From the NCBI GenBank assembly GCA_004335835.1, contig RWJK01001733.1, positions 73,474 to 137,473 on the forward strand: a stretch of DNA of 64,000 nt, in the 5' to 3' direction. The stretch is from Scenedesmus sp. ARA3 (Eukaryota; Chlorophyta; Chlorophyceae; Sphaeropleales; Scenedesmaceae). A model generated the notes under the pieces. That model had not been told where the DNA came from. It did not search any database and was given only the letters and a program-made list of their open reading frames with translations. Positions 1 through 64,000 of the stretch are shown piece by piece. Every line of letters begins with the position of its first letter. Within the stretch, counting starts at the first letter, position 1. Position numbers and translations under genes: made by a program.

Positions 1-56
<56 letters not shown>
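1..56. repeat. (CAG)n microsatellite at window edge
   Basis: A pure CAG run starts at the first base and degrades into CGG/CAT/TAG variants by about position 80. Its true length is unknown because it is cut by the window edge. It lies downstream of the last visible epimerase exon, so probably in an intron of that gene. Confidence 0.95.
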
Positions 57-57
<1 letters not shown>

Positions 58-291
58 GCGGCATCAGCAGTAGCAGCAGTTGGTTGAAGCTCTCACGGCA
101 GCCCAAGCATGGCACCGCGCCATAGTACACACTATGCCTGGCAGCAATGTTACAGCTCAGCTTTGGCACTGCTGCTGCCAGCGCTAAGCCACTGGGTGCC
201 GGGTTTGAGCATGCCCTGGCAGCCCACACAAGCGTTGCTGATATGGTGTGATAGGCGTCTTATAGGCTGCTGCTGATGTGCCAGGCCTCAC

Positions 292-1715
292 CAGATACTC
301 AGTGGCAGTGTCCATGCCAAGGGCAACATCCACACCATTACCGTCCCTGCAGGCGATGACAGCAGCAAGCAAACAGATTTCTCACACTGGTGCGATTACC
401 ATGACCAGAATGCTGCCTGGGGCGCGAGCAAGCACTGGAGCTGATGCATTGCGCTGTGATGTCGGTAGCACGGATGCGGTGCCCACCAATGCAGCTTCCT
501 GCAAACCATCTGGAACTTCCACGCATCCTTGCGTTTGAAACACGCAACCTTTCAAAACCCCAGCCCCAGAGCAACATATGCATAGCAGCTGCCTTCAGTC
601 TTTACGTAATACCCAGATGCACATACACTGTATGTCATAATGGCACCGTGACAACCAGCTCACTTGTCCGGCACGATCAGCCGCTGGATGATGGCCCCCA
701 GCGGCAGCACCACCACGCTCATGCCCTTGCTGCTTTGCGTGAGTAGCACGCGTGCGGCGTTCACAATGCAGCTCATCTGCCAAGTGTCTGGTATGCATGC
801 ATCCTTCTACACCCTCAGCTGGTGCGCACACAGCTCTAGGGTATGTCATGCACAGCCGTTGCTTTTACTCTTTACAGGCAGCCCAAATGCACACACACCA
901 GCCGGCTCACTTGTCTGGCACGATCAGCCGCTGGATGATGGCCCCCAGCGGCAGCACCACCTCTAGGACAAGCCATGTACAACAGCTTTTACTGTTCACA
1001 TATCGTTCATATGCACACACACCAGCCGGCTCACCTGTCCGGCATGATCAGCCGCTGGATGATGGCTCCCATATTCATGCATCATCATGATGCAGCGTCC
1101 TGTAGCTGAGGCTGTGTGTTGACACTGTGCAAGTTGCACAGTGCGAACACACAGCCTCAGCTACAGGACGATCCATGAGCAGCAGTTGAGTTGTTGTTTA
1201 CATATAACCCAAATGCAACCGACACACCAGCCAGCTCACTTGTCTGGCACGATCAGCCGCTGGATGATGGCCCCCAGCGGCAGCACCACCACACTCATGC
1301 CCTTGCTGTTGCGCAGCGTGATGTACTCGGCCAGCGCATCCGTGCCATTGCTGCTGCCATTTGCACTGGCATTGCTGCTGCCGTTGACACCAGCCAGCTG
1401 TCCTACCCACGGCTGCGGTACAGGGACAGCGCTGGCATTGCTGCTGCTGCCAGTGGCATTAGCTTCGGGTGAAGGCTGGATGCTTGTCACATTCACAGGG
1501 GGAGCTGGGCTACTGGTGGTATCTGCTGCAGCAGGATTGGATTCGTTGCCTGCCGGGCTTGCAGGTGGCAGCACTACAGTGGTGATGTTGGTGCTGCTGC
1601 TGTTGAGGGCGGCCAGTGCTCCAGGCAGAGCAGGTGCCTCTGCCTGGCCTGCAGCAAGCCTGAGCAGAATGCAGCTGGCACAAAGAACAGCTACTGCAAG
1701 CGAAGACCTCGGCAT
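292..1715 (-). CDS. Aldose 1-epimerase, secreted, 5' part only (exons 1-2)
   Basis: Aldose 1-epimerases (galactose mutarotases) interconvert alpha and beta anomers of hexoses. Exon 1 is 1240-1715 and exon 2 is 292-346, joined in phase to read ITLRNSKGMSVVVLPLGAII, then QRLIVPDKDG, then NGVDVALGMDTATEYL. This matches the family's N-terminal pattern (L-x-N-x-x-G-M-x-V x-G-A-I-I and P-D-x-x-G ... D-V-x-L-G-x-D). The donor after exon 1 is GTGAGC, the acceptor CTGCAG, and the donor after exon 2 GTGAGG. Residues 1-24 form a signal peptide (basic start, hydrophobic core, A-A-G-Q-A end). They are followed by about 110 Ser/Asn/Thr/Ala-rich residues with roughly ten N-x-S/T sequons, so a secreted or lumenal glycoprotein is likely. 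The catalytic domain proper lies beyond the low edge. Three partial copies of the exon 1 end occupy intron 1. Confidence 0.82.
653..1073 (-). repeat. Three partial copies of the epimerase exon 1 end, each with donor
   Basis: Copies at about 653-738, 902-962 and 1026-1073 repeat the 3' end of exon 1 plus the first intron bases, including a GTGAGC donor. The first copy still encodes all of SKGMSVVVLPLGAIIQRLIV followed by PDK with a synonymous change. The second encodes the last ~18 codons intact. The third has V to M and K to R changes. All lie in intron 1. Confidence 0.9.
1096..1170. repeat. 75-bp near-perfect inverted repeat (hairpin)
   Basis: The two 37-base arms are centred on the G at 1133. 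They pair at 35 of 37 positions with a one-base loop. The left arm begins CGTCCTGTAGCTGAGG and the right arm ends with its complement. It lies in intron 1 of the epimerase, between the third partial exon copy and the true exon. It could be a fold-back insertion or a small-RNA precursor; the sequence cannot tell which. Confidence 0.9.
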
Positions 1716-3263
1716 CTTTGACGGTGATATTCGGGCTGAAGGTTACTGCTGCTGTCGTTGTGCGGAAAGCAGCCAGAAAAGCAGGCGTGCTCTTGCTATA
1801 CTGTTCTGCAGATGAAAGCCTCCGAAACCGGCCTCGGCTTGAAAGACACGCAGCTTCGTCCTGCAAGCACTCTGCGAATCATCGTTCCGTAATGTCAGCG
1901 GTGGCAGCTTCTCCGCGGCCGACCGTTGCTGATTGCAATACATTGGACGGGCGCGTACGGGATCAGGTACGATTGCCCCAAGCAAGGTCGACAGCAGCGA
2001 CGCTGCGCTGTTCTGACGTTTATGTGTTTGAACCCAGTTCAACTCATAGGCGAGAGGGTGATGCTCAAAGTACAGGTGCAAGGCCAGGGTGCGTACGTGC
2101 TGGAGCAACGGGTAAGGGCGCTGCAAAGCACAATAAACAACAATGGACGTGTAAACAATTGCACAATCCTTGGTTTTACAGCCAAAAGGTCCAGATAGCC
2201 GCAACACTGTAAAATGACCTCAAAGAGCTCATGCTGCAGCACTGCAGTGTATGGTGTGCCCACCAGCCTCTCAGCTGCGCTGTGCATGACATGTCATGAA
2301 TTGCACGGCCGCGGCTGCTGCGGCAGCACTGCTAGCGCCGGCGCCGAGCATGCATACCAATGAGCAGCTCAGCTGCTTGAGTATACCGGCTACACTTGGC
2401 TGCACTGCTTGTCCAGCCACAGCACTGCCTCAGCCACCCTCCGCATGCACCTCAACCCCTCCAACGCCTCATGCACACCTACTAAGTACTTGTGCAAGCA
2501 CTAGTGCAAGAAGAGCTACTCAGCTGCACTTGACAATTGTCTGTTCCGCAACCGCCATGAGCCAGGTGCAGCCGCTATGCTGCTTGGCAGCAACTTGAAG
2601 GATGCTGGCTACCATGTGCATGGCACCGGGGCATGAGCAGAGCTCTCTGGACCGGTACGGTACGGCAACCAGGTCATGTGCTGCAGCTACTGTACTGTGG
2701 TATCTACTATAGTAGACAGCAGGACGGGGGTGCTGCCATACATTAAGAAGTCACAGGCACGCAGCACTCACCAGCGTGTGTTGCGAATGCAATAGCAGAC
2801 GTGTACAAGACGCAACATCAGCAAAACTGGTCTAGTCATCATGCAACCTGCACATCCCTCACCATGTTAACATGCCAGACCTGACAGAGGGGTCCATTAT
2901 CGAGGCCGACATTTATAGAAGGGCCACCCAAGTGCCAAGCGCTAAGACAGCCAGCACTCAAGGCATATGACAGAGTGGCGGCATCACACCAAGATCAAGA
3001 CACCACCAAACAGGCTGCGACTCAGAGCAGCCTTTAGGGGCTGGCTAGCAGGCCAAAAGAAACAACCCTGTCTGTGACACGACATACGCCTGACAGCTGC
3101 TGCAAACACTGACGCATACCGCTCGATGTGCTTGCTTTTTAAACCCCCAAAACCAACATGAGGACCGCTGTCACAACCGCCAATTTAAGCAGCGTGCATG
3201 CCTCGGCCCTGATTTATAAGGTAAGGAGGCAGCACAACCGGTACACCCCCCCTGCTGTTTCAT
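1716..3263. other. Upstream region of epimerase; no supported gene
   Basis: This must contain the epimerase promoter and 5' leader. Open frames on both strands (for example 1743-2207 minus and 2296-2598 plus) show no recognisable domain, and I could not link them to neighbours by phased splice sites. Confidence 0.5.
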
Positions 3264-3848
3264 CTAACCGCGCAACTTCTTGGTGACTGTCAGTGCTGCT
3301 GACATCACCATGAGTAACAGCATCAGCAGCTTGCATGTTGAGAGCGCCACATCAGTGGTTGACAGCACTACATCGGTGATGAACATACACACAATCGCGG
3401 GGCCAGGCGCAATGGTGCTGTCAGCGCCGGTATCAGGCAAGCCTGCAAGCAGCAGCAAGGGCACCATCAGCTACATCAGCACTGTGCACAAATACAACAC
3501 GCGCCTGTCTCAAAGCCTGCTATACAGCACAGCAATCCTGCAAGCATGGCGTCCCACAGCCTGATTTCAACCGCCAGCATAGGGCAACTCAAACAGCAAT
3601 ACTGTCAAAAGCAATACTGCTACTAGCATGGCCAATATCTGCAGTGCAGTTTTTCATAGGACCATACCGTCAGCTGTTTTGTCATGGGTCTCACCTGGCG
3701 GGTATGCTTGCTCCCGCAACAAATTGACTGGCAGCTGAGCTACCGCTGCTATTGCCGCCAATGTTGCTAGTACTGCTACATCTTTATATTCGAATGGGTT
3801 ATCTTTCATCAGGGGCGACCATCTGTTGAGCGCGGCAGCATCATCCAT
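3264..3848 (-). CDS. Hypothetical small membrane protein, two exons
   Basis: I do not recognise this gene. Exon 1 (3695-3848) opens with ATG in a CACCATGG context and ends at a GTGAGA donor. Exon 2 (3264-3442) follows a TGCTGCTTGCAG acceptor. The phases agree (1 base + 2 bases) and give 110 residues. There are two hydrophobic stretches: VAVLATLAAIAAVAQL near residue 25, and a long one near residues 65-105 with a short polar patch (IVCMFITDVVL ... KLLMLLLMVMSAAL). The protein ends KKLRG, which might be a cytosolic tail. An alternative acceptor about 30 bases upstream of the ATG would extend the frame, so the true start is uncertain. The evidence is phase and hydropathy only, with no family match. 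Confidence 0.4.
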
Positions 3849-5105
3849 GGTGTCTGCTGCTGGATCGCCTGGCAGTCCTGCAGAGACACAGCAAGGTGAG
3901 CGTAGTACAGTACAACAGTGTCAGGTGTGGCCTGCAGGGTTTCAATATGCTCTGCCCTCCTGCAAAAGGCCCTGCCTGCATGACTCGCCACAACTGCCTC
4001 ATATATCCTGTTACAGAGCATGCAAATCAACAAAGCTACAGCTGCTGTGCACTGCAAGTCACTATTTGACAAGACGGACTGGGCGAGGTTCCCAGGTTCT
4101 CAGATTCCCTTCTCATCCCTGCATGCTGTACAGCCTGGCTGTCCTGCAGGCCAATCCCTGCATGCTGTACAGCCAGGATGTCCTGCAAGCCAATTCCTGC
4201 ATGCTGCACAGCCTGGCTGTCCTGCAGGCTGATTCCTGCATGCTGCACAGCCTGGCACAGCACTGCCCCAGCTGCTGGCACTGATGTTTGCATGAACCAG
4301 AGCCTTGTTGTGCACTCGGGCGCACACATACATGCTTCATCCTGGAATGGAGGAACAAATAGTACTGACAGCCCTGCTCTGCTGCGTTGTGCAGAAATTT
4401 GATGCAATGAGCTGCAGCAGGCTGGTTTACCTTGTGCTCGTGACCGTGAGCCTGGGTGACTTGGCCCAGGAAGCTTCAAAACACAACTTCAAGGACCTTC
4501 ATATGCGAAGTGGCTGCAGGTGTGTCTCACGATCGCAACAGGTGCTTGCAGGACTCGTGAGGTCTAGGCTGGGACGGTTTTCAGCAGATACGATGCGACT
4601 CAAGTTTGGCTTAAAAACATTCAGTGGTGTTTAAAAGAACAGGATCGAGGTCATGTTATTCGCACTCGTGTTACCTGCGTACTACATTTCAAATGGTAAC
4701 ACAGGTGTTACACCGGGTTTACCGGCATTCGTAGCAAGATGCTGCGAAAGTTGCTGAGAACAGAATATGCAGGAGCAGATGTGTTTCCTTATTTATCAAC
4801 AATTTACTCATGTCCAGCAGCACACTGATTTGTGGCAAGGTGAGCTGCCTCTGACACTTTCTGTGCAAATTTGCAAAAACCAGAACTCTGCAGATCGAGC
4901 CAAGGGTGCCGTAGAGCACGTATGCCATTAGTTCATTAGCTTGAACACAGCATCAGTGCATGATCGCATGCCACAAAAAGTTTTAGAGCGGCTTACAGCT
5001 CATAGCCTTTGGCCCCCAGCAGCGTCCACACTTCCACACAGCCGCATGGGCCGACAAAAGGCTAGGCACAGACCAGCCAGTCACACAACATGCACAAACA
5101 AGCAC
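3849..5105. other. Region with 39-bp repeats; no supported gene
   Basis: Apart from the 39-bp repeat, this holds no recognised coding sequence. A minus-strand open frame at 4719-4928 has reasonable residue composition but no family match and no phased partner. Confidence 0.4.
4118..4260. repeat. 39-bp tandem repeat, about 3.7 copies
   Basis: The unit runs roughly TGCATGCTGTACAGCCTGGC plus TGTCCTGCAGGCCAATCCC and starts near 4118, 4157, 4196 and 4235. On the minus strand each copy holds CTGCAGGACAGCCAGGC. This resembles the acceptor and exon start near 3885 (CTGCAGGACTGCCAGGC), so the array may derive from a duplicated splice-acceptor segment. Confidence 0.85.
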
Positions 5106-5720
5106 TCAGTTGCGCTGCGCGTTGGCCTTGAGCACTGCCAGCGCCGCCGCAGCCCCAGATAGCATCCTGACTGCCTCCTACAACCTCATGCACACACACC
5201 AGCTGTGCACAACTGCGCCCTCGAATGCCGATTCGGCTGCGCTGCGCATTGGCCGTGAGCACTGCCAGCGCTGCATCCTCCGCCCCAAGCAGCCCTGACT
5301 GCCTGCCAAACCAAGAGCACACACACCAGCTCGGCACAACTTGCTTCGCATTCAGCTGGGCTGCGCGTTGGCCTTCAGCACTGCCAGCGCTGCATCCTCC
5401 GCCCCAAGCAGCCCTGACTGCCTGCCAAACCAAGAGCACACACACCAGCTCGGCACAACTTGCTTCGCATTCAGCTGCGCTGCGCGTTGGCCTTCAGCAC
5501 TGCCAGCGCCGCGTCCTCAGCCCCTATTAGCCCTGACTGCCAGCCAAAACCACATGCACACACACCAGCTCGGCACAACTTGTTTCGCATTCAGCTGTGC
5601 TGCGCCTTGGCCTTCAGCATTGCCACCGCAGCGTCTTCAGCCGCAAGCAGCTCCTTAACTGCCTCCCACAACCAGATGCACACACACCAGCTGTAGACAA
5701 TTACGCCCTCAAATGCCGAT
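5106..5720 (-). repeat. Tandem copies of the EMC3 coding end and stop, period 119-130 bp
   Basis: Five diverged copies, with anchors near 5111, 5238, 5357, 5476 and 5596, lie directly downstream of the authentic sixth copy at 5726. Each matches the last ~20 codons of EMC3 (GAEDAALAVLKANAQRS) plus flanking sequence. Several keep the TGA stop. Confidence 0.92.
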
Positions 5721-7097
5721 TCAGCTGCGCTGCGCGTTGGCTTTTAGCACTGCCAGCGCTGCATCTTCAGCCCCCAGCAGCGTCCACTCGTGCTCGCCCG
5801 CGCCCCAGCCCTGCAGCTCCGTCTTGAACGCCGCCTTCGCGTCAAACCCTGCGCCGCCGGCCATGGGGTTCATCTGCCTCTTCATCATCTCCGTCTCGTC
5901 CAGCGTGTTCTCCCTGAACACTAGGCTGAAAGGGCCTCGGCTTGCAAACAGCAGCGCAAAGTAGTAGGAGAGGCTGGTGAAGTAAGAGACGTCGAGTGAG
6001 GACAGGTCCACGCCGCGCTGCAGCATGGGCCGGAAGCGAGGGGACAGCCCGAAGGGCACCTTGCCCATCACGAAGCCGGAGAAGAAGAAGGACACGGCGG
6101 CGCCCATCACAATCTGCGGCAGCATGCCTGCAAGGATAGATGAGAGAGGAAGCCAGCGGTGACAATGCGGTGGTGGCGGAGGTGGCAAGGGTTAGCAGTG
6201 GCTGCGCACTACAGGCAAGCAAGATTGGTTGGGGGTAGGGGAGGGTTGGGTGGGGTGAGCAAAATCAGCTACGTGCATGCTCATGTATGCAAGGATTCAG
6301 GCACCATATCGATAGGAATAGTCCGAAGGGCACCTTGACCATCACATGGCGCCAGTGGTCTGTTGCTGCATGAAAGTTGACTCTCACCCGTGAGGTTCTT
6401 CTTCATCATGTCAACCATGAAGGAGGGGTCGGTGGCCATGGTCTCGTGCATAGGCCGCGTGCACGGCTCCTTGTTGAACACGCCGCTCTCCTTTTCAGTG
6501 AAAAACTCCCTGCAGCAGCGGCAACGGCGCAGCAGCAGCAGTTAAATGCGTACAGGCCCTGGTCACTGCTGTCGGCAGCTGTGCAGCTTCAGGGCATTCA
6601 GGTACGCAGGGGTAGCCGGCTGGTGTCATCAGGCGAGCTTAATATTTGCAGCGCAAGACGTGCATCAGCAGGAGACATCCCATGGCAAATGCACTGCTGA
6701 CAGCTGCACACTGCTGGCACAGCGCTGGCAGCAGGTGCTGCTGAACAAGCATAGGAAGCTGGGGCTGCTGTTCTCCTGCAACTGCCGCACTGCACTCCAG
6801 CGCACAATAGCGGCAGCAGCACACATGCTCAATCATATCAATCTTCACACCCCGAACTCACTTGCGCATGCGGAAGGCGCTCTCAGGGAGCCAGTTGGCT
6901 GCTGCGCGAATGCGCTGGCTGCGTGTCACGCCCTGCTGCTCCTGGATCTCCGCCAGCACCTTGGTGGTGACGGGTGCTGCTGATGTCATCTGGTGTGCGT
7001 ACTGCATCAGCAGCTTCATAAGCACGATGAACAGCGTGAGAGGGATGAACACCCAGTCGCGCACATTGCTGTCTAGCACGAGCTCGTGGTAGCCCAT
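5721..7097 (-). CDS. EMC3: ER membrane protein complex subunit 3 (EMC3)
   Basis: EMC3 is the Oxa1-superfamily core subunit of the ER membrane protein complex, an insertase for tail-anchored and multipass proteins. Exons are 6862-7097, 6388-6509 and 5721-6127. Donors are GTGAGT and GTGAGA, acceptors CTGCAG and TTGCAG, and the phases close to 254 residues, near the usual ~260. The N-terminus (ELVLDSNVRDWVFIPLTLFI) has the first membrane segment. The middle has DPSFMVDMMKKNLTGMLPQI leading into a second segment, then GFVMGKVPFGLSPRFRPMLQ. A third segment follows (SLSYYFALLFASRGPFSLVF). All are typical of the family. The C-terminus (AAFKTELQGW ... EHEWTLLGAEDAAL) is shorter than in animals. The ATG at 7097 directly precedes the conserved start. 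The coding end is tandemly copied downstream. Confidence 0.93.
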
Positions 7098-8409
7098 GAT
7101 GCTGCTGCTGCTGCTGCTGGTGTTGAGGCGCTGATGCTGCTGTTATTGTTCGGCTGCCGCCGCTGCTCGGTCCTGCAGTTGCAGTGCTGCTGTGCTGTTG
7201 CCGCTGGTGTGTGTCCCTGGCAGCGAGTGCTGTGGAAGTATGGTGTTGCAGACTTGCACTAGCCTGCAGCACAGCGGCAACACGGGATGGCGTAATTTTC
7301 GGGGGACAGTGAAGGTAAGGATGTGGTCCTGTTACATGCATTAGCACTGCTGCAGCCGGTTGCGTGCTGTTGGCATAGCTGCTGCTGTGGCGGTTTACGC
7401 TGCTGCTGCTGTGGTTCTCCCAGTGCAGCTGCTTGCGCTGCTGTCCAGTAGCACAACGGAGTATGTTGATAGATAGCACAGTCATACTGGACAGAAGCAC
7501 GTGAAGCATGTCCGCCCCTGGCATGCTGCTGCACTACTGCCATGCAGAGGAGACAAGGTGATGGCGTATGCACTCCCTGCCCACCGGTCACGCGCGGTCT
7601 TGAAGCCTCAACCGACCAGATAAATAAACCATCTTACCTCAAGGTTGATCCCAGCTCCTGCTGCTGTGCTAGAAAGTGCTCACACAGCTGAAGGGTACCC
7701 AACCAGGGCAAACGTGTATGAGCCGTTTGCTGCCTTGATTGAAATCTATCTCATGTACAATGTCGTTTTTCAGCGGTGCAAGCATGAATCGGCGCCTCCA
7801 GAAGTGTGGAGGTGTCACAAGGGTTTGTCAGGCATCGTTTACGCCTCATTTGCGAGTGCAGAGACGCTGGACCTGCTTGCAACAAAACTAACTTGGCGTT
7901 TAGTTGAATCCTGTCAGCTGCGTATGCGATGGTACATCCCAGAGCCTTTGAGCTTTTTGAGTCAACACATGCAAGATTGATGGCTCACTTGCTGCCTACT
8001 CATTGAGGCTGCTCTGAACTAAGGAAACTGAAACTGACACAACACTGCGTCCGATTGAACTCTGCCGTTGCGCCAGCCACCAGCTTGCGTACGTCAGGCT
8101 GCAGCATACTGCAAGTGTACTGCTATGTAGTACTACACAAGCTTGCTGGACACTGACCCGACAGCATGTCGTATCATCAGCTACATAGCCCGTTGCAGCG
8201 CCAAATTGAGCGTGTAAGGCACACCCGGCGTCTAGTTGCTGCCGAGGATGACATGCTGCCATCAACACGTGTGGGCATCAAGCAGATGCAGGTGAGCACA
8301 AGCAGCAGGTGTACAGCAAGTGACTGGTCAACAGACACCACGCAAACAGCGCACAGCCAGGAAGCGTGCACCAAGCAACAGCGCCTGCTGCTCGGCTGTG
8401 CAACAATGA
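7098..8409. other. Upstream region of EMC3 and of the plus-strand poly-Q gene
   Basis: This lies between the EMC3 start and the plus-strand gene, so it probably holds divergent promoters. Two open plus-strand stretches (7645-7980, and 8166-8291 ending at a clean GTGAGC donor) could be early exons of the poly-Q gene, but I could not join them in phase. Confidence 0.4.
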
Positions 8410-9699
8410 GTGGTCTTGCTGCTTAGCTGCACAGGGTACTTCTGCATGTGTGCACAACTTGGGAGAGCGGTCCTTCTGGCAAAAACGCTAGACTATGCTA
8501 CGCTGAAGACCGTGTACCTTGCTTGCCGTTTGCAGCAACGGCTTGCAGCAGCAGCTGCTGCCTCCAAGGAGCGCAACAGCCTGCTCTTGCAGGAACTTGA
8601 GTACACTGCGCAGCCTGATGCATCCTGCAGCCCTGCAGCAAACGTGCAGGTGTGCAACACGTGAATCCTGCAAGCAGCTGCCATGCTGTGTATGTGTCGC
8701 GGCACAACCGAAATAGCAACTTGACCAGCAGGTGTTATGCACACATCAGCTGCCCCTCATCGTCTTATTGCAAAAGCCAAATTCGTGTGTATCCTGCAAC
8801 TCTTTGCATAGATAACACTGGTGCCTCTGCTGCCACTGCTGCCGCTGCTGCTGCGCAGCTGTGGGCGCTGCGTGCTGCCTACCAAGCTCTTGTGGCGCGC
8901 AGCTTCCCTCATTGGTACGAATCTGCAGCTCAGCAACTGGCAGAGGAGCAAGCAGTCCAACAGTGAGTATGCCACAAAGCAGAGCAGCAGCCCTGGCAGT
9001 GGCAGCAGCTTTTGTGTGGACACCATGCAGCAAGCAGGCTAACATGTAGGCAAGCACTTGCATGCACAGAAACACGGGATGCCGTCTGCAGCATACGTGC
9101 TGGCCTAGGTGCAGGCCTACTGTGAGTGATTGTATTGAGCCACTGCAGCTGTGTTGGGCACCCAGCAGATAACAACATCCAGGATGCAGGGGCCATGTTC
9201 AAGCTGCTCCTGGTTTCTCGGCTGTAGCTGCGCGCGCTTTTGTCCTTAACTTTGAGTTGTGTGTGCTGCACGTGACAGGGGTCAGCACCAGAGGCCTGCA
9301 GCGGCACAGCCCCCCAACTGCAGCCCTAGCCGGCTGGCAGCAGGCAGGGAAGCGCAGCCGGCAACAGCCGGCCAGTCCTGCAGCCAGCAACATGCTTGGC
9401 TCACCCAGATTAGACAGCAGCAGCAGCAAACGCAACAGAGGCACTTGAAGCAAGGTGATGACGGGCTTGATAGCTTACGCAACCTGCTGCACAGCCGCAC
9501 ACAGCAGCAGCCCACAACAACTTGCAGCAGCAGCAGAGCCTGCGGCAAGGACTTCCTGCAGCAGGCTGCAGCACTGCAAGGTGCAGGTGCTGCTGCTTTG
9601 CAGCCGGAGGTGCTGCAGCAGCTGACACAGACACTGGCTGAGCAGCTCAGCCTGCTGCAGCAGATGGTGCAACTGCAGCAACAGCAACCCCATCATGCT

Positions 9700-9731
<32 letters not shown>

Positions 9732-10577
9732 TCATACGCCAGCTGGAGGGGTTCTGGCGCCGCAGCAAACAAGCCAGCGGCAACAGCAGAACGAGCTGCC
9801 GCAGCAGCAACAGCGGCAGGAGCCACAGCACCCGCAATGGCCGGCGGCAGTGCTGGATGACCTGTCATCTGAACATGCAGCAGCACCACAAGAAATTGCT
9901 GCGCCAGTGGAGCAGAATGCCAGAAGAGACCAACAGCAACAGCAGCAGCAGCAGCAGCAAGCGCAGCAGCAGCAGGGTGCAGTCCCCCAGGCCACACAGC
10001 TGTTAACAGTAGAACAACTAGAGGCGCAGCAGCAGCAGCATCAGTCGAGTAGGCAGCATCAGTCAGTGAATCTCACAAGCCAGCAAGCAGCAGCTGCAGC
10101 AGCAACCAGCGAGACGGCAACCTGTACGCCCAATGTTCATGACTGGATTGGTTCAAGCGCGCCAGCGGCTGCCGTCGAAGCACAGGAGCCGCAGCATGCT
10201 GCAGCTGCTCTGAGTAGTTCAAGCACGCAGCAAGTGACGCCGGCGGCTGGCACACCAGTGTCACCTGCTGCCAGCGCTGATGTTGGGCAGGCAGCGAGCA
10301 AGCTGCAGTCACAGCTGCCGCAAGTCGCTGCTGTGCTTGCCGGGAGCGAGCCGCAGCTGCTGGACAGTGAGCGAGCTGGGGCTGAGGAAGCGCTGCGTGC
10401 CACAAGTTCTGCTGGCTTGCCTGACAGAGATGACGCGCAACAGCATTCAGCGCTGCACCTGCAGTACAGCAACCCCATGTTTGATGAGGAAGAGCCTGCT
10501 GCAGCTGCAGCAGCAACAGGGGGAGCAGCAGCACTGCAGCTCTGCGTGCCAGACCTGCAGTTGACGCCTGTGAAAGG

Positions 10578-10615
<38 letters not shown>

Positions 10616-10801
10616 TGTGGTTGGGTATCTGTTCCAGCACTTCATCGTCGCTGCCATCTCCCATGTCCTCATCTGAGCTGAGCTTCTCAGAAGAGTCGTA
10701 CGAGGAGGGCTACACACCGTCTTCTGCCAAGCCAGCAGGCGCCAGCCTGCTGCCTGAGGCTGCAGCAGGCGAGCCAGTCGGTGTTGCTGCAGTCCACACA
10801 G

Positions 10802-10832
<31 letters not shown>

Positions 10833-12101
10833 TGTTTACCCGGCAGCTGCCTCACCGTCTGCTGAGGCGGGCGCAAGCACTGCAGCTGCAATTACTAAGC
10901 ATGATGCACAGGAAGAGGATGCAGCAAAGACGAAAGCAGCAGCAGCGCCAGCAGCAGCACCAGCAGCAGCACCAGCAGCAGCACCAGCAGCAGGAGCTGG
11001 GCAGAGGAAGCCAGCCTCCATCCCACCCCCACCTCCCTTGCCACCTTGGCTGGCAGCTGCCAGAGGGGCGGCAAGCCCAGCAGCAGCAAGCAGTGCTGCT
11101 GCTGCAGCCGCGGCACACACAACACCGGCTGGCTGTGAGCCGGCGCAGGCCACAGCAGCAGCTCCAGCAGGGACCCCTTCACTGGCCCAGCTGCTGACAG
11201 GCAGTAACAGTACCGGCGCATCTAGTCCTGCTAAGCGGCTCAGCACAACCAACAGCAGCGACGGCACGCCAGCAGCTTTCTTGCAAAGCAGCGGCAGCAT
11301 AACTTCTGCATCTTCTGGCAAGCTTGGCACCAGTTTGGCTCTTGGTTTGGCAGCCAGCAACACCACTGCAGCAGCAGCAGCAGCAGCGAGGGCATCCTCG
11401 TTCTCATCTGTGGGCCCTTTGACGGCTGCGAGGCGCTCACTGAGTGGCAATGTCGCCTCCCGATCAGGATCACTCAGCAGGGCTACCAGCAGCAGCGCCG
11501 CTGCAGCAGCAACTCAGAACCAGCCAACCGACAGTGCTGCAACTGCAACAGCAGCTCAGTTGGACTATGCGCAAACCAGCAGCAGTGAGCTGGCGCGTGC
11601 TGCTGCCATCGCTGCACAGCAGGCAGCTGCTGCTGGTGTTGCAAGTGCTGATGAGCTGGGCCAGGGTCCCTTGGCAGCTCAGCTGAGCATGGCACGTGCA
11701 CAGCAGCAGCACATGACACACAGCCATGGTGCGCTGCTGTCGCCTGCCACGCGCCTGAGCTTGGGTGCTGCCGGCAATGACAGCAATGCCTCAAGCGGGC
11801 GGCCCTCGCTGTCATCTGAGAGCGAGGCAGCCCCAGATGCTGCTGCTGCTGGTGGAGGTAACAGCAGGTGGTCGCTTGGCGCAGCCAGCAACAGCAGCAG
11901 CACTGGCGTGCCAGCAGTGCTGGCGCGGCTGCAGCCGCCGCTGCGTGTGCCTGCAGGAGCCGGAGTGCCAAGGCGCAGCAGCAGCGACGCTGGTGGCAGC
12001 GGCAGCGGCAGTGCAGCGGCTTTTGCTGCCCGCACTGTGACTATACCGGCAGCAATGGAAAGCCAGCAGCAGCACCATCAGCAGCAGCACCATCAGCAGG
12101 C

Positions 12102-12190
<89 letters not shown>

Positions 12191-12726
12191 GATCTGCTGG
12201 AAGGCCAGCAGCAGTGCACACAGCCAAAGTGCCGCTGCTGTCGCTCGGGCAGCTGCTGAGCCGGCAGCCTGCAGGCCCAGCACCTGCAGCATCACAGGCA
12301 GCAGCAGCAGCAGCAGCATCGGCACTATCAGCTGCAGCCAGGAAAGCAGCAACTGCACCGGAATCTGAGCGGCCGCAACTGGGGCGACAGATACAACAGG
12401 ATGTGCAGCAGCAGTTTGTGCGAGGCGCTGCAACCAGCAGTGGTGGAGCCAGCGCATCTGCCAGCCCCAGCAAGCAGCAGCTTGTCAGCAAGGTGCTGGC
12501 CACAGGGCTAACAGACTTCGATGATGACAGCGATCCGTTTGACGAGCAGCAGCAGCAGCAGCAGCACACTGGGCTGTATGGCCCGGTGGTGAGTGGTGTG
12601 GGTCGACAGAGTGCTGCTGGACAGGCAGGGCTGCAGCAAGGCGGCGGTGTTGCAGCCAGCCCTGGTGTTGCAGTACAGCGGAAAGCGCCACAGCAGGGAG
12701 AGGAGTCGGATGAGTTTGACTTTTGA
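8410..12726 (+). CDS. Large poly-Gln/poly-Ala low-complexity protein
   Basis: I do not recognise a family. The final exon runs 9279-12726. Its acceptor joins in phase to an exon ending at 8962 (GCAGTCCAACA then GTGAGT), reading ...AEEQAVQ-QGQHQRPAAAQ. That exon has normal composition (LWALRAAYQALVARSFPHWY), as does the one before it (about 8466-8649 or 8660, including TLDYATLKTVYLACRLQQRL); the boundary between these two is uncertain. The last exon encodes about 1150 residues of Gln, Ala and Ser runs, including one pure run of 29 Gln. Small acidic or ordered islands interrupt it, such as SSELSFSEESYEEGY and LTDFDDDSDPFDE. The protein ends EESDEFDF. The acidic DPF and FDF motifs resemble adaptor-binding motifs, but that is speculation. 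Upstream exons are incomplete. Confidence 0.6.
12103..12189 (+). repeat. (CAG)29 run encoding poly-Gln
   Basis: This is an uninterrupted CAG run in frame within the final exon of the poly-Q gene, preceded by CAG/CAC/CAT mixtures (Q, H). Perfect purity suggests length instability between strains. Confidence 0.95.
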
Positions 12727-12935
12727 GCCAACAGCAGTTTGACGGATGGCTGGCATCATAAGCAGTAGATGTCACATCTACCCAACACGGTGTTGGGTAC
12801 TTTGAGATGCTGTCATGGCTGGGATGCTGCTGTTCTGCTGGGCATGTTGCTTTGTTTGCTTGCTCTGCAGTGATCACAATGTCCAGGCTTCTGGTGGGCT
12901 CAAGGTAACTCTGACACCCCTACATTGATACAGGC

Positions 12936-12940
12936 TGTAA
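12936..12940 (+). terminator. TGTAA polyadenylation signal candidate
   Basis: TGTAA, the usual chlorophyte polyadenylation signal, occurs 210 bases after the TGA/TGAG stop of the poly-Q gene. A five-base motif is weak evidence alone; position and orientation fit. Confidence 0.4.
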
Positions 12941-15900
12941 GTTGAGTAAGCGATGAGCTAAGGCAAGCACCCGTAGGCCATCTAGGTGTATGGCAGGCCT
13001 CTCATTGCACTAAGGGGGGCCATTCTACGCGAGCAAGCATGCAACCGGCGGGGCGGCCGCTCTTTGGTTTTGAAGTGCCACTTCTGGAATTATTCAAGGA
13101 GTGCACCTGCCAGCGTGGACCGTGCGTCCTCTAGTTGCAGATAGTTCAACACGTGTCACTGCACTGACAGCAGGCGGAGGCGACAGTAAGGCTGGGCGGG
13201 TTACACACTAAGCTGTGCCAAGTTTGATTACTACCCTGCATCCCCACACCCCATCACACCCACGACACTTTATCATTGCGACCTCCAGGCTGACGCAGCA
13301 TGCATCACAACCATTGTGGTAGTTCCAAAATCAAATGTGAAGACCAGTCAGTGCCTGAGCCTAACTGCCGTACACGGACCTGACAAGTGAACACTGAAGA
13401 CAAGGGGGCAACCTGGATTGGGCAAGAAACATGCCTACTCTGCGTGACAGAAGGCACACTCAATGATGCTCCTGCTGCTGCTGTTTAGAGACCATGGCGG
13501 AGCTCTGTGCCAGTCACAGATACACTGGGTCATGCAGCCGGACACTCCTGCCTAAACCACACTGCTCGCTGCTGTTGGTGACAGGCCCTGATCGTGCGTC
13601 ACTGCCTATGCCAAAAGTGAAAGGAGTCATCGGGTCGGGTGACCAGGCTCAAGTCCACAACACACACTGTTCATAACAAGCTACCCAACTAGCTGACTAT
13701 TGCTAGGCTGCAGCAGAGCCACTGCGACAGTGGATGGCCGGTAGGCATTGCTGATCTGGTCAGCTGGTAACTGTAGTCGTTCATCACACACACACGCACA
13801 CAGAAGCTGGTGCAAGTGCAGCACTTGCACCACTGGAAGCCTCCGCACATCAAGTGCCCAGTCTCCACACAAGACCCCAGGTGTCAGCAGCAGGCGCACA
13901 CCCACAGCACAACTGTGCTGTGCCCTGCAACCATGATCACCAATCACCTGTCTTTACACACACCAGCAGGAGGCGCACTGTACAGCTGCCACCAAAGCAG
14001 AGAACAGTGGGGCATCAAAACCACGTCAAGGTCAGTCGCAGCACGGCACATGTGGCGCCTGCAGGCATGCATCCTCGCAAGACACAGCAAGGGACAGCCC
14101 GCACAGAAGCACACCAGGCATGCAGCAGCAGCAGGGCGCTGCCTGCAAAGGTACTGCTACATGTGCTGCTGCCAGATGCTCCATGCATCACACCAGCCAG
14201 CTGATGCTGACTGGCGACATGCGCCGTGCTGCTGGTATGTATGTATATTCAAAAGTAGCCGAGTGGCACAATAACGCTAGCCGTCAGGTAGTCAAGAGGT
14301 CAAGGCACATTTTGGGTCACAAGTCACCACCAGCAGCAGTACACCAGCTGCAGCACCTGCCCATGCAACGATACACAACCAATGGCGAGCCACAAAGATG
14401 CAGTGCGCCGCACTGCAGCCTGCTGGCTCCACCTCCCACATGGTGCACCCCACCAGTCAAGTAGTAAGCTAAGGCCAACAAGCAAACCAAGTCCTCTACA
14501 CCGCCTGCAAAAGAGTGGTCAAGGTCAGAAGGGTCGTCACACACGCCTGCAAGTGCTGTCAGAGGGTCCTCGCGCTAGGTGTCACATACACAAGTCGTCA
14601 GAGGCAGCTGCAGCGGCACAAACCAGCCGGACTGCCATTCCCTCACTCCCACACACTATATAGATACGCCGCCTAAGAGCCACCAACCACACTGCTGCTG
14701 CCTGCCTTTGCCTATAAGCGGCAAAACACGGCTGCTGATAATGTCTGCTGTACCTGCTGCTGATGCTGTCGTCACTGGCTGCTGCAGCACCCAATCACAC
14801 CACACCTCCTGGCCACAAAATGGTGCGGCGGGACCGCCGTTATAAAAGGGAAAACAGAGTGTGCGCTGGCCGACCAGCTACTGTCAGCAGTCAAGGGGGC
14901 AAAGGGTGTTCGTTTCAGTGATGCGTCGGCCCGCGCAGGTTGTAGTATACAATGCGGGCCTTGGAGACGGTGCACCTGAGCAATTCGCGCGCGCACACGT
15001 GCAAAACGAGGCGCCACAAGCCAGCGCCCGGCACACAGTGACTCTCCCGTCCACAATGAAACCCCACGCTAACTCAGCTGAATGAAATCACACCAGACGT
15101 GACGCGGTGCTGCACACGTGCCAGCTGCACGCAAGGAAGCTGCGCCAAGCCATGCTGCTGCTGCTGCTGCTGGCCTGGCGTGCTGCCCGCTGCTGGGCGT
15201 GCAGTGAGAGCGCGTGTGTGTCTGCTGCAGCAGTGCAAGGGGCCGGCGCCTGCGCCTGCCCCGCATGAGACGCCAAAGGAACCAAGAGCATAGTATGCGC
15301 TGCAGCTATCCCCCGACCTGCCCAACCTGCCAAGAAGATGAGGGCCTAACTGACCACATGAGAACAGGTATGCCATAGTTAGCAGCACCACCGCCACCTA
15401 GGCAGCAGTGCACGCGACGATAGCTACGCGCCTAGCGAGCAACCATACGTGGATGCAATGCTATGGTTCGTATATGCATTGCCGCCAGTGATCGAGCGCC
15501 CACTAGCAGTTGCAGCCAGCACAAGCACCGCGAGATACGCAGCAGGCACACACAACAACCACACACTGCGGCCCATGCCACACACGCAACAACACGTAGC
15601 TGGCCTCTGCGTCAGCGATCCACAAGCAAGGCATTCATGCCGGCTGGTCTGCTCTAGTATGCAGCTGCCTACATGCCATGCACATGCCTACCCTGCTGGA
15701 TGCCTATCATGATGAGCAGTACCGCTGTCCTAGCATTGCCATACCCGCCACTGACAACAGGCACCAGGAACCCTCCAGCATCACACGTGTACCGCCTGCA
15801 CGTCAGCCAGCACGCAACTTGCAGGAAAGCTTGCAGGACAGCTTGCAGGACACTCGCAGGACACCTGCATGTGTGCGGCTGCGAAGCCATGCCCCTGGTA

Positions 15901-17556
15901 AATCGCCACCAGACAAGCACACTGTATGCGTTAACACGCGTGCATGCTGCAACGCCCGCACAAGCAACACAACAGCAGCAAGAGGGGCTCAAGAGCCACT
16001 GCCAGCACTGCTGTGCAGCCGTTGTGCGGTGCACAACGCAGCTGTACCCATTGTGACATGCACGGCGAGCAACGCGTTTGCTCAGCAAGTGCGCCGGCCG
16101 CTGTTCACTGGTGGCAACGGCTGTTGGTTCAGAGCTGAGTGCCACTCAGGCGCCTTGCGCATCTGCCCCTTTCCAGCTACCAACCCAGCCACACCCCGTT
16201 CCATTCCAGAACTAGTCAACACATACCCACACTACTAGCAGCCGAGGGGGCAGTCACTACTGCGCTGCGTGCCTGCCTGACTGTGGCAAGCAGTTCCAGC
16301 AGCCACTGTGGCTCTGCATGTGCTGCATGCTGCCCGTGAGTTGCAAGCCTACAAAGCTGCTGCTGCTGCTGCTGCTGGGCCCATCTGGTAGGCTACACAC
16401 ACCCGTCACACCAACACACGAGAGCTCATGCTACACGCACAGGGTTGCACCTGTGCCGTCTGCACTCAGGCATAGCCGCCACACATGCGTGGAGAGCTGA
16501 CCTATGGAGACAAACAGAACGACATACACTTTTGCACGCACGCACACACACTAAAGTAAACTGACAAGTAAGCGGGTACGCTGTCAGGGACATGTCTGGG
16601 CAAGGTGACTGCGGGGTAACAGGGTACACTACATGAGCCAGCCAGTGGCATTCAATGGCAATGCTTCAAGTCATGCTGCTGCTGGTGGCCTGCGCTACAT
16701 GAAGTGCTCAGGACATTAGCGTACATACAAATCCAATCACCTACAGAGGCAGCTCCCAGCCTGGCAGTCGCCACTGTCGCCACTATAACTACCCATAAAA
16801 AGCACAGGTGCAACGGCACAAGGTGGATAGTGATGCACACAAAACTGCCCCGCCCAGCCGCACTAATGCAGAAGCTGTCACAGCCGTAGCCCTCACCAGC
16901 ACTGCACAACGCACTAACCAAGCTTCCAAACTCAAAACGGCAAACATTCGAGTAGCACCACCACAAGAGGCAGGGAGCATAGATCGCCCGTGCATAACAG
17001 CAGGCCGCCTGTGAGCCAGCCCTAGTGTGGCATGGCAGCACAGGCACAACCAACACTCAACAGGTTGGGCACACTAAGACAATCGCTCCAATGAAATCAG
17101 TGGAGGCAGTCCATCACCGCACCCAGTCAGTCGGCCCAGCCCACTGCAGCTTGAGACAAGCTGCTGGCATCGCAGCTCAGCAGCAGCCGAGTGTGTGCAG
17201 GCAACACTGGCAGCAGCAGCGCCCACCCCTGCTGCAGACTGTCCACAGGGCAGCACTGACAACACAACCCTAGCTGCTGCACTGCAACCAGCAGCAGTCA
17301 CAGCAGCAGCTGCCCAGCCCACTACGCTGACGCCTACGCTACGTGCGCTGCAGGGAGCGCACCGCACCGCGCACTGCATCCTGCCAGCAAAATTCAGCTG
17401 ACTAACTAGCCAGCCCTGCCAGCCGGCAAGCCCACTAGTCAAGCAGCGAGCAGGTGCTACTCCCTGCTGCCCAGCCCAGCCCAACCCTGGCAGCAGCCAG
17501 CCACGCGCCGCAGCAGCAGGCACTGCTGCTGCTGCCGCCGCTGCTGCTGCAGCACC
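12941..17556. other. 4.6-kb region between convergent genes; no supported gene
   Basis: It lies between the 3' ends of the plus-strand poly-Q gene and the minus-strand RRM gene. It contains short open frames, an RRM-gene 3' UTR of unknown length, scattered CA-rich stretches, and short TTGCAGGA-type repeats near 15825-15870. None of the frames shows a domain or phased exons. A TATA-like box lies at 14841. Confidence 0.45.
14841..14848 (+). promoter_or_regulatory. TATA box-like element
   Basis: TATAAAAG in the plus direction, followed by a purine-rich leader. The only downstream frame (14861-15085) is short and unrecognised, so this may drive a short transcript or be coincidental. Confidence 0.25.
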
Positions 17557-19242
17557 CTAGCTGGCTGACCAGCCGGCAGCAGAGCCTGCGCCAAACGAGG
17601 CAAACTCTGGCGGCGTGCCCAGCGGCGACGTGCCAGGCAGGTGCGCCACTGGGTCTGCGCCGTAGCCTGCTGCTGCTGCCACCTGGTCTGCTGACTGGTA
17701 GCCGGCAGTGTCTGGCTGGTGCGCAAACTGCTGCGGCCCTGGCTGCGAGAAGTTGGGGAAGCCGCCCACGCCAGCACCCAGCCCACCACCGTAGCCTGCC
17801 TTAGCCATGGCGGCAGCAGCAGCAGCCGCCGCTGCTGCTGCGCCAGGCTGCAGGTCTGGCCGCCCTGCTGCTGCTGCTGCTGCTGCTAGCCCCAGCTTGC
17901 CGCCCATGCTCATGTCCAGCTGCCCAGGGTAGCCGTTGAGCTGCCCCTGCTGGCCGAGCTGCTGCTGCTGCTGCTGGAGCTGCTGCTGCAAGCTGTTGAG
18001 GTTGTACATGCCGCCTACTGGGCTGCTGCCTGGTTGCACTAGCCCTGCCTGCTCTGCCCCAAAGCCGAGCCCGCCATACATGCCAAACTGCTGCTGCATG
18101 CCGGGGAAGCGGCCGCCAGCAGCAGCGCCGCCGGGCGCCGGGCTGTAGCGGTTGCCGCCGGGCATCTGCTGCGAGTACTGCACTGGCAGGCCGCCGCTGT
18201 ACGGCCCTCGATCCTGCGGGCTGTTGCTGCCGTAGCCGCCGACAATGGATGCGCGCGGGCTGGGGCCAGCGCCCTGGCCATAGCCGCGCGCATACGCTGC
18301 AGCTGGCAGCCCTGGCTGCCGGAAGCCATACGGCGGCGCCCGCCCTGGCGGGAAGGCAGCTGCTACTGGCATGCCAGCACCCCTGCCTGGGAAGAAAGGT
18401 GGCGCCCTGCGCGCTGCAGGTGGCATCTGATCCCTTGGCACTGCTGGCTTTATCTCAATCTGCTTGTCGTGGATGTTCTGCATGGCTCCATGGCTGAACA
18501 CGTTATCAACTGAATCCTCCTCTGCGAAGGTGATGAAGCCAAAGCCCCGCGGCCGCTTGTTGTCGTGGTCATACATGACCACGGCATCATCGACCTGCCC
18601 GAACTGCTCAAAGTACTGGCGCAGCACCTGCTCATCCACAGAGGGAGCCAAGCCCCCAACAAAGATTTTTCGTGTTTTCTGAGCTGCATCAGCTGGCTGG
18701 CTGGGCGTAGGGTTGTCCTCCTTGGGGACTGCCTTCTTGGCCTCGACCTGCGAGTGCGTGGATAAGCAAAGCGTCAGCGGAGCCCCATGCCTGCACTGCA
18801 GCATGCATAGACCCATTCATGAACAGCAGCTGCAACCAAGTCAAGACTGTGAAGTCCTCAGGGCACATTACTCAAGCCTGGCACCACCTCACTCCAGCTG
18901 GGCCTACCTCTCTTCGGTCGATAGTGTGCTTGCTGGCCACCACCTTGTCAGCAACCTCCGAGCTTTCAAAAACTACAAAGCCGAAGCCACGCGGCCTGCC
19001 CGTGTTGCGGTCATAGCTCACAAAGGCCTCCAGCACCGAGCCAAAATTCTCGAAGTAGCTGCGCAGCTTGGCGTCACTTGTCTGCAAGAACACAAGACAA
19101 GGAACCCGTGAGCGCCCCGACTTAGCCTGGAAGGGGCCCTACTGCCAGGCCCGGCTGTGAGCTGATTGTTGCGCCTTGCGGTCACCTCCCAAGACAGCCC
19201 TCCTATGAACACCTTGTTGGACTGTTTATTTTCACCGCTCAT
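17557..19242 (-). CDS. Two-RRM RNA-binding protein, Musashi/hnRNP A-B type
   Basis: It binds single-stranded RNA and probably acts in mRNA regulation. Exons are 19186-19242, 18908-19081 and 17557-18747, all phase 0, giving 473 residues. RRM1 starts at residue ~10 with RNP2 VFIGGL and has RNP1 RPRGFGFVVF. RRM2 (about residues 95-175) has IFVGGL and RPRGFGFITF. The linker VEAKKAVPKEDN matches the Musashi/DAZAP1 pattern. The remaining ~290 residues are Gly, Ala, Gln, Pro, Met and Tyr-rich with no folded domain, and look prion-like. Donors include GTGACC and GTAGGC. The 19-codon first exon ends inside RRM1. The exact orthologue cannot be fixed from sequence alone. Confidence 0.92.
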
Positions 19243-19995
19243 TTTTCTAAGTGTGCTGTGGTGCTGTCCTCATCTACTGCCCCAACTGCGTTGTCTCATT
19301 GCGCGGATTTCGAGCGCTGCCAGCACAACATCCAGCACAGCCGATACAGCACATAACAACAAGCAGAGATCAAGTGCGTGCGTCCACTCGGACACAGCAG
19401 AGTGGCGCCAAAGCTGCTTCAAGTAAACCTCGCGGTCTAGGCCAGCTGCGGTGTAAGGCCCCTATTTGGCACGGCCAGCCTTCATTAGGGATCAGGCGGT
19501 CTTGTGTGCAACTAGTACCGGGGCTACAGGGTCGGGCAAGCGTTCCTGCAAGCCTGTCCGACTGGCAGTGGTGGGCGCGGCTGGCAGGGACTCTCTCGCA
19601 GGATGAAAGCATGCACAGAATAGAATGTGCGTGCTGCCACTAGCAAAACATTGGCGAGCGAAGGCCTCGCTGTGGTGCCTTCTTGGCGCCAAAATGCAAA
19701 TCCGAAAACTCACAACGCAGGATGCCAGCAAAGCAAGCAAAACTTCAAAACAAGTACATCAGCAGCACTTCATCGAGCGGCATTTGAGCCATCCTGCACG
19801 TGCCCAGAAGACAGCAGCCAGCAGCAGCAGTTGCTGTCGCGCAGTGGTGCTGCCCACATGCTGACAGGTGCAGAAGCAAATCAACTGCCACAGCATTGCT
19901 GTCTCATACAAAAGTGCTGGAAAAGGCATCATATAGCAACAGCAAGCGCCAACAAATGGTACTCCAAGCCCGCTGTGCCCCAGATGCCGCCCTGT

Positions 19996-21604
19996 TCAAC
20001 CACTGCCGTTGTTGCTGCTGTTGCCACAAGGCTGCTGCCATGTTCCTGCCCAGTTTCTGACCCGTGAAGGAAGGGCCGACACTGCTGTGCTGCGCATGTG
20101 CATTAGCTGTTCCTGTCCACTGTTGGATTGCTGCTGTTGCGGTTTGCTGGCTGCGTCTACAAGGCCGTGCACCTGTGGAACAAGCAGAAGAGGAGCATAC
20201 AGACACAGTACAACACACTTCAGTAACGTCAGTGGGTGTGCGAGACGAGTGACAGAGGGGTGTCCCAGCACAGTCAAAAAAGGTTTGACACACCAAAACA
20301 GGTGCAATGCCCGTGGTCCAGCAGTCGCCGCACAAGCCAACGCTTCCAATTGCGATCATGAAGACCAGCTGCGCAGTACTGACAACAGATAACGTACACC
20401 CGTGTGTCGCCTGTGACACTCGGTCAACTGCTACTGCGTGGAAAGCAACGTAATGCTGTTGCGCACAGCGCACCGTATGCTTAGGCATTTGAACTGAACA
20501 GCATGTATAAACACACCACAAACATTGCAGTGCGATGTAGACATACTGCACAAAGTAATGCTTCTCCTATTTGCAGCAGCATGTGCACTGTGCAGCAGCA
20601 CTAGCTGCACACCATCCTATGCACTGCTGCCATGTGTGCAATCCCAGTTAGGATGCTGTTGCTTTTGTTCACTGCACTCACCTCAGTGAAGCACTGGTGC
20701 TGGTCCTGCTGCCGCACCATCATCATGAGCTCCACAAGTGCCTCAGTGCTCACATCGGCACACGGCCTTGGCAGGCTTGCATGAGGCGCTGATGACGCCG
20801 CCGCTAGAAAGCTGAGAGTGGCTGCTGCTATATGGTGATTGTTGTTGCATAGCAATATCAAGGGGAAGAGCATGTGGACTTATGGATGTTTGGCACCCGC
20901 ACGCTGCATTTGTTATCTGCTGCAGCTGTTTTCATTGATCCAGGCCAGCTGCAGCTGTTTTTATTGCTCCAGGCCAGCTGCAGCTGCTGCTGTTGCGAAC
21001 GGTGCCTGTGCCATGCCGAGACGCCCTGCGCAGCACAGTTGTGGTAAACAGGATGAGTGGAAAACAGTGTCAGTGGATGCCGGCTCAACACACGTTTGCT
21101 TATGATCTATGTAGCTGCACAGTGTTGTTGTCGAGCTTGTCGACACCATGCATCAGCACACCAGCTGCGGCAACATGCACACAAGACTCGAACCATATTT
21201 CCTTGCTTAGCTGCTACGCTTGATCTGACGGCTGACGCTGCGTACAGCTGCAGTGCAGGCGAAGTTGTAGACAGGCATCACTGCACAGCAGCGCCCAGCA
21301 CGTGCTCACCTTCCACACGCCCGTATAGCAGACCAGGTGCAGGGTGCATGGTCTGCCTTATGGACCGTGAAGCAAGCGGTGTAAGACTTTCATGATGAAT
21401 CAATTTGTGGCTGTGCTGATGTCCTTCTGCCAGTACAGCCAGCACCAACAGCAGGGGGGCGTGTTTGACCAGGACTATGAGCCCGGCTGCAGGAGGAAAG
21501 TGTGTCAGCAAGTTGTAACTTATATAAGCAGTTGCTGATTGACCAACCCTCGGCCTCGTGCGCCGCGCTGGGTGAAAGCGCTCATGGCGCCCCTTCCGGC
21601 CCAA
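19996..21604 (-). CDS. Hypothetical protein, three phased exons
   Basis: I do not recognise the family. Exon 1 (21310-21604) starts MGRKGRHERFHPARRTRPRV, a basic N-terminus that could be an organelle presequence. It contains one hydrophobic stretch (GLIVLVKHAPLLLVLAVLAE) and ends at GTGAGC. Exon 2 (20682-20803) includes CADVSTEALVELMMMVRQQD and ends at GTGAGT. Exon 3 (19996-20172) opens at a TGTTCCACAG acceptor and reads VHGLVDAASKPQQQQ to a stop. Exon lengths of 295, 122 and 177 bases keep one frame and give 197 residues. Phase agreement is the main support, and it could arise by chance in stop-poor sequence. It lies upstream of the RRM gene on the same strand. Confidence 0.35.
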
Positions 21605-22193
21605 GCTTCTGAAAGGTGCCAGCGCCCTGCAGCCGGCTGGTCAGACAGCGTGCAACACGGTTGCATCATCTGCTTGGGACAAGTTGGTGCAAGCTAGCTG
21701 CGCCTGGCTGTCTCCTACAAGGCAGAGCAGGCAGAGCTCTTCTGCACACGCTGCCCGGCTGTTTGCCTGCCGACAAGGGCTCTCAGGAGGAGCCAGCCAG
21801 CACAAGCAAATTCTGATGTAAAAAAACATTGTATAGGCAACTGCTATCATCCAACAGAGAGACCAGTGGCGAGTTTCGCCTTGCAACCCCCTGGCAATCA
21901 GATGCAAGCAGCGGAACGGTGACACACATGCATGCAGCGTGCAAATGAGCGAGGTCGAGGTTAGGCCCGCTGCAAATAAGCCGCGCAGCATCGTTGCTAA
22001 CTCCTAAAACCACACCACCCCAACACACAGGTTGCTTGATCAGATCAACCAGGTGATCCCGCTTAGCCCAGCCCACTTTCGCTACTTTATTCGCATTGCA
22101 AGCAACATGCGCAATCCATTTGAGTGCTGGGGTTCCTCAGCTGTTGGAAAGCGGCGAACAGTAATCATGACACAAAGTGTCATGGCAGCAGCA

Positions 22194-22492
22194 TAGGGTT
22201 TCCCTTCGGCCAAAATCCGCCATAGCGGGGATGCAACGGGGATGCAATTGCATTGCAACTGTCAAAATGGAATCTTGAGGAATTTACGGGTCTGCACCCT
22301 CTGCGAGCCGAAAAAATCCCGGATTCGGGTTCTGCATGTTCGAAAACCTTTGTTTGCCCAGTTCCGCGGCCGGTCGCTCAATATTATGCGAGAAAACCAC
22401 AAAGGAATCTTTTCAGAAATGCAACCGGAGTGCAACGGGAGTGCAATTTTGGGCCAATGGCGATGGCGGATTTTGGCCAAAGGGAAACCCTA
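22194..22492. mobile_element. Tc1/mariner-type MITE with TA target duplication
   Basis: The element (22196-22490, 295 bp) has 28-bp terminal inverted repeats starting GGGTTTCCCTTYGGCCAAAA, with one mismatch between ends. Both ends are flanked by TA. Subterminal copies of TGCAACGGGRATGCAAT-like sequence lie inside each end. There is no coding capacity. TA flanks and short terminal repeats suggest mobilisation by a Tc1/mariner-like transposase elsewhere. It sits about 150 bp beyond the stop of the OPR-like gene, probably in its 3' UTR. Confidence 0.85.
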
Positions 22493-22638
22493 TGGCCTGG
22501 ACACTAGGGTTATCACAGTGGGCAGAAAGTGGTGTTTCCCTCCTCTTGACATTTTCAGCCTTCAGACGATACCATCGCACTCAATCTGTTCTAGCACACT
22601 GGCAACACGCAGAAGCCGAGCAGTGTCTAACTGTGCAC

Positions 22639-24235
22639 TCAGGGTAAACCCTGCGCACGCCTAGCTCTCTTCAACTTGCTTCTGGCTGACAGGCGCCCCT
22701 TCCTCCAGCCCGCCGCCGTGTGCGCTGCCACCTGCTGCCACAACCTCTGTGGCGCCCTCACGCGCCTCACCAACCTACTGCTCCCCGAACGCCGCCTGCC
22801 GCACCGCCGCAACCCCAGCCCACGCGCCCTGCCCCGGCACCACCGCAGGTACTGCACGCCGCGCTGCAAGTTGCCGGCATCGCTGACTGCAATGCGCGCA
22901 GCCCTGCTGCGCGCCAGCTGCTGCAGCCGCCGCAAAAAGGCACGCGCCCAGCCGCTACTCACTGGCAGCTCCATTTGGCCCACTGCCACTCCCACTAGCC
23001 CCAGGCAGTGGCCATTTAATGACGGCATGTGCAGCTGCAGCCGCCGCAGCAGCACCTGCAGGAACGGCCGCGGCACCCGCCAGTGCAGCAGCGCAGCAGC
23101 AGACAGCAGCCGCGACAGCTGGCTGCCTGAGAACTGCCCCAGGCAGCGCAGCACGGCACGCCGGTAGCTGCCTAGCCAGGTGCCTGGCAGCTGCTGCGGG
23201 GCGAGCTGTGCCAGGCTGTCTAACAGGTCTGTCAGAAGTTGCGGGGACCAACCGTTGCTGCTGGTGCTGCTGCTGCTGTGTTCAGCTGGTGCTGCTGCCG
23301 TCGCAGAGTGCTCGGCAGCGCTGTTGTCACCAACAACACCTGCAGCAAGCTGCTGCTTGCTGCTGCTGCTGCCGAGCGTGCGCTCTGCTGCTGCTGCCAG
23401 CTGCTCCGTCCACTCCGGCTCCGGCTCATGGTGCAGCGCCACCACCAGCTGCAGCAGCCACACCAGCTGCTGCTCACTGCACTGCCCCTGTGCTTGCAGT
23501 GCCAGGGCAGCATCAAGCACAGCATCAATCCTGGCAGGCGCCAGCTCATGCCGCTGGTGCAGCAGGCCCCGCAGCAGCTGCTGCAGCTGCAGCATGCTGC
23601 ACTGTGGCAGCTGAGCCAGCAGTGTGTCGCACAGCGCATCCATCCAAGAAAGTGACGCCTTGTAACGCAGCTGCCGCAGGCAGCGCAGTGCGGTCGTGAG
23701 CTGCGCGGGCGTGCATTGCGGCAGCAGGTCACGCAAGTGCTGCAGCAGAGCGCGGATCCAGGGCTCTTGTGGAATCGCCTGCTGCTGCTGCCGCTGCTGC
23801 TGCTGCTGCTGCTGCTGCTGCCGAGAAGGTGACCGGCCTGCTGGTGCTGACTGAGCTACCTGCAGCTGAGGCTTTGGCAGCAGTGTTGGCTTGGAGACAT
23901 CCCATCTAGTACTGCTGGTGCTGCTGTGCACTACTTGGACCTTTGCTGCTGACTGCTGCTGCAGCTGCAGCTGCCCTGCACTGACAGCACTATCAGCAAC
24001 CGTATCCTCTGCTGCTGCTGCTGCTAGCACTTCTGCGGGGCTGTGCTGCTGCGCTGCCTCGGCCCATGCAGCCGCAGCACACAGTGCATCAATGGCATGT
24101 TTAGGGCTCATGTGCTGCAGCTGAGTCATCACGCAGCGCTGCCAGCTCAGCTGCCAGGCAGCAGGAGGCACCATCTGCAGCTGGGACAGCGAGTAAGCCA
24201 CATTAGCAAGGAACGCTGCGGACGGCAGCTCCCGC

Positions 24236-24327
<92 letters not shown>

Positions 24328-25335
24328 GGCTGGTTGTTGGTGCACTGCTGACTCGAATTCCTGCAATTTCTGCTGCTGCAGGGATGCCGCCCTGCTTGTA
24401 CTGCTGCTGCTGCTGCTTGCATGAAGGCCCATGACAGCCGCTGTAGCCTGCAAGTATTCCTGCTGCCAGTTTGGCGGCAGCTGCGCGTGCAGCAGCGCAA
24501 GGCCAGTGCCCAGCAGCCGCAGCTGCTTTGCACTGCAGGACACCAGCCGCTGCTCAGATGCTTGCAGGAAAGCTGTGAGCCAGGGCTTACCCGGCTGAAC
24601 CCTCCACTTGACTGCAAAGACCCACAGTAAGTCAACCAGGCTGTCAGTGCTGCAGCGCGGCAGCAGCGGCAGCAGACAGGCCTGCAGCTGCAGCAGCAGC
24701 GGCACCGTGGGAGGCTGTAGGAGGCTTAGCTGGGCTAGTGCAAACACTGCATGTGCAGCTTCTGCCGCTGATGCCTGCTGCAGGATACTGCTTGTCATGC
24801 TGCTGCTGTTGTTTGCGGAGGTCGCAGCAGCAGGGTGTGTGCTCAACTGGCAGATCTGCTCTGCAAGCAGCACCTCCAGCAGCTGCTGTGTTGCGCTGCG
24901 GTTTACTGGCAGCTGCAGGCGGTACGCAGCCCACACTGCTGCCGGCAGCAGCCGCGCAGCTGCTGCGGTGCTGCTGCTGCTATGGCCGGCAGCAGCAACA
25001 GCGCAGGCAGCAGCAGGCAGCACCTCAGCAGCAGCGGCCCTCCAATCCTCAGGCAACAGCCCCTGCTGCTGCTGCTGTTGGGCTGCCTGCTTGCCTGCTG
25101 GCTCTGGCAGCAGCAGCAGCAGCAGCTGCAGCAGCTGCTGTGCAGGCATCACAACCACTGCAGATGCCTGCAGGTGCCGTTGCCAGAAGCTGCGTGGCAG
25201 CTGCAGCTGCAGCTGTTGTGCTGCTGCCGCTACCTGCAGCAGCTGCTTGCTGCTGAAGGGCCCGCTGAGCTGGCAAGCAGCAGCAGCCCATGCCTGCTGC
25301 CAGGTCACGCCAGGCCATGCAGCTGCCGGCACTCC

Positions 25336-25386
<51 letters not shown>

Positions 25387-26173
25387 GCAGTACGTGGCAA
25401 GCTGCAAAAACACAACAAGCGTCTGTGCTTTGAGCGCTTGTGCTGGTGCTGCTGCTGGCGAGCCATGAGGTGCCTGCTGCTGCTGCTGCTGCTGCTGAGC
25501 TTGATAAAGGCCGTGCATGCTTGTCTGCTCAAACCACATCTGCCAGAGTTGACTGGGCTGCAGATGCAGCTGCATCACTGCTCTCGCAACATACCCCAGC
25601 AGCTCCGTATTGTGTAGCGAGCTGTGCTGGGCTTGCGCTGCTGCTGCTGCTGATGTACTTGACAACTGTGCTGTTTCTGCTGCCTCTCCAGCAGCTACTG
25701 GCGCATCTGCCACTCCTGCGAACCCGCAGCACATGCCATCCAGCAACCTCTGACCCACCTCTTGCAGCTGCCGCCTGCGCCGAGCCAAGCCCAGCTGCCC
25801 ATGCTGCTGCTGCTGCTGCTGCTGCGTGTGCCGGCCCTGCTGCTGGTGGTACTGCTGGTACTGCTGCACATACACATCTAGCCTGCCCACTGCTCGCAGC
25901 AGCTCAGCAGCAATAACTACATCTCCTGGGGCAATGCGCAGCGCTGCTCTGCGTGCCAGCAGCACCAGCAGCTGCTGCAGAGTGCTAGGGGGCCCTGCCC
26001 ACCCTGCTGACTGCTGACGACCTGCAGCTGGCTGCATTTGCACACCTGCCGGCTGCTGCTGCTGCTGTTGTTGTTGGTTGATGTCGGCCGCTAGTCGCAC
26101 GGTATGCTGCATCACCAGCTGAGACTGGTAGCTGTTCAGCTGCTGCCACAGCGGCTTCCATGAAGTCGACTGC

Positions 26174-26227
<54 letters not shown>

Positions 26228-26850
26228 AGTGGCTGGCTGCACACCTGCTGCTGCAGGTAGGCTTGCAGGCTGTGCCAGCTGCTGCAGGACTGCAGAGCCT
26301 CACGCACTGCTGCATCAGTGACCCTGAACTGCTTCCTTGGCTTCTTATGCGGCTTCTGCTGCTGCTGCTGCTGCTGCTGCCGCGGTTGCTGTGGGTGTTG
26401 CTGGTGCTTGTGCAGCTGGGCTTGGCTGTCTAACCGTTGTGCAAGGGATGTGCCACCTGGCTGCTGCTGAGCTGGCTGCTGCAGCTGGTCATGCTGCTGC
26501 TGTAAGAGTGACAGATTATGCTCAGAACGCTCCTGCTGCTGCTGCTGGTGCTGCTGCTGCTGCTGCTGCTGTGCCTGCAGCTGCAGGGGCAGCTGCCGCA
26601 CATGCACTTCTAGCAGTGGCTGGCTCTGCTGCCGATTCTGCTGCTCCACGCAGCTGCCAGTGTATGCACTGGAACAGCTGCCAGACAGCACATCAGCAGC
26701 TCCCAACCAGGGTGCTGCAGAGGCATGTGCAGCTTGCTGCACATGCTGGCTGCGGTGCGCAGCTGCTGCTGAAGCTGCGGCTGTGGATTGCGCTGATGTG
26801 CAACGCTGACCAGACACTCCGGCTTTGTTGGATGCTCCAGCATGCAGCAT
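22639..26850 (-). CDS. Octotricopeptide (OPR)-like helical-repeat protein, probably organellar
   Basis: A single 1403-codon frame. The first ~450 residues are Gln-rich linkers around islands such as VREALQSCSSWHSLQAYLQQ. From about residue 690 on there are degenerate ~38-42-residue helical repeats, often with Trp and a Leu-rich core: LVDLLWVFAVKWRVQPGKPW, TTALRCLRQLRYKASLSWMD, and SRLLSAAALLHWRVPRPFLQ. This is the style of chlorophycean OPR proteins, which bind chloroplast or mitochondrial transcripts and aid their stability or translation. The C-terminus is Arg-rich. I see no clear RAP domain. The frame stays open for ~80 bases before the ATG at 26850, so a short upstream exon with the presequence is possible. 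A (GCA)n run gives ~30 Ala. The specific RNA target is unknown. Confidence 0.72.
24237..24326 (-). repeat. (GCA)n run encoding poly-Ala in the OPR-like gene
   Basis: About 30 uninterrupted CTG units on the plus strand, read as GCA (Ala) on the coding strand. Shorter coding runs at 25337-25384 and 26172-26226 are read as CAG (Gln). Confidence 0.95.
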
Positions 26851-27461
26851 ACTAGTAGTATAGCAGCCAGGGCTAGCTGCATGTACGTCTAGACAGCTGC
26901 AGCAGCCACAGGCATTGCAGACTTGCTGCTGCTACCAATGCTGCCTGTGGTCCTGCTGCTCCTGCTGCTGGTGATGGAGCTGTTCAGCAGAAGCTTGTAA
27001 GTCACATAACAGTCGAAGTCGAGAAAAAATGAGGCTATGCTGGATTCTCCGGTTCAAGCTACCGCACAGGCCGCTGCAGCCTGTGGTGCGTCGCAACACC
27101 GTTGTCTTCTATGCTGGAAGTTCAGCGCAGAACCACAAATGAAACAGTAAACACCACAAATCATACATACACGTGCTGAAATGTGACGACACTCCTGTCA
27201 CGGTAGCAGGAACGCCTCGAAACCCTGCTGTGACAGTCACTGCTTGGCCCTCTATTCCCGGCATATCAGCGCAGTGCTCGGCCCTTCATCGCGTTCAGAC
27301 AACATCTTGAACTAATTTGAATATCATGCGATCAGAGATAGAGGTTGCAGGCGATCGTATGAACTGTTCGTACTGCTGACTGTGGACAGTAGCACCAGCT
27401 GCATAAGCCAACAGGAAACCTGCCACACCCTTGGGAGACCAGCCGTTAGTTACATCGTCGT
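26851..27461. promoter_or_regulatory. Divergent promoter region of OPR-like gene and PPCDC
   Basis: The two starts face away from each other across 611 bp, so both promoters and 5' UTRs must fit here. The distal part is less GC-rich (for example GAACTAATTTGAATATCATG near 27310). I see no canonical TATA box. Confidence 0.6.
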
Positions 27462-27531
27462 ATGCAGCATTCTAAGGAGTTAAGGCCTCCGAGGATACTG
27501 CTAGCTGCAACAGGTGTGGGTGCACGCGTGA

Positions 27532-27613
<82 letters not shown>

Positions 27614-29516
27614 GCAGCAGCGGCAGCAGCAGCGGCAGCAGCGGCAGCATCAGCAGCAGCAGCAGCGGCGGCAGCAGCAGCAGCAGCGTCACAAACATGC
27701 ATAACGAACATCAACCTCTGACATACGCCCTGGTTGTGGTCCTTAGCACGTCTCCACCAATTCATCAACAGCTTGACGCTAAAGCGTGCAAGCACAAGCA
27801 CCAGCAGCAGCGAGTAACAGCCAGACGCCTCGTGGCAGCATCAGCAGCATGCTGTGTCTGTTGTTGTATGTGATGTGACAGCAGTAGCTGCATGCCGTCT
27901 GCAAACATTTGTTTTCTGCAGGCAGTGTAGCGGCCATCAAGGTCCCGCAGCTCTGCCAGCTGCTGCAGCAGCTGGGCGAGGTCAAGGTGGCAAGCACCAA
28001 GTCAGCAGCATACTTCTTTTCTCAAGAGCAGCTGCCAGAAAGCTTGGGGCCGATTGCAGGTGGGCAGCACAACTTGGCTGCAGGTTGCCTAGCCAGGTAC
28101 TGCGTCAGTACAGCAACACACCTGTTGGAATAGCAGCAGCAGCAGTAGCAGCAGCAGCGTTTGAGGCTGGGGCATGCAGCACAACAAGCAGCGCAAAATG
28201 CCAGAGCAACGATGTTGGACACCAAGTGAAATGCTTCACACACGCAATTGGGCTGCCCACCTACCAACTCCGCTGAGACTCGCGTGCCATCTGCCGTAAG
28301 TACTAACCTGTGTTATGTACCATGTTGTTTGTCATGTCATTTGCCGTGTCCTGCAGGCGATGAGGCTGAGTGGCACGAGTGGTCCAAGGTGGGCGACCCG
28401 GTCATGCACATTGAGCTGCGGCGCTGGGCTGACGTGCTTGTCATTGCACCGCTGTCAGCCAACTCGCTGGCCAAGCTGGCTAATGGCTTGTGTGACAACC
28501 TGGTGACGTGCATTGCACGCGCGTGGGACTTCAAGCGGCCACTGCTGGTGAGCTAACAGGAAATTTTAGGATACACGCAGCAGGTTGGCAACAGGTGAGT
28601 GTGCTGCAATGGCATCATGTGGCAGTGTGGCAGTGTGTTGCATGGACAGGCAGTGTGCTGGACTGACAGCGGCAGGCGGACAGTCGGAATGATGAACAGG
28701 CATGCCGCTGTCAGCCAACTCGCTGGCCAAGCTGGCTAATGGCTTTTGTGACAACCTGGTGACGTGCATTGCACGCGCCTGGGACTTCAAGCGGCCGCTG
28801 CTGGTGAGTGTGCGGGTGTGTGCAACACACCACTGCACGCCCTGTGCTGCTCCATGCATGCTGCAGGTGCCCCTGCGATGAACACCTTCAAGCTGCTACA
28901 GTGCTCCTGGCACTAAGTCAACACTGATGCACGCCCTGCGGCCCACAATGTAAAATCCTAGACAAAGCCAGGATCCAAAGGACGCTGGTCATGCACAGCT
29001 GCGCACCTTCAAGCAATGCTGAGCCAGCAGACCCGCGCCAAAGTCTCCTGGCACTCCGAGTGGGGCTGTTCATGTAGGCACGGCTGCCACCATGTGCTGC
29101 AGGTGGCGCTTGCCATGGACACCTTCGACCTGGTACAGTGCTCCTGGCACTTACCAAGTGCGCGCTGCTGCACGCACCCCTTGCACTTTGTGCTGCAGGT
29201 GGCCCCAGCCATGAACACCTTCAAAGTGCTGTCCCGTTGCACACACACCAAACTATCTGTTATCACCCTACACTTCATGCTGCAGGTAGCCCCAGCCATG
29301 AACACCTTCATGTGGGACAGCCCCTTCACTGCGCAGCACCTGTTAGCCATCCAGCAGCTGGGCGTGACTGTGGTCGACCCAGTCAGCAAGACGCTGGCCT
29401 GCGGGGACGTGGGGCAAGGCGCAATGGCATCGCCGGAGACGATTGCGGCTGCGTGCGAGGTTGCGCTGCAGGGTTTGGGGTTTGCTAAGCCGGCAGGCAC
29501 TACTGCCCGGCCGTAG
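27462..29516 (+). CDS. Phosphopantothenoylcysteine decarboxylase (HAL3/CoaC)
   Basis: A flavoprotein that decarboxylates 4'-phosphopantothenoylcysteine to 4'-phosphopantetheine in coenzyme A synthesis. Exons are 27462-27513, 27922-28059, 28357-28547 and 29286-29516. Phases 1, 1 and 0 close to 203 residues, close to plant HAL3. Visible signature: ILLAATGSVAAIK (FMN phosphate loop), PVMHIELRRWADVLVIAPLS with the active-site His, and LANGLCDNL. The APAMNTFMW segment carries the catalytic Asn, and LACGDVGQGAM the catalytic Cys. The ATG at 27462 gives the short MQHSKELRPPRILL start usual for cytosolic forms. Intron 1 contains a ~160-bp CAG tract. Intron 3 holds one copy of the exon 3 end and three copies of the exon 4 start. 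Confidence 0.95.
27533..27690 (+). repeat. CAG tract in PPCDC intron 1
   Basis: About 80 bp of pure CAG followed by CAG/CGG/CAT mixtures. It begins 20 bp after the exon 1 donor (GTGTGG at 27514) and could affect recognition of that donor. Confidence 0.95.
28705..29232 (+). repeat. Partial copies of PPCDC exon 3 end and exon 4 start inside intron 3
   Basis: 28705-28810 repeats the last ~100 bases of exon 3 (LSANSLAKLANG ... WDFKRPLL) with few changes and its own GTGAGT donor. Segments at about 28858-28915, 29093-29156 and 29187-29232 repeat CTGCAG plus the first ~26-30 bases of exon 4 (VAPAMNTF), so three extra acceptors precede the true one at 29285. Confidence 0.92.
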
Positions 29517-29673
29517 CGGGCATGTCACATTTATGGTGTGTTGTACTGTATGGTGGTACAGGGAGGGTTGTAGTTGATAGGAGAAGGTTTTTGGGTTTCA
29601 GTTTACTGTGGGTATGCAGACCATGCTAGGCAGCCACAGTGGCTGCTGACGAGGCACCCAGGTACACAAGTTG

Positions 29674-29678
29674 TGTAA
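29674..29678 (+). terminator. TGTAA polyadenylation signal candidate of PPCDC
   Basis: TGTAA about 160 bases after the TAG stop at 29514, in transcript orientation. Confidence 0.4.
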
Positions 29679-30189
29679 CACTGCATGGGGAAGGTTCGTC
29701 TGAGATTCGAATCCAGTATAAGCCAGTACATTTCCTTCTGCAGTTCCAATTACAGTACTGGACTTATGTCCTCCGTGTGGCTCCTGCGGCACCTCTTCTT
29801 CATGCTTACTTTCCATGTTTACTTGCACAGCATCAACAGCACAATGCAACAAATGCAAGCCCGCCAGTGACCACTCATCAGCTGCTGCCCACCAGAGACA
29901 GGCAGTTGAACTGCTGCCCACCAGAGACGCCAGCAGCTGCAGCCACGTTTAACAGGTGTGCCACCACTTCAGCAGGGGTGCCACCGCTGACTGCACTAAA
30001 CATGTATGACAGCGCCAGTTGACAGCCCCATGCCAGCAGGCTGTTCTGCCTGACCATACTTATAGCAGCGCAGTAGCCCACATTGCATACAGCAGAGCAA
30101 CCACGTCTCTGTTCCTGGGGCCCTTGTTTACACGCTGCTGTTTACATCCTAGACACGGCGCCGTATCACACTGAGCACGACATGAATGG

Positions 30190-30345
30190 TTACACGTGTC
30201 GGAACCGACACGGCCTGACACGCCTGTGACACGGCCCCGTGTCTTGACACGGAGCCGACACGGACAAACACGGCCCGTGTCAGTGGTCACTACATGCAGC
30301 GTGTCAACACGACGCCGTGTCGAACGTGCTTTCTGCACCGATGAA
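30190..30345. repeat. Cluster of ACACGG/CCGTGT motifs
   Basis: About five ACACGG and three CCGTGT occurrences within 150 bp, many as GACACGG or inverted pairs (for example ACACGGCCCCGTGT). The array is irregular rather than strictly tandem. Confidence 0.75.
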
Positions 30346-31719
30346 GGGCATGCGGCGTGTTTCTTGCACAGGATAGCATTTCTTACGTGAGGATGCAGCA
30401 TCTGCGATATGGAAGATGTTTTACACATTTGGCAGCCATATGAGGTATTGGGCAAGCCCCAGATCTCATCTGCTGCACATAACCACAGTAGCAAACTGCA
30501 ACAACTTGCTGCAGACACGCGCTTCATGCTGATAGTGCCACCACTGCCAGTCATGAAGCAGCAAACTGCTACAAAGCAGGGGTTCCAGGTGGACAAGCAA
30601 TCACCAGCAGTGCCAGTGGCACTGCTGCAGCACACTGTGCATCGGCAATGATGCAAGGCACACCACGTAGCACAGTGCTACTAGTAGGCTGCGACGCCAT
30701 GTGAAAAAGATGCGCTGCAACAACTGGAACAACTGACACTTGGTTGAATTGAAAGCCATTTGCAAACACCAATTGGCGACAACAAAACACCTGTCGTCCC
30801 CAATCAAGAGTAGAGGCAGGTGATAGTGTGTGTTTGCTGGGTCACTGCACATGTCCGTGACTTGGTACTGCTGTTGCGTGGAACTTGACTTGGTCAAGAA
30901 GCATAAGCAAACAGATGCTATACAGGAAAAATGCTGTCACGAATCTGATTATGGTTGCACTGGCAGTACAGCTGCTGCCAAGGCATGCACTGCTGTTCCA
31001 CCTTATGCCAAGCGCCTTCAGGCTGTGACGCTCATCCTTGAGGTGTACCACATCACCTGCAATTTGCAAGGGGGCGGCGGCAAACGGATGTGCACGGCTC
31101 GAGTCAGTACACAGCTAGTCAGGCAACAGAGTTTGTAGTAACCCAACATTTGTGACTGCTTTTCAACCAGCTCAGCGTGCGGCTTGCTGCTACAGCTGCA
31201 GGTGTTGCTGCATACCATACTGCACACCAATACAATCAACGTGGCATGCCAGCAGTACCAGGTCTCCCTGTGTGCAAACAAGACGCTGTTGATTCGGCTG
31301 TAGGTGATGCTGCTGCACCATAACGCACATCAATACAACATCACAGCATGCATGCCAGCATCATCACACCTCACTGTAGGCAGGCAAAGTTGTACTGTTG
31401 GAGCACGTACTAACCTTGCCGCTGATGTAGCAGCGCTGAACCCCGTGTGAGCTGGGTTACCGGAGGCAGCGCGTAGCACAACTTGTTCATGTTGCGATGA
31501 AGGATGACCCCAAACATGAGCTGCAGTCTAAGGCGCATCACCTGCGTGCCTCGCCGCCTGCTAGGAAGTACGGCAAGTCTGCAGTGCAAACTTGCACTGT
31601 TCTAAAAGAAGCAGGAATGGCAGCAACGGCAGCAGAAGGGCAGGTTGTGAGCTTCACCGCTGGCTGGTCGCTGGAACCTTAATTTTCTGGTATGCCTGCC
31701 GGCATCGACACTTGCTTGA

Positions 31720-32105
31720 AGCAGCAGCAGCAGCAGCAGCAACAGCCAAACAAACTACAAGCAGATGTTACTTCCTGTCAAACAACCTCTCCAACGTACC
31801 TGTGATACAAGCTGGGAATGTGTACCTGACTGCCGCCTGCATACAGCAACAGCAGCACATGTGAGCAGACTGGAAACTTCATAGCTGCCAGCCAGTGGGT
31901 GGTTGCTGCAATGTCAGTCTTCTGGCTTATCTGCCGACTGCAGCACTTACTTGAGCAGGAACAGCAGCAGCAGGAGCCACAGCAAACCAAAGTACACGCA
32001 GTGGTTACATTGAGCCAAACAACCTCATTAACACACCTGTGATGCAACGCTGGGAGATGGGTACTTGACTGCCGCCTGCATACGGCAACAGCAGCACATG
32101 TGACG
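31720..32105. repeat. Diverged direct repeat, period about 235 bp
   Basis: Two copies (about 31720-31865 and 31950-32105) share AACAACCTC, ACCTGTGAT, GACTGCCGCCTGCATAC and CAACAGCAGCACATGTGA. On the minus strand each contains TGCAG-GCGGCAGTCA ... ATCACAG-GT, a segment of ~37 bases between an acceptor and a donor. It could be a duplicated small exon of an unidentified gene. Confidence 0.7.
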
Positions 32106-32984
32106 CACAGCTGCAGCTCCTGGCAAACCTGCAGTCAGCCAGCTCTGAACGGATACGGTATTGCTGGCAGAGCTGACATCTTCACATGAAAAACTTGTTC
32201 TGGTGTGATCATTGTGTCCACATGGCTGCTGCGCTGCTGCGGCTGCTGAGCGCAAGCTGAACTGTTTGTGCAGGCTGGTGCTGTCCTTTCCACCGCAGCT
32301 GACCAGCGCGCAAGTGGCTCACCATGATACAGAACTTGTGAGGTACTTTGCAGCGTCAGTTGCATGAAGCAACGCACGATGAGCTGCAGAATGTTTCATG
32401 AAGCTGCCTGCTGCTGCACAACCGTCTGCTGCTCGGCCAGCAGAACACCGCGCTGATCTCGACGTGTGAGGCTTGAAAAACGTTGATAGGTGCCATTTAA
32501 ACTTATTTGACGCCAGCGAGCTGCCGGGGGACGCCCGGTGGCAGTCTGTTTCCGCAGCATCCAGCAGCAGGCTATGAGAGTCGATTGTGGCCTGCGACTC
32601 GCATGTTATCACTGCTTCCCTTCGCAAATCGTTTCATAATAATAAGTCCATGTGTTATGGAAGTTGATGACATCCTTCATTGAGCGGAACGCCACCTGTC
32701 TATTTTGTATTGTGACACATGACAGAGCCTTCGAAGCCGCCAGAGCCACCATTCGACCAGTCTAAATCATACATGTTTACTTTAACTGCATTGCTCAGCG
32801 ACAGGTGCTTGTGATCGGCCGGCCAGCTGCACAATTCACAGCAGCAATGGCTTCGCAGCTCTGCTGTGTTGACCACTGCGAAGTCATCAGATCTCGAGCC
32901 CAGGTGCTCACGCGGGCTTTCAATGCTGCTTAGAGGGCGTAGCAAGGCACAGGGCCTTTTAGATAGGAAAACAACCAAACCACA

Positions 32985-33056
32985 CGCTTCTTCTCACAGG
33001 ATTCGAACTGGCGTCTATTACTTAGGACTGCGGTGCCCTAGAGGCATCAGCTGAAC
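32985..33056 (-). other. tRNA-like sequence, possibly a tRNA-derived SINE remnant
   Basis: On the minus strand AGTTCGAATCC matches a Pol III B box (GGTTCGANTCC) with one mismatch. TGCCTCTAGGG about 35 bases upstream is a weak A box. The T stem and acceptor stem do not pair properly, so it is not a functional tRNA as read. Confidence 0.3.
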
Positions 33057-33180
33057 ACGTCTCGAACACGGCCCGGTACACCGTACACGGGCTGACACGG
33101 TCAGCTGGGAGCCCCGGCCTGCCGTATCCTAGCGCCGTGCCTCAGCGTGTTGACACGAGCCGTGCCGCTACACGGCTGCA
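33057..33180. repeat. Second ACACGG/CCGTG-motif cluster
   Basis: It contains AACACGGCCC, TACACGGGC, GACACGGTC, TACACGGCT and inverted forms within about 120 bp. It is related in motif to the cluster at 30190 and directly abuts the tRNA-like sequence. Confidence 0.7.
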
Positions 33181-35159
33181 CAAGGGCAAAACATGTGTCG
33201 GCAAGAACAGAGACGCAGCTGATAGCCTTCCACAAAGCCCACCTGAAGGCTTATGCTTATGCTTAGGTGGAGCGCAGCGCCATGCAGCATGAAACGAAGG
33301 CCGAATTTGTCGCAGGCCAACTGTGAGAATGCAAGACATGCATACTCAACATGCTGCTTTGTACGATACATACAGCATCCACATGCAAGCCTGCCATACC
33401 ACACTGATTAGTCCCCAAGACACCACATCTATGATACTTAACAACACCTGGCAGTGCGCATGCCCCTGGGCAGCAAAGCACCTGCAGGAGGACAATATTG
33501 TAGTAAACAAGGCACGCAGATGAGACACTGCCATCATGTGCCAAATAGACTATCAACAAGGTTGTACACAGCCTGCACGACACACATTCAATGAACACGG
33601 GCAAGCGCAGTGCATGTTGTGCATTTCGCAGAATGCACAACAAATGTAACAGTAACATGTAATGCACAGCAAAGTGCTGGCGCATAGTGCAATGTTGCTG
33701 CATCAGAAGCCTACAACACACAATGAAGGCTGCAAGGTCAACATGCCGGTACAGCTGCTCGTACGGCACGGCATGCGATGCAAGCATCAGCCGAACTATA
33801 AGCTCGAAGCATGCTTGCATGCATGCAAACGATGGATGCAGACACATGCAGAAGGCACGTTGCTGCAACAGCCTACCAAGAGAAGCGCCCCATTGCATCT
33901 GCCCCAGCTGCTGTCGTTCCTCCCGGCCACCGCCAAACACAAACGAGCCTCTCACACAGTCAATTGTACACATGCATGGCATCTCCTTGCACATGTAGCT
34001 CACGGTTATGACTGTTGGTGCACGATCTCAGCCACATATGTAATTGCTTGTGATGTTATGTAAGTATGGCACAATGGACGCAGCTTCTCAACCACACGTG
34101 TGTGATTTGCCGTTACTCCCCTGTCGCTTTTAATCACAAGCCACTAAAGATGCCGCTGGCACTCAGTCAAACTTACACAGCCCCCACCGGCATGTGCCGC
34201 ATGCATGCAGAATTTACCACTTGCTGCCGCAACCGCAATGCAACACACGCAGCCTGCACTGCAGCAACCGGTGCTGTGCAGCTCACTGACACGGATGTGC
34301 AGAATGCAATGCATGTGTGCGTGCCATCCACAGAAGGCTGTGTCACCCTGGAGGGTTCATATCAGACAGCCCCTGGCTAGCAAAGGCACATGATACAACC
34401 AAACCATGCAACTGATGCACGAGAAGCAAGAACACCTGCAGCCAAAGTAAGCAAGCACACCAACAGCATGAGCAGCAGCCCTGCCGGCTGTCGGCTGTAG
34501 AGTCCTAGTAAGAAGAATCACCAACCAGTAACATGCAAACTCCTAACAGATGAGCACATGCAGCAGCAACCCCCCAGGCGAGTGCATAACTGCCCCCTGC
34601 AATGCAGCAACTAATTACCCGCCATGTGTGCCGCCACACAGCTGCTTTGATGCATACGCTGCCAAAGCTGCTGCAAGCACGTTACACAGCCAGCACCATG
34701 CACTGTGTTTCAAATGCATGGCATCACACCCTGCTGCTGCTAACTGCACTCTCAGCAGCCTCAGCAGCAGCACAAGCCACCCAAACCCCGCCCTTGAATC
34801 ACCCCACAGCAGCTGCTGCACATGTCACCTGACCCACAGCTGACTTGTGCTGGCTAACACGCAGGGTGTTTGCTCAGGCGTCTCATGAATCGTCTTGTTT
34901 TTTCCAGTCCTGCCAAGTCGATTATTTTGACGCACATTTTGATCGCAAGTGCTCTGGATGTCTACATGCTTACATGCTATATGCAAACTCTCTGTCAACA
35001 GCACATACATGCTGCTCGACTGCCTGCTGCTGCTGCTGCTGCCGCTGAAGCATCAGCAACCCAATTATTGTGGCACCGCCGCGCCCTTAGCCACTCACAG
35101 CCATTCCACTCAATGGCATCCACACGCCTATGCATGCCCTCCGCCCCTTAAGACACCTG

Positions 35160-35732
35160 CCGTCGCCGCTGCTGCTGCTGCTGCTGGTGCACTGCCAGCC
35201 CCAGCGCTGTGCCCTCCATCACTTGCCGCGCCCCATCAGGCAAAACCCTCCCCAGCATAAGACACCTGTGAGCGCTGCTGCTGCTGCTGCTGCTGCTGCA
35301 TCGCCACCCACCGCGCTGCGCCCTCCATCGCCAGCGCAGCTACATCAGGCAAACCCTCCCCCGCCTACGACACATGCTGCCGCTGCTGCTGCTGCTGCTG
35401 CTGCGGGTGCACTGCCAACCCACGCGCTGCGCCCTCCATCACCCGCCGCGCCCCATCAGGCAGAACCCCCTCGCTCCGCCCGCCTAAGAAACCTGCTGGC
35501 GCTGCTGCTGCTGGTGCTGCTGCTGCTGCTGCTGGTGCTGCTGCTGGTGCTGGTGCACCGCCAGCCTCAGCACAGCCTCCATCACCCGCGCAGCCACATC
35601 AGGCAAAACCCTCCTCCGCCTGAGACACCTGCGGGCGCTGCTGCTGCTGCTGCTGTTGCTGCATCGCCAGCCCCCGCGCTGTGTCCTACAGCACCCGCTG
35701 CGCCCTATCAGCCACAACCCCCTCCCCCACGC
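35160..35732 (-). repeat. Tandem copies of the bZIP coding end, period about 108-142 bp
   Basis: Five diverged copies of the segment around GCCCTCCATCNCCCGC, with anchors near 35211, 35320, 35431, 35573 and 35681, follow the authentic copy at 35790 in the last exon. The units are separated by CTG runs. Confidence 0.9.
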
Positions 35733-37593
35733 CTAAGACACATGCTGGCGCTGCTGCTGCTGCTGGTGCACCGCCAGCCCCCGCGCTGCGCCCTCCATCG
35801 CCCGCTGTGCCCCGTCAGGCCCATGCCGGTGCGGGAACACGAACCGCGGCGGCAGCCCCTGCGCCGCACGCTGCGCCAGCGCATCTTTGACGAGCGTGCA
35901 GGTGATCGCGTGCATATCTGGGAACACCGGGGCACTGAAGATGATAACCTTTGCCTTCTGCAAGCTGCTGAACACTGCGCCAAACACAAAGCTCGTGAGC
36001 ATCACGCGCATCACGTGCTCCTTTTTGAGGTTTGTGGCGAGCGCGTCGAGCACTGGCTGCATGGGGGCGAGGCCGGCAGATATGAGCATGCCCTGTGCGG
36101 GGCCAGAGGCTTGCAGCTGCTGCTGCAGCGTGACGCGCTCGGCTTGCAGCTGGTGCACTGCTGGGAAGTACAGCTCAGCACACGCGGTGATGTGGCGCAC
36201 CTGGACACAGGAAACAGTGTTTGCGCAGGGGCAACAGGTGCAGCAGACGAAAGAAGAAGTGTTGCTTAAGCCATGTCAAAGATTGACACTGCTACTGTGA
36301 TGGTTTTGTTGGGTACTTTACATTGTAAGGCGCGGTGGATCAGTGGCATGCATGGACAGCAAAAGCAGCAAGCCAGCAACACGCAAGGCATACAGAACAC
36401 AGCGCAGCAGCTGCCTCCAGTGGCAGGGCTTCACGTGCGCAACAGCTGCACCATCGCACAGAGCAGCTGCACCCCGACGACCTCATGCAGAAATCAACCC
36501 AGCATGCAGATTACTACACAGGCGATGCAGTACTCATCAAGAATGTATCAGTTGAATAGTAATGCAAGGTGGCTCCCCAAACCCAAACCCACCTGTGGCT
36601 CGCTGAGCCCCAGGCGTGCAATGACCTGCCTCCAGTGCGAGTCATCGTATGCGGCGGGCTGCCCAGTCTCCAGGTTCCTGCCAAACAGCTGGCAGTACGC
36701 GGCTGCAAGGGCAGGCAACACACGGCGGCATAGAGGAGGTACGTTAGGCATGTGACTGTGGAAAAACAGAATTGGGAGAAATCTGTGGGTACTGGTAGAG
36801 ACTCATGCAAGCAAATGTGGAATCCATTGCAATAACATCGTGCAGCATCACAACCCTGCCATGTGCAGTACACTTCATGCACTTGCCGTCAGCACCTGTA
36901 ACATAGGCACAGCAACACAACTGCACCCAAAAGATTACAGCAAGCCCAGCAAACATTTTCATATAAAATGATCATATACCAATGCAAACATAGAGCCAAA
37001 ACCGATGGCCGCGCCCACCTGGGTTGAGTGTGGCTGCCAGTCTGAACATATACCTGCAGCGCTCCGTGAGCTGCTGCAGCCGCTGCTCACTCAAGCTGCT
37101 GAAGCCCCCACTGTCCTCAGGCTTTGCAGCAGCAGCAGCAGCAGCAGCAGCGGCAGCAGCACCAGGCCATGCAGCAGCACCCCCACCACCTGCCGCTGCA
37201 TGTGCTGCTGCAGCTGCAGCTGCCGCAGCGCCCTTCTCCTGCTGCACTGCCACCAGCTCGTCGCTCAGCTCCTTGACAAACAGCCTGAAGTGCTGCACAA
37301 TGTCTGCCACTGACATCTCCTTGATGAGCTCAGGACAGCTTTTTGCGCGCTGCGCTGAAGGGCTGCCTGCATCTGCATGATGCCCCTTCCCAGCACTGCT
37401 GGAGCTGTGGTAATCCCCAGCAGCGGTTATGCCAGAGATGCCAGACCCTGCTGCAGCAGCGGCAGTGTGGCCGCTGCTGTCCATGCTGCTGGCTGGCGCT
37501 GCTGCTGCAGCAGCAGCAGCGACTTCGGGCACGGGTGCTGCTAAGTCATGCAGCTCCTGCAAGCTCCTGCAGCGCCTCGACAGCGCTGCTGGC

Positions 37594-37627
<34 letters not shown>

Positions 37628-39749
37628 GGTGGCCAGACTGTGGCAGCGCCAAGCTGCCTGTGCCTTCAAATGACTCATGAAAATGATGGTGGTGTTGTGG
37701 GTCCTCTGACAGAGCCAGGGAGCTTGCAGAGTCATACACGGGCGGGCCATGCTCGCGCGTCACCTGCACCTGTGTGTTGAAGCCGTGCAGAGAAGCAAGC
37801 AGAGCATGCACTGCTGTGTCAGAGCTGTATCGCAGCAGTCTTGCAATCACTCCACCAACAGGGCATGGCCTCACTTAGGCACGGCAGCCATGTGTGCTTG
37901 TAAGACAGACAGCACTCCCAGCAGCTGCTGCCACCCCAACACGATCCCACTGCTGCTTGCAGGACAGCTGCTGCTTGCAGGACAGCCACCGACCGCTTGC
38001 AGGACTCATGGGACATGCAATATGAACCTTGTGTAAAGCAGTCGCCGGCTTCAACATCAAACAGCACAGGATGCTTGCAGAGCAAACGGCAGCAGCAGCG
38101 CTCAGCGCAACCTCACCGCATACTCCCGGCTCGCCACTGTTGACTCCAGCACGCTCGCGCGCAGCTTCAGCATCTCATTCTCTGCAGCCAGCAGCTGCAG
38201 CTGGCCCAGCTTGCCTTCTAGCTCTGCTTCTAAGCCCCCCATGAGGCCACGCTGCCGCTGCCTGTGGTGGCAGTACACAGTGGTACGAAATCATGAGTCG
38301 TGTTACAAGAAAAATGAGCAGCTGCAGCTGGCCCAGATTGCCTTCCAACTCAGCCTCCAGGCCAGCCACCAGGCCGCGCTGTCGCTGCCTGCAGGAAAGT
38401 CAAACGTGAGTCATCTTACACTGATACCTGATGATTACGCTAGAGCAGGTGGGGCGAAAGTTATTGAAGAGTCATTAGTACGCTGGAGGCAGCAACCTAT
38501 TCTTGATAGAATGGCCAACGGATGGCGTGGCCACACTTCTCACCTGTTGCCGAAGTTGCCCCATCCCCAACCCCACCACAGCGTGCTTATCAGACGCAAC
38601 AAGCTAATGCATCGCGACAAGCTAATGCATCGCGAAGGGATTTGCAGCTGCATGTAGTCTTAAAGACATAAGGGAGCTGCAGGCATACGTGCTTCACATG
38701 TCCTGCAAAGCCCTGCTGCCTGCCCGCCTCACCCACCTGTAGCGCCGCGATGCATCACCAGACTTTGTGAGCGGCTTGCCAGTAGCTGCAGACACGTTGC
38801 CGCCGTGCTTGCCGCTGCCACTGCTGCTGCGTGGCTTGCTGCGCTTCTCAGCAGCAGGGCCAACACCAGATCCAGCAGCAGCAGATGCCGCAGGTGCTGT
38901 GCTGCTGAAGTGTACGTGCACTGGCGGCGGAGACGCTACAAGCTGCGGCTGCAGCAGCTGCCCAGGTTGCGGCATGCTGCCAAAGGCCAGCGGTGCTGGT
39001 GCGCCAGGGGCCAGGGGCCAGGGGCCTTGGCTCATGCTGCCAAATCCAGCAGTGGTTGCTGCCGGGGAGGCTGGCAGTGGGAACTGCTGGCTCTGCTGGT
39101 GCTGGTGCTGCTGCATGAGCTGCTGCGGCAGCATGTGCGCCAGTGGCAGCTGCTGAAGTTGTTGCTGTTGCTGCCGCTGCTGCTGCTGCTGTTGTTGTTG
39201 CTGCTGTTGTTGCTCCAACAGCAGCTGAACTGACAGCTGCTGCTGCTGTTGCTGCAGCGGCAGCAACAGCTGCGGCTGAGGCCGCACCTGCTGCGGTTCC
39301 TGCAGCAGGGGCATGCTCAGGCCCAGGCCCAAGTTTGACTCGTGTGCCTGCTGCAAAACACCAGCTGCTGGAGGCTGACTTGCAGCGAACAGCAGCTGCT
39401 GTTGTTGCTGAAACATCATCAGCTCCTGGTTCAGGCCATACTGGGGCATCCCAAGATTAGCTGCATGCGCTGCTGCTTGGTTGCTGTTCCCCTGCTGCTG
39501 CCAGGCACCAGGTAGAGAGAGAAACGCGCCCGCTGGCGCAGTAGAAGCCTCCATAGTACTCATGAAGTCATGAAGTTGATTGCCAGCACCCCACGTAGCG
39601 ACTTCGACCTGGTTACGTGATGTAATGTAATCAGCCTGCGGGAACACCACCCCTAAGGACCCCGCCAGTTCTGCGTCATGCGGAAAGGAGAACGCTCCGG
39701 GTCCACTTTGCACAAGACCCAACCAGCTGCTACCACCCGGGATGTCCAT
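35733..39749 (-). CDS. Atypical bZIP transcription factor with extended C-terminal domain
   Basis: Exons are 38737-39749, 38117-38261, 37019-37769, 36593-36702 and 35733-36200. The phases close to 828 residues. Residues 1-320 are Gln/Pro-rich and probably activating. The basic region SGDASRRYRQRQRG spans the exon 1-2 junction, and the zipper follows (LEAELEGKLGQLQLLAAENE, then MLKLRASVLE) with Leu at heptad spacing. The invariant Asn of the bZIP basic region appears replaced by Ser or Gly. The C-terminal part has conserved-looking helical segments: DIVQHFRLFVKELSDELVAV, SEQRLQQLTERCRYMFRLAA, and AAYCQLFGRNLETGQPAAYD. It ends in ELYFPAVHQLQAERVTLQQQ and a Met/Leu-rich tail. Poly-Ala runs interrupt exon 3. 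An extra partial copy of the exon 2 start lies in intron 1. DNA specificity is unknown. Confidence 0.82.
38308..38393 (-). repeat. Partial copy of bZIP exon 2 start with acceptor
   Basis: On the minus strand a TTTCCTGCAG acceptor is followed by a copy of the exon 2 start (RQRGLVAGLEAELEGNLGQL) with substitutions relative to RQRGLMGGLEAELEGKLGQL. No matching donor follows; the copy runs out at LLIFLV. It lies in intron 1, upstream of the true exon. Confidence 0.9.
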
Positions 39750-40510
39750 CGCATATCACAAGCCTGAATACAAGGCAGCAGCGTATGCACGAATACTTCG
39801 TGTCAACTTCAAAATTCGTCATACACCTTCTACTTCAACGTAGGCACTCGTCTGCTCAGCACCTGGGTCGTAGACTGCCTCTTGCAAAATGGCGACTGTA
39901 ACTGTCAGTGGGGTTCAGCAGGGCTATCTCGCAAGAGCTGAACGTCCATCCGCTGCCATACAGCTGCAACAGACGCCCCTACTGTCTCTGTTTCGTGCCT
40001 GGCAAGAACGCCTGCGCTGTCTCCCTGCAGGACCCTCTTACTGAGAGCAGATGCTCTCTGTCTACCGGACAGAGCCTCAGGCCAGGCCGGCCGCATCCCG
40101 AGCTGGATAACATCATTAGGAGTTCTTATGAGTTGCAAGAAAGATAGGAGTTGCAGGATAGATGATTGAACACTAAATGCACGCATCTCTGCAATGCCGC
40201 ACACCCCAACACCACCGCGGCATCCACAGCAGGGGTCGCCAGCATATGCATCACACCTGCCATGCAACATACATGGGCGAACTCCATTGCAGGGCTGGCA
40301 ACGCGTGTTAATGCCCAAAAAGCCTGTGCACATGCTTCCTCATGATGACACGGCCACTCACGGCTGCAGCCGCGGCAAGCGCGCTGGCATGCATGTTCAC
40401 CAAGCTCTAGCTGTATCGACAACCGACCAACAAGATGGTGTGCACAACTGGTTCATTATACACGCCAGATGACACATCGCCAATGCCAGCTGGCATCAAT
40501 CCAGCTGCGG
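39750..40510. other. Intergenic: bZIP upstream region and WDR75 3' flank
   Basis: It lies between the bZIP start and the WDR75 stop, both on the minus strand. It must contain the bZIP promoter and WDR75 3' UTR. No gene is seen. Confidence 0.6.
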
Positions 40511-43102
40511 TCAGCGCCTGTCAGCGCCAATCAGCAGCTCCAGCAGGGTCGGGCACAGCGTGCTGGGTGCAGGCAGCACATGCGACGGCGCATCAAACAG
40601 CTGCGCCACTGCTGCCTTCACCGCAGCCTCCGCTGCAGCAGCGCCAGCCGCACCGCCTGCTGCTGCTGCTGCCGGCGGCTGCTCAAACTTGCCAAACATC
40701 GCCTCAAGTGCTGACTCATCGCCCCCTGCTGCCAGCTCAGCTTCCATCGCTGCTCTTGTGCCAGACGGCACTGCGGCATCACCTGCTGCTGCTGCTGCTG
40801 CCGCATCGCTGCTGCCAGCTTCTGCTGCTGCACTTGCTGGTATGAGCCGCGTGTACCGCCTGTCATCTGTTAGAACCAGCAACTGTGACATGCGCTGCTG
40901 CTGCTGGGTGGCGGCTGCACCCTTGCTGCTGCTGCTGCTGCTGCTGTGTAAGAACAGCAGGCTACCAGGGCTGCTGTCTGGCACTGCTGCAGCAAACAGT
41001 GGTGAAGGGTTTGCTGGGCTAAACACCACAACCAGCCCTTGCTGCTTGACACCCTGCTGCTGCTTGTCTGCTTCCTGCTGCTGCTGCTGCTGCTGCTGCT
41101 TTTGCTGCTTCCCACCCCCCTGCTGCTGGTGTTGCTGGTCTTGCTGCTCAGCAGCAGCACTGCCGTCTGCTGCTGCACCTGCTGCGCTGCTGCTGCTGCT
41201 GCTGCTGGCTAGCGCTGGCACGCCTACTGCAAACAGTGGATAAGCAGGATCTACAGCTAAGCTGCACACCGGCAGGTTGCAGTACCAGCTGACAGCACCA
41301 TTCAGCAAGTCCCACACAACTACACTGCTGCCCCAGCTGCCCTGTGCCTGATCCTGCTGCTGCTGCTGAGCGCTACCATCTGCTGCTGCTGCTGCTGCTG
41401 CCGCTGGATCGCCGCCGCCAACCAGCCCGACTAGGTGTGGGCTGTTGTGCACAAAGTTCAGCTGCCGCAAGCTACCGCCGCTGCTGCTGCATTCTGCAGG
41501 GCACACCAGCGTCCCCACCAGTGCATTCTCATATGGATCCCATAAAGTAGCTGTAGCGCCAGCTGCTACAGCCAGCAGGGACCCATCCTGGCTGAAGCTA
41601 CAGCCGTTCAAACCTAAACCCTTATACCCTCCCACTGCACTGCAGCGCCAGTGCCGTGCCGGCTCTGCTACAGCCTCACTGCTGCTGCTGCTGGGCTTGT
41701 GCTGTGCAGCAGCAGCTTTGCTACGCTGCCATACCTTGAACTCGCCTTCGCTGCCGGTAGTAACAGCCATATGCTGAGTAGGGTGGCAGCACAGGCCAGT
41801 GACGACGCCCCTGTGTGGCGCATCAGCGCTGGTGTTCAGGGAGTAAGGCACGCCGCTGCTAGCCACCTGGCTGCTGCTGCTGCAGTCCCAGAACCGCAAC
41901 GTGGACTCCGCTGCTGCTGCTGCTGCTGTGCTGTGTAAGCCGCCTGTAGCTGGCCGCACATCCACTGTGATAAGGGACTGGCCATCGCCTGTAAATGCTT
42001 GCAGGACAACTGCCTGAGTGAGCGGTGCTGCTGCCGCGCCTGTTGCTGCCGCTGCTGCGTGGTTGCTTGCTGCCTCGGTGAGGCTCACAGGGTTGCGAGG
42101 TGACACCTGTGAGCAGGGAGGAAAAGCAGCAGCATTTCAGGTAAGTCCAGGGGTGCATTGATGTTTTGACCAAGGCGGGTGTGACATATCGTGCGTCTGA
42201 CCTGCAAAGGCAGTGGTGTGATATGTGCGGGTATAAGACACTGCTGGAAGCATGAGACGCCAGCGACACCTGCAATCACCGGTACTCACGCCCACAAACA
42301 AGGTACTGCAGCACACACATATACAATCAGCATCCCAGACTAGAGGCCCACACCGCCCTCACCTGCAGCCGCGCCACATGCCTGTCCCTCGCCACGTCAA
42401 AGAACTGCAGGTTGGCATGCTCAGCAGGCAGCACCAAGTCCCCGCTGCCAGGCTGCAGCACCACCCCAGCAGGGCTGCTGGCGGCTGCCGCACACCATCC
42501 AACAAACACCTTGCAAGCACCCCATCCACATGAAGAATGACGCCATAACAAGTACAGATCTCACATCAACTCCACGGTCTTGAGAAACCCCAAACCGCCC
42601 CTACCTGCAGCCGCGCCACATGCCGGTCCCTCGCCACATCAAAGAACTGCAGGTTGGCATGCTCAGCAGGCAGCACCAAATGCCCACTGCCGGGCTGCAG
42701 CACCACCCCTGCAGGGCTGCTCGCGGCTGCGCTGCAGCAGCAGCCGTAGCCGGCGGCTGCCAGTGCTGCTGCTGCTGGCGGCGGCCGCAGCCCGTGGATT
42801 GAGAGCTCCACTGACATGGCTGCTGTGTTCACCAGCCGCACTGTGTTGTCTGACTGGGCAACGAAGAACCTGTCGCGATACAAGATGACAGTTTCCAAAA
42901 GACAGAGCAGTCAGGCACAGCATGTTAGCAGCAGCTCGTGTGACTTGGAAGCAAAAGTGCATGCAGGTCGGCTGACAGTCCAACGAAGGATTCACGCTTG
43001 CTGCTCTACAGCCAACCACAACATCAAAGACAGCCGCACAGGACATGTCATCAAAGCACAGTTTCACCATCCAGACAGGGTTCCATGCATTATTTGAACG
43101 AG

Positions 43103-43149
<47 letters not shown>

Positions 43150-45522
43150 GCGGCGCTCTTTCACCTTGCGGGGTCAGCCCTGCTGGTGGTGATGCCACAC
43201 AGTGGGCCGCCCAGACGGGGCAGGTAGGTGCGCTTGTTGCTGGGCAGGGCCCACATCACCTGCAGCAGTAGCAGCAGCAGCACCAGGTTTGAGCCAGCAT
43301 GGCAACAAGGCATCAAGACGCACGATATCATGTAACACGGGGCAACAGAGCAGGGCAGCAGTCGCGCACCTCCAGCACTACTTGTTCCTCATACACCTTG
43401 CTGATGCAGCGGTGTATAAAATGACAGCCAGCCACCGCCACCTCCACATCATCACTAAACAACAACCAGCAAGGCAGCAGCAGGCTTGGCATCTTGCTGT
43501 CACACTCACCAGCACTCCCTCCTGGCCCCCAGACAGCAGCTGGGAGCCGTCCATACTGAAGCACAGCGCCCCCACTGCATGTGCATGCCAGTGCACAGTC
43601 GTGCAAGCAGGCAGCCGCACAGCCAGCCCATCTGCTGCAACCCCTCCTGCAAGCCCTGCTGCTTCCTCTACTGCTGCTGCTGCCAGCGCTGCTGTGGCCG
43701 AGATGGGTGCCGCACTGCTGCTGCTGCTGCTGCCGCTGGCGCTGCTGGCCCATTGCGCGAGGGCGCGTGGGAAGTCGTGCCAGATGAGGATGCGGCCTGA
43801 AGCATCACCTGCTGCGATGATGCTGTCGCTGGCGTCAAACGCTGCGCACTGCGGGAGTAAGCAGCAAAATGGTGCAGCAGATGTGAGCAGGGTGACGTGT
43901 TTGGTTGTACGCAGATTTGTAACATGCCACAGCAACTCCGCGCTGGCATGTTGAATCAGCAGGCACCAAGGACGTTGCAGGTGTTTCACGGCAACAGCGT
44001 GCCTGCTCCGCTGTGGTGATGCAACAACACGCTACCTGACCCTCCACCCCAGCGCTTGCCTGTGCTATCACATGCAGTATGCATCTAGTGAAGCTCAACT
44101 CACCGTGTAGGGCTTGGTGTGGGGCAGGTTGAGCGGCTTAGCGCGGCGCCCCGCTGCGCTGCTGCCTGCCGCCCACACAAATAAGCTGTTGCGGTCAACG
44201 GCTGCCACGTGTTGACCAGAAGCACTTATGACCAGCCGGCCTGCCTTGCTGACTTTGACCCGGCCTGGGGCCTCCTCGCCAGAGGGCAGCTGGTAGGGGA
44301 TCACCTGTTGTGTTATAAATTGTTACAAAAGTGTTATATGATTTGGTACAAATGTGTTATGAGAGGTAAGGCAGCACCAAGGTGAGCATGATTTGAATGG
44401 GCTGGCATGGGCTGGCGGTGGTTGCTGCTTTTCTACACCATAAACTGATGTACTGATACAGCCAGCAGGTTCTAGTTGACGAGCAGCTAGCCTGGTTGCG
44501 ACTTTTGTGGGTCCACCAACAGGCAGAGCGCAACCAAGCAGCAAGGTAGCCGCCTTGCAGCTAGCCGCGCAGCAACACCTGCTACATGCTGCACAGGATG
44601 CGCAGCCAAGGCCCAGCATGCTACTGTAGTGCAAACAGATGTCACCAGCTGCCATCTAGTCAGTGACACCATATCACTGAAATGTTACTGACATCGTGTC
44701 ATTTCTGCTCACCCTGCCTGACTGGCCCCGCCTGTAGTGCACTGACACATACGCCAGGCCCGCCTGCTTGCTGTACACCTGCGTTTGCAGAGCAGACACC
44801 ACAGTCTCAGCTCATGCTACCAATCGATTCTTGCCGCAATCGCTGCAAGAAGGCCAGCTGCAAAGCGCAGCAGCAGGAGTTCTTTGGTGTGTTTGGTGTT
44901 ATGTTTTGTAAGCCGCTGCTGTGGCAGCGCACCATTGACTCGATGGGCTGCCCAATGGTCCATGTCTGCAGCGAAGCGCCCTCCTGAATGTCCCACTGCC
45001 GCAGCGTGCCATCCAGCGAGCTGCTCAGCACCTGCAGATGAATGACAGACAATAAAACATGCACAGGGTTCAGATATATGTGTTGAAGATACCACTGCTA
45101 GAGGACCTCTTGCTAGACTGCACTGCACGCTGTGTGTCAGGAGCCCTCAGGCATTGAAGAACATGAAATCCTTGTGGAAGAAGTGCAGCATGGCTGCCTC
45201 ACAGCACCTTCCTGCATCTGCTGAAATGGCAGAAAACATCAAGTGCGTGGCTCTAAGCTGAAGAAAAAAGCGGCAGCCTGGCATGGTGGGCTTGCAGGAG
45301 CCTGCTGCCAGACTGACGACTGCTGCTCACCAGCTTGCTGCTGCCAGAGTCCATCTGGGCAACTGACGTGACCTCCGCCTCATGGCCCCTCAGAGTAGCT
45401 ATATGTTCCCCGCTCTTTGAGCTGTACACGCGGATATCGTTGCCACAGGGTGCCAGCAGCAGCCTGCCATCTGCAGTGTAGCACAGCGGCCTCTTTGTAA
45501 TGATGCCACCGTGCAGCGCCAT
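40511..45522 (-). CDS. WDR75/UTP17 (NAN1), WD40 ribosome-biogenesis protein
   Basis: A nucleolar t-UTP/UtpA component of the small-subunit processome, needed for pre-18S rRNA transcription and processing. Exons are 45331-45522, 44933-45031, 44104-44304, 43510-43848, 43165-43259, 42605-42869 and 40511-42106. The phases close to 928 residues. WD-type blades are seen in DIRVYSSKSGEHIATLRGHE, LSSSLDGTLRQWDIQEGASL, GDASGRILIW, ALCFSMDGSQLLSGGQEGVL, YLPRLGGPL and SDNTVRLVN. The second propeller includes HRGVVTGLCCHP, GEFKVW and FSQDGSLLAVAAGATATLWD. The end (LFDAPSHVLPAPSTLCPTLL) matches the WDR75 C-terminus. Large Gln/Ser/Ala insertions expand the second propeller. I chose the ATG at 45522 because it gives MALHGGIITKRPLCYTADGR, in family register; an in-frame ATG lies upstream at 45741. 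Intron 6 contains a duplicated exon 6 end. Confidence 0.9.
42363..42492 (-). repeat. Partial copy of WDR75 exon 6 end with donor
   Basis: This repeats the last ~40 codons of exon 6 (SSPAGVVLQPGSGDLVLPAE ... FFDVARDRHVARLQ), with one residue change (H to D), and ends in its own GTGAGG donor. It lies inside intron 6, downstream of the true donor (GTAGGG). A possible acceptor (GTGCGGCAG) precedes it, so it could act as a cassette exon. Confidence 0.92.
43104..43148. repeat. CAG run in WDR75 intron 5
   Basis: About 15 CAG units on the plus strand, starting within 20 bp of the exon 5 donor on the coding (minus) strand. Confidence 0.95.
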
Positions 45523-46779
45523 GGCAGGTGTGTTCAGGATTGTTGATCGTGTATAGTTCAACCAACACAAAACAAAGTTGGGAAAATCGTGACTATACGC
45601 CGAGGCAAAATCATGAGCACGACACAGACGAAGCCGGCTGTTGCCTAGTCGCGTGGCAACTTCGCTCAACCCAAAAGAATCAGCACATCTTCCTGATCGT
45701 TTTCCGGCACACGACAGCTGCCTCAGCAGTTCGGCCGACATGACATGCGGAGTAACATGTCATGTAACTGCCAGGCCTGGGGGCCCCACAGGCTGTGGGC
45801 CACAGCAGCGCTGGCACAGCAAGCAACGGCGACAGCCCTGAGATCAACAGGCCCCTGCTTTGTATTTTTTCGAATCATGTTTCCTCCATTGCACGGGGGA
45901 TGCAGGCACAACAACGATGTTGAGGCTAAGGCACCAGCCGCTATGACCGCATCAGTGTCGCAGCTCCCACTGTCGCACTGCAGTATTCAAGGGTTGTAAC
46001 GTGCAACCACTCCACTTTACACGCGCCAGTGGAGACTCAAGCAGCAAGTCGACAGCGACGTTTCAGCCGCCACAGACACGACAGCGCGTTACAAATGATG
46101 CAAAGGCATGCATTGTGATGCTCAGCAGCACCGCAGCAATCACATCACAGGGCCGCTGAAGCCAGGACAACTGGCAGGCAACAGCTCTGACACCCTCACC
46201 AAACCAGCAATGAAGACACGTCAACAAATGGATTGAGTTCCGGAACCAAGTGTTCAATCGCTACGCTGCAGCTACATATGCCGTGGAATGAGGAGCCACA
46301 CAGCCGCATGTACAACTGTGTCTGCATATACTACGGGATGGTCCTGCTGCCAGCAGCATCACACAAGGTACAGCAGCAGTTGCACTGCATACCCCACGTT
46401 TGTGCGCGTCACGGCAGAAGACACATGTGACATATGCAATCTGCCACATGCCCTGCACGCATCACACTTGCATGGCATCATGCACGATGCACAATCCCTC
46501 CAAGCCAAGCCAGCAATCTCTCCAAGCCAAGCCAACACTCTGTCAGCTCACGATGTACTGCTCACAGGCACAGCAACACACACACGCTGCGACCATGCAG
46601 CAGCAGCACTCTCATACACTAGCACCACACTACGCATGGTGCACACCTTGCAAACAGCCGTGCACATAACTGTCACACCACGGGCGAGCGGTGCAACCAT
46701 GCCACCAAGCAGACCAAGCACCTGACATGGCGCAGGAATCAGGTGAACTGAAGCTGAGGTTAACTGAACCCTGAAGGGT
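45523..46779. other. Intergenic: WDR75 promoter and SufB 3' flank
   Basis: Both neighbours are on the minus strand. It holds scattered short open frames and CA-rich sequence. A TGTAA on the minus strand (TTACA near 46088) is a possible SufB poly(A) signal, though distant. Confidence 0.5.
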
Positions 46780-47855
46780 TTAGCCCACTGAGCCTTCCAG
46801 CTTGAGGTTCATGAGCTCATTCACCTCTGCCGCAAACTCCAGCGGCAGCTCGTTGAAGACCTCCCTGCAGAAGCCTGAGATGATCATGCCCACGGCCGCC
46901 TCCGCTGCCACGCCGCGCTGCTGGAAGTAGAAGAGCTGGTCCTCGCCGATCTTGCTGGTGGACGCCTCGTGCTCCACAACAGCAGACGGCTCGCGCACCT
47001 ACGCAATATGGTGAGGACAGAGTTTATCTGCGCAATGTGACGGGACCGTCAAGGTGCACACGCCGCGGCCAACAGAACAAGGCATGCTGGCAGCAGTGCG
47101 AACTGGGAGCCGCATGCTATGAGCACCTGGCTGCCGCTGCTTCTGCTGCTGCTGCTGTTGTATGTGCAAATTCCCTGTGCAAGTGCCGCTTGCCTGCCAG
47201 CCAGCCGCCGCACCTGGATGTATGGGTAGGTGTTTGCGCCGGCGTTGTCGCCAATGAGCATGCTGTCGCACTGGCTGTGGTTGCGCGCACCCTTGGCGCT
47301 CGGCTGCACCTGCGGCAGCAACAACAGAAGCGTGCCTTACAGGCTGTCAGCAGCAGCAAATATGAAGGGTGTCTGGCCATCGCCAGAGCACCAGTGCCTG
47401 AAACGTACTTGGAATGAACTGCGCACGGGCATGCGCCACTACACACAGACTTTAAAGCACACAACATCTGCAGGCGTGCAGACACCACAATGCCGCACCT
47501 GCACCAGGCCCTTGTACGCATTGACGCTGTTGCCGGCGCTGATGCTCTTGGACACAATGCGGCTTCAAAACCTATGTCTCATACCCTGCACGAGCTGACC
47601 CAAACTGCTGCGCAACTCGACGCAGGTGTCCATACTGCGCTAACTCAAGGCACAGGTGTCCATACTGCGCTAACTCAAGGCACATGCTTGACAACACAGC
47701 TACTCAGCCCCAAAGATCAGCAGGCGCACGCGAATCCTTCAAGGAAAAAACACAACTTGCGCAACGCGCACCTGCACCAGCCCCCTGTATGCGTTCACGC
47801 TGTTGCCGGCGCTGATGCCCTTGCTGACAATCCTGCTGCGCGTGTTCTTGCCCAC

Positions 47856-47888
<33 letters not shown>

Positions 47889-49074
47889 CATGTTGTTGGT
47901 GAGCGCGACGCTGAAGAACTGGCCCACGCTGCCGTCGCCCTTGAGCACCACGCTCGGGTACTTCCAGGTGATGGCGGAGCCGGTCTCCACCTGCAGCACA
48001 TTTGTAACATAACTGTAACACTGTAACATTGTAACGTGATTTGAACGAACAAAGACATGCGATGCCCTTCAGCACCACGTTGGGGCACTTCCAGGTGATG
48101 GCACTGCCCATCTCCACCTGCAGCAGGTATTGCAGTTGTAAACAGCTACACTGAATCATGCCAACGACAACGACAACCAAGGTGTTGCTCCTCCAGTGAA
48201 TTCCAAATGAATCGGCTGATGGCTGCTGCTGTTCAACTGCTTGCTGCTTGTATGCGTCAATACCAGCACCACACTGCGCCCACCTGCGTCCAGCTGATCT
48301 TTGAGTTGTCGCCGTGGCACAGCCCGCGCTTGGTCACAAAGTTGTAGATGCCGCCGCGGCCCTCCGCATCACCAGCATACCAGTTCTGCACCGTGCTGTA
48401 CTTGATCTCTGCACCAGCGCCAGCTGACAGCTCCACCACAGCCGCATGAAGCTGGTTGCTGTCATATGCTGGAGCAGTGCAGCCCTCCAGGTATGACACA
48501 TACGCCTCATCCTCTGCAATGATGAGTGTACGCTCAAACTGCAGACAGAAAGATGTGGATTGCAGCGCGGAAACGAAGCACCAGTGGCAGTGCTGTCAGC
48601 CATGAGGGTACACCTTGAAGGCAGCCACAACAAAACTGATGCCATTACATAGCTGAAGAACAACATGCACTTGGCTTGCTAAACAACCTGCCGATCTTCC
48701 AGCTGTCACAGGATGCTGCTGCTGCAAGCCTGCATGCATCAAGCAGCTTATGAACCGGCCGACACCACCACCGCTGTTGCTGCTGCCGCTGCTGCCCCGC
48801 TGCTGCCTTCCTGCTGCCAATTACTGCCCTGCTGCTGCTGACTACTGCCCTGCTGCCGCTTTGGTGCTGCTCCTGCTGCTGCCCTGCTGTTGATTTGCAC
48901 TGTCTCCACAGGCTGCACCTGGCCTGTCTTGCTGAAATTGATCGTGCTGCCCTGCCCCGCTACTGCTGCAGCCCAGCCGCACCTGCCCTACTCCTGCTGC
49001 CCTGCTGCTGCTGCTGCTGCTGCTCTGCACTGCCACAAGTGGCCGCACCTGACCGGTCTCGCTGACTTTGATCA

Positions 49075-49128
<54 letters not shown>

Positions 49129-50871
49129 GTTTTATCGCACCAGGCCGCACCTGGCCTGTCTCGCTGGCGTTGATCCTGCTGCCCTGCCCCACTGCTGCTG
49201 CCGCCCAGTCGCACCTGACCTACTGCTGCTGCCCTGCTGCTGCTGCTGCTGCTGCTCTACCCCGCCTATAACCGCCCGCACCTGTCCTGTCTCGCTGGCG
49301 TTGATCCTGAAGTACGTGGACAGCTCCATGGGGCTCTTCACGCCCTTGGGCACAAACACAAAGCTGCCGTCACTGAACACCGCGCTGTTCAGCGCAGCGT
49401 AGTAGTTGTCGGCAGCAGGCACCTGCAGAGCAGGTTGCAGCAGTTGATGCAGATGCAGCACAAACTCAGCACAGCATGATTGTCGGCAGCAGGCACCTGG
49501 TGAAGCAGAGTAACAGAACGTGCAGACGCAGCCAACGAAACCTCAGCGTGTGGAGTGGAGATGAGGCGATAGCTGGCACTGCACAGTCACTGTTGATGGC
49601 TGCTGCTGGACAGTGGAGTTGTGATGTGCCGGGCGGGTCGTTGCACCACAGCCCTGAGCTGAGCACAGCAACATCTGCTGCTGCTGTTTGCTCTTCGCCA
49701 GCACACCCAGCGCTGCCTGCCGCTGCTGCTGCTGCCGTCGCTCGATGTCCTGCTTGGCATTGGTGCCGCCATTGCTGCCACACAGAGTGGCTTAGCAAGC
49801 CTTGGTGGTCGACGCGTCATGCACACAACAAGGTCAATTATGCACGACTGCTGCATGCATGCAAAGAGTCTGCGTGACTCATAGCAGCAACGCTAATTGC
49901 CTGACTAGTGGACAGCCCTCAAGGACCCCTGGCGGGGGCACCGCGGCACGTCAGGCTACTCTTCTGGATTTAAAGATGTACCTGATGCTGCAGTGTGAAT
50001 CGGGCAGCATGCAAACACCCGCTGCATGTGCAGATCTCAACAAAACACAACCCCCCAAAACCATGCATGCGACTATCTGCTGCTGCTGTTGCTGCTGCTG
50101 CGTTGCTGGCGCCCAGCACTTCCCGCCGCCCGTTTTCCTGCAAGCCCTGCTGCAGCAGTCACTCACCACGCTGCCCAGGTGCTTGCGGACCAGCTCAGGG
50201 TACTCCTTGACTGCTTCGCTGATGGAGCAGAAGATGACGCCTGCCTTGCCCAGCTCCTCCCTGAAGGTGGTGGCAATGGACACTGAGTCAAAGACAGCAT
50301 CCACAGCCACGTTGGCCAGGCGCTTCTGCTCGTTGAGCGGGATGCCCAGCTTGTCGAAGGTACGCAGCAGCTCTGGATCAACCTCATCCAGGCTGGCCTT
50401 CTTCTCCTTCATCTTTGGGGCAGAGTAGTAGCTGAGGTCTTGGAAGTCGATGACCGGGTAGCGGTTGTCTGACCAGTGTGGCTCCTCCATGGTCAACCAT
50501 TTCTTGAATGCGCGCAGCCTGAACTCCAGCATCCACTCTGGCTCGTTCTTCTTGGCCGAGATGGCTCGCACCACGTCCTCGTTCAAGCCCTTGGGGAAAG
50601 TGTCGCTCTCAATGAACGTTTTAAAGCCATACTTGTAAGGCCGGTTCATCATCTGCGAGAGCTGCTGCTTCTCGTCCAACTCGGGCTGCTGCTGCTGCAA
50701 GTCCACTGCAGCTGCTGGCTCCGTGCTGGCTGCTGCTTGCACTCGCAGGCGCTTCTGCGATCTGCATGATGCGATCCTGCCGCATGCATGCTGCTGCTTG
50801 GCACGCTGCTGGGCTACGGCAGGCCCCAGAGGCCTGCCTGTAAGCGAGTGTTGCATGCTTGCAGTGGGCAA
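46780..50871 (-). CDS. SUFB: SufB, plastid Fe-S cluster scaffold subunit
   Basis: Scaffold of the SUF (SufBC2D) machinery that assembles Fe-S clusters in plastids. Exons are 50167-50871, 49282-49422, 48284-48538, 47772-47990, 47214-47309 and 46780-46998. All are phase 0 and give 544 residues. The first ~60 residues (Arg/Ala/Gln/Ser-rich, with [20 protein letters not shown]) look like a chloroplast transit peptide. Then come [33 protein letters not shown] and [15 protein letters not shown]. The core has [70 protein letters not shown] and [20 protein letters not shown]. It ends with [20 protein letters not shown] and the EGSVG terminus. These are diagnostic of SufB. Several introns contain duplicated exon ends. 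Confidence 0.97.
47494..47558 (-). repeat. Copy of SufB exon 4 end with donor
   Basis: It encodes [19 protein letters not shown] and a GTGCGG donor, against [19 protein letters not shown] in the true exon at 47772 onward. It lies in intron 4, downstream of the true donor. Confidence 0.92.
48061..48127 (-). repeat. Copy of SufB exon 4 start with acceptor
   Basis: A CTGCAG acceptor is followed by [19 protein letters not shown], against [19 protein letters not shown] in the true exon at 47990. It lies upstream, in intron 3, so both ends of the same exon are duplicated outward. Several TGTTACA words separate the copy from the true acceptor. Confidence 0.92.
48912..49178 (-). repeat. Three copies of SufB exon 2 end with donors
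   Basis: Copies near 49145-49178 (RINASETGQ, identical), 49042-49076 (VIKVSETGQ) and 48912-48947 (TINFSKTGQ) are each followed by GTGCGG or GTGCAG. Two shorter donor-only fragments lie near 48976 and 49206. CTG runs separate the copies. All are in intron 2. Confidence 0.9.
49077..49128. repeat. (CTG)n run in SufB intron 2
   Basis: About 17 uninterrupted CTG units, between two of the exon 2 end copies. Confidence 0.95.
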
Positions 50872-53642
50872 AGCAAAAAACGCAAAGTGTACTCAGATCT
50901 TGCAGGCAAAGCACCACGGCTGCAGGAGGGCAACCTAATTGGGGCGAGACGACAGTGTCACTGTCGCGAACCTCAAAAAGTGCTACTACACAGCAACGTC
51001 ACCCAAGCTCGGTACAGGTGAGGCCCATGTGACTGCCTACAGCTTGATCAGAGCAACGGAGGCGTTGCTTCACTCCTCAGCCAACAGTTACCTCAAGATG
51101 CGACAGTAACAGGGGGCAGTTACCTGCCACAGGTCTGTTACAGGCCAGGGACACTGTACTGCACCCATTGCTGCAGCAGCACCGGGCTGAAGCACTGATA
51201 AATTAGGGATTCTCGACTCCGTATCCCGGACGATCTTTTCTTTGGTTGTGTGCGAGGCACGCGCCATTTCGCGTGCACGCATGGGTGCAAGTACTTGCTG
51301 AGCTACTCACCCCCCCTGAAGGTTCAACCCTGCCCCAGTCATATCTTTCAAATTTCTGGGCCGATGTCTCCTAATGCTTGCTATACTATTTTCTTATTGT
51401 CAAAAACATTTCCGAAAGGCTGACGCCTTCTCGGTCGCAAGGCAGCTTCAACTGCAATGCTGTGATGGTCCGGTGGAAACGCTGCCATTGTTGCGGAATC
51501 TTTGGCTGTGAAGGTGCAGAAAGTACTGACCCAAAGGTTGGGCAAGGGTAGGTACAACTTGCAATACTAGAGAGTTAGTTGCAGGTCAAGTCAGCATGTT
51601 GTGCCACCTGCAGTGGTGGGCTTCTTGAAATGTTTCAGTGAGTTGCAGTGGCTCCCGCGCTGAGGAACTGTGCAAATACCTTGACTTAAATACCAAGTTC
51701 ATAAATTGACATGAATTGTCGAAAGCAGGGCGCTCACAGACCCAGCACAGCTCGCATCGTGCGATCGCAGCAGTTTTCCCCAGATGTCGGAGCTAATTGA
51801 CGGAAATTGTTGTACAATTATAAAGATGTAGGTCTTTACCATTAGTAATCAAAATCTTTTCTCTGGCCACGCAGGGAAGACGACGGTATTTTATAACAAG
51901 CACTCGTCAACACACATATGATAGCAAAAGTCCAAATGTCGGAGCCTTAGCAACAAATAAAGGCGGACAATGAAATATAAGTATCTTATCTATCAACATA
52001 TGTTTGCGTGTAACTGTCCATCGCGTGTGCTGCACGCAAGAGACATCGGGACTGCCAAAGTCAGGTCCTGGGGGGGGACCTTCAGGGGGGGTGGAGCTAC
52101 TGTCACAGTTGTTGCCTGGTATGAAGCCATCCGGCCACCCACCCACCCCTCCCAGCCCCTACGAGGCACTTCATCACCTTTGATTACATTGGGAAGTATT
52201 TTTTCGTGACGTGCTATGGGGAAACACCTGCCTGCAAAGTCTGGCAAAGTCAAAACCCACAACCCAAAACACCAGAAGCCATTGACCCTGGCGAAGAGGC
52301 AGAACTAGACGTAGTAATTTTCACGTTTGCTGAAGCACATTACTGAATAGTTTACGAGGCAGCATGTTTGGCCTGATTTGACGTATACATAGACTGTTGC
52401 TGCTCCACGACGCTCTTCAACGCCTGCGCCTCGCGCGCTCAAACTTCAGCTATAAAGGGGGACCACATCGCACATTGCAATGAACCCTCACTTGCCGTCA
52501 CAGCCTCATTGACTTCAGAGCAGTTCGAGTCGGAAGAGCCGGTGTAACACGAAAAATAACGCTGGCCGGAAGGCCACAGTCTCCGTCCTCATTCTATTCG
52601 TCCGGGTACACGGTGCTTGTGGAACTCATGGGTACTTCATCGCACATTGAGTCATGCTGGATACACAGCAGCACTGCGACAACACTAAAGAATTTGAACT
52701 TGGCGGGCCCTTTCAGTCAGCGCTGGTCAGCGCTGGTCAACCCAGGTCGCCTTCATCACCAAATTGTCGATCAAGCCATAGCAATGACAGCATCGGTCTC
52801 AAGTCCCACATGAGGGGAAGGAGGCGGGGGCACTGCTCCATCCTGCCGGCCACGTGGTCAACCATGTGCACATGCACTGCCTTCATCGTGCCACAGCTGG
52901 CAACTACAAGCCAAGTACAACGACAGGCAAGACTTGGGGAAACGCACTGCACACCCACCACACATGTGCGTCCCTTCAAGGACATGAAGGCCGCAGCTGC
53001 CAGCATCAGAACAGTTTTGCTGCTCTACCACCAACACTGTTCCCTGTCTAACATCAAGAAGATGCTGCACAGCGGGCAAAGGGCACTGATAATCAATCAA
53101 AAACAGAGCAGGATGCTGGCACATGCATGCCATTGTGTAGCCAGCTGCATGTCATGTGCAGCGCACACCATGCTGAGTCCCAGCACCCCGTCCGCCTACA
53201 TGCCTGTGTATGTGTTTGGCAAAGCGGCATCTGAGAAGCCAAGGACAGCATATGATGCAGCTGGCAGTGATGCCGTGGACCTGGCGTACACACATGCAAT
53301 CAAGCAAACAGGCACAGCAGGACGCCCGCCGCTGCAAACAGTGGCATATAGCGCATCTCCCCTGCGTCTGTGCAGATCACATAACGTGTGCAGGCTGCAC
53401 ACAGGCATGTGCACCATGACACATGGTGCTCTTGCTGCACGGGCACTACCGGTTGCACATTAAGCACACACTGCACGCCACATACTTGCAATTGGCTGTG
53501 CAGCAGGTACTAACGCATTCACACTGCTCATACGAACACGGTGCAACGCACCCCAGCCGATTCAGCCTGCAAATATGGCGTGTGCCGCCCATTGCTGCTG
53601 CAGCTGTGGCCCACTTTCATAGCTTTAGATACTCTCTGCCGC
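50872..53642. other. 2.8-kb intergenic region with an A/T-richer island
   Basis: It lies upstream of SufB and downstream of MAD2. Roughly 51300-52400 is visibly less GC-rich than the rest of the window, lacks CAG runs, and has G-runs near 52068-52090. Open frames (51907-52146 minus, 52654-53463 plus) show no domain. A short TATA-like ATAAAGGGG lies near 52451. I cannot assign the island to a known element. Confidence 0.45.
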
Positions 53643-53947
53643 CTATTCCCGCGTCCGGAACGACACAGACGTGTCCACTTTGTGCACCTGCATAGCAGCA
53701 CCCACAATTGCCAGCAGCACGTCAGCAGCGTGCATCCCCTCAGCTGCTGCCGCTGTCCCTTTGTGCTATGTGCCAAAGATGACTAGCAGTGCAACATCAA
53801 CTTTCGTTGAGCTGGCGCGTAAACATGAAGGCGGATGAATCTTTACACAATATGCAGCAGCAAACGCACCTTGGTGGTGAAGCTGCGCAGCTTCATGTCC
53901 TCGCCCTGGCTGATGTAGCGCGGGTCGCTCTCCTCCCTAGACGCGGC

Positions 53948-53996
<49 letters not shown>

Positions 53997-54858
53997 AAGT
54001 GCGGCAAGAAGGCACAACACAAACAGCTGAAGTTCTGCTGACTGATGTGCAGTCATGCTTTGTTGTGTGACACGCTGCTTCTCGCAACCCGTGGCAGGGT
54101 GAGCAGTGCTGGCGCTGACGCTGCTGATGCCTTTGGCACAGCACGTGCACATGCAGTGCGAAGCATGCCATGCTGAGGTCAGCACCACAATGTGAACTGC
54201 CCAACGCAGGCACGCACAGCTGCACTAGTTGCACGCTGCTACACCAATCACACTGGTCATTTGGCAAGGCACGGCCAGCTATTGGCAAGTTCTCTGCTGC
54301 GAGAAAAGACACCCAAGCACCACGCAGCGCACCAGTCAGTCGGCACAGCAGAGTCCTTGCTGGTGTATACCAGCAGGTCAAACGTGCCTGCAGCAACAAG
54401 GCAGGCACACACATGCTGTTGCTGCTGTGCCAATCCAGCCTCTGTCAGCAAGGATAGCTTGCAGGACATTGACACATGACGCTGCAGCTAGACCTACACA
54501 GCCTACGTTGCAGTACGCCGCACTGGAGCGCAGCACAAGCTGTCCGGGTGAACCAACGGTGGTGCAAACACTGCACATGCTGCTGGCTGGCATCTCTTGT
54601 TGCTGCTGCTGCTGCTGCTGCTTGTGGTGGTGCTGCTTTTTGCTGCTGCTACTGAGGTCTGCTGCTGCTCCTGTTGCTGGTGCTTGCTGCTGCTGCTGCT
54701 GCTGTTCGCTGCTGCTGCTGCTGTCTGCTGCTGCTCACATGGGTCCTCCAGCAGCGGCAGGAACGTCACGCTGGCTGTGATCTGGCGCACCACTGCCTGG
54801 ATGTCCTTCACAATGGACTCCTTGGGCACCTCAGGGGGTGGCCTGAGACATGTTTACG

Positions 54859-54906
<48 letters not shown>

Positions 54907-55943
54907 AAGCGGAGTGAAACATGCCAGGAAGTGTTGCACCCATCCCAGCAGCACTTGCAGGTGGAGCGCAGGTGGCATGTGGCGTCGCCACCACTGCAGC
55001 AGGTGAGCGCTGGTGATGCACGCGACTGCAACATGCGGTTTGCTGCGCGCCTTCAGTCAGCTGATTATGCAGCTGCTGTTGAGCTGCTGGCAACCCTGCG
55101 CTCCTACGGCTATGCTGCAAGCGCTTGCTGCTGCGTGCTGCCTAACAGCCCACTCAGTTCAAATCCATGTCCGTACAACGCTGAGTTGATGTACATGAAA
55201 TCTTGCACGTTGGTGTACTGCTGCTGCTGCTGATGCTGTTGCTGCTGCCAAGGCCCCTTGCTGCTCACCCTCCGTCCAGAACTGCCTTGTCTGTTTCTAC
55301 CACAAACGTCCAGCGCTCCAGCACTTCCTTGCTGCCAATCGCGCTGCTGATCACCAGCACTAACCGCTGTAGTGAGCCATCCTCCAGCCATGCTGCAAGC
55401 ATGCAGCACACGTCCTGTGTTGGTTAGAGTTGGGCAAAATGCCTTTTGCACAGCCTGGGCAGCTTGCAGGACAAACAACGCTAGCAGCAGGTCTGGGCCC
55501 CATCAAAAATCAGCAAGACTACAGGGGCGCGCATGCGTTCGCTACGGCCTACTACGATAGCCGGTACCAGATGTGCACGATTGTATTGCTGATGCAGCAA
55601 GTCTAGCGGCTACGCACTTGACATCTGCTTGGTGACTGTCTGCAGGTAGGCTGTTAGGCCCTGGTCCTTGGACACCATCATGCTCAGCCCATAGTGTTGC
55701 TCCTGCCGAAAGCTGTCTGTTGGGTATATCCCTCGCTGGTATAGAATGCTGCAGTAGATGCCAAGGCAGTACAGAGGTATGGTGAGCTGTGCACACATTG
55801 TTTTCAATGACAGCAGCAGCAGTGGCAGTAGCTTCTCCCTTGCCCACCCACTTGTTCACTGCATAGTTGAAATACTCGGCCACGATAGCTGACGAGCCTT
55901 TTAGGCTGATTGTGTTTTTGGCTCGCGTTGATGTGGCTGCCAT
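53643..55943 (-). CDS. MAD2: MAD2 spindle assembly checkpoint protein (HORMA domain)
   Basis: MAD2 binds MAD1 and CDC20 and restrains the anaphase-promoting complex until kinetochores attach. Exons are 55852-55943, 55618-55748, 55269-55392, 54739-54842, 54333-54387, 53870-53936 and 53643-53687. The phases close to 205 residues, the same length as the human protein. HORMA signature: SLKGSSAIVAEYFNYAVNNI, LYQRGIYPTDSF, YGLSMMVSKDQGLTAYLQTV, and TWLEDGSLQRLVLVISSAIG. Then EVLERWTFVVET, VRQITASVTFLPLLEDPCTF, LLVYTSKDSAVPTDWEESDP, and the safety-belt end LRSFTTKVHKVDTSVSFRTR. The last coding exon is only 15 codons. CAG runs sit in introns 3 (54863-54905) and 5 (53953-53993). No partial exon copies are obvious. 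Confidence 0.96.
53953..53993. repeat. CAG run in MAD2 intron 5
   Basis: About 13 CAG units on the plus strand, within about 20 bp of the exon 6 acceptor on the coding strand. Confidence 0.95.
54863..54905. repeat. CAG run in MAD2 intron 3
   Basis: About 14 CAG units, within about 20 bp of the exon 4 acceptor on the coding strand. Confidence 0.95.
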
Positions 55944-57262
55944 CGTGCTCGCAGGCGATATATGCAGAGTAGAGCAGTTAGTAAACTGGATGTTTCGAAA
56001 GAGCCACCTTTGAGCTGAACGAAGCACACCAAATGGTTGAATATTACCACCATTTACATCAAGTATACACTCGTGAGCAGCATTCATCGCACACATTTGA
56101 TCATGTTCAAAAGCTGTTACTGACAACTGGTGCTGTGTTAGATGCAGAGAGAAGAGACAGGCTGACACTTCTAGGCCTGCCAGCGAGGGATAAGGGTGGA
56201 TTCAGCAGCTGGTAAACTCATCATCTCCGCCTAAGAACTGGAGCCGGTCTCCCGCACTTCTCTGGCAGGTTTACCAGGGTTTCAACTGGAAGTGCAAGGT
56301 AGTTCACCTAGGATGAGCCACATGGGCCATGGCACGGTTGACCATGCCAAGCTAGAATCTGTGCAGGCACAGCATGCAACATGCTAGACTTGTCGTCAGC
56401 ATCGTATCACCATCCGCCACGCAACATTGTACAACACATGACAAAAGGCGCAGCACAAAACCGCAGTGCCGCACTCAGCGGCTCAAGTGAGATCCCATAT
56501 GCCTGGGTGACCAGTGGCCATGAAACAAGCTTGCTTTTGTGAGCGCTCTGGGGACGGTTTGCTGCATAACCTGGGCCAGCTGTCACTGGCAACCTCCGGC
56601 TGCCGGCCGCAATGCAAACACGACAATCATTGCTGTGTGTGCGTGATTTGTGCAGGCTCTGCATGCCATGTGCAGCAGACCTGCTAAGGAGGAAGACACG
56701 TGTGCACAAGCAGCCGCTGCGGGCTGCAGTAGAACACCAGACCAACTCCAGTACAGCACAATTCAAAACTTGAACCACCAAATCACACAATGACCGTCCC
56801 AGGAACAAGTCGTTGCACCAGCTGTGCTTGCTGATCATTTCATAAGATCCCAAAGTTGGGATTCCAAGCACAGATCTGCCCATTGGTTAAATAAAATCCA
56901 TGCGTGACGCTGCAGCTGCAGCGTATCAAGAAAGCTGTATCAGTAATGCTACCCATCAGCAGTGGCTGTTTCATATGCTTCGAGTGAGCAGACAAGGCTG
57001 CTAGCTTTGTACTGGAGCAAGGAACCACGCAGCGCCCGCACTCTTGCCAGTCGAGATGCTGCTTGCATGATACTATCATGTAGTGCGCTGTCACAAACAG
57101 CGTGCGGAGTCCCAGTGCTGCATCCTGCACAGCGCCATGCGTTGCTGCAACCCCATAAATCAAAATCCCAGTTTATAATGGCATGATACCGTAGGGACGT
57201 GCTAATCTCTGTCCAGCACAGCACAAGCATCCAGACACTTCCTGCAAGAGTGCCACCAGGGT
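55944..57262. other. Intergenic: MAD2 upstream region and protease 3' flank
   Basis: No supported gene. It must contain the MAD2 promoter and the protease 3' UTR. Short open frames such as 56407-56883 (minus) are unrecognised. Confidence 0.55.
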
Positions 57263-57334
57263 CACCAGTGTCTACACGAGTGACACCAGTGTCTACACGA
57301 GTGACACCAGTTTCTGCACGAGTGACACTGATGT

Positions 57335-57357
<23 letters not shown>
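57263..57357 (-). repeat. 21-bp minisatellite overlapping the protease stop codon
   Basis: The unit CACCAGTGTCTACACGAGTGA recurs at 57263, 57284, 57305 and 57326, with a partial copy at 57347. On the coding strand each unit is seven codons and all but one contain an in-frame TAG. The protease stop (57335-57337) falls in the first intact unit. Confidence 0.92.
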
Positions 57358-63665
<6,308 letters not shown>

Positions 63666-64000
63666 ACACAGCTACGAGAGGAAACGAAGCGGAAATCCGA
63701 GCACGGCAGCAAAGCAGCAGTGGCAGCAGTGGCAGCAGCAGCAGCAGAACAGAAGTGGCGTACGCTCAGTCTCAGCAACCAGCTCGTAAGGTGCTCTGAT
63801 GTCACGTGTTACTGATTTTTGCGGTCTACGCAGGGACGTCGCTCCTCGCTGCTTTGCGGAACTTGAGCCGGAAGCTCACCGCCAATGGTTGGCTAATGTT
63901 GCGCCAAGTGGGTCACCGACCACGCCATTCGTTACAACTCAAGATTCAGGTCAACCAGTAGCTGCAAACGATCTGCGTTGCTGGAGCACTGGTATGCAGT
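63666..64000. promoter_or_regulatory. Upstream region of the protease gene
   Basis: It probably holds the protease promoter and 5' UTR, with a short CAG-rich stretch near 63710-63745. No further gene is visible before the window edge. Confidence 0.5.

Follow-up and report, generated by a model that had tools for sequence, protein, structure and literature searches.

Why do introns of the green alga Scenedesmus sp. ARA3 hold partial copies of the exons that they adjoin, splice sites included, and are these copies working junctions or remnants of DNA rearrangement? We addressed this question in a stretch of 64,000 nucleotides (hereafter the window), for which an earlier note had reported, in at least five genes, partial copies of exons within a neighbouring intron. 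Such copies were found in all five, the epimerase, PPCDC, bZIP, WDR75 and SufB genes, using self-comparison, reading of the sequence and targeted alignments, with a score of 40 as the match threshold for an exon-end copy. The real exons and their copies are as follows.

652 to 739, minus strand: epimerase exon-end copy 3 with donor (94% match to 1228–1313)
899 to 961, minus strand: epimerase exon-end copy 2 with donor (self-comparison and reading of the sequence)
1023 to 1071, minus strand: epimerase exon-end copy 1 with donor, in the downstream intron (90% match to 652–700)
1240 to 1715, minus strand: real exon 1 of the aldose 1-epimerase gene (PF01263), its 3' end reading AA before the donor GTGAGC
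28357 to 28547, plus strand: real PPCDC-like exon (profile match)
28705 to 28808, plus strand: copy of the 3' end of that exon, with donor GTGAGT (97% in self-comparison)
28869 to 28890 and 29112 to 29138, plus strand: weaker copies of a PPCDC exon start (scores 34 and 26, below threshold)
29199 to 29223, plus strand: clear upstream copy of the 5' start of the exon at 29286, behind ctgcag (score 45)
29286 to 29516, plus strand: next real PPCDC exon (profile search and reading of the sequence)
38117 to 38261, minus strand: real bZIP exon, ends read by eye (near-identical peptide in Tetradesmus obliquus protein P0003)
38317 to 38391, minus strand: upstream copy of the bZIP exon's 5' start, with acceptor (self-comparison and targeted alignment)
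42363 to 42488, minus strand: copy of the WDR75 exon's 3' end, with donor (7 synonymous differences, 1 nonsynonymous)
42605 to 42869, minus strand: real WDR75 exon (motif GSGHLVL in protein records)
47494 to 47564, minus strand: downstream copy of a SufB exon's 3' end, with donor gtgcgg (self-comparison and reading of the sequence)
47772 to 47990, minus strand: real SufB exon (PF01458; within 309 residues 100% identical in P0051)
48064 to 48125, minus strand: upstream copy of that exon's 5' start, with acceptor ctgcag (self-comparison and reading of the sequence)
48919 to 48946 and 49049 to 49073, minus strand: weaker copies of the 3' end of the SufB exon at 49282–49422 (targeted alignment)
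49151 to 49178, minus strand: downstream copy of the same exon end, with donor (targeted alignment)
49282 to 49422, minus strand: real SufB exon (profile and protein match)

The epimerase assignment rests on a PF01263 score of 27.4 bits (cut-off 27) for the exon end joined to the next exon. The name PPCDC comes from the earlier note and from us; the profile gives PF02441 Flavoprotein. For the SufB exon that starts at 49422, the start copy spans only 17 nt and its score of 34 lies below the threshold.

We then asked how general these copies are, using the window together with 25 loci drawn from the 87 Mb genome (313 kb in all), with exons predicted by a home-made gene finder that called some copies as exons. 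Copies recurred across the sampled loci; they were local, in direct orientation and mostly in a range of about 100–300 bp. Exon ends were copied more often than the neighbouring intron, where 11 of 180 intron ends on the donor side and 16 of 173 on the acceptor side had a copy (odds ratio 4.9, p = 8e-7 at donors; 3.1, p = 2e-4 at acceptors; unmasked queries), and mid-intron queries were copied in 17/195 cases. Masking of CAG repeats was rejected as the source of this contrast, which was unchanged with unmasked queries. In 345 random query-flank comparisons the highest score was 33, so that none reached the threshold. Nor was it reached in any of 189 comparisons pairing an exon end with another gene's intron, for which 27 predicted exons had been set aside beforehand as pseudo-exons (at most 15 nt long, or matching a longer exon within their own gene). 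Of 160 nonredundant local repeats, 123 contained 20 bp or more of predicted exon, compared with a mean of 70 and a maximum of 85 in 300 random placements, a count inflated by copies that the gene finder called exons.

The earlier note had also described a rule of direction, with copies of exon 3' ends lying downstream and copies of 5' starts upstream. The rule is strong (49/203 exon 3' ends had a downstream copy and 47/211 exon 5' starts an upstream one) but not absolute, with copies on the 'wrong' side at 17/203 donors and 11/211 acceptors. A duplication across a donor keeps the protein intact only if the copy lies downstream; at an acceptor, the copy must lie upstream. This direction can thus arise without selection for the copies. 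We infer that it is caused by survival of those events after which the outer splice site can still be used.

Are the copied splice sites in use or kept in reserve? For 27 donor and 26 acceptor copies (53 intronic copies), GT or GC was retained in 22/27 donors and AG in 22/26 acceptors, a retention close to that predicted by the copies' general identity. The splice-site bases were no better kept than the adjoining exon (GT 0.85 per base versus 0.81–0.89; AG 0.88–0.92 versus 0.92–1.00). Among the pairs listed, exon and copy sometimes carried different yet both donor-like sites. That the copies are used or selected, as alternative exon ends or as decoy or recursive splice sites, would agree with their protein-level conservation and with site scores at most 2 below the real site's in 17/27 donors and 18/26 acceptors, higher than the real site in 8/27 and 7/26. 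However, mean scores fell from 6.3 to 3.3 at donors and from 7.0 to 4.8 at acceptors, contrary to the suggested selection for redundant sites; a usable-looking second site at the inner end was no commoner than by chance (5/27 donor copies, chance 0.20; 0/26 acceptor copies, chance 0.08); and spacing showed no preference for multiples of three (18, 22 and 13 of 53).

Copy residues were also missing from the retrieved proteins. The WDR75 real-exon motif GSGHLVL is present in P0001, P0002, P0003 and P0035, and GSGDLVL occurs in none of the proteins retrieved; SufB copy-specific residues occur in 0 of 120 listed relatives, so the SufB copy does not look to be under constraint now. The SufB and WDR75 protein records found show the outer exon's residues, which speaks, at the level of protein records, against the proposed splicing use or alternative splicing. 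Among the protein matches listed for a ThiD/ThiE gene at another sampled locus, L009, there was no T. obliquus record, the best match being 49% identical. We consider use or selection very unlikely: a 'spare junction' function is not supported by these sequence comparisons, and the copies have the look of remnants from DNA duplicated locally, not of working spare parts.

Such duplication might be plainly neutral and tandem, crossing the junction within one chromosome, after which selection protects the exon while copy and intron decay. Copies are direct and local, as well as directional as expected, and a potato RdRp variant provides a precedent in which a duplication is described as crossing an intron-exon boundary (PMC4974935). 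Of the 53 intronic copies, 24 shared at most 15 nt of intron with the original, 14 shared 16–60 nt and 15 shared more than 60 nt, so that 29/53 exceeded 15 nt; in the >60-nt group, 11 of 12 tested pairs had significant intron similarity. Part of the copy set is probably plain tandem duplication.

The shape of the copies resists this explanation as a general account. Similarity extended a median of 66 nt into the exon and 9 nt into the intron at donors, and 53 and 21 nt at acceptors (96 pairs), with ungapped identity dropping at the splice site; by eye, similarity was absent from the intron 3' of the PPCDC copy at 28705–28808. Where an intron end was copied, the exon was mostly copied too (9/11 donors, 14/16 acceptors), but where an exon end was copied, the intron's 60 nt followed in only 9/46 donors and 14/41 acceptors. 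Simulated tandem duplication (six settings of a simple model) gave intron flanks with 0.38–0.63 of donor and 0.58–0.77 of acceptor copies; it also placed copies in mid-intron (0.22–0.43) more often than at exon ends (0.10–0.31), the reverse of the observed 17/195 against 49/203 and 47/211. Displacement does not hide intron similarity in general, since at p 0.05 it was found in only 6 of the 24 copies sharing at most 15 nt (about 1 expected).

Recurrent gene conversion between an exon and an old tandem copy could keep the exon part alike as the intron diverges. Even between two intronic copies the exon part was more alike than the intron part (0.86 versus 0.66 in 43 pairs, unrelated introns 0.51), a contrast inflated by choosing the pairs for exon similarity. 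With a copy that is neutral between conversions, this predicts a nonsynonymous share of about 0.60 in every class of identity, but this share was 0.27 in the most similar class, and we regard it as highly improbable.

The differences between copy and exon carry further information. The claim that copies keep the frame with few or mostly silent changes was borne out, with 38 synonymous and 20 nonsynonymous differences and no stops in 11 of 12 window copies; the epimerase copy at 1023–1071 had no frame match and was excluded. The bZIP copy, for example, differs from its exon at 10 synonymous and 3 nonsynonymous positions. Across 51 pairs with wholly intronic copies there were 133 synonymous and 91 nonsynonymous differences, a nonsynonymous share of 0.41 (bootstrap 0.32–0.49), compared with a neutral expectation of about 0.60 that assumes equal mutation rates and an exon almost free of amino-acid change. 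CpG mutation bias does not account for the excess, since context rates still gave an expected share of 0.73. Changes private to some copies were also below neutral (102/185 nonsynonymous). The share rose with divergence, from 13/49 at ≥90% identity to 78/175 below (p = 0.03), suggesting neutral decay after birth; by our own arithmetic, the two classes fit about 0.10 synonymous divergence at birth followed by such decay. Together, exon-limited similarity and the synonymous excess, which tandem duplication leaves unexplained, argue against plain neutral tandem duplication, and we consider it somewhat unlikely as the main source.

The reading that we tentatively favor, though it may well be wrong, is that the copies are remnants left where diverged functional alleles recombined out of register, amid short-range duplication. 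Introns would lengthen through duplication or mis-joined repair that is frequent, short-range and in direct orientation; an event crossing a junction would survive only with a working outer splice site, leaving a non-coding relic in the intron. In many copies, the exon part would derive from a version of that exon that is diverged but functional, carried by a different allele or haplotype and brought in out of register through recombination or repair; the copy, once born, would decay neutrally. Because allelic introns would have diverged and exons not, similarity would often end at the splice site, and an allelic source would explain mostly synonymous differences although the copy is probably untranslated. 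Several source alleles would be needed to explain the low nonsynonymous share among private changes. Against this allelic model stand the 29/53 copies sharing >15 nt of intron, the displaced similarity in 6 of the other 24, and gaps in wholly intronic copies, only 4/24 of which are multiples of three. No diverged source allele came to light: queries with SufB, WDR75 and PPCDC gave no second locus, and in the genome-wide search with the SufB region, in which 40 of 335 candidates were scored, matches elsewhere were confined to the repeat-rich part of that region. In a stronger version, diverged functional alleles would be the preferred and recurrent source of copied exon ends, through recombination restricted to exons because introns no longer align, and introns would become an archive of past exon alleles; this version is possible but doubtful.

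Diverged alleles could also meet in the assembly, if the assembler strung together at least two haplotypes or strains. Such alleles would show exon-limited similarity and synonymous differences, and N runs, some of which may not be gaps, occur in 7/26 sequences. Bubble arms strung together predict the start copy first, but the end copy came first in 6 of 6 sampled introns holding both kinds. At least two near-junction copies occurred at 37/96 junctions and identities were widely spread, both of which count against an artefact, and we consider one unlikely. P0035, a relative's metagenome protein that reads through its intron, seems to have a comparable repeat of an exon end at a different WDR75 junction (TSKADPARC / TSKAGPSRC, short and by eye), which also counts against an artefact.

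How do the copies relate to known systems? Intron gain by tandem duplication (ATP2A1, the potato RdRp variant) likewise involves local direct duplication at a splice junction, but there a new intron arises, whereas in the alga existing introns lengthen, the copies lie inside the intron (0/53 within 10 nt of the predicted intron's other end) and about half lack the intron flank. Intron gain from AGGT segments was rejected, as copies should then abut opposite intron ends; 0/53 do, and the end copy comes first in 6/6. Introners, which are intron-generating transposable elements, resemble the copies in genome-wide growth of intron content, but within the 313 kb sampled, spacers and flanks formed no repeat family: of 106 segments, 2 had a match at a different sampled locus, over 29–32 nt. 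A mobile element or introner is thus not supported. Tandem exon duplication with alternative splicing shares coding-like copies beside an exon, some as near whole-exon pairs, but the alga's intronic copies have a second splice site no more often than by chance and no preference for in-frame spacing, and mutually exclusive or cassette exons were rejected for these copies. Loci L023 and L019 hold examples of near whole-exon duplicate pairs. Recursive splice sites are resembled in sequence by SufB, where GTG behind AG opens 4 of 5 exons and the acceptor adjoins a donor-like GT. Among the papers listed in an open-access library, we recognised none describing exon-end copies of this type or such a mode of intron growth.

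If the copies are an assembly artefact, they matter for analyses of such genomes. They are also a warning for annotation: our gene finder took many copies for exons, and published models may hold false exons. If, instead, the copies are a regular recombination product of diverged alleles, introns would record past exon alleles, recombination would help set intron length, and the source of new intron sequence would be testable in a culturable alga.

We scanned the window together with 25 further stretches of the source genome (87.3 Mb in 1567 contigs), each of at most 10 kb, of which 20 were taken at even steps of contig number and five were picked by hand; runs of N occur in 7 of these 26 sequences. 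Briefly, a two-strand HMM gene finder was trained first on exons of the window and next on those of its predictions that were reliable, and each reliable junction supplied 60-nt queries for a search of the flanking 1.5 kb in both directions. Exon-end copies were confirmed and are spread over the sampled genome: 49 of 203 exon 3' ends had a copy downstream, and 47 of 211 exon 5' starts had one upstream. The intron side of the junctions gave fewer matches (first 60 nt, 11/180 downstream and 5 upstream; last 60 nt, 16/173 upstream and 3 downstream), as did control queries counted on either side (mid-exon 7/82, mid-intron 17/195, intergenic 1/20). Inverted matches numbered 0 or 1 per query class, the 345 random comparisons all stayed below the match threshold, and the contrasts between exon ends and introns persisted with unmasked queries. 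Among the sampled loci, copies are thus commoner at exon ends than elsewhere, as the earlier note had expected; its directional rule, with end copies downstream and start copies upstream, stands as a strong bias and not as a strict rule, given copies on the opposite side for 17/203 ends and 11/211 starts.

The scan yielded 96 junction-copy pairs, with the copy wholly outside predicted exons in 51 and at least half inside them in 41; the gene finder labels some copies as exons. For ten genes backed by a domain or an orthologue, 23/58 and 25/56 exon ends matched their own intron, compared with 7/51 and 8/48 for the 60 nt at the start and at the end of that intron, 110/492 for all intron tiles (exon-derived copies included) and 4/19 for mid-exons; these genes were picked because copies were present, and 27 pseudo-exons were removed first, so that the contrast is meaningful and the rate is not. 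They include genes for ribosomal protein L3, ThiD/ThiE, a MIF4G protein, a haem peroxidase, a biotin carrier protein and an EF-hand protein; where a name is more specific than the Pfam family, it is our own reading.

In the window, local self-comparison and sequence reading bore out partial exon copies in an adjoining intron of all five genes for which they had been described: epimerase, PPCDC, bZIP, WDR75 and SufB. Pfam backs four of the five, the epimerase barely (27.4 bits against a cut-off of 27), and bZIP is identified by a matching peptide in the Tetradesmus obliquus protein P0003. The WDR75 protein read from the window is 99% identical to a fetched protein (P0001) and 99% identical to T. 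obliquus OEZ85_002682, the best local alignment covering 37% of the query. Over 309 residues SufB matches P0051 (539 residues) at 100% identity; the source contigs of P0051 are at most 2598 bases, so its gene should be largely intron-free. These identities point to T. obliquus or a near relative, in the Scenedesmaceae, as the probable source of the window. The claim that copies keep the frame with few or conservative changes also held: over equal-length stretches of 11 of the 12 window copies, we counted 38 synonymous and 20 nonsynonymous differences, no stops and no gaps, and a 2-nt gap appears in longer alignments of one epimerase copy. For some of the silent differences, two or three bases must have changed (AGG/CGC, AGC/TCC and TCC/AGT in SufB; TTA/CTG and CTA/TTG in bZIP). 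Other observations in the window were as follows.

~1096-1170: epimerase intron, long inverted repeat (hairpin) between exon-end copies
5102-5781: direct-repeat array, unit ~119 bp (TRF period 119, 4.5 copies at 5231-5781)
~30096-30231: dispersed 70-130 bp sequence, a possible small repeat family, matched at 89-98% on three further contigs, close to an ACACGG-rich stretch
35137-35820: repeat array, spacing ~110 bp, several units with a CTG run
38117-38391: bZIP, one residue that is alanine in the copy and in the real exon of P0003, and glycine in the window's real exon; the copy keeps a residue state found in another strain
46780-49422: SufB exons, of which 4/5 start with GTG, with 4/4 donors CAG|GTG

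Because of these sequences the SufB donor and acceptor junctions look alike, a likeness that might make mis-joining at junctions, or recursive splicing, more likely.

Across the 96 pairs, the median reach of similarity on the exon side was 66 nt for donors and 53 nt for acceptors, compared with 9 and 21 nt on the intron side. Position by position and without gaps, donor copies (27) were 0.81-0.89 identical over the final exon bases and GT, and 0.30-0.59 identical once the sixth base of the intron was reached; acceptor copies (26) went from 0.88-0.92 at AG to 0.50-0.65 at the fifth base upstream and beyond. Indels depress the intron values. Limitation to the exon holds for about half of the copies: shared intron was at most 15 nt in 24 of 53 intronic copies, 16-60 nt in 14 and above 60 nt in 15, and at exon identity of at least 90% it was at most 15 nt in 12/23 donor and 13/29 acceptor copies. 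The 29/53 copies sharing more than 15 nt of intron shift the balance slightly from recombination with a diverged allele towards plain tandem duplication, which we nonetheless regard as rather unlikely. In simulations where neutral tandem duplications fell uniformly and the exon was under selection (six settings, 300 genes each), the order was the reverse of that observed, mid-intron copies being commonest, and intron flank accompanied copies more often (0.38-0.63 donor, 0.58-0.77 acceptor) than observed (9/46 and 14/41). This mismatch is a strong hint against plain tandem duplication and not proof, as the simple model leaves out how rich in repeats and prone to slippage these introns are.

Differences between exon and copy are biased towards synonymous ones. 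Wholly intronic copies show 133 synonymous and 91 nonsynonymous differences (51 pairs), a nonsynonymous share of 0.41 (bootstrap over pairs 0.32-0.49), compared with ~0.60 expected, on our assumptions, where the copy is neutral and the adjoining exon constrained; base-context rates leave this expectation unchanged. The share was 13/49 at identity of at least 90% and 78/175 in the remaining pairs (p 0.03), with dS of ~0.14 and 0.29 and dN of 0.019 and 0.087, respectively; by arithmetic on these two classes, the values fit a dS of ~0.10 at birth followed by neutral decay on both sides. Changes were polarised in families with at least two intronic copies. Of those unique to the exon, 23 were synonymous and 14 nonsynonymous; those confined to some of the copies numbered 83 and 102, respectively. 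Amino-acid change in the copies, too, falls short of what neutral DNA would show (0.55 versus 0.73).

Tentatively, we propose that local mis-joined recombination, often drawing on a diverged functional allele, would make the copies; both the source and the recombination step are what we infer. We take the direction of the copies to follow from survival. Simple stringing together of haplotypes by the assembly is a rather unlikely alternative, as the end copy lies ahead of the start copy in 6/6 introns holding both and 37/96 junctions have at least two near-junction copies. Sequence searches found no second locus for SufB (among the 40 of 335 candidates scored), WDR75 or PPCDC.

The earlier suggestion of spare splice junctions under selection was not borne out. 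The splice sites of the copies have a lower mean score than the real ones (though a higher one in 8/27 donors and 7/26 acceptors), GT and AG are preserved no better than the exon part, the spacing of the copies does not keep frame, and the share of copies with a second splice site at the inner end (5/27 and 0/26) is not above chance. None of the fetched proteins, including 120 listed of 7997 SufB matches, contains either of two SufB copy motifs (one of 25 residues, the other NAYKGLVQ), whereas a 12-residue SufB motif is present in 70; the four fetched WDR75 proteins in which the motif is present all have the residue of the outer exon. Taken together, these features make a function for the copies unlikely, judging from sequence, and the scarcity of gaps divisible by three in wholly intronic copies (4/24) counts against coding use. 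Separately, near whole-exon tandem duplications with 86-97% identity and mostly synonymous differences, at two sampled loci outside the window (L023, 1057-1415; L019, minus strand, 8567-9105), are candidates for alternative exons. In a metagenomic relative (P0035), a read-through WDR75 intron appears to hold a short exon-end repeat, judged by eye, at a junction where the window yielded none, which suggests that the copying process occurs in other algae too.
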